In this document: positions 1 through 64,000 of the stretch, one piece after another
Numbering within the stretch: position 1 is the first letter of the stretch
Layout: each line of letters begins with the position of its first letter
Source: an uncultured Pseudomonadales bacterium
GTDB taxonomy: Bacteria; Pseudomonadota; Gammaproteobacteria; Pseudomonadales; Azotimanducaceae
Reading direction: 5' to 3'
NCBI GenBank assembly: GCA_958296025.1
Contig: OY282430.1
Location: 3,038,001-3,102,000, forward strand
DNA length: 64,000 nt
Program-made: the position numbers and the translations under genes
The notes under the pieces: model-generated
Databases searched by the model: none
What the model was told of the DNA's origin: nothing
Seen by the model: only the letters and a program-made list of their open reading frames with translations

Positions 1-1173
1 CAGGAGCCAATCGCACTTTTGTTCGATCAGCCTGTTCCGAACCGCCGAAAGCTTCGTGCCGCCGCCCAAGAAGAAGACGCAGCCGATGTGCTTCCAAGCA
101 AGGAGGCTCTTCTCCTTTTCAAATGCATGGACCGAAGCGTCGCCGAACACTCCGGCAATCTCCGAAAGGACATCCGCGAGGGCGTCCTTGCCTTCGTCAG
201 GAAGGTTCTTGATGAGTTGGATTTCCCGCTCCCTGATGTCGCCTAGATTGGTGGCACCGTCCATGTGCTTGGCCAGCACCTGGTCCACCGCATCGCATGC
301 AGGGGGTGCGCAGGCAGCACCGTAGAAGGACAGACGGTCGTTCACGAGCACGCCGCCAGTCCGTGTTGCGCTGATGTGAAACCAAGAGGCGCTGGTGGTT
401 CCGGCTCCCACGTCCACGCATGCAAACCGTCCATACCCGATATCCGGTGACCTGTGGGCCCAGAACAGTGCGGCCTCCGCCTCGGAACGCACCCAGTCGC
501 GGGGCTGTTTCGGATACGTCCCATCGAGTTCACTGCGAACTTCAGCCAACGCGTTCGTGGCATCAAGAACGGATATTGTACTGTGTAGATTGAGCCGCTT
601 CTCGAGTTCGAAGGCTTCTCTGGCGATGTTGACGAACATCTTGTGCAACCGCTTGTCGTCGAGCTGCGCCATCGGCACACCCAAGGTCACACTCAAGGAA
701 GGCTCGGCCCGAAATTGATTCGCATAGCGGACGGCAGCGTCGCGGCCTATGTGGATCAGGTGGCCTACATATAGGGTCGCCAAGTCGCGAGCGCTGAGGC
801 CGGACGGAAGGGGAACATGGTCTCCATAAAAGCGGTCGGGATAAGCGCACAGCATCTTCAACGAACGGTAGACAGGGACGCGATCAGCGAGGGCTTCCGC
901 TGTGAAACCGAACCGGAGGGAGTCCTCAATGGCGCAGATGGAGGATGGGATGCGGTATTCGTCGCCGTATTCAGGATGGCGCACCACAAAGCTGCGCTCG
1001 CCGTCAACGGCCCCGTAGTCGGTGATGACCAGCTTGGACCTGCTGGTGCCGTAGTCGACACCCAGCCTGAGTGGTCTCGACTCGCGCTTGGTCTGCTCGG
1101 GCGCAGTCCCGAAAGAGAGGAAGCGGCGCAGTTTCGTCAACCCCCTGAGCGCATCCCTGCGACGTCCTGCCAA
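1..1173 (-). CDS. Hsp70/actin-fold ATPase, DnaK-like, C-terminus outside window
   Basis: About 391 codons are open without a stop and run off the left edge. All three ASKHA nucleotide-binding signatures are visible: phosphate-1 LGVDYGTS near residue 37, phosphate-2 CVDVGAGTTSAS in the middle, and adenosine motif VFFLGGGTKLSAVRN near the window edge. This makes it an ATP-binding Hsp70 relative, although no substrate-binding domain can be seen in the window. There is no ATG in front of the fold, so I infer a TTG start at 1173 (alternative TTG at 1140). The frame is the same as that of the SNF2 helicase upstream, separated only by that gene's TAG at 1183-1185, so the two are co-transcribed and might even be joined by read-through. 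Its role is unknown; the pairing suggests a remodelling or defence complex. Confidence 0.85.
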   Translation of the reverse strand, partial: MAGRRRDALRGLTKLRRFLSFGTAPEQTKRESRPLRLGVDYGTSRSKLVITDYGAVDGERSFVVRHPEYGDEYRIPSSICAIEDSLRFGFTAEALADRVPVYRSLKMLCAYPDRFYGDHVPLPSGLSARDLATLYVGHLIHIGRDAAVRYANQFRAEPSLSVTLGVPMAQLDDKRLHKMFVNIAREAFELEKRLNLHSTISVLDATNALAEVRSELDGTYPKQPRDWVRSEAEAALFWAHRSPDIGYGRFACVDVGAGTTSASWFHISATRTGGVLVNDRLSFYGAACAPPACDAVDQVLAKHMDGATNLGDIREREIQLIKNLPDEGKDALADVLSEIAGVFGDASVHAFEKEKSLLAWKHIGCVFFLGGGTKLSAVRNRLIEQKCDWLL

Positions 1174-1182
1174 GTGTGCCCC

Positions 1183-4100
1183 CTACTGTCTCGACGTGGT
1201 GTCCGCAGACGCGATGCGCAACACGCCTGCAGCCACGAGTTCCGTTTCGATATTGGGCGTCGCCGCGTTGTCCAAGCCGGCCAGTCGGTCCGTCCTTTCG
1301 CGCTTCGCGTGTTCGACCTTGGCCCGTGCCATAGAAATCGCGAAGGCTGCAGCCCCTTTGTCCTGGAGTGCTCCAAGACGCCTCTCCGCCTCCTTTACGC
1401 GGTGGTCCAGTGCCACGACAAGCGTCGTTCTCAGACGTTCGGTGCGAACAATGTTCAGTTTACGTTCCGTCTGAACTATTCGGGATCTGCGTGCCCCCAA
1501 GTGGCGTTTGAGATGCTTTGAAAGCCCATCGACATGATTTCGCGCAAGACGCGGGCTTGGTTCTAGGGAGACGGCAGAATCCAGCATCGCGAGCAACAGG
1601 TCCTCAGAGGTGGCGTCGTCAAGAAGGCGACCATCACCGTCGAGAAACAGCGGGACGAGAGAAACGCGCGGCCGTACGCCCCCAGTGTCGAAGAGATGTA
1701 CCTCAAATGCGAAGTCACCTTGGAGACCGCTGACTGCCTGGTCCAAGTCGGTTGATTTGAGTTTGAGTATGAGTGCAAACGACCGCGGCATTGTGTCGCG
1801 TTGGCGATCTCCGGCCTTCATGACCATCCGCACCAAGGGGTGGCGAGCGTGGATGAGTTCGGCGTTGGCATGCTTGAGCGCGGCATCCTGGTCGAAAGTG
1901 GCCCTCACGGTCCCAGTCTGAAGCATGCGGGCGAAGCGAACGGCCTCTGGGTCTTGTAGAGACGCGTTCAACACGAGTCGGCCGACATCGGGAGGCGTCC
2001 TGATATCGGCAACGCGTTCAATGAGGCTCTTGGGAAACCGGCTTCCGGCGAATCGGGCGGAAAGGTAAGCTGCAACGTAAGTGTGCAGTTCGGAGGCCGA
2101 AGGCACTTTGCGGCGGCCGATCAGCCCGTCGATTTCGTCCAAGAATGACTGGTCGGCGGCCATCAAACTGTCAGTGCTCCGAGCTAGTCCCTCGGCCTTC
2201 AGGCGTTGGTCATGCCATGCGGCGGCGGACTCTTCGGCAAGTGACTCCTGCTGTTGTTCGGTTAAATCACCGCGTACGGCGTCAGCCGTAAGTTTCTCGA
2301 TGGGATCGCCAAGTATCGGTTCAATTTCGCCGATGGATTCCCGGAACAGGCCGATTCGCTCATACAGGCGATAGAGTATTCGATCCTCGATAGTCTCTGC
2401 GGCAACCAAGTTGAGGATCACGATTCTTGGGGTCGCCTGACCGATACGGTCGATGCGCCCAATGCGTTGTTCCACCACCATCGGATTCCATGGGAGATCG
2501 TAGTTGACTACGACCGACGCGAACTGCAGGTCAAGCCCTTCGCTGCCCACCTCGGAGGAGAGCAGGAGGCGAATGTCCGGATTGGTTGCGAACTCGTCGA
2601 TGCGCACCTCGCGTTCCGGTATCGGGATATCGCCGTTGATCAGGCGGCTTGACACCTTGTCCGTGCTCAGCCGCTCGCTGAGGTAGGCGAGCGTTGGCTT
2701 GAAGAACGCGAACAAGACGACCTTCCGAGGAGGCCTGCTTGCGGACTCGTCCTCGTGCCAGATGCTGCGCAAGGTTTCCTTGAGACATTCGTATTTCGTG
2801 TCCTCTTCGGTGAGGCGCCCTAAGGCCGAATTGATTTCTCCTAGTCGCTCGTGCAACTCGGTGGATGAGCGGTCGGTGATCGTTCCCCCGCCTTCGTTCT
2901 CATGATCGTCGTCAAAGTCTGCTGCGATGCCATCGATGATCGCACCACCGTGGGCAAGCTTGTCCCGGAACCGTTTAGCCGCGGCCGGTATGCAGCTTGC
3001 GGTGGCACGGAATGCTTGCAGCGCGGCTAGAGCGCGACCCCAGCCGGATAGGTCGGGGCGCATTACGCGGCAGAGCTCCGCCACGGAGTCGTAGAAGGCT
3101 CGTTCTGTAGGGGTGTACCGAACCCAGACAACTGTCGCGGCGCGGACGATCCGATTCGGGATCACTTCAACCTTGCGGGTCCTACTGACTATGTTCCCGG
3201 TAAGGGATAGTTCGTTGATGTCTCGCTGGAGCGCGACGAGCTCGTCCCGACTTGAACTTTGGGCCTGCCTGCATCGGGCCAGGAGACTGGTGAAGTAGCC
3301 GGATTCGGTCAACGGGCGCGTGTAAGGATTCTCTTTCATCGACTCAAGGGCGTCCACCGCGGCTGCAACGGCTGGGGGATTGGAACGTATCGCGCCACCT
3401 GCCCGAACGATGGGGCGGTTGGCGGCCACTTGGTCCTCGAACAGAGTGGGATCTTGAAATTCCGATTCGTCAAGGATGTTCAAGAGGCGATACAGGTTGT
3501 CAAGGCCAGTTTGTACCGGCGTAGCGGTGAGAAGAATCATGTTCTCCGCGCAGGCGGAAAGGGCCTTCCCCAAGCGGTGCTGGTGTGTCTTCGGGTTGCG
3601 CATGCGATGCGCTTCGTCCACCACGACGATGTCTATCGGCGGCTGGAGATCCTCCAGGAATTGAGCAACTGCCTGAGCCCGTGCAGATTCGATCGAGACA
3701 ATCCAGGAGAAGCGATCGACCTCACCACGCGTCTCCATTTTCTTGCGTAAGGCCGCGACCTTTAGACCGCTAACGATCTCGAAGCGTTCGCCGAAGCGGC
3801 GCTCCATCTCGGTCTTCCACTTCGTGCGCAGACGTGATGGCACGACGAGAAGGACTCGCTCAAGGCTCATGCGCGACTTCAATTCACGGATGATGTATCC
3901 GGCTTCAATGGTTTTCCCAAGTCCGACATCATCGGCGATGAGCAGCCTCTTCCGTGGGTTCTCAAGGAACTTGAGCAGGGGTTTGAACTGGAATGGGTAG
4001 AACGCGGCCTTCGCGGAGCCGAACGAAGCCGCAATGGGGGACGGCGGGCGGCGTAGTCGCTCAAACGTCAAGAGGGTACGGAACGCTTCCGCGCTGGCGA

Positions 4101-4317
4101 AAGTGCCGGCCCGGATATCGTCCCACGCGTCGGTGTGTTCGGGCAGAGGTTCCAGTTCCGTGTGTGCTACCCCTCTCACCGCGTTGCCGAACTGGACGCG
4201 GTAGATCCATTGGCCGGTGGCCTCCTCAAGATAGCCGCGGTCACGAATGATGCCAACGGCGTCCGGTTGGGACTTGCGACGAACGGCGTCTCTGACGCTG
4301 AAACGGCTAGCGCTCAT
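1183..4317 (-). CDS. SNF2-family DEAH helicase/ATPase
   Basis: A protein of 1044 residues when started at the ATG at 4317 (MSASRFSV); the open frame continues upstream without homology-like sequence. Helicase motifs in order: Walker A DVGLGKT at about 130-136, DEAH at 234-237, motif III LLTATP at about 262-267, motif V SSEVGSEGLDLQ near 587-598 and motif VI QRIGRIDRIGQ at 617-627. The large insertion between the RecA lobes and a C-terminal half of about 400 residues without recognised motifs are typical of RapA/HepA-like and defence-associated SNF2 proteins. It should translocate on double-stranded nucleic acid using ATP. It is the first gene of a two-gene unit with the downstream Hsp70-like ATPase. 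I do not recognise the pair as a named system. Confidence 0.9.
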   Translation of the reverse strand: MSASRFSVRDAVRRKSQPDAVGIIRDRGYLEEATGQWIYRVQFGNAVRGVAHTELEPLPEHTDAWDDIRAGTFASAEAFRTLLTFERLRRPPSPIAASFGSAKAAFYPFQFKPLLKFLENPRKRLLIADDVGLGKTIEAGYIIRELKSRMSLERVLLVVPSRLRTKWKTEMERRFGERFEIVSGLKVAALRKKMETRGEVDRFSWIVSIESARAQAVAQFLEDLQPPIDIVVVDEAHRMRNPKTHQHRLGKALSACAENMILLTATPVQTGLDNLYRLLNILDESEFQDPTLFEDQVAANRPIVRAGGAIRSNPPAVAAAVDALESMKENPYTRPLTESGYFTSLLARCRQAQSSSRDELVALQRDINELSLTGNIVSRTRKVEVIPNRIVRAATVVWVRYTPTERAFYDSVAELCRVMRPDLSGWGRALAALQAFRATASCIPAAAKRFRDKLAHGGAIIDGIAADFDDDHENEGGGTITDRSSTELHERLGEINSALGRLTEEDTKYECLKETLRSIWHEDESASRPPRKVVLFAFFKPTLAYLSERLSTDKVSSRLINGDIPIPEREVRIDEFATNPDIRLLLSSEVGSEGLDLQFASVVVNYDLPWNPMVVEQRIGRIDRIGQATPRIVILNLVAAETIEDRILYRLYERIGLFRESIGEIEPILGDPIEKLTADAVRGDLTEQQQESLAEESAAAWHDQRLKAEGLARSTDSLMAADQSFLDEIDGLIGRRKVPSASELHTYVAAYLSARFAGSRFPKSLIERVADIRTPPDVGRLVLNASLQDPEAVRFARMLQTGTVRATFDQDAALKHANAELIHARHPLVRMVMKAGDRQRDTMPRSFALILKLKSTDLDQAVSGLQGDFAFEVHLFDTGGVRPRVSLVPLFLDGDGRLLDDATSEDLLLAMLDSAVSLEPSPRLARNHVDGLSKHLKRHLGARRSRIVQTERKLNIVRTERLRTTLVVALDHRVKEAERRLGALQDKGAAAFAISMARAKVEHAKRERTDRLAGLDNAATPNIETELVAAGVLRIASADTTSRQ

Positions 4318-4436
4318 AGGGCTCCTGATGCTCCAGGCTGATGGTGGTGGGAGCAAACAGCAGTCTACCGAAGAGCATCAAGGCAATCAAAACGCCTTCC
4401 CGCCGTAGGCGCTGCGATGTCTACCGGATCGCGGCG

Positions 4437-4687
4437 TCAGCCAGCATCAAGGGCATTGGTGGCATCAGCAGCGCCCAAAGGCAGGCAGCGCAGCCAATCG
4501 ACCACCGTTGCCGAGACCAGATCGCTGGCGTCCTGCTGCAGAAAGTGGTCGGCACCGGGAATGGTCACCAGCGTGAAGTCCTTCTCCACCCAGTTCCAGG
4601 TGCCGTTCAACCCGCCCGCCAGCAGTGCCTGATCGTCCAGCCCGTGGAACATCAGCACCGGGCTTTGCACCTTCGGGAAATCCGGCA
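4437..4687 (-). pseudogene. C-terminal relic of an alpha/beta hydrolase (epoxide-hydrolase-like)
   Basis: Only the last 80 or so residues of an alpha/beta-hydrolase fold enzyme remain. They include the strand with the acid residue ([13 protein letters not shown]), a GTWNW segment and the catalytic-histidine loop [10 protein letters not shown]. The nucleophile elbow and the whole N-terminal half are missing. The cut lies near 4688-4692, exactly where sequence copied from the ATPase gene at 6.5-7.6 kb begins, so a rearrangement truncated the gene. It is unlikely to be functional. Confidence 0.7.
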
Positions 4688-4689
4688 TG

Positions 4690-4835
4690 GCTGCGGACCC
4701 AGCCTTGGCCGGCATCCTGCAAAATTAGCTGGACCGACTTGGTGGATGCCCGAACGGTCATGAAGTCACTCGCGTGAGCTAACCGCCGAAGCCTCCAGCC
4801 CGCATATTTGGCTGCACTGCTCCTGCGAATGCGTC
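4690..4835 (+). pseudogene. Collapsed copy of the downstream ATPase gene
   Basis: The first ~45 bases match 6524-6567 inside the ATPase gene at 6184-7572. The sequence then jumps directly to a match with 7532-7625, the end of that gene and its downstream flank. About 965 bases are absent between the two parts. Point differences, including one that creates a TAG in the first part, show that the copy is decaying. It is a deletion scar of a former second copy and has no coding capacity. Confidence 0.75.
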
Positions 4836-4971
4836 GCCACCGCAGCAAGCAGGGGCTAGAAACGCCGCAAGCTCCTAGCCAACCAAGCCTTGCAAGCGGA
4901 GGTTGAACGGTTGCGTTAGCACCACCTAACGCATACTATGCCGTCATTTTTCATGGAAATTTGCCGACATC

Positions 4972-6123
4972 ATGTCCACCTACCGGCGCCTCACCCAACC
5001 GCCCGCCCAGAGCTTCTTTCTGTTTGGGATGCGGGGCGTGGGCAAAAGCACTTGGGCGCGGGCCACATTCCCGAACGCCACCTTCCTCGATCTTCTCGAC
5101 GAGCGGCTGTTCCAAGATCTGCTGGCTGACCCGTCCCTGTTTGCGCAGTCCATCGGCCACCTCGGGCCGGGGGATTGGGTGGTTGTGGATGAGGTGCAGC
5201 GCCTGCCGGCCCTGCTGAACGAAGTTCACCGTTCCATTGAAGCTCAACGGCTGCGCTTCGCACTGCTCGGCTCAAGCGCCCGCAAGCTCAAGGCGGCGGG
5301 AGTGAACCTGCTGGCCGGCCGAGCGCTGAAAAAGACGATGTTTCCACTCGCCGCCGCTGAGCTCGGCAAGGAATTCGACTTGGAAAAGGTGTTGCGCCAC
5401 GGCTCGGTGCCGCTGGTTTGGACGAGCGAGTCGCCCCGCACCGTCTTGGAAGCCTATGCGCAGTTCTATTTGCGGGAGGAGATTCGCGCTGAAGCCTTGG
5501 TGCGCAACCTGCCCGGCTTTGTGCGCTTTCTGCCCATCGCCGCGCTGTACAACGGCCAACGGATCAACATCACCGGAATCGCCCGGGCGGCCGGCGTGGC
5601 CCGCACCACGGTGCAGGGCTATCTGGACATCCTGGAGGACACCTTGCTGGCCTTCCGCCTGCCCGCCTATGAAACCAAGATGCGCGTGCGCGAACGCAAG
5701 CTGCCGAAGCTCTATTGGGTCGATCCCGGCGTGGTCCGCGCCGTTAAGCGGCAGCTCGGTGAAGTCGTCGCTGAGGAAAAGGGGCCGCTGTTTGAGAGCT
5801 GGGTGGCCACGACCTTGCGTACCCATGCGGAGACTCAGGAACTTTACGACGATCTTTTCCATTGGGCGCCGCACCAATCCGACATCAAGGTGGACTTCCT
5901 GCTGCGGCGCGGGCGGGAACTGCTCGCCATTGAAGTGAAGTCAACGGATAGATACCACACCGGGCTGTTGAAAAGCCTGCGCAGCCTGGACGAGTTGCCC
6001 GGATTGGTGCGGCGGGTGCTCCTGTACGCCGGCAACCGCCCCTTCCGCTCCGCCGATGGCATCGACATTTGGCCGGCGGACCGTTTCGCTTCGGCAGTCG
6101 CCGCTGCGGAGCTTTGGCCTTAG
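4972..6123 (+). CDS. P-loop ATPase with DUF4143-type C-terminal domain
   Basis: A 383-residue AAA-like ATPase. It has Walker A GMRGVGKST at residues 19-27, Walker B VVVDEVQRLP at about 66-75 and a sensor-like LLGSSARKL strand followed by LLAGRA. This layout is characteristic of the widespread bacterial/archaeal 'ATP-binding protein, DUF4143' family. The C-terminal part contains a winged-helix-like stretch (INITGIARAAGVARTTVQGYL) and a PD-(D/E)XK-like end, KVDFLLRRGRELLAIEVKS. Family members are common in accessory regions and their function is not established. No clear Shine-Dalgarno precedes the ATG. A second, different nuclease-tailed ATPase follows 60 bases later on the same strand. Confidence 0.85.
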   Translation: MSTYRRLTQPPAQSFFLFGMRGVGKSTWARATFPNATFLDLLDERLFQDLLADPSLFAQSIGHLGPGDWVVVDEVQRLPALLNEVHRSIEAQRLRFALLGSSARKLKAAGVNLLAGRALKKTMFPLAAAELGKEFDLEKVLRHGSVPLVWTSESPRTVLEAYAQFYLREEIRAEALVRNLPGFVRFLPIAALYNGQRINITGIARAAGVARTTVQGYLDILEDTLLAFRLPAYETKMRVRERKLPKLYWVDPGVVRAVKRQLGEVVAEEKGPLFESWVATTLRTHAETQELYDDLFHWAPHQSDIKVDFLLRRGRELLAIEVKSTDRYHTGLLKSLRSLDELPGLVRRVLLYAGNRPFRSADGIDIWPADRFASAVAAAELWP

Positions 6124-6183
6124 CCCGAAGAGGCTGCTTAACATTATTCTCGAAGACATAATTATTTCGGGCATAATCTTCGG

Positions 6184-7572
6184 ATGCAATTCCTGAATCG
6201 CAACGATGAAATGCGCCGGCTGGATGGTGCCCTTTCCCGGCCCGCCGCGTTCGCAGTCCTTTGGGGACGGCGGCGGGTCGGTAAGTCGCGGCTGCTCATT
6301 GAGTGGTCGCGGCGGCACGGCGGGCTCTACACCGTGGCCGATCAGTCCGCGCCGCCAGTGCAGCGGCGCTATCTGGCCGAGGCGGTGGCGGAGCGCTTTC
6401 CCGGCTTTGCCGATGTGGAGTACCCGGATTGGCGTTCGCTGCTGATGCGCCTTTCCGCCGAGGCTGAGCAGCAAGGCTGGCCGGGTCCGTTCGTGCTGGA
6501 TGAATTGCCCTATCTGCTGGCGGCGGACCCAGCCTTGGCCGGCGTCCTGCAAAATTGGCTGGACCGACCGGAGCGGCGGCTGCAAGTGGTGGTCTGCGGC
6601 TCCAGCCAGCGCATGATGCACAGCGCCGTCCTGGATGCGGCGGCGCCCCTTTACGGCAGGGCTGCGGAAGCCTTTGCCTTGCGTCCCTTGCTGCCTGGGC
6701 ATCTTGCTGATGTCTTTCCGTTCACGGACCACGCCAGCTTGGTTTCCCTGTATGCACTTTGGGGCGGCATGCCGCGCTACTGGGAGCTTGCTGAACCTCT
6801 TGGGGACGACTTGGAGGCCGCAGTGGACGCCTTGGTGCTGGACCCGGCCGGTCCGCTGCACCGCGAAGCAGACCGACTGCTGCGGGAGGAGACGCCCCCG
6901 GCCACCGCCTTGCGGCCTGTGCTGGATACCATTGGCAATGGCGTCCATCGAGTCAGCGAGATTGCCGGCCGGCTCAGCATGCCCGCCTCCAGCCTGTCGA
7001 AGCCTCTGGCATCCCTGCTGGAAATGGGGATGGTGCGTCGGGAAACGCCCTTCGGCGCCAATCCCAAGTCGGGCAAGCGCAGCCTCTATCGCATTGAGGA
7101 TCCGTTCCTAAGGCTGTGGTTTCGAGTAGTTGCGCCCCATCGGGCCGCCTTGGCGGTCGCGCCCCGGGAGACGCGGCTGCAGTACTGGCGACGGCACCAG
7201 CCGCACCTTGAAGCGCTGGCTTGGGAGGAATTGTGCCGGATGGCGGTGCCCTTTCTGCATCGGTCCGACGCGGCCTTGGGGAAGCTAGGCCCCTGGGAGC
7301 CGGCGCAAAGGCATTGGCGGGGAAATGCCCCGGAACTGGACATCGTGGCCCGCTCGGTGGACGGCCGGCGGCTGCTGGTGGGCGAGGCCAAGTGGACGAA
7401 GACACCGCCTGATGCGGCTTCGGCCATCCCCCGAGGCGATTTCGGACCCATGCTTGGCGTGGACAGCGCACAACTATGCAAAGCACTGTTCGCGCCTCTG
7501 CACGGAGAGCTAAAGGAGGGGGCGAGCACCTACTTGGTGGACGCCCAAACGGTCATGAGGTCACTCGCGTGA
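6184..7572 (+). CDS. Archaeal-type P-loop ATPase with DUF234 nuclease-like C-terminus
   Basis: A 462-residue protein with Walker A GRRRVGKSRLL at about residues 28-38, Walker B FVLDELPYLL and sensor VVCGSSQRMM, followed by a winged-helix segment (HRVSEIAGRLSMPASSLSKPL). The DUF234-like C-terminus has the order E, PELDIV, then LLVGEAKW, which fits a PD-(D/E)XK active site. CATAAT-like boxes lie just upstream of the ATG and there is no Shine-Dalgarno, so a leaderless transcript is possible. Related to, but not the same family as, the preceding ATPase. A collapsed copy of it lies at 4690-4835, so the gene was once duplicated around its neighbour. Function unknown. Confidence 0.85.
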   Translation: MQFLNRNDEMRRLDGALSRPAAFAVLWGRRRVGKSRLLIEWSRRHGGLYTVADQSAPPVQRRYLAEAVAERFPGFADVEYPDWRSLLMRLSAEAEQQGWPGPFVLDELPYLLAADPALAGVLQNWLDRPERRLQVVVCGSSQRMMHSAVLDAAAPLYGRAAEAFALRPLLPGHLADVFPFTDHASLVSLYALWGGMPRYWELAEPLGDDLEAAVDALVLDPAGPLHREADRLLREETPPATALRPVLDTIGNGVHRVSEIAGRLSMPASSLSKPLASLLEMGMVRRETPFGANPKSGKRSLYRIEDPFLRLWFRVVAPHRAALAVAPRETRLQYWRRHQPHLEALAWEELCRMAVPFLHRSDAALGKLGPWEPAQRHWRGNAPELDIVARSVDGRRLLVGEAKWTKTPPDAASAIPRGDFGPMLGVDSAQLCKALFAPLHGELKEGASTYLVDAQTVMRSLA

Positions 7573-7759
7573 GCTAACCGCCGAAGCCTCCAGCCCGCAT
7601 ACTTGGCTACGCCGCTCTTGCGAATGGTCAAACCGCCGCCGCCACCAAGATTCCTCCGCCAAGCCGCCGGACTCGGGCGTTTCGTCAAGTTCTTCGTCTT
7701 CGTCGGCATCCACGTCTTGTTCGGGCTTGGCACCGGAGGGGACTAGGAAGCCCTGTAAT

Positions 7760-8179
7760 TTATTTGGCTTCCGCTGCGGTTGGCAGTCGTTGGGCGGTAG
7801 GCAAGGCCGACATTTTTCGATCCAGTGTCAGGACTGGCAGGCCGACGCGAGCGTAGTCATCGGTGATAAGCCGGTCTAGAAGTCCCGCCCCTTGGCGAGC
7901 ATCGATGGCGGCTAGGGCTGAACCGCCGTTTAGCGGCGCGACCACGCCGCTGCGCAGCACATTGAGCAATCCGTCTCGAGCTTCGTCCTTGGAAACGCCA
8001 TAGTGGTGCTGGACGGCGATATACGCTTCGCCAATGACTTGATTGGAAGCGAAGAGCTCTGCGTCTTCGTCCTCAATCAAAGCCCGCAGCTTGCTTACGC
8101 ACAGGGCATAGTCCGCCTCTGGTTCACCGGTAAGCAGCCGCACCAAGACGGAGGTGTCAATCCCGAAGCGCTGGGTCAT
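7760..8179 (-). CDS. PIN-domain toxin (VapC-like ribonuclease)
   Basis: A 139-residue PIN domain when started at the ATG at 8179 (MTQRFGIDTS). The acidic metal-binding residues are in the expected places: the first Asp in FGIDTSVLVRLL, the Glu in NQVIGEAYIA, and the C-terminal acidic cluster LLDRLITDDYARV followed by LTLDRKM. PIN toxins of this type cleave RNA and are held inactive by the partner. The start overlaps the end of the antitoxin gene by 23 bases, the usual arrangement of a co-translated toxin-antitoxin pair. The longer upstream start is rejected because MTQRFGID places the first catalytic Asp where it normally sits. Confidence 0.85.
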   Translation of the reverse strand: MTQRFGIDTSVLVRLLTGEPEADYALCVSKLRALIEDEDAELFASNQVIGEAYIAVQHHYGVSKDEARDGLLNVLRSGVVAPLNGGSALAAIDARQGAGLLDRLITDDYARVGLPVLTLDRKMSALPTAQRLPTAAEAK

Positions 8180-8399
8180 AAGTTTGCTCGCGGAAAGCCG
8201 CGATATCAAAGCTGCCGCGCCCGTGCCGGAGTTTGTCCCGCAAGGGCGCCAAGCGGGTTGGGTCGATGCGCTGGGGCCGCAACAGGAAGCCGTCGGGACC
8301 TTCCTCCAGGCTTAGGCGGTCGCCTGGCCCCACACCCATCGCCGCCAGCACTCTGGCGGGAAAGGTAACTTGGCGTTTTGACGTAACCTTGACGAGCAT
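8157..8399 (-). CDS. AbrB/SpoVT-fold antitoxin
   Basis: An 80-residue protein starting at MLVKVTSKRQVTFPA, a standard AbrB/MazE swapped-hairpin DNA-binding N-terminus (K-T-S-K-RQ-x-T-x-P). It continues with VGPGDRLSLEE and a C-terminal toxin-binding tail. It should dimerise, repress its own promoter and neutralise the PIN protein encoded immediately downstream, whose start it overlaps. A longer reading frame exists upstream, but the domain begins at the ATG at 8399. Confidence 0.85.
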   Translation of the reverse strand: MLVKVTSKRQVTFPARVLAAMGVGPGDRLSLEEGPDGFLLRPQRIDPTRLAPLRDKLRHGRGSFDIAAFREQTYDPALRD

Positions 8400-8622
8400 G
8401 GTGGATTTCCAAATGGCTGCCTTACTGCAAACCGTATTCCGGTAAGGAAGCCCTGTCAAGGAGAATCTGGCCGGAACGGTTGGTGTTCGGCGGCTGGTCT
8501 GCGCCGCCGGGCGCACCAAGGTCCAGCCGATATGGTAACCTGAGCAGACTATGCGTCACGGCGCTCTCCGTCATCAAACCCAACGCCAACGCTCTTACGC
8601 CGTCTGAGCCCGCTGGCAGAAC

Positions 8623-8856
8623 ATGATTAATGATCTAGCTTCCGAAGCCGCAACCGTTCACACCAGATTTCCATTCTGCATCGTCGCTTTCATCGTCGCA
8701 TTGCCTTCGCCGGCTGTAAAGCCGCCTCAGCGCCGGGCCATCATCAGTACACTGGAACGCCTAGGTTCAAGGAGCGACGAATTGGATCAACATCATTTGG
8801 CGGAAGCAATTTCCTTGGTGCTTTGGGATCCCCAAGGACGATGCCAACAGAGTTGA
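8623..8856 (+). CDS. Short ORF upstream of the methyltransferase, doubtful
   Basis: A 77-codon frame whose end overlaps the start of the methyltransferase gene by 16 bases. I recognise no domain. The last 40 residues (RAIISTLERLGS, LDQHHLAEAISLVL) read like a short amphipathic helical protein, and the overlap would allow translational coupling. It may also be chance coding potential in a GC-rich intergenic stretch. The rest of 8400-8622 holds nothing I can identify. Confidence 0.2.
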   Translation: MINDLASEAATVHTRFPFCIVAFIVALPSPAVKPPQRRAIISTLERLGSRSDELDQHHLAEAISLVLWDPQGRCQQS

Positions 8857-10505
8857 AGTTCAAGAGCAACAAGGAAGCGCCAACGGATCAGAAAATCCGC
8901 GGCGGGTATTACACGCCTCGAGTTTTGGCTGACTACCTTTGCCGTTGGGCAATACGCGGGCAATCCGACCAGATGCTTGAGCCTAGCTGCGGAGACGGCA
9001 GCTTTGTTTCCGCAGCAGCGCCCCTTTTGGGCCGGAACGGTCGGATAACCGCTGTGGAAATCCTGCGTCCTGAAATCGAGAAAGCCAGAGAGTCCGTCAA
9101 TACCGCCGAAGTGCCAATGGAATGGAAATGCGGCAGCTTCTTTGACGTTGCGCCGGAGCTTCTCGGTGAGCGCAAATACGATGTCGCCGTGGGCAATCCC
9201 CCGTTCATACGATTCCAATATTTCGACAAGCAGGAGCGCGGGCAAGCGTTTGGGCTTCTAAACTCTTTTGGCTATCGTCCGAACGGCTTGGCGAATGCTT
9301 GGATTGCTTTCGTTCAATTGTCCGCGGAATTGTTGCGTGACGGCGGCCGATTGGCGATGGTGGTTCCCGCCGAATTGCTGCAGGTCAAGTACGCTGCGGA
9401 GCTTAGATGCAGGCTGCCCATGCTGTTTGAGGACGTTTGCATCGTCGCCTTTGATGAACTGGTCTTCCCTCAGATACAGCAGGAAGTCGTTCTTCTGCTC
9501 GCGGAGGGGCGGCAGCGGCACTCAAGAACCCCTGGGCGGCTGCGCACCAGGCAGGTTGCCAATGGCAAAGCCCTTCTTTCGCAGGCGGCAGTGCCGGAAG
9601 TTACGCCGCACTTGCCGGAGCGGCACACCCACGAGGACATGAAATGGACTTCGCTGTTTTTGGAGGAGCGGGAATTTCGTGTGCTTAAGGACAGTGCGGA
9701 CGAGGGAAGGCTGAGTCGCTTGGGCAACCTAGCCGACGTTGATGTCGGGATAGTGACTGGCCGCAACAGCTTTTTCGTCGTCAGCGAAGAGCAGGCCCAG
9801 CAATTCGGCGCCAACGGCTATGCAGTCGATGTGGTTGGCAGAACCTCCGCCTTGAAGTCCGTTCGCTTCACTCAACAAGACTTGCGGGCCTATGCGCAGT
9901 CGAACCGCTCCAAGATGCTTAACCTTAAGGGGCTAGACCGCACCCTTTTTTCACCGGAACTAGAAGAATACATAGCGCAAGGGGAGGCGCAAGGCGTCAA
10001 CAAGGGCTACAAATGCCGCATTCGCAACCGCTGGTTCGACGTTCCATCGGTCTTTGTTCCCGACGCTTTCATGTTTCGCCAAATTCACCAAGCCCCGCTC
10101 CTGGTTGCAAACCAAACCCCGGCAACAACTACGGACACCATTCATCGCGTGCGCCTGCATCGCGGCGTGGATTGCGGCGCTCTATGCGGCTCCATGGTGA
10201 ATTCGCTGACATTCGCATGGGCGGAGGTCTGCGGGCGCAGCTACGGCGGCGGGGTTCTGGAGTTGGAGCCTCGGGAGGCGGAAACCCTATTGGTGCCATA
10301 CCAGTTCGCTGGCGAACTCGACTTGGACCACGTTGATGGCTGCCTGCGGGTCGGAAACCTAAAGGCCGCCTTGGACTACGGTGACGAAGTTCTGCTGCGG
10401 CGTGGCTGCGGCCTGTCCAAAACCGACATGGACCGCCTGCGCCAAGGATGGAACCGGCTACGCCAGCGCCGTCATGGACGACGGCAGGCCTATGCAGCGA
10501 CCTAG
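8841..10505 (+). CDS. N6-adenine DNA methyltransferase (Eco57I/TaqI class), orphan
   Basis: A 554-residue protein starting at the ATG at 8841, preceded by AAGGA at a good distance. SAM-binding motif I reads LEPSCGDGSF (about 46-55) and catalytic motif IV is NPPF at about 119-122. An N-terminal KIRGGYYTP segment is the usual beginning of this class. The C-terminal 250 residues resemble the TaqI-like target-recognition region. It should methylate adenine in a specific DNA site. No restriction endonuclease gene lies next to it, so it is an orphan methylase, a remnant of a restriction-modification system, or a type IIG enzyme lacking its nuclease. The short-chain dehydrogenase relic immediately after it suggests insertion into older sequence. 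Confidence 0.85.
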   Translation: MPTELKFKSNKEAPTDQKIRGGYYTPRVLADYLCRWAIRGQSDQMLEPSCGDGSFVSAAAPLLGRNGRITAVEILRPEIEKARESVNTAEVPMEWKCGSFFDVAPELLGERKYDVAVGNPPFIRFQYFDKQERGQAFGLLNSFGYRPNGLANAWIAFVQLSAELLRDGGRLAMVVPAELLQVKYAAELRCRLPMLFEDVCIVAFDELVFPQIQQEVVLLLAEGRQRHSRTPGRLRTRQVANGKALLSQAAVPEVTPHLPERHTHEDMKWTSLFLEEREFRVLKDSADEGRLSRLGNLADVDVGIVTGRNSFFVVSEEQAQQFGANGYAVDVVGRTSALKSVRFTQQDLRAYAQSNRSKMLNLKGLDRTLFSPELEEYIAQGEAQGVNKGYKCRIRNRWFDVPSVFVPDAFMFRQIHQAPLLVANQTPATTTDTIHRVRLHRGVDCGALCGSMVNSLTFAWAEVCGRSYGGGVLELEPREAETLLVPYQFAGELDLDHVDGCLRVGNLKAALDYGDEVLLRRGCGLSKTDMDRLRQGWNRLRQRRHGRRQAYAAT

Positions 10506-10508
10506 GGT

Positions 10509-10644
10509 CATAAGCGGCCAAGGAGTCGGTATTGACGATCACCCCCGGGGCACCGCCGCCACGCTGCAGCATTTGCCCAATGGCCACGCGGGTGCCCACC
10601 ATCATGGCGAGCAAGTTGATCTGAGTGTAGTAGGGGTCCGCCAA
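10509..10644 (-). pseudogene. Short-chain dehydrogenase fragment
   Basis: About 45 residues in one frame match the central part of a classical short-chain dehydrogenase/reductase: NLLAMMVGTRVAIGQML followed by GGGAPGVIVNTDSLA, corresponding to the helix-4/strand-5 region (N-x-x-G-T-R and VNT-S-A). Neither the Rossmann start nor the YxxxK catalytic part is present, and the fragment stops at the end of the methyltransferase gene. It is a truncated relic. Confidence 0.5.
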
Positions 10645-10717
10645 CCTCTAGACAAGAGGCAGAAGTCTGGACTTGATATTCGAAAAGCACTACAAGCCCA
10701 TCAGCTCCACAGTCAAC

Positions 10718-10736
10718 GGCGGGTCCGCAACCCGCC
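10718..10736 (-). terminator. Possible terminator hairpin after the MBL gene
   Basis: A perfect 7-bp inverted repeat GGCGGGT/ACCCGCC with a 5-base loop lies 15 bases beyond the stop of the MBL gene that ends at 10751. There is no clear T-run, so it could be a weak terminator or a 3'-end stabilising hairpin. Confidence 0.3.
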
Positions 10737-10750
10737 CTTGCCGTCCGTGG

Positions 10751-12610
10751 CTATTCGACCCGGGCGATCTGCTTGAATTGCTCGTAGGGGACATAGACCG
10801 GTTCCCGCACCCGCATATGGGAGCCGATCATGAAGTCCGCCTTGATGCCTCGAGCGACGATGGCCTTGTGCATGTCCAGGGAATTCTGGATGGTTTCGCC
10901 CAAGTCTTCGCCGATGGACCAAAGGTCGCCGTTGTAAATGAAGCCTTCGTCCCCGGCGCGGATCAGCACCAGCACGCTGTCCGTTGAATGGCGGGTGCTT
11001 AGGGGATAGACCACCACCGGAAGGCGCGGGTCCTCCAGCCGGTGTTCTCCGTCCGCGGCAACAGTCTGCAAAGGGACGGGGACGGGGTTGCGGTCCAAAG
11101 CATCCGGCAGGATGACGGAGGTTCTGGCGAACAGCGCCCTGTAGTGGTCTTCGGCCACCTGATGCACCACGGGCTGGGCACCGGCCGCCGCGTAGGGCCG
11201 GATGCCGCCGGCGTGGTCCACATGGTGGTGGGTTGGAATGACGTGGGTGATCGGCTTCTGCAGTTCCTGCGCGATCCAGTCGATGACGGCCTCGCTCTTC
11301 AAGTCCTGAAACCCAGGCTCAACCACCACGACGCCGTCGTCCTGCTCCACGGCCAGCGTATAGATGGTGTCCGTGGGGCTGCTGTTCAACAAGTAAAGCC
11401 CCTCCCTGACGGCCGTGGCTTCTATCTGGGGGCGGCTCATGGGCTTCTTCGGCGCACCCGCGTGGGAGAACGCCTGAATGAGTTGACTGACGCGGGCGCC
11501 CCGCGCCGCGGCCGTTGCGTCATGAACGTACCGCACACCCTCCGGCGGCGCAAAGGCGGCGGCGTCGAATTCGGGATTGACCTCCACCTGGGTGCGGATG
11601 GCCCGCAACGACGGCGTGGCCGCCACCGAGAGCTTCACGCGCATTGGAAAGAACAGGCCGTCGAAGTCCCGCCAGTCATGGTAGGTCGCCTCCAGGGCCA
11701 CATCCCCCAAAATCAGGTCGTATTCCAGCGTGGCCAGTTTGCTGATGCGGCCGGTTTGCTTGTTGATGTGCAAGGTGATGGGAAAGATCTCATCGGCCAC
11801 CACCAGCTTGTCATGATCATTGGCAGCGGGCGTCCGCTCCGCCTGCCACCGGCCAAGCCAATCCGAATCAATGCGCAATTCATCCTGATTCACCGCCATT
11901 GCATAAAACGGCTTGCCCCGCCAACGGCTCACCCAGGCCTCGTCGGCCAGCAGCGAACGCTGGCCGGACAGCTCGCCAAAAAACAGGGTGATCGGATAAA
12001 CGTTCGCCGCCGTCAACCGCAAGCCTTCGCTGCCGGAACTTTCGCCGCCGGACGAAACCCGAGAAGCGTCATCCAAGAGTTCGCGCAGCAGGATATGGGG
12101 GTTCAGCAACCGTTCGGTTCTTCTGTTGCTGGCCCAGCGGCCCGGCGTCATGGCCGCCTCCAAGACCGGCGGCTTGACGTAATAGTCCTCCATACCGAGA
12201 ACGTAGCCGGACTGGCCAACAATCAATTCCGTCGCATCGCGTTCGTAGCGGTACAGGTTCAGATGGCGGTATTCAAGCCGCATCTTGCCGCCGTCCAGCT
12301 CGTGGGAAACCTTGACATCGGAAACAACGGGGCGGAACAAGCCGACTCCAGGTTCCGGCCCCTCGCCTAAGATCCCGCGCTCCCGCTTCGCTTCAAGGCG
12401 GAACCTCTCCAGGTCTTGCAACTTGGTGCGGCCCCCCAATCCAACAAAGGCCCTTTCCAGCATGGAGAGCGCGGCCACTTCGGCGACCGCTGCCGGGGTG
12501 GGTTGGTCGGGAGCGTCGTTCTCCCCGCATCCGGCGCCGAGCAACGCCAGGATCGCGGGAATGGCGAATTTCGGCGCCATGCGCATCGAGAAATCGATTT
12601 TCATCGGCAT
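10751..12610 (-). CDS. Exported lipoprotein with MBL-fold hydrolase domain (long type)
   Basis: A 619-residue protein starting at MPMKIDF, with AAGGAG eight bases ahead. A lipoprotein signal peptide ends in the lipobox LLGAGC, so it is probably anchored in a membrane facing the periplasm. Residues ~40-400 form a large beta-rich domain with repeated motifs shared by all long paralogs here (YRH.NLY, ERLLNPHILL, TGRISKLAT, TYHDWR..DG). I cannot name this domain; it is loosely LolA/outer-membrane-lipoprotein-receptor-like. The C-terminal MBL domain has the metal motif THHHVDHAGG (about 457-466), then STRHSTDS, YNGDLW and IGSHMR. It should hydrolyse a C-O, C-N or C-S bond using Zn. It lies alone between a secreted-protein gene and the SDR relic. 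Confidence 0.85.
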   Translation of the reverse strand: MPMKIDFSMRMAPKFAIPAILALLGAGCGENDAPDQPTPAAVAEVAALSMLERAFVGLGGRTKLQDLERFRLEAKRERGILGEGPEPGVGLFRPVVSDVKVSHELDGGKMRLEYRHLNLYRYERDATELIVGQSGYVLGMEDYYVKPPVLEAAMTPGRWASNRRTERLLNPHILLRELLDDASRVSSGGESSGSEGLRLTAANVYPITLFFGELSGQRSLLADEAWVSRWRGKPFYAMAVNQDELRIDSDWLGRWQAERTPAANDHDKLVVADEIFPITLHINKQTGRISKLATLEYDLILGDVALEATYHDWRDFDGLFFPMRVKLSVAATPSLRAIRTQVEVNPEFDAAAFAPPEGVRYVHDATAAARGARVSQLIQAFSHAGAPKKPMSRPQIEATAVREGLYLLNSSPTDTIYTLAVEQDDGVVVVEPGFQDLKSEAVIDWIAQELQKPITHVIPTHHHVDHAGGIRPYAAAGAQPVVHQVAEDHYRALFARTSVILPDALDRNPVPVPLQTVAADGEHRLEDPRLPVVVYPLSTRHSTDSVLVLIRAGDEGFIYNGDLWSIGEDLGETIQNSLDMHKAIVARGIKADFMIGSHMRVREPVYVPYEQFKQIARVE

Positions 12611-12689
12611 TTGAGGTTCTCCTTCGGACGGAAACCAGTTCCGCCTTTTATGAGCCCCGAATTCAAGCATCAAGTGCGATTTCGGGTTA

Positions 12690-12806
12690 GAGCCTGTGCG
12701 GCGGGGGGTGGCGAAGAAGGTCTACGCGCCGAGCGTCGAGCCGATGGCCCGACGCCCAGCGAACTCGTGCCCGTTGTCGAACCTGATGGTCCCGGACATC
12801 CACGGT
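12690..12806 (-). pseudogene. IS30-family transposase fragment
   Basis: In one frame a piece of the IS30 DDE domain is readable: IRFDNGHEFAGRRAIGS, then a TAG, then TFFATPRRTGSN. The DNG-EFA and FATP blocks are diagnostic for IS30 transposases. The in-frame stop and the absence of flanking parts show that it is a dead scar between the MBL gene and the secreted-protein gene. Confidence 0.7.
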
Positions 12807-12812
12807 GAGGCG

Positions 12813-14408
12813 TCACTGCACGGCGGCATCCAACATTTGCGCCAAACGCTCATACACCACCTTGCTGCCTGGACGTGTGGTGACTTTTAGCGCGTCGATC
12901 ACGACAGCCTTGGACCGGAGCCCCGCTGCCGCAGGCGGTTGCGGATCAACTTCGGCGATCGTCCAACTGTCGTCATCATTCCGGCTGGCGACGAACGTGA
13001 TTGTTTCGCCGTTGATGGTAGAGTTGCGCCAAGTATGCCCACGTCCAGCGCAGATTGAGCCAGCCAAACATCCAGTACCATTAGAACGGACTTCGAACTC
13101 AATGGACGTATTGTAAATTTGGCACCTCTCGCCAGTATCCACAACGCCATTCACACGACAATAATTGTCATCCGTAGGCGGTTCCGTAGGCGGTTCCGGT
13201 TCGCTGTCTCCGAACTCCACGCGCAGCGTGTAGCTGCCGGTCGTGCTGGACGAAAATCCCCGCACCTCCACATCGTAGGCACCGGCCGGCACCTCGGCGG
13301 AGATCCGGAAGTTCGTCCCTGAACCACCGTCGTCGTTCTCACGCTCGAAGCTTCCATCGACTTGGGCAACCCGGCCGCGGGTGTCGGTGCCGCCGGTGCT
13401 GTACACGGTCAGCAGGCCCGATTGATTCAGATTGAAGCGGAAAAAGTCCTGATCTCCGCCGGTCTCCAATTGTCCCGCTGTCGCCGAAGGCACATTGACC
13501 GACGTGCCTGGCGCGGCGTTGGGGTGATCGTCGCCGCTTGGTTCTGTCCTTTCAACTTCCACCGATCTTTTGAGGACCAATGGGGACGAAAGGTTCGACA
13601 AATGGCCCGTAGGCGACTCCATGACGTTCACAACGGTGATCCGATGTTCGTCATTAACGGCGGCGATCAAATACCACTTGCCCTCACCCGCGCCGAAGCC
13701 AGTCTCTCCCTGCCCTCGACAAACGCTGCCTCCTTCGAGCTGCGTCGCATCGAAAATTTCCGTGGCGCCCGCGGGAACCCTCACCGTGCATCCACTGCTT
13801 CTGCCCACCCCGTCGAAACCTAAAAGCGCCACCGGAATTTGCTGGTCTTCATGATTGGTGATGCGAAGTTTGCTGATTTGTTTTGTATTTCTGGCGGGGT
13901 TGACGATAGGCAAGTCAAAGAACAACAGATTGGGCTGCGAAGACAGCGTGTAAGCACTTGGTATTTCGCCCATGCTCGTTAGGAATCCGTCCAATGTGCG
14001 CACGAAGGAATGCACCTCCACACCGAGTCTATTCGACACGACCTCGACGCGCCAATCCCCCGTGCCGGTGCCGGCGGAACCAACCAGTCCTTTGCCGGAA
14101 TTGCCAAATTCCAAATCGGTCGAATTGACATGCCTAGCCTGTCCATTAGGGACACCCAAGGTAACAACATCTCCTACCGTCCCAGTTTCATCTATCGCCC
14201 GGATGGTCAGGCTGGCCGACTCGCTGGACCAGTTGACGATACGCAAAAAACCTTCCCCGGAAGGGTGCGAAGACGATAGGAAATAGGGAACTTCAGAAAC
14301 ATACTCCGTCTGGGTTTGCGCGTGTGCGGCAGGCGATATGTGCTGCAGCAATAAGGCAACCGTCAGCATGGCGACAAAACTCAAGGTGCAAATGTGTCTC
14401 ATTGTCAT
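12813..14408 (-). CDS. Secreted protein with pre-peptidase C-terminal (PPC)-like domain
   Basis: A 531-residue protein with a Sec signal peptide (TVALLLQHISPAAHAQ). The N-terminal 280 residues are a beta-rich region with repeated FLRIVNWS/LRITNHEDQ phrases. Residues ~310-405 fit a PPC domain: DFFRFNLNQSGLLTVYSTG and AGAYDVEVRGF, ending GSYTLRV. An EPEPPTEPPT linker follows, then a Cys-containing C-terminal domain (four cysteines, probably two disulfides). It is likely extracellular or periplasmic. A peptidase partner is not seen, and no catalytic motif is visible. Its own start follows an A-rich stretch after the FAD oxidase gene. The family of the first half is not recognised. Confidence 0.75.
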   Translation of the reverse strand: MTMRHICTLSFVAMLTVALLLQHISPAAHAQTQTEYVSEVPYFLSSSHPSGEGFLRIVNWSSESASLTIRAIDETGTVGDVVTLGVPNGQARHVNSTDLEFGNSGKGLVGSAGTGTGDWRVEVVSNRLGVEVHSFVRTLDGFLTSMGEIPSAYTLSSQPNLLFFDLPIVNPARNTKQISKLRITNHEDQQIPVALLGFDGVGRSSGCTVRVPAGATEIFDATQLEGGSVCRGQGETGFGAGEGKWYLIAAVNDEHRITVVNVMESPTGHLSNLSSPLVLKRSVEVERTEPSGDDHPNAAPGTSVNVPSATAGQLETGGDQDFFRFNLNQSGLLTVYSTGGTDTRGRVAQVDGSFERENDDGGSGTNFRISAEVPAGAYDVEVRGFSSSTTGSYTLRVEFGDSEPEPPTEPPTDDNYCRVNGVVDTGERCQIYNTSIEFEVRSNGTGCLAGSICAGRGHTWRNSTINGETITFVASRNDDDSWTIAEVDPQPPAAAGLRSKAVVIDALKVTTRPGSKVVYERLAQMLDAAVQ

Positions 14409-14499
14409 TACGTCCTCAAGAGGTGGCTAATGCATCTTGGAGTACCCCTCCCCCCAGTGTCAACACTTTTTTTGCCCCTAATCCCTGTTAAGGATAAGG

Positions 14500-16005
14500 C
14501 TAAGCCACGCCGGGTTCGATGTTGGCGTTCATGCGGAACAGGTTGGCCGGGTCGTGCTTGGCCTTCACCTGCGCCAGCCGTGCGTAGTTTTCTTCGAAAG
14601 CCAGGGCGGCCGGACCGTCCTGCGCGGCGAAGTTCTGGTAGGTGATGCCGCTGGCGTGAGGCCTGACCGCCGCCTGGGACGCATCCGCCCAGCGTTTGTT
14701 CGCCTCGTGGACGGCCCAATCCCTAGTCTGAGTGGTGGCCTCCACGACGTACTGAGTGTCCCGATGCACGAAGGCGGTGGCGTCCCGGGGCACTCGGGAC
14801 AGGGCGCCGCCCACATGTTCGATGGTGAAGAAGTTCTGTGGCGAAGGGGCGGCGGGATAGGCATCGAGCAGTGCGTCAATGATCTCATCGCTGAATTCCG
14901 CAGCGAAGCAATCCGCTTGGTAGTAGAGGTTGCCGTGGGGAACCATGTCGTCGTAACGGGCATGGCTGACCAGCCAATGCTCCGCCGTCACGCTGTCCGA
15001 CAAGGGCCTGCCGAAGCTGCGCAAGGGTGCCATCGCCTTTTCTCCGGCCGCCAACCGGCCGCTCGAATAGCAGAGGTTCACCACCACGGTCGGCTCGCCA
15101 TCCGGCGAAAACATGCAGAACAGATAGGCGGACAGCTCCTCCGGCGCTTGGGCAGTGAAGTCCGCGTAGAAGTTCAGGACATCCCTCGCCTGCCCCCACG
15201 GGTAAACCACCGCGCCAAACAGGATGGTTGGGTCCATGGGATGGGTTTGCAGCTCGAAGTTCGTCACCACGCCGAAGTTGCCGCAGCCGCCGCGCAGCGC
15301 CCAGTACAGGTCCCTGTTCTCCCCCTCGCTTACCTTTTGCAGCTTGCCGTCGGCGGTGACGAGATCGAAGGAACGCGCGTTGTCGCAGGCCAAGCCGTGC
15401 TTGCGGGCCAGCCGGCCGATGCCGCCGCCCAGAGTCAGCCCCGCCGCCCCGACATGCCCAACGCTGCCGCCCAAGGCAATGCGCTTCCAAGCCAAGACTT
15501 CCCGATACACTTGGCTGAACACCGCGCCGGGGCCAACATGCACGGCCTGTGCATTCGGCGCCATCCGCACGGAGTCCATCCGCTTGAGGTCGATCATCAG
15601 GCCGCCGTCGCAAACCGCGTTGCCGTGGAAGCTGTGCCCGCCGCCCCGCACCGCGGTGAGCAAATTTCCTTCACGGGCGAAGTTGACCGCCTTGACCACA
15701 TCCGCGGCGCTTTCGCATTGCAGGATCAAGCCCGGCCGCCGGTCGATGGCCCCGTTCCACACCCGCCGGGCCTTTGCGTAGCCAATCTCCCCCGGCACCA
15801 ACAGGGCGCCCTGCAACTCCGCCCTCAGTTCGCCGATGACCTGGGCCGGCACCGTAACGTCGCTGCCGGACAGGGTCCGCAAAGGCAGGTCGCGCAGGGG
15901 AAAGCGGTAGTCGTAGAGATCCTTGGTGTTGCCAGCCGCCTTTCCCAAAACCGCGGCCGCCACTGCGCCGCCAGCGGCGGCCCGCACGAATTTTCTGCGC
16001 TTCAT
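14500..16005 (-). CDS. FAD-linked oxidase, berberine-bridge-enzyme-like, Tat-exported
   Basis: A 501-residue flavoprotein when started at MKRRKFVRAAAGG, a twin-arginine signal (RRKFVR). The PCMH-type FAD domain has VRGGGHSFHGNAVCDGG, in which the His is the usual covalent flavin site, and GLTLGGGIGRLARKHGL. The second covalent Cys, normally in the G-x-C-x-x-V-G segment, is absent (GSVGHVGAAG), so the flavin is probably attached through one bond only. The BBE C-terminus is present (YQNFAAQDG, then NYARLAQVKAKHDPANLFRMNANI). It oxidises an alcohol, amine or sugar-like substrate with O2. It is the last gene of a run amidase-MFS-MBL-oxidase; a longer alternative start (GTG at 16062) overlaps the upstream MBL gene. 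Confidence 0.88.
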   Translation of the reverse strand: MKRRKFVRAAAGGAVAAAVLGKAAGNTKDLYDYRFPLRDLPLRTLSGSDVTVPAQVIGELRAELQGALLVPGEIGYAKARRVWNGAIDRRPGLILQCESAADVVKAVNFAREGNLLTAVRGGGHSFHGNAVCDGGLMIDLKRMDSVRMAPNAQAVHVGPGAVFSQVYREVLAWKRIALGGSVGHVGAAGLTLGGGIGRLARKHGLACDNARSFDLVTADGKLQKVSEGENRDLYWALRGGCGNFGVVTNFELQTHPMDPTILFGAVVYPWGQARDVLNFYADFTAQAPEELSAYLFCMFSPDGEPTVVVNLCYSSGRLAAGEKAMAPLRSFGRPLSDSVTAEHWLVSHARYDDMVPHGNLYYQADCFAAEFSDEIIDALLDAYPAAPSPQNFFTIEHVGGALSRVPRDATAFVHRDTQYVVEATTQTRDWAVHEANKRWADASQAAVRPHASGITYQNFAAQDGPAALAFEENYARLAQVKAKHDPANLFRMNANIEPGVA

Positions 16006-16051
16006 CGCAATGCGCCCGCCGTTGCATCCGCCAAGTTGGAGCAGCCCATTC

Positions 16052-17902
16052 TCATTCCTCACTCACCCGCCTTCGATAGGGCGCCACATAGGTGGTGAAC
16101 GCCTCGTAAGGTTCGCTGAAGCCGTGGGCGCCGACGATCGTTTCCGGTTGCAGATCGTATGCCTCAATGGTTCGCGCCAAGTCCAAGCCGTACTGATAAA
16201 AGTACATGTTGAAGTCGTTCCCGCCTTGGGTTTCCTCGGGCTGCGCTCCAGCGCCGCCATCCGGCCTCGGCGAACGCAGGTCGCCGTTGAACACCATGCC
16301 GGCCTTTTCCAGATGGACGGTCACCATGTCCTGGCAGTGGATGGTCCGCACCGGATAAACCACCACAGGATTGCGCGGATCATCTATGCGCAACTTCCCG
16401 CCGGCGGGAACGGCTGACAGTTTCGCCGGCTGGGATTGCCGATCGAACTTGTCCGGCAGGGTGACCGACGCCGGCCGCGCGAACAAGGCGGCGTAGTAGT
16501 CCTCGGCCCGTTCGTGAACAACGATCTCCGCACCGACAGCCGCGTATGGACGTATGCCGCCGGCATGGTCCACATGATGATGGGATTGAACCAAGTGGGT
16601 AATCGGCTTGCTGGGAAACGCCCGGCCTATCCACTCAATGATGGCTTCGGAGCGGTAGTCTTGGGGGCCGGCCTCAATGACAACCACGCCATCCCCTTGT
16701 TCAATGACCAGGGAGTTGACGGCGTCCGAAGGGACGGTGACAAAGTGAACCCTTGGCGCAATTTCCCGGGCGGTCACCTCCGGCCAATAGATGTCCTTGG
16801 CGAAGCCGACCTGTATCCAAGACTGCATCCACTGGCTGAGGCGCAGGCCCCTCTCAGACGACGATGGATTGTGGTGATAGTTAATTCCTTCCGGCGCAAC
16901 GAAGAGTGCGTCAGCCAAAGGCGGATTGACCTCCACCCCGGTTCTGGTCACTTCAAGTGCGGGAAAGCCGGCCACCACCATCCTGATGCGGGTCGGAAAG
17001 AAAACGCCGTCAAATTCGCGCCAATCCTCATACAGCACTTCCACGGACACGTCGCCGCGCACCCACTCGTGCTCCTTTGTCTCCAGCTTGCTGATGCGCC
17101 CCGTATCAGGGTGTACATAGAGCGCTATGGGATAAACCTCGTCGTTGACTTGCAACCGATGGTGGCGCTCCCGCGCAAGATCATAAGCCGCCCATCGCTT
17201 CAGCCAAGCCGGTTCGGCAAACAGCTTGCGTTGCCCCGTCATGACGTCCAAGTCAACCGTCATGGGAAAAACTGTGCTCCCCGGACGCAGTTGATGCTTC
17301 AGTTGCGCATCAACGACGCCCTCAACCAAGGCCGGGTTGGCAAGAATCCGGTGCAGCAGCAGATGGGGGTTCAGCAAAAACTGCGTTCTAGCCGTTGAAG
17401 ACCGGCGGGCGGACTCCATCGCCCAAGCACCCGCCGGCAGGAAGGCGTCATCCTTGCCTGTGACGTAACCCGCATCGGCGAGCACCAGTTCGCTGACTTC
17501 GTTGACGAATCCGGAGAAGATGCCGTGGCGGTAGTCAAGCCGCATTCGCTCGTCTTGAAGGTCATGGAAGGCTTGCAGGTCGTAGGACGACACCTTGAAC
17601 AGGCCCTTCCCCGGCTCAACGCCGTCCCCGGTTCGGTAGCGCACGCCCTTGGCCTTGAAGGAGAAGGAACGCAGCTTGGCAATGGCCTCACGCCCGCCGA
17701 CCCCGGCCAACATCTTCTCCACAACCTCGGCGACGGACGGCTCTGTTGATGCAGCCAACCCGTCGGGCCGCCTAGCCTCTGCTTCGGCGGCGGGTGATCC
17801 AAGTGCGGATTGCTGACCAAAGCCCAAAGCGGCCAGAAAAACACCCATGCAAAGCCGCGAGCGACCGCCGCCGCTGGTGAACAATGCCGAACCCCCCATC
17901 AT
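16052..17902 (-). CDS. Exported MBL-fold hydrolase, long type
   Basis: A 616-residue long-type paralog with an N-terminal signal peptide (CMGVFLAALGFGQQSALG) rather than a lipobox. The N-terminal domain shows the family phrases LDYRHGIFSG, LLNPHLLL, DTGRISKLET and YEDWREFDGVFFPTRI. The MBL domain has QSHHHVDHAGG at about 437-447, a His in RTIHCQD, NGDL and GAHGF. Compared with the other long copies it carries an extra Gly/Gln-rich insertion after NGDLRSP. It sits third in the minus-strand run that starts with the amidase at 20681. The next gene starts essentially at its stop codon. Confidence 0.85.
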   Translation of the reverse strand: MMGGSALFTSGGGRSRLCMGVFLAALGFGQQSALGSPAAEAEARRPDGLAASTEPSVAEVVEKMLAGVGGREAIAKLRSFSFKAKGVRYRTGDGVEPGKGLFKVSSYDLQAFHDLQDERMRLDYRHGIFSGFVNEVSELVLADAGYVTGKDDAFLPAGAWAMESARRSSTARTQFLLNPHLLLHRILANPALVEGVVDAQLKHQLRPGSTVFPMTVDLDVMTGQRKLFAEPAWLKRWAAYDLARERHHRLQVNDEVYPIALYVHPDTGRISKLETKEHEWVRGDVSVEVLYEDWREFDGVFFPTRIRMVVAGFPALEVTRTGVEVNPPLADALFVAPEGINYHHNPSSSERGLRLSQWMQSWIQVGFAKDIYWPEVTAREIAPRVHFVTVPSDAVNSLVIEQGDGVVVIEAGPQDYRSEAIIEWIGRAFPSKPITHLVQSHHHVDHAGGIRPYAAVGAEIVVHERAEDYYAALFARPASVTLPDKFDRQSQPAKLSAVPAGGKLRIDDPRNPVVVYPVRTIHCQDMVTVHLEKAGMVFNGDLRSPRPDGGAGAQPEETQGGNDFNMYFYQYGLDLARTIEAYDLQPETIVGAHGFSEPYEAFTTYVAPYRRRVSEE

Positions 17903-17948
17903 GCCGGCGCCTTCATCCGCTTAATCCGCATCTTGGCCGGCGAGAACG

Positions 17949-19151
17949 CTAGGCGCTCCTCGCCTTTGGCCCGGTCTCCTTAACCAGCGCAAACAAGCAG
18001 GCCGCCACGAGGTAGCAGCCGCTCCAAAAGATGAAGCCGACCAAGGGTTGGGACTCCGCCAGCCCCATGCCGATGATTGGCGAAAGCCAGCCTCCTAGAT
18101 AACCGGCGGTCACGACGATGCCGATTGCAGAGCCGGCCATCGCGGAACCGATGCCTTTCATTTCCAGAGGGATGACAAAGGCCAAGGGAGCGGCACCGGC
18201 AGTGGCCCCCCATAAGATTGCCGTTATCCACAAGGACGGCCCCGTCAGGTGGGCGGCTAGCAAAATGCAGGCGGCGGCGACGGCGATGGCTGGGCCAATG
18301 ACGATCCTGCGCAGCCCCACCCGGTCCGACAGGGCCGGCAGCAGCAGGGCGCCGCCAATGTACGACCAGAGCACCAAGGAGCCAACGAAGCCGGCGGCGG
18401 CAGGCGACATCTCCCGTTCGTTTTGCAGGTAGGTCGGCAGGTAGCCCATGATGCCGAGGAAGGTGCCCATCATCAGCAGGTTGCACAGGGCGACAATCCA
18501 AAGGTCCTTGATTTTGACGATGCGGTTCAGGGCATCCTTCATGCCCACAGCCGGCTGTGCTCCGGCGGACGCCGTGCGCTCGGGGACGGTGCAGAACCAG
18601 ATGACGGCGATGCCTAGGATCACGACGCCCAACAGGTAGGAAACTTCACGCCAGCCGCCGAGTTGCGCAAGCAACAAAGGGGTCAACAGGAGCGCCAGCC
18701 CCCCGCCCAGGCCGTAGCCGGCCTGCACCACGCCGTTGGCAAGGCCCAATTCCTTCTGCGGAAACCAAAGCCCCAACGCCTTGGGCGCGTTGGTGAACGG
18801 CAACGCCAAGGCAACGCCGAACAGGAACATCCACAGGTACAGTTGCGCGAAGTCGGTTGCGGTTCCGCGCAGAACCAAGGTGCCTCCCATGACGAGCACG
18901 CCAACGCAAATCACCCGCCGCACCCCGAAGCGGTCGCCCAAAACGCCGCCCAGAACGGAGGTCACCAATGCGCCGAAGGAAATGGCGGACCACAGGGCGC
19001 CCCAATCGGCGAGCGACAATTGCAGTTCCGCCAAAATATCGTTCGCCTCCGTCGCCGCATGCATCTGCCCATAGCCAACGGCGACGACGAAGACCAACGC
19101 GCTGTTGGCCAGCACCAGCCATCTCTTGGCGCTGCGCTCCGAATCATTCAT
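17949..19151 (-). CDS. MFS transporter
   Basis: A 400-residue 12-TM major facilitator protein. The signature between TM2 and TM3, GVLGDRFGVRRV, is a good MFS motif A, and the second half repeats it weakly as PALSDRVGLRRI. The PSORT-type features seen are alternating hydrophobic stretches such as WLVLANSALVFVVAVGYG. It starts at MNDSERSAKRW, 45 bases after the amidase stop, so the two are probably one transcript. The context suggests uptake or export of a compound handled by the amidase, MBL and FAD oxidase. Confidence 0.85.
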   Translation of the reverse strand: MNDSERSAKRWLVLANSALVFVVAVGYGQMHAATEANDILAELQLSLADWGALWSAISFGALVTSVLGGVLGDRFGVRRVICVGVLVMGGTLVLRGTATDFAQLYLWMFLFGVALALPFTNAPKALGLWFPQKELGLANGVVQAGYGLGGGLALLLTPLLLAQLGGWREVSYLLGVVILGIAVIWFCTVPERTASAGAQPAVGMKDALNRIVKIKDLWIVALCNLLMMGTFLGIMGYLPTYLQNEREMSPAAAGFVGSLVLWSYIGGALLLPALSDRVGLRRIVIGPAIAVAAACILLAAHLTGPSLWITAILWGATAGAAPLAFVIPLEMKGIGSAMAGSAIGIVVTAGYLGGWLSPIIGMGLAESQPLVGFIFWSGCYLVAACLFALVKETGPKARSA

Positions 19152-19196
19152 CCGCCACCTCCAAGCAAGGGCAATGTGTTGCGGCGTTCGCCGCCA

Positions 19197-20681
19197 TCAC
19201 CGCCCGGTTCCGCCCAAAGACCTAACCTTGACCGGCTCCGTCGGCCGGTCAAGTTCAGGGTGATTGCCTGCGCTCACGAACGCCTCCTTGTTGGCCGCTT
19301 CGTAAGCCAGTGCCGCTTCGATGACCACCCCGTCTGCATAACTGGGGCCGACCAGCTGTATTCCGGTGGGCACGTTGTTGGCGGCCCGGCCGGCCGGCAA
19401 GCTGATGACCGGGCAGCGGTTCACCAAGTTGAACGGATAGGTCAGGCTCCAGCCCAGCATCGGGTTGACTGTCTGGCCGTTGATTCGCACCTCGTCCAGT
19501 GCATGGTCGGAATCGGCGGCGATGAAGCTGGTGGCGAGGGTCGGACAGACGAACAGTCGATAATCCGCGAAAATGCCGCTCAACCGAAGGTGCATTTCAT
19601 GCTCCTTCCCATACAGATGCAGCGGCGTGTGCCCGTAGGCCGCCGCTTTCTCCGCGACGCTGCGGGCATAGGGCGTCATCAGGGCCTTCGTCTCCTCAGG
19701 CAAGCGGTTGAACGTCTCCACCATGACTACGCCGGGAGCGGCCTTGAACAACTGCGCCATGCGGGCCTCAAGAACCTCCGAACTCCAGCCGACTTTCACC
19801 TCCTCAACCGCGGCGCCCAATTGCCGAAACACCTCCAAGGCGGCCAAGGTGTTGCGCTCAACCTCCGGGTCGATGATCTTGTAACCAAGGTCCATGGAAT
19901 AGGCGATTCGCCAGCCTCTAAGGTCGCCGCATTCAGTCCGCAGAGTGAGCTTCGGCTTAAGGGTCATGATGTCCTGCGGGTGCGGCCCGCACATGAGGTT
20001 CTGCATGATGACGGCGTCTTCAACCGTTCTGGCGAGGGGACCGACCTGGCAGCAGGGATCCAGGTTGAACGGCGGGTCCGAAGGATTGCGTCCGAAGGAC
20101 GGCTTGAAGCCGACCACGCCGTTGAAAGCCGCCGGCATCCTGATGGAGCCGGCGTTGTCGCTGCCGCTGGACAAGGTGGTGGTGCCCGCAGCAAGGGCCG
20201 CGCCGCCGCCGCCGGTGGACCCGCCGCAACCGCACTCCAAGTTCCAAGGGTTGCGGCTCACCCCGAACAGCTTGGAGTGCGTCGTGCCGCTGCAGGAAAA
20301 CTCCGGCGCCGTGGTTCTGGCATGGACGATGGCGCCCGCATCCATTAGCCGCTGCAAAAACGGCGAGGTGCGGTCCGCAACCTGACCTTTTAGCAACAGC
20401 GAACCATTGGTGGTTATCTTGCCCTCGATGAAGGATTCATCCTTGACCGCCAAGGCGACGCCTTCAAGTAGCCTTGGCGTCCCGCCCCGGTGGTAGGCCG
20501 CCTCCGCCGCCCGGGCCTGCTCAAGAGCCTCGTCAAAATAGGTGAAGGCAAATGCGTTTATGGCGGGTTCCAAGCGTTCCGCCCGCTTAATGAGCGCTTT
20601 CAAGTGCTCAACAGGGGAGAGCTTCTTCGCCCGGTACAGGCGCAACGCCTCCGCCGCCGAGAGATAACAAAGATCATCCAT
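19197..20681 (-). CDS. Amidase-signature hydrolase
   Basis: A 494-residue member of the amidase signature family. The Ser-cisSer-Lys triad is visible: Lys in GVALAVKDES, cis-Ser in CGGSTGGGGAALAAG and nucleophile Ser in SGSDNAGSIRMPA. Length and fold match bacterial amidases acting on small amides. There is no signal peptide, so it is cytoplasmic. It is the first gene of the minus-strand run ending at the FAD oxidase. Its ATG is 31 bases from the three phased TTAnnTAA sites shared with the divergent MDR gene, which suggests common regulation. Confidence 0.9.
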   Translation of the reverse strand: MDDLCYLSAAEALRLYRAKKLSPVEHLKALIKRAERLEPAINAFAFTYFDEALEQARAAEAAYHRGGTPRLLEGVALAVKDESFIEGKITTNGSLLLKGQVADRTSPFLQRLMDAGAIVHARTTAPEFSCSGTTHSKLFGVSRNPWNLECGCGGSTGGGGAALAAGTTTLSSGSDNAGSIRMPAAFNGVVGFKPSFGRNPSDPPFNLDPCCQVGPLARTVEDAVIMQNLMCGPHPQDIMTLKPKLTLRTECGDLRGWRIAYSMDLGYKIIDPEVERNTLAALEVFRQLGAAVEEVKVGWSSEVLEARMAQLFKAAPGVVMVETFNRLPEETKALMTPYARSVAEKAAAYGHTPLHLYGKEHEMHLRLSGIFADYRLFVCPTLATSFIAADSDHALDEVRINGQTVNPMLGWSLTYPFNLVNRCPVISLPAGRAANNVPTGIQLVGPSYADGVVIEAALAYEAANKEAFVSAGNHPELDRPTEPVKVRSLGGTGR

Positions 20682-20711
20682 GCTTTGATGCTAACAGGTT
20701 ATGGCGGTTAG

Positions 20712-20745
20712 TTATGTAATTTACTTAGGTAATTCACTTATGTAA
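20712..20745. promoter_or_regulatory. Triple phased TTAnnTAA operator-like site
   Basis: Three half-sites, TTATGTAA, TTAGGTAA and TTATGTAA, begin at 20712, 20725 and 20738, exactly 13 bp apart. The site lies between the divergent amidase and MDR genes. The same 13-bp phasing of TTAnnTAA occurs at four other places in the cluster. It is very AT-rich in a GC-rich background, so it may overlap promoter elements of both genes. I infer binding by a dimeric regulator. Confidence 0.6.
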
Positions 20746-20785
20746 ACTGCCCCCTCGCTTCCGGGCTTGCAGCAGAGGGCGGGAA

Positions 20786-21775
20786 ATGCGCGCATTCGTA
20801 CTCAGATCGGTCTCCGAAAGCGCCGAGGTGGAGTTGGCGGAGGTGCCGAAACCCGAGCCGGGGCCAGAACAATTACTGGTTAAAAATCAATACGCTGCGT
20901 TAAATTGGGCGGACACCCAGATTCGCCGGGGCCTGTACGGGAATCTGCCCAACCTGCCGGTGGTCATGGGCGCGGAGTTTGCCGGCGTCGTCGAGCGGAC
21001 GGGGCCGGGCGTCACCGAGTTCTGCGCCGGCGACCGTGTTGCCGCCATCGGCCAGCACTACTGCGGCGGGTTCGCCGAATACGCGACGGTTCCCCAGGAA
21101 CGGGCCATCCAGCTGCCGGAGGCCGTCTCAACCGCCCAGGGCGCCGCATTTCCGGTCACGACCCTCACCGCCTACCACCTGCTGTTCAGCGCCTTCTCCC
21201 TAAGGCCGGAGCACAGCATCCTGATCCATGCCATCGGCGGCGCCTTGGGGTCCGCACTGACCCAATTGGCCAAGGATGTGGGCGCCCGCGTGCTCGGCAC
21301 CACCTATTCGCCGCACAAGATCCCATTGGCTAAGGAAGCCGGCGCGGATCTCGTGATCGACCGCAGCCAAGGCGATTTCGTCCAGGAGGCAACCGCAGCC
21401 ACGAACGGAAGCGGAGTTGACCTCATCATCGATTCCCTCGGCGGCGACACCCTATGGCGGAGCTTCGACGCATTGGCGAGCTTCGGAACGCTGATCAATC
21501 TGGGGGAAGCGGAGGGCTGGCCGCAAGGCGAGGTGAGAAAGCTCCGGGACGTGCTGCACAGCCGCTCCGCCGCCTTCCGTTGCTACGATCTGGAGGCCGC
21601 CGAACCCGGTTCCGCCCGCTGGCGCAAAGGCGTCGATTACATTCTGGAGCGTCTGGCGGACGGCCGCCTCAAGGTGACGATCGCCAAGGAATTCGCCTTT
21701 GAGGACTGCGTTGACATGTTCCACGCCTTGGAGAGCCGCCAATTTCTGGGCAAGCTGCTGCTGAAAATGCCTTGA
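20786..21775 (+). CDS. MDR-family quinone oxidoreductase-like enzyme
   Basis: A 329-residue zinc-independent medium-chain dehydrogenase/reductase. It shows the GroES-like N-domain (LVKNQYAALNWADTQIRRG, GAEFAGVVERTG) and a Rossmann part with AIGGALGSALTQLAK followed by VLGTTYS and IDSLGGDTLW. It lacks the zinc cysteines, as in quinone or enoyl reductases, and uses NADPH. It starts 40 bases from the phased operator-like site and diverges from the amidase gene. A paralog is encoded convergently at 21863-22885; the two share the NWADTQ, GTTYSP and GEAxxWPQGEVR blocks, so they arose by duplication. Confidence 0.88.
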   Translation: MRAFVLRSVSESAEVELAEVPKPEPGPEQLLVKNQYAALNWADTQIRRGLYGNLPNLPVVMGAEFAGVVERTGPGVTEFCAGDRVAAIGQHYCGGFAEYATVPQERAIQLPEAVSTAQGAAFPVTTLTAYHLLFSAFSLRPEHSILIHAIGGALGSALTQLAKDVGARVLGTTYSPHKIPLAKEAGADLVIDRSQGDFVQEATAATNGSGVDLIIDSLGGDTLWRSFDALASFGTLINLGEAEGWPQGEVRKLRDVLHSRSAAFRCYDLEAAEPGSARWRKGVDYILERLADGRLKVTIAKEFAFEDCVDMFHALESRQFLGKLLLKMP

Positions 21776-21862
21776 GATCGGTTCCCCACCGATGACGGAG
21801 CTTTATTCCGCCTATTGCGCCAAGGGCCGCGCTGGGGCGAAATGATGGGCGAGCGAGGCAAT

Positions 21863-22885
21863 TCATTTGTCATCTCCTTTGGCCGTTTGTTCAGCCTGCT
21901 TCATCTGCAAAAGCAACTTCCCGGTCACGCCCCGGCCTTCCAAGGTCTCGTACATCGCCTTGGCCTGCTCGAAGGGAAAAATTTGGGCGATGGGCACCCG
22001 CAGGCGGCCATCGGCGACCCGCTCCCAAATGTGCGCAACGCCTCGGTTCCAGCGCTTGGACCCCGGCCGAGTGCGCAGCAGCTCGAAACAGGTGAAGGAG
22101 GCGTTGTGCTCGTAGAGCTTGTCCCGCAGAAGGCGCACCTCACCTTGCGGCCAATCCTCGGCCTCGCCGATGCTGACGACATTGGCGTAGTCGTTGACCA
22201 CTTCGAAATTGCGCCAGAGAGTTTTGCCCCCCAAGGAGTCAATCACCACGTCAGCCCCCCTGCCGCCGGTGATTTCCAGCACCGCCGCGCCGAATTCCTG
22301 TTGGTTGCGGTCGATGACGTGGTGGGCGCCGTATTCCTTCGCCGTGGGGATCTTGGCCGGCGAATAGGTGGTGCCGATGACCTTTGCGCCCCAATCCACC
22401 GCCAATTGGGTGGCGTACAGTCCCACGCCGCCGCTGATGGCGTGGACTAGGACAAACTCGTCCGGCTCAAGGCGATGAATGCTGAACAGCAAGTGATAGG
22501 CGGTCAGGCCCGGCGTCAGCAGGGCGGCGCCTTGGGCGGTGCTCATGCCCGGCAGCAGCGGCATGATGAAATTGCGGGGAAAGCAGGCAAATTCCGCAAA
22601 GGCGCCGGTGTCCGTCGGGCTGATGGCGGCAACCAAATCCCCCTCGTTCAAGTCCTTAACGTTTTCGCCGAATTTCGCCACCGCGCCGGCGCAATCCAAG
22701 CCCGGTATGAAGGGCGGTTGCGGCATGCTGGGATACACGCCGCGGCGCTGCTGGGTGTCCGCCCAATTGATCGACGCATGATGCACCTCAACCAACACGT
22801 CGTCCGGCCCGCATGGCGGGGTGGGCACTTCAGCCAAAACCGGCTGGGCGTCCTCGCCGGGGCTTTCAATCAAGTATGCTCGCAT
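21863..22885 (-). CDS. MDR-family quinone oxidoreductase-like enzyme, paralog
   Basis: A 340-residue zinc-independent MDR enzyme paralogous to the previous gene. It has SINWADTQQRRGVYP, GLDCAGAVAKFGENV, AISGGVGLYATQLAVDWGAKV and IDSLGGKTLW. It starts 48 bases after the bimodular MBL gene and is probably co-transcribed with it from the operator-like site at 25913. Its last ~35 codons and the following flank are duplicated at 31228-31395, where the copied 3' end now provides the ribosome-binding site and start of another MBL gene. Confidence 0.88.
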   Translation of the reverse strand: MRAYLIESPGEDAQPVLAEVPTPPCGPDDVLVEVHHASINWADTQQRRGVYPSMPQPPFIPGLDCAGAVAKFGENVKDLNEGDLVAAISPTDTGAFAEFACFPRNFIMPLLPGMSTAQGAALLTPGLTAYHLLFSIHRLEPDEFVLVHAISGGVGLYATQLAVDWGAKVIGTTYSPAKIPTAKEYGAHHVIDRNQQEFGAAVLEITGGRGADVVIDSLGGKTLWRNFEVVNDYANVVSIGEAEDWPQGEVRLLRDKLYEHNASFTCFELLRTRPGSKRWNRGVAHIWERVADGRLRVPIAQIFPFEQAKAMYETLEGRGVTGKLLLQMKQAEQTAKGDDK

Positions 22886-22933
22886 TGGTCTTCTCCTTGA
22901 TCGGAATTCGCCGCGCTCTGAAGGCCTTGGACC

Positions 22934-25885
22934 TTAGGGCCGCATTCCGTGCATGTTCAGATCCACCGCTATGTAGAACACATGGTTTTTCAAAATCCTC
23001 TCAAACAGGTCGTGATGCCCGTATTTGCCTTCCATGTCCGCCTTGACCCGTTCGTAGAGCGGGCCTTCGATGAAGGCAAGCACCTGCTCGAAGCGATTCT
23101 TTGAGGATTCGGGCCGAATGTACTCGGTAAAGTCCCGCACGCCGGACAACGCCCGATAGGTGGCGGCCTTGACGTCATCGACGTAGGTGCGGACGTAGTG
23201 CGCATCGGCCCGGCTGCCGATGTTGCCGTGGCCGTCGTTGAAGAACTCCCAATCCAGCTCCAGCAGATAGTCGAGGGAGTCTTCGTAGGCCTTCAGATCC
23301 AGCGCAAAGTCGAAGTCCTGAAACGGGATGTAGCCCGGCACGAAGAAGTCCACGCCATGCACCACCTTCTCGGAAGGCAGATGAATGATCGAGGAATCCG
23401 GGCTGTGGCGTATTCCCCGGGAGCTATCGACGGTGACCCGCAAATCCTCAAAGGCGAACTCGCCAAATTTCGGCGGCAGCACCTCGTTCGGCAGGGGCAC
23501 TGGCTTGTTGAACCGCTTGATTTCCTCCAAGGTTTCCGAGGTGGCGATGACTCTCAGCTTGACGCCCTTCGCCTTCGCGGCCGCGGCAATTTTCCGCCCG
23601 TCGCCGATATGATCCAAATGGCTGTGGGAATACAGCACGGCGGTCACGGGCAGATCCGTGATCGTGGCAATCGCCTGCAAGGCGATCTCCCCCCGGCCAT
23701 CGGACAGCGGGTCAATGAGCAGAACCCCTTCGTCCCCCACATAAACGATGGCGTTGTAGGTTTCCACAGCCAGCCAATAGGTTCGCTCGGTGAGCCGCTG
23801 CAACAGGTAGGGCTGCAGAAAGCGAAGCTGCTCATAGTCGGCAATCTTTTCGCCTGGCTTCAGGAGCCGCGTAGCGGAAGGCGGCACTTCGCCGGTAGCG
23901 GCAGGCGGCGTAATTTGCTGGGCGGCGGCGTCCATATCGACTTGGGGCCGGCCGGCAAGCCCCGTGACATGGGCCTTGAACGCCTCAAAGGGGACGTCCG
24001 GCGCCGGCCCGTGGCTGCCCACGATGGTTTTTGGCCGCAACCCCCAGTGCGCAATCCCATTGAGCAAGTCCAGGCCGTTGCCCGGCGGTTCGTCGGGTTC
24101 CTCCGTCACCGAGTACAGGTCCCCGTTGTAAATCAGCTTCTCGTTGTCCAGGTGCAGCATCAGCATGTCGGTCACATGCCTGTTTTCCACGGGATAGAAG
24201 GTCACGGGACGGACGGCATCCTCAAGGCGCAGGAACTCGTCCGCGGCGATGCCGGTGATTTGCGCCGGCACGGGATTTCGATCCAAGGCGTCCGGCATGA
24301 TGGTCGCCTTCCGAGGGCTCAGGTGGCGGGCGTAGTGCGCCTGCGCCGCGGCATGGCACACCAGCTTGGCGCCGGCGGCGACGAACGGGCGGATGCCGCC
24401 GGCGTGGTCGATGTGATGATGGGTGGGCACCACATGGGAAACCGGCTTGCCGGGGGATTTCTCCGCCATCCAAGCCAGCAGGGCTTCGCCCTTGTTGTCC
24501 AGAAAGCCGGGATCGGAGACGACAAAGCCCCGCTCTTGCTCAACGACCAAGGTTCTGGCCGATTCATCCGGGGTTGAGAACACCACGTAAACCCCGGGCG
24601 CAATTTCCCGGGGCTGCACTTGCAGCGGGCCGACCGGCTTGCCCGGAGACCCGCCGTGGGCAATGCCCGTGATCCACTGGCTTATCCGGGCGCCGCGCCG
24701 GGCAAGCTCGGCGTCATGCACGTAACGCGCGTTGGGCGGGGGCGTGAACCGACTTTCGGGGATGGGCGCGTTGACCGAAACCTCGGTGCGGTTGACGTCC
24801 AGTATCGGCGCGCCGGCCACGGACAACTTGACGCGCATGGGCAAGGCCAGGCCCTGCACGGACCGCCAATCGTGGTAGGTCACCTCCAGCGGCACGTCGC
24901 CCAGCAGGATGTCGTGCTCCATGGTGCTCAATTTGCTGATGCGCCCCGATTGGTTGTGAACGTGCAGCCTGATGGGGTAAACCTCATCCTGAACGACCAG
25001 CCTGGAATGCGCCGCCTGTTCGATTCGCCGGTCGTTGCGCCAAGCCGTCAGCCAACCCGCATCGACGATGATCTCCGAGGCCACCAATTCCCTAAAACGC
25101 CCCGTCCGCCAACGGTCCAGCCAATCCTGGTTGACAAGCAACTTGCGCTGACCCGACACAAGGCCGAAATGCAGGGTCACCGGGTAGATCTGATCGTCGT
25201 CCAGCTGCGGTGCCAGCGGAGCGGGAAGGTTGCCGGGCGCTGACGCCTTGGAGGGGTCCTTAAGCGTTTCCTGCAGCAGGATGTGGGGGTTCAGCAGGCG
25301 CTCGGTCTTGATGGTTATCGCCCAGCGGCTGGGGTTCATCGCCGCGCCGGCGCCGGTGTCGTAGTAGAAGTTGTCCCGGCCTAGGGTGTAGCCGGCGGCG
25401 CCGACAATCAGTTCCGTTGCGTCCCGCTTGAAGCCGTACAGGTTTTCATGCCGGTAGTCCAGCCGCAAGCGGCCGGCGGACAGGTCGTGCCACTCCTGCA
25501 CTTCGGAACGGGTTGCCTTGAACAGCCCCCTGCCCGGCTCTGGCCCCAAGCCCAGTATGTAGCGCTCCCGGACGGATGTGATCGCCAAGGTCTCGACGCC
25601 GGCCAAGGCGGTGCGTCCGCCGACTCCCGCGTAAGCTCTTTCCAGCACTTCCGCCACGGCCCGGTCATCGGCGGCGGCCGGCGCCATTCCGCATATTGCG
25701 CCAAGGGCCGCGATGATCGCGGCAAAAGGCAAGGGAGGGCGCGACCAGTGCAGTTTGCGCCTGGGACGTTTCCGAACAATGGCCAAGTGGAAGGCCAGCA
25801 CAGTCCCGGCGCCGGCAACAACGCCCATCCCCGCCCTGCACAGGGCGGTTGCATTGGACCGCGAATCCACCAAGCGATGCTCCAA
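22934..25885 (-). CDS. Bimodular MBL hydrolase: long-type plus short-type MBL in one chain
   Basis: A 983-residue protein, the largest of the MBL family here. After an N-terminal hydrophobic segment (PFAAIIAALGAICGMAPAAA) comes the large N-terminal domain shared by the long paralogs, then a first MBL domain (THHHIDHAGG, about 485). A second, different MBL domain follows (YSHSHLDHIGDG, about 751; DFFVPGYIPF; NDGHGNIGS), homologous over its full length to the stand-alone short genes at 29013 and 30184. A gene fusion of neighbours is the simplest origin. The start is probably TTG at 25885 with AGGGAG upstream; an ATG lies 19 codons later. The operator-like site is 28 bases upstream. Confidence 0.85.
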   Translation of the reverse strand: MEHRLVDSRSNATALCRAGMGVVAGAGTVLAFHLAIVRKRPRRKLHWSRPPLPFAAIIAALGAICGMAPAAADDRAVAEVLERAYAGVGGRTALAGVETLAITSVRERYILGLGPEPGRGLFKATRSEVQEWHDLSAGRLRLDYRHENLYGFKRDATELIVGAAGYTLGRDNFYYDTGAGAAMNPSRWAITIKTERLLNPHILLQETLKDPSKASAPGNLPAPLAPQLDDDQIYPVTLHFGLVSGQRKLLVNQDWLDRWRTGRFRELVASEIIVDAGWLTAWRNDRRIEQAAHSRLVVQDEVYPIRLHVHNQSGRISKLSTMEHDILLGDVPLEVTYHDWRSVQGLALPMRVKLSVAGAPILDVNRTEVSVNAPIPESRFTPPPNARYVHDAELARRGARISQWITGIAHGGSPGKPVGPLQVQPREIAPGVYVVFSTPDESARTLVVEQERGFVVSDPGFLDNKGEALLAWMAEKSPGKPVSHVVPTHHHIDHAGGIRPFVAAGAKLVCHAAAQAHYARHLSPRKATIMPDALDRNPVPAQITGIAADEFLRLEDAVRPVTFYPVENRHVTDMLMLHLDNEKLIYNGDLYSVTEEPDEPPGNGLDLLNGIAHWGLRPKTIVGSHGPAPDVPFEAFKAHVTGLAGRPQVDMDAAAQQITPPAATGEVPPSATRLLKPGEKIADYEQLRFLQPYLLQRLTERTYWLAVETYNAIVYVGDEGVLLIDPLSDGRGEIALQAIATITDLPVTAVLYSHSHLDHIGDGRKIAAAAKAKGVKLRVIATSETLEEIKRFNKPVPLPNEVLPPKFGEFAFEDLRVTVDSSRGIRHSPDSSIIHLPSEKVVHGVDFFVPGYIPFQDFDFALDLKAYEDSLDYLLELDWEFFNDGHGNIGSRADAHYVRTYVDDVKAATYRALSGVRDFTEYIRPESSKNRFEQVLAFIEGPLYERVKADMEGKYGHHDLFERILKNHVFYIAVDLNMHGMRP

Positions 25886-25912
25886 GGAAAATCTCCCTAC
25901 GCCCAGGGCATT

Positions 25913-25933
25913 TTATGTAATAAACTTACATAA
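25913..25933. promoter_or_regulatory. TTAnnTAA operator-like palindrome
   Basis: TTATGTAA, five bases (TAAAC), then TTACATAA: a perfect 8-bp inverted repeat with half-sites 13 bp apart, 28 bases upstream of the bimodular MBL start. An identical site with the same flanks is at 31514-31534 because the surrounding ~145 bases are duplicated. Confidence 0.65.
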
Positions 25934-25961
25934 TCAACTTTACTAATTGGCCGGGTTTTAC

Positions 25962-26163
25962 CATCATGCCCGACGCGCTGGACCGGAATCCCGTCCCCGC
26001 CACCGTGCTGGGCGTCAAGGCCGGTGAATCCCTGCGGCTTGAAGACCCAGAGCGGCCCGTTTCGGTTTACCCTGTCTTCAACAGGCACTCCTCCGACGGG
26101 GTGGCGGTTCTGGTGGAAAACGAGGGCGTTCTCCACAACGGCGACCTTTACTCACCGGGCAAC
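25962..26163 (+). pseudogene. Internal fragment of a long-type MBL gene
   Basis: It matches 33162-33363 inside the intact MBL gene at 31645-33558 with only a handful of substitutions and no indels (offset 7200). It covers the MBL part from MPDALDRNPVP to NGDLYSPGN. The metal-binding HxHxDH region and the C-terminus are missing. It is a scar of the gene set deleted from copy A of the duplicated cluster. Confidence 0.85.
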
Positions 26164-26234
26164 TCCGCACCCGCGCCGAACGGGCGTTGCTGGAGCTGAA
26201 GAACGGCCTCAATAATCCCCCCAACTCTTCCTGA
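26164..26234 (+). pseudogene. 3' end of a MarR-family gene
   Basis: It is joined directly to the MBL fragment at 26163/26164 and matches 38886-38956, the last 23 codons and stop of the intact MarR gene (offset 12722). It has no start and no DNA-binding domain. Like the complete gene, it overlaps the 3' end of a convergent TonB receptor gene. Confidence 0.85.
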
Positions 26235-28533
26235 CCGTCAGCCCGTAGGAACGGCCCGGGCCGACGACGCCGGAAATGAAGGGTTCTCCCGCAAAAACCT
26301 CCGTGGGGCTCAACTGGCTGAACTGGCCGAAGACCGTCAGGCCGTTGTAAACCGCCCGATCATCGTTCAGATTCTTGCCCCAAAGGCTGACCTGCCAGCC
26401 CCCCCAACGGTAGGACGCGGTGGCGTTCAACTGCCCGAAGTCCGTGTCATCGATGATTGACTCAAGCGTGGCGTTGTCCGCATCGAAGTAGGAATCCCCA
26501 CGGTAGATGTAGTTCAGCGACAGCTGCGCCTCGCCAGGCCCCACCTGGGCGGTGTAGCTGAGGTCCGCGGTCCAGGAGTGCTTCGGGGACTGCGCCACGC
26601 GGTTGCCGGTGAAGTTCCGGTCCGGCGGGATGACGAAGCTGGTGAACAGCGCATCGGTCCAAGCGTAGGTGAAGTTGAACAGCAGTTGCTCGGTGAGCAG
26701 CGCCATGGCCTCCAGTTCAATGCCGTCAACCTGGGCCTTGCCGGCGTTCACCGTAGCAAACGACCTGCCGCCCGTTGGAATGATGGTTGTCTGCAAGTCC
26801 TTGTAGTCCGCCCGGTAATAGGTCAGGTTCAGGTGCGCCCGATCCTGCCAAAACACCGACTTCACACCGCCTTCGTAGCTCCAGACGAGCTCCGGCTCAA
26901 TCGGCGTGCTGGACGCCTCGGCCGTCACGCTGCTGATGAATCCGCCGGATTTGAAGCCCCGTGCGACGGATGCGTAAACAAACAGCGTATCGAACGGCCC
27001 GACCTCATCAAAGGTGCCGTCCAGAATGAACTTCGGCGTCCACGCCTGCCAACTTTTGCTGACCGTTATATTGTGGTTTTCAATGATGAAGATGCCGCTG
27101 GGGAAGGGGTTGCCGACATTGTTGGCCCGGCCCGACTTCTTGTCCTTGGTCCAGCGCAGCCCAGCGGTGAAGTTCAGCCAATCGTTTAAGGCGTAGGTGT
27201 TGTGGGTGAACAGGGCGATGGACTTGACGGTGCCTTCCTGGCGCAGGTTGTCGTTGAAGCCGAAGAAGCCGTCAATGCCCAAGGGGAAGGGCGGATAGGG
27301 CGGCGGGTTGCCCAAAAGCCCGTTCGACAGCAGGAAGTTCAGGCCCGACCCAGACAGCCCGAAGTTGACGTCGAACAGCTGGTCGAAGTAGCCGTCCGAA
27401 GAGAGATAGTAGGCGCCAACCATCCAGTTCAACCGCTCCGTCTCCCCGGCCAACCGCAGCTCCTGGGTGAACTGCTTGTGCTTGTTGTCCGACGAAAAGA
27501 AGAAGTTGGTGCCGGGGCTGGTCGAGGCTAGGTCGTCGTTCAGAAAATAGGCCGTTGAACGCCGCCACGCGCTGATGGAGCTCAGGGTCGAGCCGCCAAG
27601 CAGCGGCAGATCCCAATCGACATGCAGATTCAGGCCGTAGAGTTCCTTGTCGTTTTGGCCGGCGGTGTCCACCTGCGCCACATCCGTGTCGTTGAACTTG
27701 CCGCCGGTATTTTCGGCTGTGTTCCTGACGACGCCGGGGTCCAGCTCCGGATCCCCCACCAACAGGAACCAAGGGGTGCCCTGCCCGTTGTCCTTGGTGT
27801 AGTTGGCGCCCAAGACCACATCGGCGGCATCCCCAGCCCAGCGCAGCTTGCCGCGCAGGGTGGTTAGCTTGCCGCCGCCCATCTCCGCATCGTCCAGCAA
27901 GGCGTTCTCCGACCAGCCGCCGGTGTCGTCATGCTTGAAGGTCAAGCTGCCGAAAACCTGCTCCGCAAGAGGGCCGGAAGCCTTGCCGCGCACCGTGAAT
28001 AGGCCGTTGCCGGTGCCGTCGTATTGGCCGTAGGAGACGTCGACCAAGCCCCGAGGGGTTTCATCCGGCGTTTCCGTGATGACGTTGATGGCGCCGCCCA
28101 CGACGTTGCGGCCAAACAGGGTGCCTTGAGGGCCCCGCAGCACCTCGATTCGCTCCAAGTCCACGAAGTCAAGGGCCGTTTCGTATTCCCGGCTGTAGTA
28201 AACGTCGTCCACGAATATGCCGAAGGTTCGGTCCGCCAATGGGTCCGAATTGGATGAAAAGGCGCCGCGCATCGAGATGTGCGACTGCGAGCGGTTGAAG
28301 CTCTTCATGGCGGCGCCGGGCGTGCGCGAGGTGATGTCCTCGATGTCGTCGATCTGAAACTTGTCCAGATACCCATCGGCGAACGCCGTGACCGCCACGG
28401 GCGTCTCCTGCAGGTTCTGCTCGCGCTTTTGCGCGGTTACGACAATTTCCTCCAGCACTTGGGCGCCGTCCGCCGGCGCCGCAGCGATGCCAAAAGAAAT
28501 GGCTAGAAATTTCAACCAGTTACGCTTATTCAT
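26209..28533 (-). CDS. TonB-dependent receptor, copy A
   Basis: A 774-residue outer-membrane receptor. Signal peptide LKFLAISFGIAAAPADGA is followed by the TonB box EEIVVTAQKREQ. The plug domain has MRGAFSSNSDP and IEVLRGPQGTLFGRNVVGGAINV, and a barrel ends in an aromatic-terminated strand (GLTVRKSWGDY). It imports a large or scarce ligand across the outer membrane; iron chelate and organic substrate are both possible. The start at 28533 is chosen because GGAGG precedes it and the signal peptide begins there. The frame stays open to 28674 only because the 5' end contains a degenerate partial repeat of itself (MTKGNCLNF echoing MNKRNWLKF). Confidence 0.92.
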   Translation of the reverse strand: MNKRNWLKFLAISFGIAAAPADGAQVLEEIVVTAQKREQNLQETPVAVTAFADGYLDKFQIDDIEDITSRTPGAAMKSFNRSQSHISMRGAFSSNSDPLADRTFGIFVDDVYYSREYETALDFVDLERIEVLRGPQGTLFGRNVVGGAINVITETPDETPRGLVDVSYGQYDGTGNGLFTVRGKASGPLAEQVFGSLTFKHDDTGGWSENALLDDAEMGGGKLTTLRGKLRWAGDAADVVLGANYTKDNGQGTPWFLLVGDPELDPGVVRNTAENTGGKFNDTDVAQVDTAGQNDKELYGLNLHVDWDLPLLGGSTLSSISAWRRSTAYFLNDDLASTSPGTNFFFSSDNKHKQFTQELRLAGETERLNWMVGAYYLSSDGYFDQLFDVNFGLSGSGLNFLLSNGLLGNPPPYPPFPLGIDGFFGFNDNLRQEGTVKSIALFTHNTYALNDWLNFTAGLRWTKDKKSGRANNVGNPFPSGIFIIENHNITVSKSWQAWTPKFILDGTFDEVGPFDTLFVYASVARGFKSGGFISSVTAEASSTPIEPELVWSYEGGVKSVFWQDRAHLNLTYYRADYKDLQTTIIPTGGRSFATVNAGKAQVDGIELEAMALLTEQLLFNFTYAWTDALFTSFVIPPDRNFTGNRVAQSPKHSWTADLSYTAQVGPGEAQLSLNYIYRGDSYFDADNATLESIIDDTDFGQLNATASYRWGGWQVSLWGKNLNDDRAVYNGLTVFGQFSQLSPTEVFAGEPFISGVVGPGRSYGLTVRKSWGDY

Positions 28534-28728
28534 CGACCAACCCTCCAGTTGATTTCCCCGCATTGCGCACAAAAATGCAATGAAACTCCTGCATTCCAGC
28601 GGCATGGTCGGGTGGCGCTGCTGTAAGCCCAAAGAAAAAATTGCCCAAAAATTCAAGCAGTTACCCTTGGTCATCCGTCAGCCCACCGAACCGCGCCGAG
28701 TTCATCCAAGCCAGAGCGTAGCACGAAA

Positions 28729-28749
28729 TTATATAATTAACTTATCTAA
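28729..28749. promoter_or_regulatory. TTAnnTAA operator-like site upstream of receptor copy A
   Basis: Half-sites TTATATAA and TTATCTAA are separated by five bases (TTAAC), again 13 bp apart. It lies 196 bases upstream of the receptor start, at exactly the same distance as the matching site before receptor copy B. Confidence 0.6.
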
Positions 28750-28789
28750 TTTGTTCCCGAGACACTTGCGCTGTAGCCTTTCCCTCGGC

Positions 28790-29005
28790 AGCACCTTCCG
28801 CTCGGAGACCGAAGCCCGCTCCACGGAGAACGCCACCGGAATCTCATGCTTGGCGTCGGCCACCAAGTGCAGCTTGCAGCCGGACCAGCTGGCGATGCGC
28901 TCCCAGGGCTTGCCGGTACGCCAGTCCCGCCCAACCCGCACCGGGGCAAGGCCTCGAAGCCGCACGTCGCGATTTGCGGCACGAAGCCTTGGTGCAATTC
29001 CCGGC
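28790..29005 (-). pseudogene. DDE transposase fragment (IS4/IS5/IS1182-like)
   Basis: A central transposase piece is readable in one frame: RVGRDWRTGKPWERIASW, then GCKLHLVADAKHEIPVAF and VERASVSE. The KLHL.AD...E.P.AF...AS.SE pattern is typical of the second catalytic region of IS4/IS5-type DDE transposases. No start, no ends and no terminal repeats are visible. It lies right at the outer end of the receptor block and may have taken part in the rearrangement. Confidence 0.65.
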
Positions 29006-29012
29006 TAGCGGA

Positions 29013-30077
29013 TCACTCCGCCTGCGGAACCACCATGCCCGACTGGTGGTAGGAGATGTTCACGATCATGAACATGACGTGGTTTTTGAACAGGTAGTCG
29101 AATTCCTCCAGGCGCGTGAATTTCGGATCCATCTCCTTTTTTGCGGCCTCCGCCAACTTCGCCACCCAATCCAAGGAATACAGATCCGGGTGCCTAGTCG
29201 GGTCGATGAAATCCGCAAAGGGGAGTGCCTGCAAGCCAGCCAGAGTCGCCGCCCGCAGCTGGTCAATGTATTCCTGCTGGAACAGCGCATCTTGCCTTGA
29301 CCCTATGTTCCCGTGTCCATCGTTGAAGAACTGCCAGTCCAAGCGCTTGAGCAGCGCCAAGTCGTCTTCAAACCCCTTGATGTCCAAGGAGAAATCGAAG
29401 TTCTCAAAGGGCAGGTGGCCGGGAACGAAGAAATCCGGCGCATGCACCACTCCCTCCCCCAGCAAATAAGCGGTTGAGGCATCAACGCTGTGGCGCGTGC
29501 CGTTGGTGAATACCTTCACGGTCAGCTCTTCAAAGGTGAACTCCCCCTCCGGCGTCGCGACGATCTCCGTCGGCCGAGGCACGGGCTTGCCGTGGCGCTC
29601 TATTTCAGCCAAGGTCGCTTGGGAGGCGATGATCCGCAGGTTGACCCCGTTCTTCTTGGCCGCCGCCACGAAAACCGACGCTTCGCCGATGTGGTCCAAA
29701 TGACTGTGCGAATACATCAGCGCGGTGACTGGCAAGTCCGTCACCGTGGCGATGGCCTGAAGGGCAATCGCCGCCCGTCGGCCGGACAAGGGGTCGAACA
29801 CCAGAACGCCCTCATCGCCAACGTAGAAGGTGAGGTTGTTGGTTTCCACTGCCAGGAAGTAGGCCCGCTCGGTCAGGCGCTGAATGATGTAGGGTTGCTC
29901 GAATCGCAACGCATCATACCCGGCAATTTTCTGCCCTGGGGCCAACGCCTTGACCGCCGATGGCGGAACCTCCGCGGCCTCCTGCGCCGCCACCGAGGCC
30001 GAGCAGGCCATCACCAGAGCCGTCAAAAACGCCAAGGGCTCAAAGGCAAGCCCCCGTTGCCATCTGTCGCGTGTCAT
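29013..30077 (-). CDS. Exported MBL-fold hydrolase, short type
   Basis: A 354-residue protein starting at MTRDRWQRG with AAGGG upstream. A signal peptide (FLTALVMACSASVAAQ) is followed by an MBL domain with YSHSHLDHIGEASVF (about 118-132), GTRHSVDAS, VHAPDFFVPGHLPF and NDGHGNIGS. It corresponds in full to the second module of the bimodular protein at 22934. The tail with the phrase NHVMFMIVNISYHQSG is shared by the short types. Metal ligands are complete, so an active Zn hydrolase is expected in the periplasm. A close paralog is encoded 107 bases upstream on the same strand; the pair is a tandem duplication. Confidence 0.85.
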   Translation of the reverse strand: MTRDRWQRGLAFEPLAFLTALVMACSASVAAQEAAEVPPSAVKALAPGQKIAGYDALRFEQPYIIQRLTERAYFLAVETNNLTFYVGDEGVLVFDPLSGRRAAIALQAIATVTDLPVTALMYSHSHLDHIGEASVFVAAAKKNGVNLRIIASQATLAEIERHGKPVPRPTEIVATPEGEFTFEELTVKVFTNGTRHSVDASTAYLLGEGVVHAPDFFVPGHLPFENFDFSLDIKGFEDDLALLKRLDWQFFNDGHGNIGSRQDALFQQEYIDQLRAATLAGLQALPFADFIDPTRHPDLYSLDWVAKLAEAAKKEMDPKFTRLEEFDYLFKNHVMFMIVNISYHQSGMVVPQAE

Positions 30078-30183
30078 TTCCCTTCTCCAAGACGTATCCG
30101 ATGGGTTCATTTCATCTGCGCTAGCAAACTCCCACTCAAGCATCCGCTGCTCAAGGGTCTGTTAGCATTATCTGGGCTAGGCG

Positions 30184-31296
30184 TCACGGCGTCTTGCCCG
30201 CTTCGGCAGACTGCTCCGCCTGTGGGACGATGTCCGGGGATTGGTGCAGGGAGGTGTTCACCACCATGAACATGACATGGTTCTCGAACAGGTGGTCAAA
30301 CTCCTCCAGGCTCGTGAATTTCGGATCCATTTTCCCTTTGGCAACCTCCGCCAGCTTGGCAACCCATTCCAGGGAATAGACGTAGCGGTGCTTCGCCGGG
30401 TCGATGAAATTCTCAAAGGGAATTTCCCCCAGCGCCGCTAGGCAGGCCGCCCTAAGCTCGGCGATGTACTCGCGCATGAACAGCGCATCCTCCCTTGAGC
30501 CGATGTTGCCATGTCCGTCGTTGAAGAAGTTCCAGTCCAAGCCGATGAGCTGCTCCAGGTCGTCCTCAAACCCCTTCATGTCCAGGGAAAAATCGAAATT
30601 CTCAAACGGCAGGCTGCCCGGAACGAAGAAATCCGGGGCATGCACCACCTTCTCCTGCACCAAATGGGAGATGGAGGCGTCTATGCTGTGCCGCTTGCCG
30701 CCAGTGAAAATCCGCACGGTCAGGTCTTCAAAGGTGAACTCCCCCACCGGTATCGGCACCACCTCCGTAGGCATCGGCACCGGCTTGCCGTGGCGCTTGA
30801 TTTCATCCACGGTGGCCTGGGAGGCGATGATCCGCAAGTTGACGCCGTTCTTCTCGGCCGCCGCCGCAAACACCGGCGCTTCGCCAATGTGGTCCAGATG
30901 GCTATGCGAATAGACCAGTGCGGTGACCGGCAGGTCCGTCACCGTCGCAATCGCCCGAATGGCAATTTCCGCGCGCCGACCGGACATGGGGTCGAACACC
31001 AAGACGCCGCGGTCACCAACATGGAAGATCAGGTTGTTGGTTTCAACCGCTACCCAGTAGGTTCGCTCGGTGAGGCGTTGAACGATGTAGGGCCGTTCAA
31101 ACCGAAGCGCTTTGTAACCGGCGATTTTCTGCCCCGGCGCCAAGGGCTTTGCCGCCGATGGCTCAACCTCCGTAGCAGCTTGCGCCAAAAAAGGAAAGGC
31201 CACAGGCAAGGCCAGCACAAGAACCCAGAGCTTTATTCCGCCTATTGCGCCAAGGGCCGCGCTGGGGCGAAATGATGGGCGAGCGAGGCAATTCAT
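30184..31296 (-). CDS. Exported MBL-fold hydrolase, short type, with mosaic 5' end
   Basis: A 370-residue short-type MBL protein (YSHSHLDHIGEAPVF at about 127-141; GKRHSIDAS; VHAPDFFVPGSLPF; NDGHGNIGS), the closest relative of the preceding gene. Its first ~22 codons (MNCLARPSFRPSAALGA) are not native: they and the Shine-Dalgarno AAAGGAG derive from a copy of the 3' end of the MDR gene and its flank at 21800-21962. The native signal peptide starts right after (LWVLVLALPVAFPFLAQA). The gene therefore lost its own start and acquired a fortuitous one. Expression should be checked. Confidence 0.8.
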   Translation of the reverse strand: MNCLARPSFRPSAALGAIGGIKLWVLVLALPVAFPFLAQAATEVEPSAAKPLAPGQKIAGYKALRFERPYIVQRLTERTYWVAVETNNLIFHVGDRGVLVFDPMSGRRAEIAIRAIATVTDLPVTALVYSHSHLDHIGEAPVFAAAAEKNGVNLRIIASQATVDEIKRHGKPVPMPTEVVPIPVGEFTFEDLTVRIFTGGKRHSIDASISHLVQEKVVHAPDFFVPGSLPFENFDFSLDMKGFEDDLEQLIGLDWNFFNDGHGNIGSREDALFMREYIAELRAACLAALGEIPFENFIDPAKHRYVYSLEWVAKLAEVAKGKMDPKFTSLEEFDHLFENHVMFMVVNTSLHQSPDIVPQAEQSAEAGKTP

Positions 31297-31556
31297 TTGT
31301 CATCTCCTTTGGCCGTTTGTTCGGCCTGCTTCATCTGCAAAAACCACTTCCCGGTCACGCTCCGGCCCTCCAAGGTCTCGTACATCGCCTTGGATGGCAC
31401 ACCAGCTTGACGCCGGCGACCACGCCCATCCCCGCCCTGCACAGGGCGGTTGCATTGGACCGCGAATCCACCAAGCGATGCTCCAAGGAAAATCTCCCTA
31501 CGCCCGGGGCATTTTATGTAATAAACTTACATAATCAACTTTACTAATGGGCCGGG
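31228..31556. repeat. Collapsed copy of the 21.8-25.96 kb operon
   Basis: Three pieces are found in the same order as in the source region. 31228-31395 matches 21800-21962 (flank plus 3' end of the MDR gene). About 20 bases around 31396-31415 match 24355-24375 (inside the bimodular MBL gene). 31414-31556 matches 25814-25955 (its 5' end and operator-like site). Two large internal deletions explain the structure. Apart from the start of the MBL gene on the minus strand, this stretch codes for nothing. Confidence 0.8.
31514..31534. promoter_or_regulatory. TTAnnTAA operator-like palindrome, duplicate
   Basis: Identical to the palindrome at 25913-25933 (TTATGTAA and TTACATAA around TAAAC). Here it lies 111 bases upstream of the plus-strand MBL-amidohydrolase-MFS run and 218 bases upstream of the minus-strand short MBL gene, so it may now serve either direction. 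Confidence 0.6.
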
Positions 31557-31644
31557 AGCGGATCAAGCGGGGCGGACAGGTCCAAGCGGTGCGCCTTGGG
31601 GGCTCCGCTGGCCAGGCTGCAACGCGCACGGGAGGGCTGAAATC

Positions 31645-33558
31645 ATGTGGTTGACGAGACTCAGGACGGATCATTGGCGGCAAATCCTGCTGGGGGCCGC
31701 CATGTTGGGCTTGCTCGCGGCCTGCGAGGGGGGGCCAGCCGATGCAACGGCGACCGATGCTGGCCCCGCTGCGCGACCAGCCGACACGGAAGCCGTCAAC
31801 GAGGTGCTCGAGCTGGCCTACCAAGGCATTGGCGGCAAGCTGTCCCTGATGAACATGGCCGGGTTTTCCGCGGTCTCCACAAGAGACCGCTACGTCATGG
31901 GAATGGGAATCGAACCGGGCGGCGGCCTCTTCAAGTCGGTCTCGTCCGCAGCGCATATCTCCTACGACCTCAATGGCGAGCGGCTGCGCCAGGATTTCAG
32001 GCACGCCAATCTCTACGGATTGACCGTTGAGGTCACGGAATTGATCGTCGAAGGAGCCGGATACATCATTGGTCGGGACGACATCTACGGGGAGGCCCGC
32101 CTCGCCGCAGCCCCCCTGAACCCCGGCCGCATGGCCATGGCGCTGAAAACCGAACGCCTACTGAACCCCCACATTCTTTTGCGGCAAACGCTAAAGGACC
32201 CAAACATGGCCTCGCTGGGCGGGGCGGAGTTCCCGGACACGATGGTGGTCTTGGACGAACAAGCCGTGTACCCGGTTGCCCTGACCTTCGATGGGGCCAC
32301 CAATTTCCGCCGTATGCTGACCAACGAGCAATGGCTGCAAAAGTGGGAGGGCACGGACTTGGTCCAACTGGCCACCAACGGCAACATCGTCGTGGACGGG
32401 CAGTGGTTCCAGCGTTGGCAGGCGCCCCGGCAACTGGATCTTGCGAATTATCGGGTGCTCACCATTGAGGATGCGCTCTACCCGCTATACCTGTATGTGA
32501 ACAAGCAAACCGGGCGCATCCACAAGCTGGCGACCATGGAGAACGATTGGGCGTTCGGCGACGTCCTGCTGGAGGCGACCTACCACGATTGGCGGGATCT
32601 GGATGGCGTTCAGTTTCCCTCGCAAATCAAGGTTTCGGTTGCCGCAACCCCGGCCCTGGAGGTCAACCGCTCATCGATCACCGTCAACCCTCAATTTGAT
32701 GAGGCGATCTTCTCCCGCCCGGAAGGGGTGGTTTACGAACATGACGAAATCGCCGCCCGGCGCGGCGCCGGCGTCAGCCAGTGGATACTGGGGCTGGCCC
32801 ATGCCGGTTCGCCGAGGCCGCTGGGCAGGCCGGAGAAGATAGAGGCTGCCGAGTTCAAGCCGGGCCTGCACTTCCTGCGGGCCAATGTGGAGGATGACGA
32901 CTCCATCAGGACGCTTGTGGTGGAGCAGGAAAACGGGGTCATCGCCGTTGACCCCGGCTTGGAGGACTTGAAGAGCGACCTCATGATCGCCTGGATGAAC
33001 GAGCGGTTTCCGGGCAAGCCGATCAGCCATGTCATCCTGACCCATTACCATGTGGACCATGTGGGCGGGGTCAGGCCCTTCGTTGCCGCCGGTGCCGCGG
33101 TGGTGGCCCACGAGGCGGCGAGGGACTACTATTTGGCGAACCTCAGCCGCACCGGCAGAATCATCATGCCCGATGCGCTGGACCGAAATCCCGTTCCCGC
33201 CAAGGTGATTGGCGTCAAGGCCGGTGAATCCCTGCGGCTTGAAGACCCAGAGCGGCCCGTTTCGGTTTACCCTGTCTTCAACAGGCACTCCTCCGACGGG
33301 GTGGCGGTTCTGGTGGAAAACGAGGGCGTTCTCTACAACGGCGACCTTTACTCACCGGGCAACAAGGTGGAGGAGGTGCCGGCCGAAGTGCCGCTGACCG
33401 GCCTCGACCTGGAAAAGACCATTCAGGCGAACGGTTTAAGCGTCCGGTTCATCGCCAGCTCCCACGCGCGCCCAGACGTACCCTACAACACGGCACGCTA
33501 CGAAGACTTCAAGAGACATCTGCAATTCCACGAACAGGCGCAACGGCAGGCACCATGA
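31645..33558 (+). CDS. MBL-fold hydrolase lipoprotein, long type
   Basis: A 637-residue long-type paralog with the lipobox LGLLAAC at the end of its signal peptide, so it is probably membrane-anchored. The N-terminal domain carries the family phrases DFRHANLYG, ERLLNPHILL, QTGRIHKLAT and TYHDWRDLDG. The MBL domain has LTHYHVDHVGGVRPF near residue 465, FNRHSSDG, YNGDLYSP and SSHARP. GGAGG precedes the ATG. The stop overlaps the start of the amidohydrolase gene (ATGA), showing translational coupling. A 202-bp piece of this gene is duplicated at 25962-26163. Confidence 0.87.
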   Translation: MWLTRLRTDHWRQILLGAAMLGLLAACEGGPADATATDAGPAARPADTEAVNEVLELAYQGIGGKLSLMNMAGFSAVSTRDRYVMGMGIEPGGGLFKSVSSAAHISYDLNGERLRQDFRHANLYGLTVEVTELIVEGAGYIIGRDDIYGEARLAAAPLNPGRMAMALKTERLLNPHILLRQTLKDPNMASLGGAEFPDTMVVLDEQAVYPVALTFDGATNFRRMLTNEQWLQKWEGTDLVQLATNGNIVVDGQWFQRWQAPRQLDLANYRVLTIEDALYPLYLYVNKQTGRIHKLATMENDWAFGDVLLEATYHDWRDLDGVQFPSQIKVSVAATPALEVNRSSITVNPQFDEAIFSRPEGVVYEHDEIAARRGAGVSQWILGLAHAGSPRPLGRPEKIEAAEFKPGLHFLRANVEDDDSIRTLVVEQENGVIAVDPGLEDLKSDLMIAWMNERFPGKPISHVILTHYHVDHVGGVRPFVAAGAAVVAHEAARDYYLANLSRTGRIIMPDALDRNPVPAKVIGVKAGESLRLEDPERPVSVYPVFNRHSSDGVAVLVENEGVLYNGDLYSPGNKVEEVPAEVPLTGLDLEKTIQANGLSVRFIASSHARPDVPYNTARYEDFKRHLQFHEQAQRQAP

Positions 33559-35093
33559 GTTCTTCGCTCATTCGCGGCAAGTACGTCGTCTGCAAGGCCA
33601 TAGGCCGAACCGATGCGCAGGTGCTTGATGACGGCGCCGTCTTCCAAGAGAACGGCGTCATCGTCGAGGTCGGCCCCTACCGGGAGTTGGCGGCCAAGCA
33701 TCAGCCGGACGAGGTGCTGGGTTCCGCCAGGCACATCGTGCTGCCGGGGTTCGTCAACAGCCATCACCACATCGGGTTGACGCCGTTTCAGTTGGGTTCC
33801 CCCGACCACAACCTGGAGTTGTGGATTGCCAGCCGCCTGGGCGCCCGGTTCGTTGACCGCCATCTGGACACGCTCTACTCCGCATTCGAACTCGTCGAAT
33901 CCGGCGTGACCACGGTGCAGCATCTGCACGGCTGGCTGGGCGGCGGCGTCCCGGACGTGATCGCGCGGGCCGAGCAGATCCTCGGGGCCTATCAGGCCAT
34001 TGGCATGCGGGCGTCCTACTCGTTCTCGATGCCGGACCAAAACCGCTTCGTCCTCGATGCGGACGAGGGCTTCATCCGCTCCCTGCCGCCGGCCATCGGC
34101 GGCGAACTGGCCGCCTTGCTGGAGGCGGTGTCCATGCCTCTTGACGAGGTGTTTTCGGTGTTTGTCGAATTGTGGGAGCGTTGGCGCGGGTCGCAGCGCA
34201 TCCGCATACAGCTGGCCCCGGCGAACCTGCATTGGTGCTCCGACGAGTTGCTGCAAAAGCTGCATGAACACGCCCTGAAGTACGGCGTCGGCCTGCACAT
34301 GCACCTCGACGAGACCCCCTATCAAAGGGAGTACGCCCGGCGGCGCACGGGTATGTCGGCGGTCGGCCACCTGCACCAAATGGGTTTTCTGGGGCCGCAT
34401 CTGACGCTGGGGCACGGCGTGTGGCTGAACGAGCAGGACATCGACTTGGCCGCCGAAACCGGCACGATGATCTGCACCAATCCCAGCTCCAATCTGCGTT
34501 TGCGCAGCGGCATCGCGCCGCTGCAGCAATTCGCCGCCAAGGGCGTGCGGGTGGCCATCGGCATCGACGAGGCCGGCATCAACGACGACCGGGACATGCT
34601 GCAGGAAATGCGCCTGGTCCTGGATCTGCACAGAACGCCGGGCATGGATGAGGTGGTCCCCACCGCGCCGGAGGTCTTCCGGATGGCCACCGAAAACGGT
34701 GCCCTGACAACCGGCTTCGGGGCGGACATCGGCGTTTTGGCGCCGGGCCGGGCGGCGGACATCGTGATGATGGACTGGGAGGAAATCGCCTTCCCCTACC
34801 TACACGAAGACACGCCGGCCCTGGATGCGGTTTTGCGCCGTGCCAAATCAGCCAACGTCAAGACGGTGCTGGTGGCTGGGGAGGCCATCCTGAAGGACGG
34901 CCAGTTTACGAAGGTCGATAAGCAAGCGGCCCTCGCCGAACTGGCCGACTCCCTGCGCGCACCCTTAAGCCCCGACGAACGGCGGCGCGGGGAACTGGGC
35001 GCCAAGCTGCTGCCGCACCTCAGGGGCTTCTACGACGGCTGGCATGACCGCCGGCAATGGACGCCTTACTACCAGCACAACTCCCGTCGCTAG
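33555..35093 (+). CDS. Amidohydrolase (8-oxoguanine deaminase/chlorohydrolase-like)
   Basis: A 512-residue metal-dependent amidohydrolase of the cytosine-deaminase/TrzN/AtzB group. It has the first metal motif PGFVNSHHHIGL (about 70-80), SGVTTVQHLHG, the third-strand LHMHLDETP, the fourth-strand LTLGHGVWL and the catalytic Asp in AIGIDEAG, followed by the C-terminal composite-domain phrase LAPGRAADIVMMDW. It removes an amino group or halide from a heterocycle or similar compound. It has no signal peptide, so it is cytoplasmic. It is coupled to the preceding MBL lipoprotein and followed three bases later by an MFS gene, so the three form one operon. Confidence 0.88.
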   Translation: MSSSLIRGKYVVCKAIGRTDAQVLDDGAVFQENGVIVEVGPYRELAAKHQPDEVLGSARHIVLPGFVNSHHHIGLTPFQLGSPDHNLELWIASRLGARFVDRHLDTLYSAFELVESGVTTVQHLHGWLGGGVPDVIARAEQILGAYQAIGMRASYSFSMPDQNRFVLDADEGFIRSLPPAIGGELAALLEAVSMPLDEVFSVFVELWERWRGSQRIRIQLAPANLHWCSDELLQKLHEHALKYGVGLHMHLDETPYQREYARRRTGMSAVGHLHQMGFLGPHLTLGHGVWLNEQDIDLAAETGTMICTNPSSNLRLRSGIAPLQQFAAKGVRVAIGIDEAGINDDRDMLQEMRLVLDLHRTPGMDEVVPTAPEVFRMATENGALTTGFGADIGVLAPGRAADIVMMDWEEIAFPYLHEDTPALDAVLRRAKSANVKTVLVAGEAILKDGQFTKVDKQAALAELADSLRAPLSPDERRRGELGAKLLPHLRGFYDGWHDRRQWTPYYQHNSRR

Positions 35094-35096
35094 CGG

Positions 35097-36443
35097 GTGC
35101 CCGCGCCGATGCCGAACACTGCTGGGAACAAGCCCCCCTACATCGGGTTCGGCTTCGCCGGCATCGGCACGGCCCTGTCTTTGCAGATTCCCAACCTGCT
35201 GCTGCTGGTTTACATGACGGACACCTTGGCCATTTCCGCCGCCCTGGCCGGCGCCGCCCTGTTCGCGCCGAGATTGCTCGATGTGGTGACTGATCCGCTC
35301 ATGGGGCTGCTCAGCGACCGCACCAAGTCCCGTTGGGGCCGCCGCCGGCCCTATTTCCTGTTGGGGGCGCTGGTGACGAGCTTGGCGCTGGCGCTGTTGT
35401 TCAACTGCCCGGATTTCGCGTCCGTCCCCGCCCGGCTGGCCTATGTGGTGGGCTTTTACGTCGTCATGCAACTGGGGGTCACCATTTTCATGGTGCCCTA
35501 TTACGCCCTGCCGGCCGAACTCAGTTCCGACCCCCACGAAAGGACCAAGCTGATGTCCACCCGGGCGGCGTTCTCCTTCTGCGGCGGCCTGTTGGGCGGC
35601 GCCTTGGCGCCCAAGCTCATCGCGCTGGGCGGCGGCGGGCAGGACGGCTACTCCATGATGTCCGTCGTCATCGGCTTCATCTGCGGCGCCGCCTTCGTCT
35701 ATGCCTTCTTCGGCACACGCAAGGCGCAACTCATCGAGGAGGAAACAACGGCCCTGCCCATTATCGAACAGTTCAAGGTGGCGCTCAGCAACCGGCCGTT
35801 CAGAATCTTCATGCTCAGCTTCATCGCCTACCTGTGCAGCTTCGGTTGCTTCGTCGCCTCCATTCCCTATTACGCCGGCAACATTCTTGGCCGGGATGAA
35901 ATTCTCGGCACGATCTGGTTGTCGGTGAACGTGCCGGCGATCGCCTCCATTCCCTTCTGGACCTTGGCGACTCGGCGCTGGGAAAAGCATCAGGTTTTGG
36001 TCGCGGCCCTTGGGCTGATGGCCCTGACCTCCGCCGCCCTGTTCCTAGACCAGGGGGAATTGTCGGTTCTGCTGTCGATCACCGTTCTCCTAGGCATCGG
36101 CTTCGGCGGCAGCCAAGTGGCTTGCTGGGCGATGCTGCCGGACATCATCCAATGGGATTACGTCCAATCCGGCGTTCAGCGGGGAGGCATCTTCGCCGGC
36201 TGCATGACGGCCTTTGAGAAAACCGGCTTAGCGCTCGGTGGTCTGCTCACCGGGGCGCTCTTGGCGACCACCGGATACGTTGAATCAACAACCGGCGACG
36301 CCGTTCAGCCGGCAAGCGCCCTGACCGGCATCAAGCTGGCGATTGGGGCGGCCCCGGCAGTCCTCTACGCCCTCGCCGCAGCGCTGATAGCGGCCTATCC
36401 CCTAACCCACAAGCTGCTGCGCACTCAGGCGGCGGCCCCCTGA
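35097..36443 (+). CDS. MFS transporter of the GPH (MelB-like) type
   Basis: A 448-residue 12-TM symporter. The first loop motif, LDVVTDPLMGLLSDRTKSRWGRR (D-x-x-x-DP-x-x-G-x-x-D-R-T-x-S-R-x-G-R-R), identifies the glycoside-pentoside-hexuronide:cation symporter family. It begins three bases after the amidohydrolase stop at a GTG; an ATG four codons later (35109) may be the real start. It probably imports the amidohydrolase or MBL product, with Na+ or H+. In this bacterial group GPH members often transport non-sugar compounds. Confidence 0.85.
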   Translation: MPAPMPNTAGNKPPYIGFGFAGIGTALSLQIPNLLLLVYMTDTLAISAALAGAALFAPRLLDVVTDPLMGLLSDRTKSRWGRRRPYFLLGALVTSLALALLFNCPDFASVPARLAYVVGFYVVMQLGVTIFMVPYYALPAELSSDPHERTKLMSTRAAFSFCGGLLGGALAPKLIALGGGGQDGYSMMSVVIGFICGAAFVYAFFGTRKAQLIEEETTALPIIEQFKVALSNRPFRIFMLSFIAYLCSFGCFVASIPYYAGNILGRDEILGTIWLSVNVPAIASIPFWTLATRRWEKHQVLVAALGLMALTSAALFLDQGELSVLLSITVLLGIGFGGSQVACWAMLPDIIQWDYVQSGVQRGGIFAGCMTAFEKTGLALGGLLTGALLATTGYVESTTGDAVQPASALTGIKLAIGAAPAVLYALAAALIAAYPLTHKLLRTQAAAP

Positions 36444-36502
36444 ACGCCTCCGCCAAAATCATTGCGGCGGCGACGCGTACCAATCCAGTGGAGGTTTGAA
36501 CC

Positions 36503-38374
36503 ATGTTGCAGTCAAGAGCAACGACCGGCCTGGCGCCAACGGGCGTCCTAGCGGCTGTCCTTTCCTGTTTGCTGGCCGCTTGCGCCGACAATGCCGGCGA
36601 TTCAAGCCCGGCCGCCGAAAGCCTAGTGCGAGAGGCTGCAACAAACATCGACCCGCAGGCGGCTTTGCAGATGGCCGTTGAGGGCTTGGGCGGACGCGAC
36701 GCACTAGAGAGGCTGGCGGGTTTCTCCATGCAGGCAACGCGGGACCGATACGAATTGGGCATGGGCCTCGAGCCGGGTTCCGGCTTGGTCCGCGCCACCC
36801 TGTCCGACGTTCAGGTGCTGCACGACATCGCCGGCGAACGGCTGCGGCTGGACTACGCGCACACCAATTTGTATCGAATGCCGCGCAACGTCACGGAACT
36901 GGTGCTGGGCGGTTCCGGCTACATTCTGGGCAGGGACTTCTACTACGACAAGTCGGCGGAGGCGGAGGCCGGCCGGCAGGCCATGTCGCCAGACCGCTGG
37001 GCCATCACCCTGAAGACGGAGCGCCTGTTGAACCCGCATCTCATGGTGCAGGAGGCATTGGCGGATCCCTCGCTGTTGCTGCCATCCAGCGCAGAAAACA
37101 GCCCGGCCGGCTTGCAGTTGGACGATGACCAAGTTTTCCCCATAACGCTCTACTTTGACGAAAGCCAGCAGCAGCGCACGGTGCTGGTGCAGGATGACTG
37201 GGTGCGCCGTTTGCAGGACGGCTATTTCCTGGAATTGTCCACCGGCGGAAACTACTTTGTGGACGCCAACTGGTACCTGCGTTGGCGGGCCGCCGCCAAA
37301 TTGGACGATGTGCGGCATTATCCATTGGTCATCCAAGACTCGGTTTATCCGATTACCCTGCACGTTCATGGCGAGACCGGCCGCATCAGCAAGCTGGCCA
37401 CCATGGAGCACGATCTGTATTATGGCGACGTGCCGGTGGAGGCCACTTACAACGACTGGCGGGAAGTCGAAGGCCAGCACTTTCCAATGCACGTCATGCT
37501 GTCCATTGCCGGCACCCCAAGCCTGGAGGTGCGACGCTCCGCAATAGCGGTGAACCCGGATTTCGACCCCGCAGCCTTCACCCAACCCGAAGGCGTCGCG
37601 GCCTCCCACGATGCGGCGCTGGCCGATCGGGGCCGCCGCCTAAGCCAATGGATCCAAGGCATTTCCCACGCCGGTTCGCCGAAGCCCACCGTCAAGCCCA
37701 AGATCAATCCAACCGAACTGAGCCCCGGCGTGCATTCGCTCAGCGTCACGCCGGATGACGCCCTAAGAACCCTGGTGGTGGAGCAATCCGCTGGCGTCGT
37801 CGTGATCGAGCCGGGCTATCAGGACTTAAGAGGGGAAGCCATCATCGAATGGACCGCGCAGAACATTCCCGGCAAACCCCTAAGCCATGTGGTGCTGACC
37901 CATTTCCACTTGGATCATGTCGGCGGCGTCCGGCCCTATGTGGCGGCCGGCGCGGTCCTGGTGGCCCACGAGCTGGCGGAAAGCCACTATCGGCGCTTGT
38001 TTGGCCGGCCAAAGTCCAAGATTCTGCCGGACGCTTACGACCGCAACCCGGTTGCGGCTAAAATAGCGAAGGTGCCGGGCGACGGTGCCTACCGCATTGA
38101 GGACCCTTTGCGGCCGGTGGCGGTTTACCCGGTAAGAAACCGGCACACCACCGACATGGTCATGGTGTGGGTGGAGAAGGAGCAGATCCTGTTCAACGGC
38201 GACCTGTATTCCCCCGGCGAAGACATACCGGACAAAACTCCAATGGGCGGCGTTGACTTGGACAGGGGCATCCGCGAACAGGGCCTGCAGGTCAAGCTCC
38301 TAGCCCCCTCCCACGGATTTCCATCGGTCTCCTACGAAGCGTTCAAGGCGCACTTGGCGGTTGACGGCTACTAA
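36503..38374 (+). CDS. MBL-fold hydrolase lipoprotein, long type
   Basis: A 623-residue long-type paralog with lipobox SCLLAACAD. It has LDYAHTNLYR, ERLLNPHLMV, ETGRISKLAT and TYNDWREVEG in the N-terminal domain and LTHFHLDHVGGVRPY near residue 465, RNRHTTDM, FNGDLYSP and PSHGFP in the MBL domain. GGAGG stands ahead of the ATG, 60 bases after the MFS gene, so it is probably part of the same transcript. It is followed by the MarR gene 31 bases later. Confidence 0.87.
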   Translation: MLQSRATTGLAPTGVLAAVLSCLLAACADNAGDSSPAAESLVREAATNIDPQAALQMAVEGLGGRDALERLAGFSMQATRDRYELGMGLEPGSGLVRATLSDVQVLHDIAGERLRLDYAHTNLYRMPRNVTELVLGGSGYILGRDFYYDKSAEAEAGRQAMSPDRWAITLKTERLLNPHLMVQEALADPSLLLPSSAENSPAGLQLDDDQVFPITLYFDESQQQRTVLVQDDWVRRLQDGYFLELSTGGNYFVDANWYLRWRAAAKLDDVRHYPLVIQDSVYPITLHVHGETGRISKLATMEHDLYYGDVPVEATYNDWREVEGQHFPMHVMLSIAGTPSLEVRRSAIAVNPDFDPAAFTQPEGVAASHDAALADRGRRLSQWIQGISHAGSPKPTVKPKINPTELSPGVHSLSVTPDDALRTLVVEQSAGVVVIEPGYQDLRGEAIIEWTAQNIPGKPLSHVVLTHFHLDHVGGVRPYVAAGAVLVAHELAESHYRRLFGRPKSKILPDAYDRNPVAAKIAKVPGDGAYRIEDPLRPVAVYPVRNRHTTDMVMVWVEKEQILFNGDLYSPGEDIPDKTPMGGVDLDRGIREQGLQVKLLAPSHGFPSVSYEAFKAHLAVDGY

Positions 38375-38404
38375 CCTATCCCTGCAACGGACGCCTGATC
38401 GAAA

Positions 38405-38956
38405 ATGGCCAAGAAGTCGAAACTGAAGCCCAATCCCCCGATCATCTCCATCTCCGATCTGTCTTCCGACGAGGCCGGACGGCTGTTGTTGACCCTCATT
38501 TGGGATTTTTTCTCCATCGCCAGCCACTTGGGGAACATCCGCAGCATCTGGGCCGGCATGGCCGGCATCACCGGCCCGCAGTGGAACGTCCTGACCGCCA
38601 CGGACTATCTGGACGAAGGCGAAGGGGTTTCAGTTGGCGAAATAGCCAACAAGCTGCACGTCAAATCCACGTTCGTTACGGCGCAGTCGAAACTGATGGA
38701 AAAAAGCGGCCACCTGCGCCGCCGGCCGTCGCAGAAGGACAAGCGGATCGTTTTGCTGTCGCTGACTCCGCAAGCCATTCACAAGGTCAACGCCTTCTAC
38801 GACATACGGCGGCGCATGGACCAAACCATGTTCGGGGAGTTTTCCGGGCAGGAGTTCCAACAGCTGGTGAAGCAGGTTGAAGCCATCCGCACCCGCGCCG
38901 AACGGGCGTTGCTGGAGCTGAAGAACGGCCTCAATAATCCCCCCAACTCTTCCTGA
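38405..38956 (+). CDS. MarR-family transcriptional regulator
   Basis: A 183-residue winged-helix regulator. The typical blocks are ITGPQWNVLTA, then VSVGEIANKLHVKSTFVTAQSKLMEKSG (recognition helix) and the wing LRRRPSQKDKRIVLLSLTPQA. It has an N-terminal extension of about 20 residues and a C-terminal dimerisation helix. MarR dimers bind short palindromes and release DNA on ligand binding. This is the only regulator in the 10-41 kb cluster, so it is my candidate for the TTAnnTAA sites. Its last 26 bases overlap the 3' end of the convergent receptor gene, and a fragment of its 3' end survives at 26164-26234. Confidence 0.88.
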   Translation: MAKKSKLKPNPPIISISDLSSDEAGRLLLTLIWDFFSIASHLGNIRSIWAGMAGITGPQWNVLTATDYLDEGEGVSVGEIANKLHVKSTFVTAQSKLMEKSGHLRRRPSQKDKRIVLLSLTPQAIHKVNAFYDIRRRMDQTMFGEFSGQEFQQLVKQVEAIRTRAERALLELKNGLNNPPNSS

Positions 38957-41255
38957 CCGTCAGCCCGTAGGAACGGCCCGGGCTGACGACGCCGGAAATG
39001 AAGGGTTCTCCCGCAAAAACCTCCGTCGGGCTCAACTGGCTGAACTGGCCGAAGACCGTCAGGCCATTGTAAACCGCCCGATCATCGTTCAGGTTCTTGC
39101 CCCACAGGCTGACCTGCCAGTCCTGCCAACGGTAGGACGCGGTGACGTTAAACTGCCCGAAGTCCGTGTCATCGATGATCGACTCCAGCGTCACGTTGTC
39201 CGCATCGAAGTAGGAATCCCCACGGTAGGCGTAGTTCAGCGACAGTTGCGCCTCGCCCGGCCCCACTTGGGCGGTGTAGCTGAGGTCCGCGGTCCAGGAG
39301 TGCTCCGGCGACTGCGCCACTCGGTTGCCGGTGAAGTCCCGGTCCGGCGGGATGACGAAGCTGGTGAACCGCGCATCGGTCCAAGCGTAGGTGAAGTTGA
39401 ACAGCAGTTGCTCGGTGAGCAGCGCCATGGCCTCCAGTTCAATGCCGTCAACCTGGGCCTTGCCGGCGTTCACCGTAGCAAACGACCTGCCGCCCGTTGG
39501 AATGATGGTTGTCTGCAAGTCCTTGTAGTCCGCCCGGTAATAGGTCAGGTTCAGGTGCGCCCGTTCCCGCCAAAACACCGACTTCACACCGCCTTCGTAG
39601 CTCCAGACGAGTTCCGGCTCAATCGGCGTGCTGGACGCCTCGGCCGTCACGCTGCTGACGAACCCCCCGGATTTGAAGCCCCGTGCGACGGATGCGTAAA
39701 CAAACAGCGTATCGAACGGCCCGACCTCATCGAAAGTGCCGTCCAGAATGAACTTCGGTGTCCACGCCTGCCAACTTTTGCTGAACGTTACATTGTGGTT
39801 TTCAATGATGAAGATGCCGCTGGGGAAGGGGTTGCCGACATTGTTGGCGTAGCCCGACTTCTTGTCCTTGGTCCAGCGCAGCCCGGCGGTGAAGTTCAGC
39901 CAGTCGTTTAAGGCGTAGGTGTTGTGGGTGAACAGGGCGATGGACTTGACGGTGCCTTCCTGGCGCAGGTCGTCGTTGAAGCCGAAGAAGCCGTCGATGC
40001 CCAAGGGGAACGGCGGATAGGGCGGCGGGTTGCCCAAAAGCCCGTTCGACAACAGGAAGTTCAGGCCCGACCCGGAAAGCCCAAAGTTGACGTCGAACAG
40101 CTGGTCGAAGTAGCCGTCCGAAGAGAGATAGTAGGCGGCAACCAACCAATTCAACCGCTCCGTCTCCCCGGCCAGCCGCAGCTCCTGGGTGAACTGCTTG
40201 TGCTTGTTGTCCGCCGAAAACAAAAAGTTGACCCCAGTGCTGGTCGAGGCCAAGTCGTCATTCAGGAAGTTCGCCGTCGAGCGGCGCCAAGCGGTGATGG
40301 AAGTCACGGTCGAGCCGCCAAGCATCGGCAGATCCCAATCGACATGCAGATCCAAGCCGTAGAGCTCCTTGTCGTTTTGGCCGGCGGTGTCCACCTGCGC
40401 CACATCCGTGTCGTTGAACTTGCCGCCGGTATTTTCGGCTGTGTTCCTGACGACGCCGGGATCCAACTCCGGATCCCCCACCAGCAGGAACCAAGGGGTG
40501 CCCTGCCCGTTGTCCTTGGTGTAGTTGGCGCCCAAGACCACATCGGCGGCATCCCCAGCCCAGCGCAGCTTGCCGCGCAGGGTGGTTAGCTTGCCGCCGC
40601 CCATCTCCGCATCGTCCAGCAAGGCGTTCTCCGACCAGCCGCCGGTGTCGTCATGCTTGAAGGTCAAGCTGCCGAAAACCTGCTCCGCAAGAGGGCCGGA
40701 AGCCTTGCCGCGCACCGTGAATAGGCCGTTGCCGGTGCCGTCGTATTGGCCGTAGGAGACGTCGACCAAGCCCCGAGGGGTTTCATCCGGCGTTTCCGTG
40801 ATGACGTTGATGGCGCCGCCCACGACGTTGCGGCCAAACAGGGTGCCCTGGGGCCCGCGCAGCACCTCGATTCGCTCTAGATCCACGAAGTCAAGGGCCA
40901 TCTCGTATTCGCGGCTGTAGTAAACGTCGTCCACGAATATGCCGAAGGTTCGGTCCGCCAATGGGTCCGAATTGGATGAAAAGGCGCCGCGCATCGTGAT
41001 GTGCGACTCCGAGCGGTTGAAGCTCAACATGGCGACGCCGGGCGTGCGCGAGGTGATGTCCTCGATGTCGTCGATCTGAAACTTGTCCAGATACCCATCG
41101 GCGAACGCCGTGACCGCCACGGGCGTCTCCTGCAGGTTCTGCTCGCGCTTTTGCGCGGTTACGACAATTTCCTCCAGCACTTGGGCGCCGCCCGCCGGCG
41201 CCGCAGCGATGCCAAAAGAAATGGCTAGAAATTTCAACCAGTTACGCTTATTCAT
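38931..41255 (-). CDS. TonB-dependent receptor, copy B
   Basis: A 774-residue receptor, the same length as and nearly identical to copy A, with signal peptide LKFLAISFGIAAAPAGGA, TonB box EEIVVTAQKREQ, plug phrase VLRGPQGTLFGRNVVGGAIN and the C-terminal strand GLTVRKSWGDY. Differences from copy A are scattered (for example VAMLSFNRSESHITM versus AAMKSFNRSQSHISM in the plug), so the two may differ slightly in ligand handling or are drifting neutrally. Its start has the same GGAGG. Transcription would run toward the MarR gene, with convergent 3' overlap. The operator-like site is 196 bases upstream. Confidence 0.92.
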   Translation of the reverse strand: MNKRNWLKFLAISFGIAAAPAGGAQVLEEIVVTAQKREQNLQETPVAVTAFADGYLDKFQIDDIEDITSRTPGVAMLSFNRSESHITMRGAFSSNSDPLADRTFGIFVDDVYYSREYEMALDFVDLERIEVLRGPQGTLFGRNVVGGAINVITETPDETPRGLVDVSYGQYDGTGNGLFTVRGKASGPLAEQVFGSLTFKHDDTGGWSENALLDDAEMGGGKLTTLRGKLRWAGDAADVVLGANYTKDNGQGTPWFLLVGDPELDPGVVRNTAENTGGKFNDTDVAQVDTAGQNDKELYGLDLHVDWDLPMLGGSTVTSITAWRRSTANFLNDDLASTSTGVNFLFSADNKHKQFTQELRLAGETERLNWLVAAYYLSSDGYFDQLFDVNFGLSGSGLNFLLSNGLLGNPPPYPPFPLGIDGFFGFNDDLRQEGTVKSIALFTHNTYALNDWLNFTAGLRWTKDKKSGYANNVGNPFPSGIFIIENHNVTFSKSWQAWTPKFILDGTFDEVGPFDTLFVYASVARGFKSGGFVSSVTAEASSTPIEPELVWSYEGGVKSVFWRERAHLNLTYYRADYKDLQTTIIPTGGRSFATVNAGKAQVDGIELEAMALLTEQLLFNFTYAWTDARFTSFVIPPDRDFTGNRVAQSPEHSWTADLSYTAQVGPGEAQLSLNYAYRGDSYFDADNVTLESIIDDTDFGQFNVTASYRWQDWQVSLWGKNLNDDRAVYNGLTVFGQFSQLSPTEVFAGEPFISGVVSPGRSYGLTVRKSWGDY

Positions 41256-41450
41256 CGGTCAACCCTCCAGTTGATTTCCCCGCATTGCGCACAAAAATGC
41301 AATGAAACTCCTGCATTCCAGCAGCATGGTCGGGTGGCATTGCTGTAAGCCCAAAGAAAAAATTGCCCAAAAATTCAAGCAGCTACCCTTGGTCATCTGT
41401 CAGCCCACCGCACCGCGCCGAATTCACCCGCGGCGCAGTGTAGCAGAAAA

Positions 41451-41471
41451 TTATATAATTAACTTATCTAA
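41451..41471. promoter_or_regulatory. TTAnnTAA operator-like site upstream of receptor copy B
   Basis: TTATATAA, five bases (TTAAC), then TTATCTAA. It is identical to the site at 28729 and at the same distance from the receptor start. The spacing of half-sites is again 13 bp. Confidence 0.6.
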
Positions 41472-41613
41472 TTTGTTTCCCCAATCGGCAAGCGGCGCAT
41501 TGCAGCCGCCGCCGTTGGTTCTTTCGCCACTTCGCGTCAGCCCCGTCGGGCGCAGCGGCCTTTTTGCCAGTGCTTGAGCCTGTATAATTGCCGGTTTCCG
41601 TGCTGGACCGGCC

Positions 41614-42030
41614 ATGGATCAGGTCTTCACCTTCATCGGCAACCATCCCTATCTGTGCGGCGCCTTCGTGCTGCTGCTGGCGCTGTTCATCCACAACGAG
41701 ATGCGGCGCGGCGGGCGCTCCGTCTCCGTGCAGCAATTGGTGGAACTGGTCAACAGGGAAAACGCCTTGGTCCTTGATGTGCGGGACCGGCGGGAATATG
41801 ATTCCGGGCATATCGTCAACGCCGTCAACATCCCCTTCTCCGCCCTGAACAGCCGCCTCGATGAGCTCAGCAAGCACAAGGAGCGAGCCATCGTCGTGTC
41901 CTGCAAGATGGGCCAGCATTCCGGCACCGCTGGGGTGCTGCTGCGCAAGCACGGCTTTCAAAACGTGGTGCGGCTGAAGGGGGGATTGGCCGAATGGCGC
42001 AACCAGAGTTTACCGATGGTGAAATCATGA
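41614..42030 (+). CDS. Membrane-anchored rhodanese-like protein (YibN type)
   Basis: A 138-residue protein with one N-terminal transmembrane helix (LCGAFVLLLALFIH) and a cytoplasmic rhodanese domain. The domain begins VSVQQLVELVNRENALVLDVRDRREYDSGHI; the active-site loop is SCKMGQHSG with the catalytic Cys, and it ends VVRLKGGLAEW. The order yibN-secB is conserved in gammaproteobacteria (usually with grxC between them, absent here). It probably has a sulfur-transfer role, or a membrane role recently linked to Sec function. Its stop overlaps the secB start (ATGA). Confidence 0.88.
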   Translation: MDQVFTFIGNHPYLCGAFVLLLALFIHNEMRRGGRSVSVQQLVELVNRENALVLDVRDRREYDSGHIVNAVNIPFSALNSRLDELSKHKERAIVVSCKMGQHSGTAGVLLRKHGFQNVVRLKGGLAEWRNQSLPMVKS

Positions 42031-42476
42031 GCGAACAGGTCACCGCCCAAGTGCGGCTGGAGCGCATCTACTTGAAGGACGCCTCCTGGGAGTCCCCGAA
42101 AAGCCCGCAGGTCTTCACCGAGAACTGGGCGCCGGAGATTCAGGCGGACATCAACACCAAATCCAACCGGGTGGACGGCACCCGCTTCGAGATCGTGCTG
42201 ACGGTCAACCTCAACGCCAAGCTGGAGGGCGGCAAGACCGCCTTCATCGTCGAGGTGCAGCAGGCCGGCCTGTTCAACATCGAAGGGGTCGAAGGGGAGT
42301 TGCTGCAGCGGGTGCTAGGCACCGTCTGCCCGACTACCCTTTACCCCTACGCCCGGGAGACGGTGGACAGCCTAACGATTAAGGGCGGTTTCCCGGCGCT
42401 GCATTTGGCGCCGGTTAATTTCGATGTGCTTTACGCGGAGGCGCTGCGCCAGCAGAGCCAAAAAACCCTGCACTAA
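42027..42476 (+). CDS. secB: Protein-export chaperone SecB
   Basis: A 149-residue SecB with the conserved sequence IYLKDASWESPKSPQVF near the N-terminus, FNIEGVEGELLQRVLGTVCPTTLYPYARE in the tetramer core (seen as GTVCPTTLYPYARE) and GGFPALHLAPVNFDVLY at the C-terminal end. It keeps preproteins unfolded and passes them to SecA. Length and motifs are normal. It is translationally coupled to the rhodanese gene. This is core-genome sequence and marks the right border of the catabolic cluster. Confidence 0.97.
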   Translation: MSEQVTAQVRLERIYLKDASWESPKSPQVFTENWAPEIQADINTKSNRVDGTRFEIVLTVNLNAKLEGGKTAFIVEVQQAGLFNIEGVEGELLQRVLGTVCPTTLYPYARETVDSLTIKGGFPALHLAPVNFDVLYAEALRQQSQKTLH

Positions 42477-42524
42477 CGCTGTTGGCCGTCCAATTCGCCG
42501 GACTTTGGACCAACTGGAGAGGAC

Positions 42525-44285
42525 ATGCACGACTACCTCATCAAGAACGCCACCATCGTCGATGGCACCGGTGTGCCGCCCTTCAGCGGGGACATCGCCA
42601 TTGCCGAGGGCAAAATCGCCGCGGTCGGCAAGGTTGACGGGCCGGCCAAGGAGACCATTGACGCCACCGGCGCCCAGGCCACGCCCGGCTGGGTGGACGT
42701 TCACACCCACTACGACGGGCAGGTGAGCTGGGACGATCAGCTAAACCCCTCCTTCAGCCAAGGCGTCACCAGCATCGTCATGGGCAACTGCGGGGTTGGC
42801 TTCGCGCCCTGCCCGCCCGGCGGCGAACAGCGCTTGGTGGAACTCATGGAGGGCGTGGAGGACATTCCCGGCACCGCCCTGCACGAGGGCATCGAATGGG
42901 GCAACTGGGAGACCTTCCCGGAGTACATCTCCTACTTGGCCGGCCGCGCCTTCAGCATGGACGTGGGCACCCAAGTTCCGCACTCCGCGGTGCGCAACTA
43001 TGTGATGGGGGAGCGCGCCCTGCGCCATGAGGACGCCACGGACGAAGACTTGGCCGCCATGGGCCGCATCGTGCAGGAGGGGCTGCAGGCCGGGGCCTTG
43101 GGCTTCTCCACCTCCAGAACCGTCGGCCACCGCTCGGTCTCCGGGGAGCCGATACCCGGCACCTTCGCGGAGAAGGCCGAACTGCTCGCCATCGGCCGGG
43201 CCATGAAAGCCGTTGGCCTCGGGGTGTTCCAGGCGGTGCCGGCCGGCGTGGTTGGGGACATCGCCGGCCCGGAAAAGTGGACCACGGAACAGGAGGTGGC
43301 GCTGTTCGCGGAGGTGGCGCGGGCCAGCGGCCGCAAATGCACGTTCACCTTGGTGCAGAACGGCAACCGTCCGCAGCAATGGCGCAACTGCCTGAAGATC
43401 GTCGAGCAGGCCAACGCCTCCGGCCTGTCCATCCGCCCGCAGGTGGCCAGCCGGCCCATCGGCTTCGTCACCAGCTTGCGCTCCTACCACATGTTTCAAC
43501 GCCGGGAGACCTATCTGAAGCTGGCCGATTTGCCCTTTGCGGAACGGCTGGCGCAGATGCGCAAGCCAGAGGTGAAGGCCGCCATCCTCAAGGACCGGGA
43601 CGTGCCGCCGGACCAGCTTGGCGTGATGGCCAACGTTTACGGGTTGCTGGCCATGGCGGCGCCGGCCATGTTCCCCATCGAGATGCCGATCAACTACGAA
43701 CCGGAACCCGCCGGCAACATGGGCGCCTTGGCCGCCGCGGCCGGCCAGGACATCGCCGAATACACATACGACTACCTGACCGGCGGCGATGGCGACCGCT
43801 TCGCCATTCTGTTGGGCGCCAACTTCGCGGACGGCACCTTCAGCGTGATCGAGGAAATGCTCCAGCATCCGCACACCACCATCGGCCTTTCCGACGCCGG
43901 CGCCCATGTGAACCTGATCTTCGACGCCGTGGCTCCAACCTACCAATTGACCCATTGGGTGCGGGACCGCAGCCGCGGGCCGAGGCTGCCGATTGAATTG
44001 ATCGTCCACAAGCAGACCCAGCGCAACGCCGAACTGTTCGGCCTGCACGACCGGGGCAGCCTAGAGGTAGGCAAGCGGGCGGACCTCAACCTGTTCGACC
44101 TGCAGCGCCTGCAGCTAGGCCGCTTGGAGGTGCATGACGACCTGCCGGCCGGCGGCAGCCGCATCCTGCAGTCCGCCCAAGGCTACTTGAACACCTTTGT
44201 GGCGGGGGTGAAAACCCGCCAGAACGATCAGGACACCGGCGCAAGGCCAGGGCGGGTGATCCGGGGAACCGCCCTGTCTGCGTAG
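42525..44285 (+). CDS. N-acyl-D-amino-acid deacylase-like amidohydrolase
   Basis: A 586-residue amidohydrolase with metal motif PGWVDVHTHYDGQVSWDD (about 56-73), [11 protein letters not shown] (the Cys seen in D-aminoacylases), SDAGAHVNL with the catalytic Asp and the C-terminal VGKRADLNLFDL. Length and motifs match the D-aminoacylase/N-acyl-D-glutamate deacylase family; many relatives are annotated only as 'amidohydrolase family protein'. GGAGAGG precedes the ATG. It is a paralog of the enzyme at 46198-47943 (shared [28 protein letters not shown]-type blocks). Confidence 0.85.
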   Translation: MHDYLIKNATIVDGTGVPPFSGDIAIAEGKIAAVGKVDGPAKETIDATGAQATPGWVDVHTHYDGQVSWDDQLNPSFSQGVTSIVMGNCGVGFAPCPPGGEQRLVELMEGVEDIPGTALHEGIEWGNWETFPEYISYLAGRAFSMDVGTQVPHSAVRNYVMGERALRHEDATDEDLAAMGRIVQEGLQAGALGFSTSRTVGHRSVSGEPIPGTFAEKAELLAIGRAMKAVGLGVFQAVPAGVVGDIAGPEKWTTEQEVALFAEVARASGRKCTFTLVQNGNRPQQWRNCLKIVEQANASGLSIRPQVASRPIGFVTSLRSYHMFQRRETYLKLADLPFAERLAQMRKPEVKAAILKDRDVPPDQLGVMANVYGLLAMAAPAMFPIEMPINYEPEPAGNMGALAAAAGQDIAEYTYDYLTGGDGDRFAILLGANFADGTFSVIEEMLQHPHTTIGLSDAGAHVNLIFDAVAPTYQLTHWVRDRSRGPRLPIELIVHKQTQRNAELFGLHDRGSLEVGKRADLNLFDLQRLQLGRLEVHDDLPAGGSRILQSAQGYLNTFVAGVKTRQNDQDTGARPGRVIRGTALSA

Positions 44286-44353
44286 AGCCTCCGTAAACTT
44301 TTTGGTTCCCCACATTCAAGACCAAGCACTTTGCCCACCAACGGGAGTTCGCC

Positions 44354-44560
44354 ATGCAATACAAGGTCGTTCTGCAGAAGTCGGAGGAAGGATACAGCGT
44401 CTCCTGTCCCGGGCTGCCGGGATGCTGGTCCCAAGGAGCTACTGAACCTGAAGCGTTGGAGAACATACGCAGCGCGATTGAAGAATACCTCGCCACTATT
44501 GACGACTTGCTTCAGGATGCTCCCAACGCCGAAGTGCGCAAGCTGGACATTGCGGTGTAA
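44354..44560 (+). CDS. hicB: HicB-family antitoxin
   Basis: A 68-residue HicB N-terminal fold: YKVVLQKSEEGYSVSCPGLPGCWSQG, then EALENIRSAIEEYL. This is the usual partial-RNase-H-like antitoxin. No separate DNA-binding domain follows. GGGAG lies upstream of the ATG. Two bases separate it from the HicA gene, so it forms an operon in the less common antitoxin-first order. Confidence 0.88.
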   Translation: MQYKVVLQKSEEGYSVSCPGLPGCWSQGATEPEALENIRSAIEEYLATIDDLLQDAPNAEVRKLDIAV

Positions 44561-44562
44561 CA

Positions 44563-44775
44563 GTGCCGAAGCTGCACGGAGTAAACCATCAGCGGGCTGT
44601 CCGTGCGCTGGAAAAGTCAGGTTTCCGCATTGTCCGCCAAGGCAAGCACATTGTGATGTCGGATGGCATCCGCATCCTCACCATTCCGCAACACAATCCC
44701 ATCAACGCCATCACTATGGGGGGCATTGTTCGGGATGCGAATTTGACCAATGAGGAGTTTCGCCGTTTCTTGTAA
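44563..44775 (+). CDS. hicA: HicA-family mRNA interferase toxin
   Basis: A 70-residue dsRBD-like toxin starting at GTG (44563). It has the HicA pattern VRALEKSGFRIVRQGKHIVMSDG with the catalytic His, then TIPQHNPINAITMGGIVRDA. It cleaves mRNA and is neutralised by HicB just upstream. The length is normal, so the module should be active. Confidence 0.88.
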   Translation: MPKLHGVNHQRAVRALEKSGFRIVRQGKHIVMSDGIRILTIPQHNPINAITMGGIVRDANLTNEEFRRFL

Positions 44776-44810
44776 TGACCGTCTCTAAGACCGTGAACTA
44801 GGGCCGCCGT

Positions 44811-45087
44811 TCAAGCCCGGTACAGGCCGCCCGGGCGGGAGCCGGTGTCGAGGCCCTCGCGGCTGGTGACTTGGCCGCCAACCAGCGTCGCCACATAGCC
44901 GCTGGCCCCTTGCAGCAGCCGCGGGGCGCCGCTTGGCAAATCATGCTCCACACGCAGGGGGCCAAGGCGGATGCGGTTGAGGTCGATCACGTTCAGGTCC
45001 GCCCGCAGGCCCTTGGCGACCAAGCCGCGGTCCTTCATGCCGTGCAGTTCGGCTGGGTCCCGCGTCAACATGCGCACCGCCCGCTCC
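44811..45087 (-). pseudogene. Duplicated C-terminus of a D-aminoacylase-like gene
   Basis: About 92 C-terminal codons (ERAVRMLTRDPAELHG, AKGLRADLNVIDL, SREGLDTGSRPGGLYRA) match 46198-46475 of the intact gene with only a few substitutions. The copy begins at the same place near the stop and ends within RAVRML. It is joined directly to an ISNCY transposase fragment, so it came from a transposition- or recombination-linked partial duplication. It cannot encode an enzyme. Confidence 0.88.
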
Positions 45088-45089
45088 GG

Positions 45090-45400
45090 CGGTGCGCCAG
45101 TAGTGGCTGCCCCAGTCCATGCGCAGCTCGCAGAAAAGCCCTTTTGACTCAAGGACTTCGCGCACCCCCAGCAAGCTGCTCACGGTGCCTTCCTCAGCGC
45201 AGAAGAACGCCGAGTAAATCTCGTTCGTGGCGTCGTCCATCATCACCACCAAGTCCCACGTCACGCCCGAAACCCACGCATGGGTGCTGGCGTCATGGTG
45301 CAGCACCATGCCCGGCATGGGCGTCGGCCCGCGCCGCTCCCGGTGGGTCCCTTCGGCGCAGCGCCGGCCTGCTGCAGATGCTTACGCACTGCCTTCTGGT
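45090..45400 (-). pseudogene. ISNCY-family transposase fragment
   Basis: The DDE core of an ISNCY-type transposase is readable: MPGMVLHHDASTHAW, then VMMDDATNEIYSAFFCAEEGT and ESKGLFCELRMDWGSHYW. The first and second catalytic Asp regions are present (HHDAS, RMDWGSHY), while the N-terminus, the Glu region and the ends are missing. The frame runs directly into the duplicated deacylase C-terminus. It is a dead relic. Confidence 0.75.
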
Positions 45401-45489
45401 GACCTTGCGCCAGTTTAATTTTCAGGCAACGTATTAATTTGGTATGAAAAGACCAAAAAATGCCGAAAAATTACGAACGGCTAGCCAAA

Positions 45490-45804
45490 TCACCCATCCA
45501 GATTGATGATGTCGGCCTTCTTGAAGCGGTATCGATTGCCTTCCTTAACGTGCTTGATTTTCCTGGCTCTGATGCGCCGCCTGACGGTTGATTCGGAGAC
45601 CCCGAGATAATCGCAAACCTCCCGCAATGACATCAGGTCCGACTTGGAGAACAGCCTCATTGAATCGGTGATGTCGATGCCGACCACATTGCCTGACTTG
45701 CCGTAGCGGACAATGATGCCGTTCTCATAGATGGACTTTGCTTCAATTTCATCGGCAAAATCGATCGTTAAATAATCCAATGCCGCGTCGTGACGAACCT
45801 TCAT
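45490..45804 (-). CDS. DUF2283 protein fused to an excisionase-type helix-turn-helix
   Basis: A 104-residue protein starting at MKVRHDAALDYLTIDF. The first half is a DUF2283 fold (DYLTIDFADEIEAKSI, NIVGIDI-like VVGIDITDS). The second half is a MerR/excisionase-like HTH (SLREVCDYLGVSESTVRRRI, then RYRFKKADI). Stand-alone DUF2283 proteins commonly follow DUF4258 proteins. The HTH fusion suggests an autoregulating antitoxin. Its ATG overlaps the stop of the DUF4258 gene (ATGA). Confidence 0.8.
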   Translation of the reverse strand: MKVRHDAALDYLTIDFADEIEAKSIYENGIIVRYGKSGNVVGIDITDSMRLFSKSDLMSLREVCDYLGVSESTVRRRIRARKIKHVKEGNRYRFKKADIINLDG

Positions 45805-46040
45805 TTCCGCACCTCGAAGTTGACCATGACCGTAATGACCTCCCATGCGCCTTCCCTCTGCAGAGCGACCACAGCGACTGAGTTGTCCCGCCTGCCGCCA
45901 ATTTTCTTGTGGGCGATCACTTTGTCTCTTGATTGCCTGATCAGGCCATCCGGATTGGCGAGGAGGCTTTCCACTTCCTGTGCTGAAATCCGGCGCTGAA
46001 ACATTCGCTCAACGGCATGGGAGCTGTACCTGATCTCCAT
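45801..46040 (-). CDS. DUF4258 protein, probable toxin of a toxin-antitoxin pair
   Basis: A 79-residue protein: IRYSSHAVERMFQRRISAQEVESLL and VIAHKKIGGRRDNSVAVVAL, with SHA-x-x-R-M near the N-terminus as in DUF4258/BrnT-RelE-like small proteins. Basic and compact, it resembles an RNA-cleaving toxin. It is the first gene of a two-gene unit, overlapping the DUF2283-HTH gene by four bases. I infer a toxin-antitoxin function from family pairing, with no direct catalytic evidence. Confidence 0.75.
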   Translation of the reverse strand: MEIRYSSHAVERMFQRRISAQEVESLLANPDGLIRQSRDKVIAHKKIGGRRDNSVAVVALQREGAWEVITVMVNFEVRK

Positions 46041-46197
46041 GATTTGGCGAGCATAGGACCAAGCCTCAAACTGGTCAAATACTAGTCAACTTGGTTGCGG
46101 AGGGTGCGCCTCTGCACACCCGGATGGGCTGGGCGAGATGCCGGCTTGGTTTTCGCCGCCACCTGACCATCCCGATGCAGGCGCCGCCGGCGGACCT

Positions 46198-47943
<1,746 letters not shown>

Positions 47944-47988
47944 AAGGCGTTCCCCGCAAAACCTCGTCAAAGAGTTAAGGAATCCGAA

Positions 47989-48342
47989 TTACGCAGCGCG
48001 AGGCGCCACTTCGCGCTCGACCCGCTGCCACAGGCTATGCTTGGCCATGTCCAAGTCGTAGCGCGCCTGCAGGTTGATCCAGAATTCCGGTGTGGTTCCG
48101 AAGTAGCGGGCCAGACGCAGCGCCGTGTCGGTCGAGACCGTGCGTCGTCGCCGCACAACGTCGCTGATGCGCGACCGGGACACTTTCAGTTCCTTGGCGA
48201 GCCCTAGAACGCTCATCCCGAACGGCTGCAGAAAGTCGTTACGGAGAATGTCGCCCGGATGCACTGCCGGCAAGCGGCCTCCAGCAATTACTTCCGACAG
48301 ATCCACACGCCCGCTGTCCAAGTCTTCGCGTTTGATGGTCAT
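47989..48342 (-). CDS. higA: HigA-family antitoxin (XRE HTH)
   Basis: A 117-residue protein starting at MTIKREDLDSG. A VapI/HigA-type helix-turn-helix is clear: VHPGDILRNDFLQPFGMS, then LAKELKVSRSRISDVVRRRRTVSTDTALRLARYFGTTPEFWINLQARYDL in the family order (HPG-x-x-L, S-R-x-x-x-L-x-G-x-R-x-(V/I)-(S/T), T-P-x-F-W). It binds its promoter and the HigB toxin encoded ten bases upstream. Confidence 0.92.
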   Translation of the reverse strand: MTIKREDLDSGRVDLSEVIAGGRLPAVHPGDILRNDFLQPFGMSVLGLAKELKVSRSRISDVVRRRRTVSTDTALRLARYFGTTPEFWINLQARYDLDMAKHSLWQRVEREVAPRAA

Positions 48343-48352
48343 GTTTTCTCTC

Positions 48353-48634
48353 TCAATGGTAATCAACAATTCCGACTTCCAAGGCGTCGCCGCCATCCCA
48401 AACGAAACAGATTCGCCACTGGTTATTGATGCGAATGCTGTACTGACCCCGACGGTCACCCCGCAAAACTTCGAGACGATTGCTGGGTGGGACGCGCAAA
48501 TCATCGATCCTGCCGGCCGAATCAATCGCCAAGAGCTTAGCACGGGCCCGCCCCTGAATTTGTTGGGGGAGACCCTGCACAACAAGGCCCGTGAAGACAG
48601 CAGCCGTGCGCTTGTCGGCAAAACTCTTGATCAC
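48353..48634 (-). CDS. higB: HigB/RelE-family ribonuclease toxin
   Basis: A 93-residue RelE-fold toxin: MIKSFADKRTAAVFTG, RLEVLRGDRRGQYSIRIN and NQWRICFVWDGGDALEVGIVDYH, of which the last two are the hallmark HigB C-terminus. It cleaves mRNA on the ribosome. It is the first gene of a higBA operon (toxin first, normal for HigBA). A 27-base piece encoding RICFVWDG recurs at about 57730. Confidence 0.92.
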   Translation of the reverse strand: MIKSFADKRTAAVFTGLVVQGLPQQIQGRARAKLLAIDSAGRIDDLRVPPSNRLEVLRGDRRGQYSIRINNQWRICFVWDGGDALEVGIVDYH

Positions 48635-48805
48635 GGCTTAGTTCACCTATGGGCAGTCCGCCAGCCAACGCCGCCCAGATTTGAGCAGCCTCAGCAGAAC
48701 GGGCTTGCCCCCCTGTTTCCAGAGTGAATGCAGCTTAGATCACCAGAGGGCGCATGGAAAGCGGTTTGGAGGGCGCAAACAGGCCGGCGGCCTGTCGGGG
48801 TTGGG

Positions 48806-49112
48806 CTACTCGCTGGCCTCGCGCAAGGTTCGCATCCACTCCAAGCGCCAGCTGGGGGCGGCGCCGGTCCGGGCGAACTCGACGGTGACGGTGAGGGTTA
48901 GGGAGGCGGAGGGGCCGTCGGGGTCAGTCGCCGTCACGGTGACGACGGCCGTTCCCTCCAGGCCGTCCTCGTTGGCGTCGAGCACCAGCCGGCCGTCGGC
49001 GATGCGGACGGCGAGCAGGTCCGGGCGGTCGGTTCGGGCCTCGTAGGTCAGCCGGCCGCCGGCCCCGGCGGGGGCGAACAGCCCGTCCAGGGCGAGCGAC
49101 GCCCGGTCGCCG
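48806..49112 (-). pseudogene. C-terminal part of an interrupted surface protein
   Basis: About 100 residues of a cadherin/Ig-like beta repeat (SLALDGLFAPAGAGG, DLLAVRIADGRLVLD, GTAVVTVTATDPDGPSAS) followed by a short conserved tail. Such repeats end large secreted adhesins. The gene has no start: its upstream part is replaced by the integrase gene at about 49113, and a matching N-terminus in the same orientation is found at 53026-53306. The integrated element appears to have split one gene. Confidence 0.65.
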
Positions 49113-50323
49113 TTGACCGCCAGGGAGGTGCAGCAGTTGGCGAAGGGGGACAAGCCGGGACGCTACAGCGACGGTCCCCGCAGCCACGGGCTTACGCTGC
49201 TGATCACCCAAAGAGGAACCGCCCAATGGGTTCAGCGAATCACGATCCAGGGCGTAAGGCGAGATATGGGGTTGGGAGCGCCTTGGCATCGAACTCTGGC
49301 CGAGGCGAGGAGGTTGGCCGAGGAGAACCATAGGCTGGCCCGCAACGGAGGCGACCCGCGCCGGTGCAAGGCTCAACTCGCCAAAGCCGCAAAGCCGACG
49401 GCGCTGACCTCCAAGGAGAGCGTTAAGGCAGTCCTCGAAATCCGATCCGTAGGCTGGAAGAGCCCGGCGGGAAATCGGAAAGGGATTGGCGCAGCAGCTT
49501 GAACGGCCACGCCAAGCCGTTGATGGGCTTGCCGGTGGACGAAATAGGCGCCGGGGAGGTTATGGCCGTGCTAACCCCGATCTGGCGGTCCAATCCGGTG
49601 CTGGCCGGTCGGGTTCGCCATCGCATCGGCGCGGTACTGAAATGGGCCATCGCCAACGGCCACCGGATGGACAACCCCGTTGACGCCATCAACGAAGTCC
49701 TCCCAAAGTCAAACGGCCAGACCAAGCACCATGCTGCCTTGCCGCATGGCGATGTTGCCGCAGCCATAGCCAAGGTGCGGGAGGCCGACTGCTGGCGGCC
49801 AACCAAGCTGGCGTTCGAGTTCATTGTGCTTACCGCTGGAAGGTGCGCCGAGATCACCGGCGCAACATGGGCGGAGATCGACCTTGAAGCCGCAGTCTGG
49901 ACCGTCCCCGCAAGCCGCATGAAGGTCAAGGCCGAGCATAGGGTGCCTTTGTCCAACCGCGCCGTTGAAGTGCTTGGGGAGGCCCGCAGCCTGCATGACG
50001 GCGACCTTGTGTTTCCGGCGCGGAAGGCCAGCCAAATTAGCTCCAAAGAGTTTGAGCGGCTTAGGTTGCAGACCGGCATCACGGCCACAACCCACGGGTT
50101 CCGCAGCAGCTTCCGGGACTGGTCTGCCGAGAAGTCGGGCGCAAGCCATCAAGTCATGGAGCAAGCCTTGGCGCACACCATCCCCAACAAGGCGGAAGCC
50201 GCATACGCCCGCACTGACCTACTGGACCAGCGCCGGAAGCTGATGCAGGCTTGGGCGGATTACATAGCCAAATGCGACCTTGGCGATAACCGCCCAGAGA
50301 GGCAGCACATCATCGCCAACTAG
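49113..50323 (+). pseudogene. Tyrosine recombinase (P4-type integrase), frameshifted
   Basis: The N-terminal arm-binding domain (LTAREVQQLAKGDKPGRYSDG, RRDMGLGAPWHRTLAEARRLAEE) starts at a TTG at 49113, right at the junction with the surface-protein relic. The core and catalytic domain continue from about 49475 in another frame (DWRSSLNGHAKPLMG, then TAGRCAEITGATW, HGFRSSFRDW, LAHTIPNKAEAAYARTD), giving Arg, His-x-x-Arg, His and Tyr. One base gained or lost near 49465-49475 would restore a protein of about 400 residues. The catalytic half alone is open from a TTG at 49499. Its position at the element's left end is normal for integrases. Confidence 0.85.
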
Positions 50324-50550
50324 CGGGTTCCACCCCGAAACTGGCAAAAACCGCCGAAATCAGTTTTTTTGCCCCTGGGCGAATATATCGCCTCTCTAGG
50401 AAGCCCGTAGAGCGGTTTTTAGGGCATGCCCTGTGCGGATGGGATGGGGTCAGTTCAACGGCGCACACAGGGATTCCCATTGCGACCAGTGAGGGGAAGC
50501 CTTCGGCAAACTTGCCGATCCGCCCGGTTCCCCATCCAGCCCGGTCAACC

Positions 50551-50581
50551 AAAAGGGTGTGTTCCGGCAACACACCCTTTT
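50551..50581. terminator. Strong hairpin, likely bidirectional terminator
   Basis: A perfect 13-bp inverted repeat AAAAGGGTGTGTT/AACACACCCTTTT with a 5-base loop CCGGC lies downstream of the integrase. The A- and T-tracts at the stem ends suit intrinsic termination in both directions. The rest of the non-coding stretch 50324-50688 shows nothing recognisable apart from a T-run at 50365. Confidence 0.7.
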
Positions 50582-50688
50582 CGGTTCCCCAGCACCCGCA
50601 GGGAGCGTTCGGCTTGGCCCTTGTGGGGTTTGACACTGCGCCGAAAGGCGACTAGGTTGCCCCTTCCACACTAGGGAGGAAGGCCCCG

Positions 50689-50739
50689 ATGATCAAGTTT
50701 GCAGCCATCATCATGCTGGCCGCGCTTTTGGCGCAATGA
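50689..50739 (+). CDS. 16-residue leader-like peptide
   Basis: A short frame MIKFAAIIMLAALLAQ after a strong Shine-Dalgarno (GGAGGAAGG). It is a single hydrophobic stretch resembling a membrane micropeptide or a type I toxin-like peptide. The stop overlaps the next small frame (ATGA), which supports real translation. Confidence 0.35.
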   Translation: MIKFAAIIMLAALLAQ

Positions 50740-50829
50740 GGGAGGACCTTAAGGAAAGTTGCCGCCAATCCCGGCAGCAACAGCAGGAGTTGCAGCGTTT
50801 GCTGGCCGCCAAGACGGAGGCCGTTTAGA
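50736..50829 (+). CDS. 30-residue Gln-rich small ORF
   Basis: The frame begins in the ATGA overlap with the leader-like peptide. It contains a helical, Gln/Glu-rich sequence (SRQQQQELQRLLAAKTEA) and ends 11 bases before the caspase-like gene. The tight packing of three reading frames suggests an operon, though no homology is known to me. Confidence 0.35.
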
Positions 50830-50840
50830 GGGAGTCCCAA

Positions 50841-51489
50841 ATGGAGTGGAAAAGGCGCATCTATTGCATTGAGGGCCAATGGAACCCGAATGCAGAAAAA
50901 GGGGGGGGGAGAAGTTGAGCCGTCGGTGGAGCCCATCCTGCAAATGCTGCAAAGGACGGGGCATTGGGATTACGCACGGCGCGACTGCGCGACTCTAGCG
51001 GAATTGCAATTTTGGCTAAAACAAGAGTGGAACAATTGGTGCGATAATGGTTCGATTCTCTACTTCGCCACGCATGGAAGTGAAGGCAAAATTTGGCTGA
51101 CTTCCGAAAAAGAGGACCACGATAACAGTCATTCTATTAGCCTGCATCAATTCGATTGGTTGAATTGCGCCAACTGCTTGGTACATTTCAGCGGATGCAG
51201 CATTGTTGCCGGCAACAAAGGGAAGGAAGCGGTCCGGAGGTTCATGGAGGATACCGGGGCTGCTTGTGTAACAGGATATACTGCCGATGCCGGCTGGGCG
51301 GACTTGGCGTTGCCACCGGCCGCTGCGGTTGAGTTGATGTTGTTCAGTTCGATCAATCCCGGCCCGGCTGCCTTCACACACTACAAATCCGTACAACGGT
51401 TGCAGGACTTGATTAAAGGTCACTGTGACAAGAACGAAATCTTTAGGGCCTGCGGATTGAAGCTATTCACCAAGGCCACATGGGATTAG
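50841..51489 (+). pseudogene. Caspase-like small protein with a poly-G frameshift
   Basis: A start at 50841 (GGGAG upstream) reads MEWKRRIYCIEGQWNPNAEK and then enters a tract of nine G (50901-50909), after which the frame closes within three codons. With eight G it would continue into the 200-codon downstream frame, giving about 215 residues. That frame contains ILYFATHGSEG (His) and LVHFSGCSIVAG (Cys), the order and spacing of a caspase/CHAT-like peptidase dyad, and a helical rest. I recall similar sequences as DUF6642 but cannot confirm it. The current base count disrupts it; phase variation or a sequencing error in the homopolymer is possible. Confidence 0.6.
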
Positions 51490-51609
51490 CCAGTAGGGGC
51501 ATGGGCCACCCTGCTTGACTTCCCTTCCATTGATACCGCAGCCACAACTTTCGCCCGCGCAATTTTGTCTCAACAGTCCTCTTAGGCAAAAGGTGCCTTT
51601 GAGGATTGG

Positions 51610-53025
51610 ATGGATGCTCGGAAGGCTTACCAAGCGGCTTACCACCAGCGGAACAAGGGCAGGCTGAATGCCAGGAAAGCCGCGGCCCGCCGCACAAAAC
51701 AGGCCGCCAACGGCAGCGCCAAGCTCAACGCTCCGAAGCTCACCGGCGCAAAGGCCGCCAAGGCCATATCCGACTGGAGCGCCCGAAATCTCGCTGTCCC
51801 AACCCCCCCCCCCCCGACAAGGGGAACCCTTCCGCTTGTCGGGTTGGCAATCGTCTTGGCTTTAAGACGCATTTGCTCCGGGCGTCAAGGAAGCTGCGTT
51901 GTCGATAGCCAGGCGCAACGGCAAGTCCTTTCTGATCGCAGTTGTGTTGCTTGCGCACCTATGCGGGCCATTGCTCCGGGCGAACTGGCGGGCCGCCGTA
52001 GTCAGCTTGACCGGCAAGCTCGCCTCCGAGTTGAGGGAGGCCGTTCGCCAGATTGCCGAAGCCAGCGGCTTGGCTGCCGAAATCGAAGTGAGGGCCAGCC
52101 CGGTTCCGGGCTTCATATTGGGCCAGCAGGGAACCCGCGTTGACATTCTGGCGGCCGACAGATCGAGCGGACACGCCATCGGCATTGACCTTGGCGTCTG
52201 CGACGAGACCGGCTTGCTTGAAAACGGCCAACTCTACAACTCACTGCTTTCAGCCACAGGCGGAAGGGACGGCAGGGTTTTCTCGATCAGCATCCGGGGA
52301 GACAGTGAAATCTTTGAGCGCATCCGTGAGAGAAGGGAATCCCCCGCAGTCCATTGGACGGAGTATTGCGCCGAGCCGGATGTTGACTTGGAGGACGATG
52401 GGCGCTTGCCGCGGCCATCGAAGCCGCCAATCCGGGGATAACGGACGGCATCAAGTCATTGGCGCACGTCCGCACCTTGGCCGAACGCGCCAAGGTTCAC
52501 CCGACTTCACAGGATGCGATGGACTTCCGCGCCCAGGAACTCAACGCGCCGGGCGCGACCGTCAGGGAAACCTTAGTGACCTTGGCCGAGTGGGAGGCTT
52601 GCCTTGCCGACCAGTTGCCGGAGCGCACGGGCCAAGGCTACTTGGGCATTGACCTTGGCGGGTCAGTGTCGATGGGCGCAGCCGTGGCCTACTGGCCGCA
52701 AAGCGGACGGCTTGAATGTTGGTGCGCCTTCCCCGCGCTTCCGAAGCTGGAGGCTAGGGGCAGGGCTGACGGCGTAGGGCGAAGGTACTCCGAAATGCAC
52801 AAGCGCGGGGAGCTCAAGACCTTCGGCCGCACAACGCTTGATGTTTCGGAGTTCCTCAAGTTCGTTCAACAGGAGTTGGAGGGTTCAGCAATCCGAAAGG
52901 CCGGAGCTGACAGATACCGGAACGCCGAACTTCAGGAAGCCATGCACAAAGCGCGGCTTCCTTGGCGCATGGAATGGAGGGGAACCGGAGCGCACAAGTA
53001 CGCCCACGGGAGCGCGAAGCTGTAG
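51610..53025 (+). pseudogene. Phage terminase large subunit, multiply broken
   Basis: Pieces of a terminase ATPase-nuclease are recognisable in order. The N-terminus MDARKAYQAAYHQRNKGRLN to ISDWSARNLAVP is followed by a poly-C tract (about 51806) that shifts frame. Next come FRLSGWQSSWL and an in-frame TAA, then DAFAPGVKEAALSIARRNGKSF (Walker A-like). A second frameshift lies near 52400. The nuclease part is GYLGIDLGGSVSMGAAVAYWP with the metal-binding Asp. The 3' end is truncated at the border with the surface-protein relic. At least three lesions make it non-functional. It marks the element as phage-derived or a phage satellite. Confidence 0.75.
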
Positions 53026-53306
53026 GGCGTGGTGCTGGCCGCCCGGCGCTCGCGGCCGCCGATGTCGAGCTTCATCTGGCTGGTGGAGGTGTTTCCCGAG
53101 GGGAGGTGCGCCGGGAGGTCGAGGCGGGTGGTGATGGCTTCGCCGGCGACGTAGTGGGTGCCGTTGTTGGGGGTGGAGGTGATGCGCACCGTCTGCGCGA
53201 GCGCCGGGGCTGCGGTGCCGAGGGCGAGGGCGGCGCGGCGGCTACCTCGGTTACCTCGGTCGCTGCAGGGGGGGGTAGAGTTCATGGGCGGACGGGCGTC
53301 AGGCAT
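53026..53306 (-). pseudogene. N-terminal part of an interrupted surface protein
   Basis: Signal peptide RRAALALGTAAPALAQ is followed by VRITSTPNNGTHYVAGEAI and MKLDIGGRERRA, the beginning of a repeat-type adhesin domain. The frame loses similarity at the junction with the terminase relic near 53026. The matching C-terminal end lies 3.9 kb away at 48806-49112 on the same strand. Confidence 0.6.
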
Positions 53307-53418
53307 GGGCGATGCTGCGCTGCCGGCCGCCAGCTACCAGCCGCTGCCCGCGGAACGTCGCCCAAGCCGCCGGACCCACCAGTACGCCAACCCCGACTCA
53401 CCCTGAAACTCGCGTGAG

Positions 53419-53861
53419 TTTGTGGGACAGCAATGGTGTTGGCGGCTCGCGTCTGCGCATCTACGTCGACGCGTCGCGACGACATGGCCATGAGGTGCCG
53501 CAAGCGTTCGGCGACGTTCCCACGGAAGTGATCGAAACGCCCGGCTTTGCCATCCGAGCAGGACCACGGCCGCCCGTCAACTGCGGCGTCTCTATTGGGC
53601 TACCGCAGCTAGACACGGGCACGCTTGGCTGCTTAGTTCACGATGGCGATGGCTGCCGGTACCTCCTCAGCAACAACCATGTGCTTGCCGCAAACAGTCG
53701 TGGCGCGATCGGCGATCCGATCGTTCATCCCGGTCCCCATGACGGCGGTACCTCGCCCGCTGACGACATCGCAACGCTCGCACGTTTCGTACCAATTGAC
53801 TTCGGCACCGGCCCGAACCACGTTGATGGCGGCCCTTCAGGTTTCGATAGTCGGAGATTAG
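53419..53861 (+). pseudogene. Trypsin-like protease relic
   Basis: A fragment with FGDVPTEVIETPGF, GTLGCLVHDGDGCRYLLSNNHVLAAN (the catalytic-His strand) and the Asp region SPADDIATLARFVPIDF, as in the S1-like bacterial/plant NAL1-type proteases. The true N-terminus is missing. Frame is lost near 53830 (NHVDGG in one frame, AALQVSIVGD in the next), and the Ser region is absent. Confidence 0.6.
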
Positions 53862-53864
53862 CGC

Positions 53865-54107
53865 ATGGTACCGGACACGGGCCTTGCAGAGGCGAAACGA
53901 TCGCTCGCACACGAACTTCGAGGCACTCGTGGATTCGTTGGCGTTGGCGTGGGAAACGGCACCATTCGCCTTTATGTGTCAGCACAGACGACCCCGGCCG
54001 CAAGACACTTCCGTTCCCGGTACGGGAGCAATTACTTGGGCTATGTCGTTTCCGTGGAGCTATCTAGTGGCTTCCGAACGCGAAAATGTTGCGGTCCGGC
54101 CCGTTGA
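53865..54107 (+). CDS. Small protein resembling the N-domain of the protease family
   Basis: An 80-residue frame with LAHELRGTRGFVGVGVGNGTIRLYVS and YGSNYLGYVVSVELSSGF. The GVGVG...I.LYVS and Y.G..V.VE..G.F pattern resembles the non-catalytic start of the protease relic just upstream. It may be a separate small gene paired with the protease or another fragment. No Shine-Dalgarno is obvious. Confidence 0.4.
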   Translation: MVPDTGLAEAKRSLAHELRGTRGFVGVGVGNGTIRLYVSAQTTPAARHFRSRYGSNYLGYVVSVELSSGFRTRKCCGPAR

Positions 54108-54293
54108 AAGCCACGCCGCCCGATGTTGTGGGCAAGCCAAAGTGGGCGGTACTTCTCCATGTAGCCCTTCTCCTCGAATCGCGCCACTGGGGCACCTATT
54201 CAATCAACTGCCGCTGTTGCCGGATTTGAGGTCACTGCGACGCCGTGGCGGATGGGGCAGAATTGACGTTTCGATCCAAGGAAGGAGAGAGGG

Positions 54294-54389
54294 ATGCAGG
54301 AGATTCTGTCGATTTTTCAAGAAGTTGAAGACCCTCGGAGCGGCACGACTAGCCGTCGTACACCCCTGCTACAGGGCGATTGCGCTTGA
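54294..54389 (+). pseudogene. N-terminal fragment of an ISAs1-like transposase
   Basis: A 31-residue frame after GGAGAG: MQEILSIFQEVEDPRSGTTS, then RRTPLL. F.E.EDPR....RRxPLL is the usual start of ISAs1-family transposases. It stops after 31 codons. The C-terminal part of such a transposase is present at 57126, on the other side of the helicase gene. The remaining non-coding bases 54108-54293 and 54390-54573 show no gene. Confidence 0.5.
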
Positions 54390-54573
54390 CGTACGAATGC
54401 GCTTCGCTGTACGGTATGCTTAATACACACCCCAACTGCTGCTGACGAAGACCGTGACCGCATCAACGCTTGCCCGCTGGGCGTCGGGTTGCCAAGCAAG
54501 CCGAAGCGTCGCAGCCATGCTCTTAATGACGTGAAGTTGGTGAAGTTGTCAACGTAACGAGAGGAAAGCTCAA

Positions 54574-57081
54574 ATGGCCATAGACTACGATAGGGTAGGT
54601 CCCACAGCGAGCACAGTCCGCGCCGTCGATCCAATAGAGATCTTCCAGTCCTGCACGATATTGGATGGGAACTTAAACGACCTGTGGCTTGCGCAAGGTG
54701 ACGCACTCCGCGAGTTCCACCGTAACCGTACCGAAAGCGACATCAGCATTGTCCTGAATACGGGCGCTGGAAAGACCCTAGTCGGTCTCTTGATCGCCCA
54801 ATCTCTCGTCAACGAGACGGCTAGGCAAGTGCTCTACGCATGTGCATCCATACAACTCATCGAACAAACGAAGGAAAAGGCGAATGGGTACGGCCTTGAC
54901 GTAACGACCTACTACCAAGGTGAGTTCTCCGACGACGGCTATGAAAGAGCACGAAAGCCTTGTCTGACTACGTATCAAGCGATCTTCAATGGAAAGACGA
55001 TATTCAGTCGACACGACCACGACATTGCCGCTGTGATCTTCGACGACGCACACACGGCAGATCAGATACTGAGGGAGCAGTTCACCATTAGTATCGATCG
55101 TGAAGAGATGTCCGCCGCTTACAAGAGCTTAGTCGATCTCTTTGCGGATTACCATGATCGAGTTCACCTTTCGGCGAGCTACACAGAGATGCGTGATGGC
55201 GTGTCCGACAACACTTTCTGGATACCTCCGAGCGTAGTTCACGACAACAAACGCGAGATTGACCGAATACTGCTTTTGAATCGGTTATCGGACAACACTA
55301 GTACCATGTTCGCGTGGGCGCATCTGCGAGACCACACCGACCACTGTTGCTTTCTCCTGTCGAAGCAGTCGTTGACCATCACTCCTCCGTTTATCCCTGT
55401 GCGCACTCTCCCATATTTCTCATCCGACGTACGCCGAGTCTATCTATCCGCGACGTTGAACGCCCCAGATTCCTTTGCGCGGACGTTCGGTCGGGCCCCA
55501 ACCAAGACGATTTCTCCATCCACCAAGGCCGGAGAGTGCGAACGTCTCGTCCTCTTCCCTTCTAGTTCGCCATCCACGGACGAGTACGAAGCCACCGCCG
55601 CCTTCTTGCGCAAACACAAGGCACTGATCATTGTGCCAAAATACGATGACGCTCAAGTGTGGTCTGAGATCGCTTCTCCCCCGGAAAGAGAATCCGTCCC
55701 AGATCAGGTCAGAATATTTCGTGACTCTAATACTGATGAACACCAGAAGCTAATCCTAGTTGGTCGTTATGACGGCGTGGATCTCCCTGGAAATACATGC
55801 CGAGTGCTCGTCATAGACGGTTTACCAGTGGGTTCAGGTCCACTAGAACGCTATCTCTCGGGCCACCTCGGTATTGCTAACTCTTTAAGAAACACAATAG
55901 CCTCTCGACTGGTCCAGTGTTTCGGGCGCATATCTAGAGGAATGAGTGACCACGGTGTCATCGTCGTAACAGGAAAGGAGCTTTTGAAGTGGCTCAAGAC
56001 GGAGAGGAACCTGCGACTGCTTCCGTCGTTCTTAGGTAGGCAAATTCAGCTTGGTCTCGGTCTCTCGGATCAGATCAAGGGTGGAAATCTGGAGGAGCTA
56101 GCGTCGGACTGCCTCAATAGAAATGTGAAATGGATCAACAGCCATGCGCACTATCTAGCCGATACAGAGGAGGCAGGGGCAGCAGCAACCGCGACAGACC
56201 AGGAGGCCATGCTCGCAGTAGCGTTGGGCGAGAGCAAGTACATAGAACGCCTCTGGGACGCCGAATTTCAAAGGGCAGCGAAGGCGTTGATGAGTATTCG
56301 CCCAACGACAATGAAGGTGAGTGAAAAAACGGGAGCATGGCATGGAGTTTGGCTCGCCTACGCGCTCGAGAGGTCTGGTGACAAAACATCGGCAGAAGAT
56401 CTATACAGGGAGGCGCGTGCGATTCAGAGAAATATCCCCCGCCATCAGATTGAGAATCTGAGCGATGCACAGCCGACTACTGGGCAAACCCAAGTGGCTC
56501 GAGTCGTCGCGCAGATGGTACCGGGGAGAGGGGCAACGTGTAGGCCCCCGAAAGGGCTGGAATCGAACCTAGGTCGCCTTCTAGACGGATCAAGTGGGGA
56601 AGTGGAGGAGTCGTTGCGCTATCTCGGCCAATACTTGGGATTCGAGTCTTCGCGACCGGACAACGAGCTCGGTACGGGTCCTGATGTACTATGGATTGTG
56701 AATGACTTTGGCGTCGCAATCTGTATCGAAGCGAAAACTGACAAGGGTATGAAGAGTAACTATACGAAGAAGGAGGTAGGGCAGCTGCATGACCATGTGC
56801 AATGGGTGCGTACGGAGAAGCCTGACGTCAACGAGGTCATTCCGATCTTTGTGGGACCTATGCAGAAGGCTACGGAATATGCGAATCCTAGCGAGGAAAT
56901 GGTAGTAGTGGGAGTTGAAAAGCTGAAGGAGCTGGCGGACAAACTAGAGTCCTTGTTTAAGGATGTTGCAAGTCGGGCGTTACCGATTGGATTGCAGGCC
57001 GACATGAGGGACGCGATGCAGAAGGGCGGTATTCTTTGGCCGGAAGTGTTTGATCTGTTAGAGAGTCAGCCCATTCGATAA
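54574..57081 (+). CDS. Superfamily 2 helicase with C-terminal nuclease-like domain
   Basis: An 835-residue protein with Shine-Dalgarno GAGAGGAAAG. Helicase motifs: I VLNTGAGKTLVGLL (about 58-71), II VIFDDAHTADQ (DDAH in place of DEAH), III-like VYLSATLNAP, and motif VI QCFGRISRG. The sequence between motif II and the second lobe (HLSASYTEM, DHTDHCCFLL) is unusual and weakly reminiscent of XPD/DinG. The C-terminus has GTGPDVLWIVNDFGVAICIEAKTDK, a PD-(D/E)XK nuclease pattern (D...E-x-K). It is a single gene with no partner, and codon use is visibly more AT-rich than its neighbours. It lies inside ISAs1 transposase remnants, so it was acquired recently. An anti-phage role is plausible but unproven. 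Confidence 0.8.
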   Translation: MAIDYDRVGPTASTVRAVDPIEIFQSCTILDGNLNDLWLAQGDALREFHRNRTESDISIVLNTGAGKTLVGLLIAQSLVNETARQVLYACASIQLIEQTKEKANGYGLDVTTYYQGEFSDDGYERARKPCLTTYQAIFNGKTIFSRHDHDIAAVIFDDAHTADQILREQFTISIDREEMSAAYKSLVDLFADYHDRVHLSASYTEMRDGVSDNTFWIPPSVVHDNKREIDRILLLNRLSDNTSTMFAWAHLRDHTDHCCFLLSKQSLTITPPFIPVRTLPYFSSDVRRVYLSATLNAPDSFARTFGRAPTKTISPSTKAGECERLVLFPSSSPSTDEYEATAAFLRKHKALIIVPKYDDAQVWSEIASPPERESVPDQVRIFRDSNTDEHQKLILVGRYDGVDLPGNTCRVLVIDGLPVGSGPLERYLSGHLGIANSLRNTIASRLVQCFGRISRGMSDHGVIVVTGKELLKWLKTERNLRLLPSFLGRQIQLGLGLSDQIKGGNLEELASDCLNRNVKWINSHAHYLADTEEAGAAATATDQEAMLAVALGESKYIERLWDAEFQRAAKALMSIRPTTMKVSEKTGAWHGVWLAYALERSGDKTSAEDLYREARAIQRNIPRHQIENLSDAQPTTGQTQVARVVAQMVPGRGATCRPPKGLESNLGRLLDGSSGEVEESLRYLGQYLGFESSRPDNELGTGPDVLWIVNDFGVAICIEAKTDKGMKSNYTKKEVGQLHDHVQWVRTEKPDVNEVIPIFVGPMQKATEYANPSEEMVVVGVEKLKELADKLESLFKDVASRALPIGLQADMRDAMQKGGILWPEVFDLLESQPIR

Positions 57082-57125
57082 ATCGTAGCTAATCTCCTCG
57101 AAGCGCGCCGGCGCTTCAGAGATCC

Positions 57126-57400
57126 TTGCCCTTCAACCGAGGACACTGGGAGATCGATAACGCCGACGGCTTGCGTCGGACGTCCACTATGTGCGCGACT
57201 TCTCTTTCGACGAGGATCGCTCGTGCGTCCGCGCCGGCAAGCTGCCCCGCAACCTCGCCTGCCTCTCCAACGCCGCCATCTCGACCGTCCGCATGCGCGG
57301 GCGCTTTCAGCACCAGCTCCAAGCGCACCGCCACTACGCCGCCGATGGCCGGCGGGCGCTCGCCCACGATTCCGCGCCGCTGTCGATTTCGCTCAGCAAG
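57126..57400 (+). pseudogene. C-terminal fragment of an ISAs1-family transposase
   Basis: NRGHWEIDN in one frame is followed after a frameshift by HYVRDFSFDEDRSCVRAG, then LACLSNAAISTVR: the diagnostic RGHWxIEN...HWVRDVxFxEDxSRxRxG...LRNxAI end of ISAs1 transposases. It is on the same strand as the N-terminal fragment at 54294. Confidence 0.8.
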
Positions 57401-57409
57401 GGCAAGGGG

Positions 57410-57708
57410 TCAGACCGTCGCCGGGTCGCGCCGCCCGATGTCGGACTTGGCGATGAAGTGTACGAGCGGGAAGCCAGGCGAGTCCTCCACGTCCCACCAC
57501 ACCTTCGAGACGATTTCCGACTGCAAATACAAGAGCCCGTGGCCACTCAACTGCTCGTACTTGCCGTCGTAGATGATGTTCAGTCCACCATCGGGTCGTC
57601 TTCGTCGTAGTCTAAGCCACGCCGAACATTGACCCAGACGACTCTGACGGCGCCGAAGTGGGCCTTGAACGCCGCCTCCGCGATCTCCCGTACCTGCTGC
57701 TCTTTCAT
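57410..57708 (-). pseudogene. Conserved small protein, frameshifted
   Basis: Starting at 57708, MKEQQVREIAEAAFKAHFG continues to DYDEDDPMVD and a stop. The following frame continues LNIIYDGKYEQLSG, then YLQSEIVSKVWWDVEDSPG and FIAKSDIG. Restoring one base near 57592 gives about 98 residues. I recognise it only as an uncharacterised accessory protein. The bases just upstream encode RICFVWDGAG, a relic of a HigB-like toxin end. Confidence 0.55.
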
Positions 57709-57771
57709 ATCGAATCTCCTACGACGGCCGGCGCCATCCCAAACGAAACAGATTCGCCAATGCCGCCTTGC

Positions 57772-59325
57772 TCAAACAATCCGCGAGCCCTCCCTGCCCC
57801 AGTAGCGGTCCTTGAGCAGGCGCTTGTAGAGCTTGCCGGTGGGCAGGCGGGGAAGTTGCTCCATGAAGTCGATGCTGCGCGGGCACTTGTAATGGGCGAG
57901 ATGGTCGCGGGCGTAGGCCAAGAGCTCCTCCGCCAGTTCGGCATCGGCGTGCGTGGTGGCGGCGGGCTGCACCACCGCCTTCACCTCTTCGCCCATTTCC
58001 TCGTTGGGGACGCCCACCACGGCCACGTCCGCCACCTTGGGGTGCATGATCAGGGCGTCCTCAATTTCCTGGGGATAGATGTTGACGCCGCCGCTGATGA
58101 TCATGAAGGTGGCGCGGTCGGTCAGGTAGAGGTAGCCCTCGTCATCGACGTAGCCGACGTCGCCGAGGGCGGACCAATTGGGGTGTTGCGGGTGCTGGGC
58201 GTCCTTGGTCTTGCCGGGGTCCTTTAGGTACTCAAAGGGCATTTGCGGCATTTCAAAATAGACGATGCCGGGCTGGCCGGTGGGCAGTTCGGCGCCGCTT
58301 TCGTCGCAAACGTGGATCACGCCGAGGATCGACCGGCCCACCGTGCCGGGATGGGCCAGCCATTCCTCCGGCGAGGCGTGGGTGAAGCCGTTGAGTTCCG
58401 TGGCGCCGTAGTATTCGTAGATGATCGGCCCCCACCAGTCGAACATTTGCTGCTTGATGCCTACGGGGCAGGGCGCTGCGGCATGGATGGCCACCCGATG
58501 GGAGGACAGGTCATAGCCTTGGCGCTGCACCTCGGGCAACTTCAACATGCGCGTGAACATGGTCGGCACCCATTGGCTGTGGGTGACTTTGAAGTTCTCA
58601 ATGGCCTTGAGGGCGCCGACTTCATCAAAACGCGGCATCATCACCACCGTGCCGCCTAGGGCTTGGGCGGCGGTGCAGAAGGCAATGGGCGCGGAGTGGT
58701 ACAGGGGGGCCGGCGAAAGATAGACCGTGTTCTGGCCGAAGCCCCAAAGGCCCTGCTGCAAGCCCCCCACCGGGCCGGCGTCCTCGTGGATCCTGTTCGT
58801 CGGCAAGGGTCGGTAGATGCCCTTGGGGCGGCCCGTGGTGCCCGAGCTGTAGAGCATGAAGGAGCCGGCCGGTTCGTCGGCGAGATTTTCGGGAGAGTGG
58901 GCGGCAATGGCTTCCTCGTAGGCTTCAAAGCTGGTCTCCGCCTCCCCAGCCATCAACCAGATCCGGCAGTTGGGGGCATGGGCGGGCAGGTCCCGGGCCA
59001 CCTCCATGAGATGGCTTGAGGTGACCAACGCCTCGGATTCGCTGTTGTCGATGACGTAGGCGGCCTCCTCGGCGGTGAGGTAGCGGTTCACCGTGGTCAG
59101 GTACAGGCCGGAACGCAGGGCCGCCCAGACCACTTCAAAGTAGCGGAGGTTGTTCTCCATGAAGATGGCGATGTGGTCGCCCCGCCGCAGCCCCCGCGTC
59201 CACAGCAGTTGCGCCAAGCGATTGGAGCGCTCGTTCAGTTCGCCGTAGGTCAGGGTTTCCCCGGTCACCGCGTGGATGGCGGCCGGCTTGCTCGGAAATT
59301 CGATCCCCCACTTGCCTGGATACAT
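57772..59325 (-). CDS. Acyl-CoA synthetase (AMP-forming)
   Basis: A 517-residue ANL-family ligase. Phosphate loop YSSGTTGRPKGI (about 160-171), YEYYGATELNGF (A5), ALGDVGYVDDEGYLYLTDR (A7-A8), ISGGVNIYPQEIE and LPRLPTGKLYKRLL with the catalytic Lys near the end. It activates a carboxylic acid with ATP and CoA in the cytoplasm; the exact acid is unclear (fatty, aromatic or bile-acid-like). It reads opposite to the neighbouring relics and is followed downstream by no linked gene. Together with the LLM enzyme it may belong to degradation of an organic acid. Confidence 0.9.
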   Translation of the reverse strand: MYPGKWGIEFPSKPAAIHAVTGETLTYGELNERSNRLAQLLWTRGLRRGDHIAIFMENNLRYFEVVWAALRSGLYLTTVNRYLTAEEAAYVIDNSESEALVTSSHLMEVARDLPAHAPNCRIWLMAGEAETSFEAYEEAIAAHSPENLADEPAGSFMLYSSGTTGRPKGIYRPLPTNRIHEDAGPVGGLQQGLWGFGQNTVYLSPAPLYHSAPIAFCTAAQALGGTVVMMPRFDEVGALKAIENFKVTHSQWVPTMFTRMLKLPEVQRQGYDLSSHRVAIHAAAPCPVGIKQQMFDWWGPIIYEYYGATELNGFTHASPEEWLAHPGTVGRSILGVIHVCDESGAELPTGQPGIVYFEMPQMPFEYLKDPGKTKDAQHPQHPNWSALGDVGYVDDEGYLYLTDRATFMIISGGVNIYPQEIEDALIMHPKVADVAVVGVPNEEMGEEVKAVVQPAATTHADAELAEELLAYARDHLAHYKCPRSIDFMEQLPRLPTGKLYKRLLKDRYWGREGSRIV

Positions 59326-59550
59326 GCTCCGCTCCCCTATTCACACAACTTGGTTCGCCAACCAAGTCATCCCATTAGCGAACCGGCCCCTAAGACGGGC
59401 CTAAAGTCCCTGCTGGTTTTGCTGAACATAGCCTAAACCCGAACTTGCGCAACGCGCACCCCAAAAAATCCCATTGCCTCAAGGTTTCCGTGGACGCGAA
59501 CGGCGACCGCCAAGTTCATCCATTGCCTCTGGACGCAGCGGGACAGGACA

Positions 59551-60606
59551 CTAGAGGCCCGGCTCCGCATTTAACCTAGCGCACTCGGCGGCGAAGCGGA
59601 CGGCCTGCTCGTCGCCGCTGATGGTCAGGCCGGTTAGGCCGATATCCTCCCAGTCGCGAAAGCGGCGGCGGATGCGCGCCTTGGGGCCGACCAACGCGCC
59701 TTGATCGACAAACTCATCCGGCACCGCCGCCATCGCCTCGCCCTTGCGCTTGGCGAGATACAGCTCCTGAATGCGGTCCGCCGCATCGCCAAAGCCCCGG
59801 CGGATCATCATCTCCTTGTGGAAGTTCTTGTTCTTGTGGCCCATGCCGCCCACATACAGGGCAATCTGGGGCTTCATGCGGTCCAAGGCCGCCTGCACCG
59901 CTTCGCCGGAGTCCTCGGTCACAATGACGGCAGTTCCGGCCTGGGCTTCAAAGTCAGAAGGGGATTTACCGCCTCGGGCGAGCCCTTCGTCGAGCCAGTT
60001 CCGGTACAGATGCGCGGATTCAGGCACGAAGCCCAAGGGCAGCCAGCCATCGGCGATCTCGGCGGTCAGCCGCACCGTCGATTCCATGCCGGTGCCCAGC
60101 CAGATGGGTATGTCCGGATTGGGATGCAGGATGGACTTCAACGCCTTGCCCACCCCCAAGGCCCCTTCGCCGGTATAGGGCAGGCTAATCTCCTTGCCTT
60201 CGTGGGTCAGCGGTTCCTCCCGCGCCCAGACTTTCTTCATGATGGAAACGTAGTCCTTGATGCGGTAGTAGGGCCGACCCCAAGGCTGCCCGTACCAGCC
60301 CTCTACGATTTGCGGGCCGGAAACGCCGATGCCGCAGATGGCCCGCCCGCCCCCGGCCAATTGGTCCAAGGTGGCGATGGCCATGGCGGCGTTGGCCGGC
60401 GTGCGCCCGGCCAGTTGAATGACCGCCGTGCCCAGGCGAATGCGCTCCGTATGGGCGGCGATGTAGGCCAAGGGCGTGATGGCGTCCGAACCATAGGCTT
60501 CCGCCGTCCACACCGAGTCATAGCCCAGCCGCTCCGCCAACTGCACCTTCTTGATGGGCAGGGCGAGTTGCGGGCCGGAGTAGCCGAGCGAAAGTCCGAG
60601 TTTCAT
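59551..60606 (-). CDS. LLM-class flavin-dependent oxidoreductase
   Basis: A 351-residue luciferase-like monooxygenase-fold enzyme started at MKLGLSLGYSG (60606), with GGGAGG eight bases upstream. It has YDSVWTAEAYGSDAITPL, IRLGTAVIQLAGRTPAN, RAICGIGVSGPQIVEGWYG and IPIWLGTGM, the usual LLM/F420-like fingerprints. Whether FMN or F420 is the cofactor cannot be decided. Proteobacterial homologs mostly act with reduced flavin. It lies 45 bases downstream of the SulP gene, on the same strand. Confidence 0.88.
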   Translation of the reverse strand: MKLGLSLGYSGPQLALPIKKVQLAERLGYDSVWTAEAYGSDAITPLAYIAAHTERIRLGTAVIQLAGRTPANAAMAIATLDQLAGGGRAICGIGVSGPQIVEGWYGQPWGRPYYRIKDYVSIMKKVWAREEPLTHEGKEISLPYTGEGALGVGKALKSILHPNPDIPIWLGTGMESTVRLTAEIADGWLPLGFVPESAHLYRNWLDEGLARGGKSPSDFEAQAGTAVIVTEDSGEAVQAALDRMKPQIALYVGGMGHKNKNFHKEMMIRRGFGDAADRIQELYLAKRKGEAMAAVPDEFVDQGALVGPKARIRRRFRDWEDIGLTGLTISGDEQAVRFAAECARLNAEPGL

Positions 60607-60651
60607 GCATCCTCCCAATGGATTTACCGTGCTGTCCGCCTTGGTCTTGGC

Positions 60652-62436
60652 TTAAGCCGCTGCTTGGTCAACCAAGGGCGCCGCCTCGTCGGCCAGTTTC
60701 GTCATGGCTTCGTCGGTGGTGAAGTAGATGCGCCCGGTCAACTCCTCGAGCAAATGCGAATCCTTCAGCTGCGCCATCACCCGCCCCTTGACCTCCGAAA
60801 GGTGCAGCTTAATGCCCCGCTCGCGAAGATTGTCGTTGAAGCGGGTGAGCATTTCGATGCCGCTGACGTCGATGATGTTCACCGCGCTGCACACCACGAC
60901 CACATGAGTGGTGCCCCGGCGGCGGCGGATCACCCGATGCAGCCGGCTTTCGATGTTGTGGACGTTGGCGAAGTAGATGTTGCCGTCAATGCGCAGAGCA
61001 GCCACATGGTCGTGCGTTTCCACGTCATGACGGCGCACGGCGCGAAAGCTCTCCGAAGCCCCGACCCGCCCGATCAAGGCGATGTGCGGGCGGCTGGAGC
61101 GGCGCACGAAGAAGGCGATGGACAACAGCACGCCGGCAATCAGGCCGGTCTCCACGCCGAAAGCCAGCACTGTGCCCACGGTGATGATCTCGGTGATGCC
61201 GTCCTCCCGATAGAACTTCCAGTGCCGCCTGATGGAGCCGAAGTCGATCAAGCCGACCACATAGAGGATCACCACTGCCGCTAAGGCCGCCTGCGGCAAG
61301 CCGGCGAACAAGGGGGTCAGAAAAAGCAGCACCCCCAGGATGACCGTTGCGCACACCAGGGAACTGACCGGCGTGCGGGCGCCGGCTTGGTAGTTCACGC
61401 TGCTGCGGGAAAAGCTGCCGGCCACCGGGGTGGCGCCGGTGAAGCCGGCGGCGATGTTGGCGGCGCCGAGAGCAACCAACTCCTGGCCGTTGTGCAAGCG
61501 GGTGTGCTCCTTAGCCGCCAAGGAGGTGCCGATGGTGTAGCTCTCCACAAAGGCGACCGCGGCGATCATCGCCGAGGACGGCATGATCTCCAGCCACATC
61601 AGCGGATCCAGAGGCGGCAGCCTGAGTTCCGGCAGGCCGCTCGGCACATGGCCGGCCACGGCGATGCCGAAGATCTCCTCCAAATCGAGCAGGACAACCA
61701 CAAGGCTGGCCAACAGTAGAATTCCCAAGGGGCCGGAGCGGGACACAATTTGGGAATTGGACAGCTTCGGCCAAATCCGTCCGGCCAAGCGGTCCCCGTA
61801 GCGACGGGCCGCCCAGAGCAACGCGAGACTGAATGCGCCGAGCAGCAAGGTCGCCCAGTTCAGGTTGGCGATCTCCGTCATCAACGCCCAGAGCGCGGCG
61901 ATGGGGATGCCCTCCTCCTGCTTGGGAATGCCGGTGAAGGCATTGAGTTGGTTGACGATGATGAGAATGGCGGCGGCATTGACGAAGCCCGTCACCACCG
62001 GATGGCTGAGCAAATGCACGATGCCGCCCATCTGGCTGGCGCGCAAAACCAGCAGAAACAGCCCCGCCTCTAGGCAAATCACCGTGGCCACGCCCACATG
62101 GTTGTCGCCGTAGTCCGGCGCATGCAGGCCAATGGCCGCCGCCACCATCAAGGCCGCCACCGCCACCGGCCCCACCACCAGGTGGCGGGAGGAGCCCAGC
62201 ACGCAGTACACCACCATGGGCAGCAGGCAGGCGTACAGCCCCGCCTGGGGCGGCAACCCGGCGAGAAAGGCGTAGGCCACGGCTTGGGGCACGGCGATGG
62301 TGGCGACGATCAGGCCGGCGATCAGGTCGTGGTGGAAATCGCCGCGTCGATAGTGCTGCAGAACGCCAATGAGCGGAAGGTGGCTGCGCCAGCCACTCAG
62401 TTTGATGTTGGGGGATGCCGATCCTTGGTCCTGCAT
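60652..62436 (-). CDS. SulP-family anion transporter with STAS domain
   Basis: A 594-residue inner-membrane transporter. The SulP signature is AYAFLAGLPPQAGLYA (near residue 56), with about 10-12 hydrophobic segments, SFSRSSVNYQAGARTPVSS and a C-terminal STAS domain (ALRIDGNIYFANVHNIESRL, NIIDVSGIEML). It carries sulfate, bicarbonate or related anions with Na+ or H+. The preceding sequence to 62613 holds no gene. Confidence 0.92.
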   Translation of the reverse strand: MQDQGSASPNIKLSGWRSHLPLIGVLQHYRRGDFHHDLIAGLIVATIAVPQAVAYAFLAGLPPQAGLYACLLPMVVYCVLGSSRHLVVGPVAVAALMVAAAIGLHAPDYGDNHVGVATVICLEAGLFLLVLRASQMGGIVHLLSHPVVTGFVNAAAILIIVNQLNAFTGIPKQEEGIPIAALWALMTEIANLNWATLLLGAFSLALLWAARRYGDRLAGRIWPKLSNSQIVSRSGPLGILLLASLVVVLLDLEEIFGIAVAGHVPSGLPELRLPPLDPLMWLEIMPSSAMIAAVAFVESYTIGTSLAAKEHTRLHNGQELVALGAANIAAGFTGATPVAGSFSRSSVNYQAGARTPVSSLVCATVILGVLLFLTPLFAGLPQAALAAVVILYVVGLIDFGSIRRHWKFYREDGITEIITVGTVLAFGVETGLIAGVLLSIAFFVRRSSRPHIALIGRVGASESFRAVRRHDVETHDHVAALRIDGNIYFANVHNIESRLHRVIRRRRGTTHVVVVCSAVNIIDVSGIEMLTRFNDNLRERGIKLHLSEVKGRVMAQLKDSHLLEELTGRIYFTTDEAMTKLADEAAPLVDQAAA

Positions 62437-62613
62437 GGACCCGATTGTACCCCGCGCCCAACCGCCAAGACTTGGGTGTTTCGGCCCTCGCTGCCGCGGC
62501 TGAGGCGGACGTTCAGCCGCCGTCGCCAGTGCCCGCCTTGAGCTGCAGGGCGGACACCCCGGCCAGCGGGCATTCGCTGAAGTAGATTCCGTCGGGAGCT
62601 TGGCTGGGGTGCT

Positions 62614-63051
62614 TCATTGGCCTTGGTCGCGTTCGGGCAAATCGGGGGCGCGGCGACGCTCCTTCACTTCGCTGCGGCGTTGTTTGTCCTCGCGCCGCCG
62701 CACCTTGGCCCTTGGCGGGGGGTTGGTGGGGATGCGCGGCTTGGGTGTGCTGGCGGCCCGCTGAAGCAGTGCCGCCAAACGGTCCAAGGCGGCTTGGCGG
62801 TTGCGCATCTGAGTGCGGAAGCTATCGACGAAGATCACCACTTCCCCAGCCGCGTTCAGGCGCTTTCCGGCCAGCTTTTCCAGCCGTCGGCGCACATCGG
62901 CTTGCAGCTTGGCGCCGTCTAGGCGCAAACGGCATTCCACCGCGGTGGCAACCTTGTTGACGTTCTGGCCGCCGGGCCCCGACGCATGGACGAACTTCCA
63001 AGCCAACGCGGACTCGGGAAGGTCGTGGCCACCGATGTGCAGATCAGGCAT
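62614..63051 (-). CDS. arfB: Alternative ribosome-rescue factor ArfB (peptidyl-tRNA hydrolase)
   Basis: A 145-residue protein beginning at MPDLHIGGHDLPESAL. The release-factor GGQ motif is in HASGPGGQNVNKVATAVE (about 27-44). The basic tail (RAKVRRREDKQRRSEVKERRR) is the part that inserts in the mRNA tunnel of stalled ribosomes. It hydrolyses peptidyl-tRNA on ribosomes lacking a stop codon. Length is normal. An in-frame upstream extension is rejected because the family starts at MP. Confidence 0.93.
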   Translation of the reverse strand: MPDLHIGGHDLPESALAWKFVHASGPGGQNVNKVATAVECRLRLDGAKLQADVRRRLEKLAGKRLNAAGEVVIFVDSFRTQMRNRQAALDRLAALLQRAASTPKPRIPTNPPPRAKVRRREDKQRRSEVKERRRAPDLPERDQGQ

Positions 63052-63264
63052 GTGAACAGGGTCCTCCGGCAGCACCCGCAGGCGATTATGACCGAAAGGA
63101 CTGCTCGTTGACCGCGCCACGGCTTGGAGTGCGCCTCCTTGGCGCTTAAGGGCGGTGGGATTGCCGCGGCAAATCGCCAAGATGGGGCAAGACGAACCCT
63201 TGAGGATTGGCCATCGAACCTTTAGCCTCACGGATAGGCGCAATCGAAGCGAACGGAGGATGCA

Positions 63265-64000
63265 ATGGACGTACGCGCAGCCGTGGCCCTTGAGGCCGGC
63301 AAGCCGCTTTCAGTCGAAACCGTGCAGTTGGAGGGGCCGCGGGATGGCGAGGTGTTGATGGAGGTCAAGGCCACTGGCCTGTGCCATACCGACGCCTATA
63401 CCCTTTCCGGGGCGGACCCGGAGGGCCTGTTCCCCGCCATCATGGGGCACGAGGGGGCTGGGGTGGTGGTGGAGGTCGGCCCCGGCGTCGCTTCCGTGGC
63501 GCCGGGCGACCACGTCATACCGCTTTATACGCCGGAGTGCCGACGGTGCAAGTTCTGCCTTTCCGGCAAGACCAACCTCTGCGGCGCCATCCGCACGACT
63601 CAAGGCCGGGGAGTGATGCCGGATGGCAGCAGCCGCTTCTCCCTCGGCGGTGAGACCCTGTTCCACTACATGGGCACCTCCACCTTCGCCAACTACACGG
63701 TGCTGCCGGAAATCGCCGTGGCGAAAATCCGCAGGGACGCCCCCTTCGACAAGGTGTGCTACATCGGCTGCGGCGTCACTACCGGCTTGGGCGCGGTGAT
63801 GAACACCGCCAAGGTGGAGCCGGGCAGCAACGTGGCTGTGTTCGGCTTGGGCGGCATCGGCCTCAACGTGGTGCAGGGTGCGCGCATCGTTGGGGCAGAC
63901 CGCATCATCGGCGTGGATCTGAACCCCGGCAAGCGGGCGCTGGCCGAGCAGTTCGGCATGACGGACTTCATCAACCCCAAGGAGGACGGGGACCCGGTGG
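63265..64000 (+). CDS. frmA: S-(hydroxymethyl)glutathione dehydrogenase, class III ADH, partial
   Basis: The first 245 residues of a zinc alcohol dehydrogenase, cut by the window end. GGAGG precedes the ATG. It shows the catalytic-zinc Cys in [14 protein letters not shown] and His in [13 protein letters not shown], the structural-zinc cysteines in [28 protein letters not shown] and the NAD fold [17 protein letters not shown]. This is the glutathione-dependent formaldehyde dehydrogenase type (class III), which oxidises S-hydroxymethylglutathione to S-formylglutathione. The frame is open to the end. Confidence 0.93.

Follow-up and report, generated by a model that had tools for sequence, protein, structure and literature searches.

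In mitochondrial genomes, gene order can change by tandem duplication-random loss (TDRL), in which a segment is copied in tandem and each gene is then lost from one copy or the other, leaving a new order. The SNAP model (Selection during Niche Adaptation), in the passages of Brandis and Hughes (2020; PMC7055797) that set it out, comprises four stages, namely duplication, selection, inactivation and fixation; the trait under selection may, for instance, be the dosage of a nutrient transporter. The same passages state that the first two steps have been reported in natural isolates and that direct empirical evidence for the rearrangement is lacking; they add that a finished event leaves no feature in the genome that is unique to the model, and propose looking for its intermediate steps. 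In P. ingrahamii, a duplicated section has been put forward as a possible case of the same path (PMC8046335).

The locus described here lies in the window, that is, the whole 64,000-nt stretch of DNA that was analysed, and consists of two incomplete copies, A and B, of one gene cluster. With a probability of roughly 77%, a cluster of about 16.5 kb was duplicated once in tandem, and at least four deletions then removed different genes from the two copies. As in TDRL, there is a tandem copy, a loss of each gene from one or the other copy, and a new order. Unlike the mitochondrial cases, it concerns a pair of bacterial operons in which scars remain and one gene is kept twice, and for which there is an unduplicated relative, the MAG of an uncultured Pseudomonadales bacterium of the same genus (OY282455.1, hereafter G008). 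The locus resembles SNAP in its duplication, in a possibly favoured gene that is kept twice, in the loss of other genes from different copies, in a presumed locking and in the new order, whereas the segments considered in the passages on that model measure tens of kb to more than 1 Mb and carry genes that are essential or needed for high fitness, against about 16.5 kb of accessory genes here (PMC7055797). For P. ingrahamii, the precise mechanisms could not be determined according to the relevant passage of its authors, whereas at the present locus both copies still show their scars and the unduplicated order can be seen in a relative (PMC8046335). No natural locus of this kind is described in the passages compared, from one open-access library, of PMC7055797, PMC8046335, PMC10531765, PMC2820515 and PMC8942028.

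Collinear blocks and complementary genes

A self-BLAST of the window aligned copy A (21798-28758) with copy B (31228-41480), which is adjacent at a spacing of 2.5 kb and in direct orientation, as four collinear direct blocks. These are block 1 (21798-21963 = 31228-31393; 166 bp, 97.0% identity, 5/166 differences), block 2 (25810-25955 = 31411-31556; 146 bp, 97.3%, 4/146), block 3 (25962-26163 = 33162-33363; 202 bp, 96.0%, 8/202) and the gap-free block 4 (26164-28758 = 38886-41480; 2595 bp, 95.5%, 116/2595). Chance is excluded by E-values of at most 2.5e-65, and divergence is homogeneous across the blocks (chi-square p = 0.62). Equal divergence had been set beforehand as a test by the initial annotation, and the blocks passed it. 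The same landmarks had also been claimed to occur in the same order in both copies, as the four blocks bear out, and the scars had been placed correctly at 31228-31556 and 25962-26234, the last 71 bp of the latter being the MarR 3′ end.

As a control for repeats, six 60-kb stretches taken from this genome (in total 360 kb out of 3.9 Mb) were searched for direct pairs of at least 50 bp and at least 85% identity. They held 0, 2, 1, 4, 0 and 2 such pairs, whereas the window had seven in its first 60 kb. Among the control pairs, the longest was one of 1643 bp and 100% identity. In one stretch, two direct pairs were collinear but short (189 and 72 bp, 85-89%), and inverted copies of them lay elsewhere. 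No gene-scale collinear chain was found in the six stretches at these thresholds.

The features of the locus are listed in Table 1. Each of the eleven genes in copies A and B is open, with no internal stop. Copy A lacks sMBL and the run from MBL1 to MarR, and copy B lacks ADH and bMBL. Counting sMBL′, which is absent from the G008 cluster, ten genes can be tallied, nine of them present once, the TonB gene twice and none missing. Under independent loss, the chance that no gene is lost twice is p = 0.03 for ten genes and 0.05 for nine (without sMBL′), both crude values because the losses are segmental. The view that the two copies together make one complete set thus stands in that nine genes occur once and none is lost, though not strictly, the TonB gene being present twice. 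A unit of 15-20 kb had been estimated, in agreement with the computed value of about 16.5 kb; overlooked in its extent were the sMBL genes (29013-31296), a third deletion in copy A and the transposase remnant at the A/B joint. Because block 1 includes the 5′ end of sMBL, there is a third scar in copy A at its left edge, and the homology of the left flank to G008 stops directly before it, at 21796.

Table 1. Genes, scars and other elements of the two copies, in window coordinates.
Feature	Position	Strand	Remarks
Third operator motif, outside the duplicated unit	20713-20733	+	Between amidase (-) and MDR0 (+)
sMBL 5′ scar, copy A	21798-21862	-	0/65 differences from 31228-31292; abuts left flank
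ADH/MDR-type zinc-binding oxidoreductase, sole intact copy (A)	21863-22885	-	Pfam ADH_N/ADH_zinc_N; 94.1% aa to G008
bMBL, two-part metallo-beta-lactamase-fold protein, sole intact copy (A)	22934-25885	-	983 aa; Pfam Lactamase_B, two stretches; 93% aa to G008
Block 2 in copy A: 5′ end of bMBL with the shared divergent promoter region	25810-25955		Operator motif 25914-25947
MBL1 scar (3′ part), copy A	25962-26163	+	96.0% to 33162-33363
MarR 3′-end scar, copy A	26164-26234	+	Collinear with 38886-38956; overlaps TonB 3′ end
TonB-dependent receptor, copy A	26209-28533	-	Pfam Plug and TonB barrel; 774-aa frame homologous to copy B; open to 28674
TonB operator motif, copy A	28730-28750	+	Zero-mismatch match
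Transposase (DDE_Tnp_1-like) remnant, A/B joint	28762-29004	-	Pfam E 0.003, 17.8 bits, under the 23-bit cut-off
sMBL′, small MBL paralogue	29013-30143	-	72.6% aa and dS 0.79 to sMBL; no counterpart in G008 cluster
sMBL, sole intact copy (B)	30184-31296	-	93.4% aa to G008
ADH 3′-end scar, copy B	31293-31393	-	5/101 differences from copy A
bMBL-interior piece inside copy B scar, 17 bp	31394-31410		Part of a 31-bp 90% match to 24353-24383
Block 2 in copy B: bMBL 5′ scar (31411-31486) and operator motif (31515-31548)	31411-31556		Sits between sMBL and MBL1
MBL1, sole intact copy (B)	31645-33558	+	637 aa
Amidohydrolase, sole intact copy (B)	33555-35093	+	Pfam Amidohydro_1; 96% aa to G008
GPH-type MFS symporter, sole intact copy (B)	35097-36443	+	Pfam MFS_2; TIGR00792 above cut-off; 94.2% aa to G008
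MBL2, sole intact copy (B)	36503-38374	+	623 aa
MarR-type regulator, sole intact copy (B)	38405-38956	+	Pfam MarR/MarR_2
TonB-dependent receptor, copy B	38931-41255	-	
TonB operator motif, copy B	41452-41472	+	Homology to copy A stops at 41480

The cluster is accessory and, judging by its hydrolases, transporter and receptor, probably catabolic. When a large-MBL profile was compared with solved structures, the best 60 of 141 matches were presumably all MBL-fold entries, and among the NCBIfam matches listed only that of the MFS symporter lies above its cut-off. In the bMBL protein, a large MBL (48-51% to MBL1 and MBL2) seems to have been fused to an sMBL-type protein (53-56%).

The single cluster of G008 and the age of the probable duplication

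At 4061-4076 kb, G008 carries sMBL, ADH, bMBL, MBL1, amidohydrolase, MFS, MBL2, MarR and TonB, one of each, with about 93% DNA identity to the present locus as far as the MarR 3′ end. No internal repeats of at least 50 bp and at least 85% identity were found within this cluster. A single, unduplicated cluster in a relative was the other test set beforehand, and G008 supplies it in the inferred order and without such scars; the comparison rests on this one genome. The original order would be that of G008, sMBL(-) ADH(-) bMBL(-) / operator / MBL1(+) amidohydrolase(+) MFS(+) MBL2(+) MarR(+) TonB(-), and sMBL′ probably stood on the left side of sMBL. This paralogue is older than the duplication, and it probably belonged to the duplicated unit. 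In the fetched stretch of G008, the flank is at 28042 and the sMBL 5′ end at 32283, with 4.2 kb between them; a 3.2-kb stretch to the left of sMBL in G008 is missing here, the right flanks also differ, and sMBL′ leaves no scar in copy A. Neither outer end of the duplicated unit is recovered in the comparison with G008.

Relatives were searched with bMBL. Within the genus (nine genomes including its own), G008 gave the only near-full-length match elsewhere (93%), six of the remaining genomes gave weak matches (E 1e-7 or worse) and one gave none. Two more genomes in a sample of the family (200 genomes including its own and the congeners) matched the N part only, at 40%, and in a sample of the order (390 genomes, with G008 evidently absent) only its own genome passed 1e-90. 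A scan of named genomes with an alignment of large MBL proteins returned 13 loci, and within the stretches compared, some of them of only 3-6 kb, the cluster is present only at the two loci of OY282455.1. At eight of the 11 distant named loci (L042, L043, L046, L047, L049-L052), MBL proteins of about 620 aa are found near berberine-bridge-type FAD oxidoreductases, the other three being stretches of 3-6 kb. The same pairing is seen at L024, perhaps the same place as L043, and here at 16052-17902 and 14500-16062.

In a codon comparison with G008, dN/dS is 0.14-0.23 for seven of the nine genes kept once; the amidohydrolase (compared by tblastn only, 96% aa) and sMBL′ (no G008 counterpart) stand outside it. 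A three-way comparison of blocks 1-4 gave 11, 9, 9 and 539 changes common to A and B against G008, with 2, 2, 7 and 49 found only in A, 3, 2, 1 and 54 only in B, and 0, 0, 0 and 13 positions at which all three differ. The same 84 bp are missing from both copies in block 1, relative to G008. In each block the changes common to A and B outnumber those of either copy alone, and the two copies group together against G008. Between the TonB copies dS is 0.106, below the pooled value of 0.179 to G008 for ADH, bMBL, sMBL, MBL1, MFS and MBL2 (ratio 0.59), and the duplication is therefore more recent than the split between the island copies of the two genomes; TonB and MarR, with dS to G008 of about 0.9 and 0.41, were left out of the pooled value. 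Because the copy A scar has changed faster, copies A and B are in block 3 only slightly closer to each other (3.96%) than B is to G008 (4.95%). This MBL1 scar has seven changes of its own against one in the intact B gene (p = 0.07), an excess that is not significant but is as expected of a dead fragment. Gene conversion from paralogues was rejected as the origin of the changes that cluster at the start of this scar, MBL1 being the closest sequence (G008 54/60, B 53/60; bMBL 32/39, MBLx 31/38).

The cluster is part of an island whose blocks of more than 1 kb (window -8936 to 38927, G008 4021-4074 kb) are 93-97% identical. Other DNA compared with G008 is 81-86% identical in a control stretch, 81 and 89% in another comparison and 69-90% in the right flank of the G008 cluster. 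As the island blocks lie above these values, the island was probably exchanged between lineages, and G008 as a simple vertical sister was rejected. A window-by-window comparison places a mosaic joint close to the MarR 3′ end; both sides of it are present in both copies, and the mosaic is thus older than the duplication.

Further repeats occur in the neighbourhood and in G008. At 4032108-4033300 of G008 (window 7761-8495 and 10749-11210), a small gene pair, by eye a PIN toxin with an AbrB-type antitoxin, is accompanied by a 460-bp scar from the 3′ end of an MBL and sits to the left of a segment without the pair; this may be another case of duplication with reciprocal loss, its unit being about 16 kb. 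Window 42521-48421 contains two amidohydrolase genes whose ends are repeated (44802-45087 = 46189-46474, 97.6%), and more partial copies, one pair at 99.8%, are found at 2211-2222 kb in G008. Neither local duplication of G008 is claimed as an equally clear reciprocal loss, since only parts of two genes are repeated at 2.21 Mb, and the duplication on the left of the island involves a putative toxin-antitoxin pair identified by eye. Short repeats also lie near two ATPase-type genes (AAA_14/DUF4143 and ATPase_2; window 4688-4831, 6518-6568 and 7528-7626), in G008 too.

Deletion joints and alternative histories

Relative to G008, copy B has lost about 3.8 kb (ADH-bMBL), and copy A about 1.6 kb (the front of MBL1), about 5.5 kb (MBL1 end to MarR) and a left piece of undefined length. 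By eye, one scar joint has a 9-bp repeat, GGCGCCGGC, the rest show little or no microhomology, and one joint carries a few filler bases. The joint at 31393-31411 is not clean, as 17 bp of the bMBL interior separate the ADH and bMBL scars. The transposase remnant has six matches elsewhere in this genome (G000) and in G008, at 60-76% identity and in longer frames. Its position between the copies makes an insertion sequence a candidate cause of the duplication; a search of both genomes found no copy of the remnant at the outer ends of the unit. At its right end, past the A-B homology, copy A matches the G008-type flank over 13/14 bp, and the right flank of copy B (rhodanese, SecB) is therefore probably the derived one. 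A swap of the right flank by a single inversion was rejected, as the G008 DNA upstream of rhodanese maps to 1.265 and 2.22 Mb of G000 and not to 1.36 Mb.

The deletions could instead have come first, in two related strains, the defective clusters then being joined by transfer and unequal recombination and complementing each other. Such a history is unlikely, as it requires two independent defective strains that happen to be complementary, although the island does seem to have been exchanged between lineages (93-97% in long blocks against 81-86% in the control stretch), a tandem repeat whose copies differ by about 4.5% would be an old one, and the MarR-TonB end was already mosaic (dS to G008 of about 0.9 in TonB and 0.41 in MarR, compared with the pooled 0.18). 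The genes kept in A and those kept in B are, however, similarly far from G008, with dS of 0.157-0.184 for ADH and bMBL and 0.158-0.214 for sMBL, MBL1, MFS and MBL2, MarR (0.41) being set apart. The mosaic joint and the missing 84 bp are common to both copies, as they would also be to strains of a single species, and a 363-nt identical run in the TonB genes suggests exchange within one chromosome.

An assembly artefact, by which the haplotypes of two strains in a mixed sample came to stand end to end in the contig, is much less probable still. While G008 is a MAG, as this genome may be, and a divergence of 4.5% would suit strain mixing, haplotypes set end to end would demand repeated flanks, and the flanks are not repeated. 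Moreover, the joint has a sequence of its own (the transposase remnant and sMBL′), and the genome forms a single 3.9-Mb contig, its contamination being estimated at 0.99%. Least credible is a series of small independent duplications (TonB with its operator, the promoter, MBL pieces) in place of a large one; other short local duplications do lie nearby (44802-45087 = 46189-46474), but the four blocks are collinear and equally diverged (p = 0.62), the sequence that connects them is present in G008, and block ends inside genes follow simply if a larger copy underwent deletion. The preferred reading is tandem duplication with reciprocal loss, the locus having adjacent direct copies from which different genes are lost, none of them from both, and a parental order taken from one genome, G008.

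Retained receptor and promoter, and the proposed history

The TonB gene with its operator and the bMBL/MBL1 promoter survive twice, as parts that look usable from their sequence. Between the two TonB genes dN/dS is 0.22, with 35/774 residues different, and both look to be under purifying selection. Their 363-nt run without a difference (0/10000 shuffles) suggests a later exchange or gene conversion between the copies, or possibly strong constraint. The motif TATNTAATNNACTTANNTAAT has five sites in this genome and three in G008 (at most one mismatch), all in or beside the cluster; none was found elsewhere in either genome at this threshold, nor was any with the reversed control. Its 21-bp operator cores are identical in A and B. 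The promoter region around the first operator differs between the copies at 2/70 bases, and the stretch upstream of TonB at 13/84, above the rest, B being by eye the changed one. In copy A, the bMBL/MBL1 promoter still faces bMBL-ADH, while its copy B counterpart is flanked by MBL1 and, across a 43-codon leader left from bMBL, by sMBL, each of which it faces. The shared divergent operator was plausibly kept in both copies since each half needs it, and deletions that stop on either side of the promoter would fit this need. The MarR protein may bind the putative operator motif.

Under the tandem duplication preferred here, the single cluster of about 16.5 kb would have been copied in tandem, perhaps with an insertion sequence as mediator, and selection may at first have favoured receptor dosage. 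Copy A would then have lost sMBL (with sMBL′) and the MBL1-MarR run, and copy B ADH and bMBL. With each copy holding a gene missing from the other, recombination to a single cluster would cost genes, and the arrangement would be locked. The outcome would be a new gene order with a doubled TonB gene and a doubled promoter, in which each divergent arm keeps its own operator.

With respect to SNAP, gene order is changed relative to G008, different genes are lost from the two copies, and the retained genes have low dN/dS, each of them presumably being needed. It is possible, and suggested here only tentatively, that the locus represents a natural late-stage SNAP intermediate, the duplication being kept for the outer-membrane receptor and locked by reciprocal loss, and that such loss easily splits operons that share a divergent promoter. 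The process is of a known kind and not a new one, and the locus is an unusually legible example of it. The way in which bacterial gene order changes is debated, and at this locus both copies, their scars, the unduplicated order and the doubly kept DNA can be seen. It allows the proposed SNAP steps to be dated and ordered, and it provides a pattern for searching other genomes, namely collinear scars, equal age and complementary genes.
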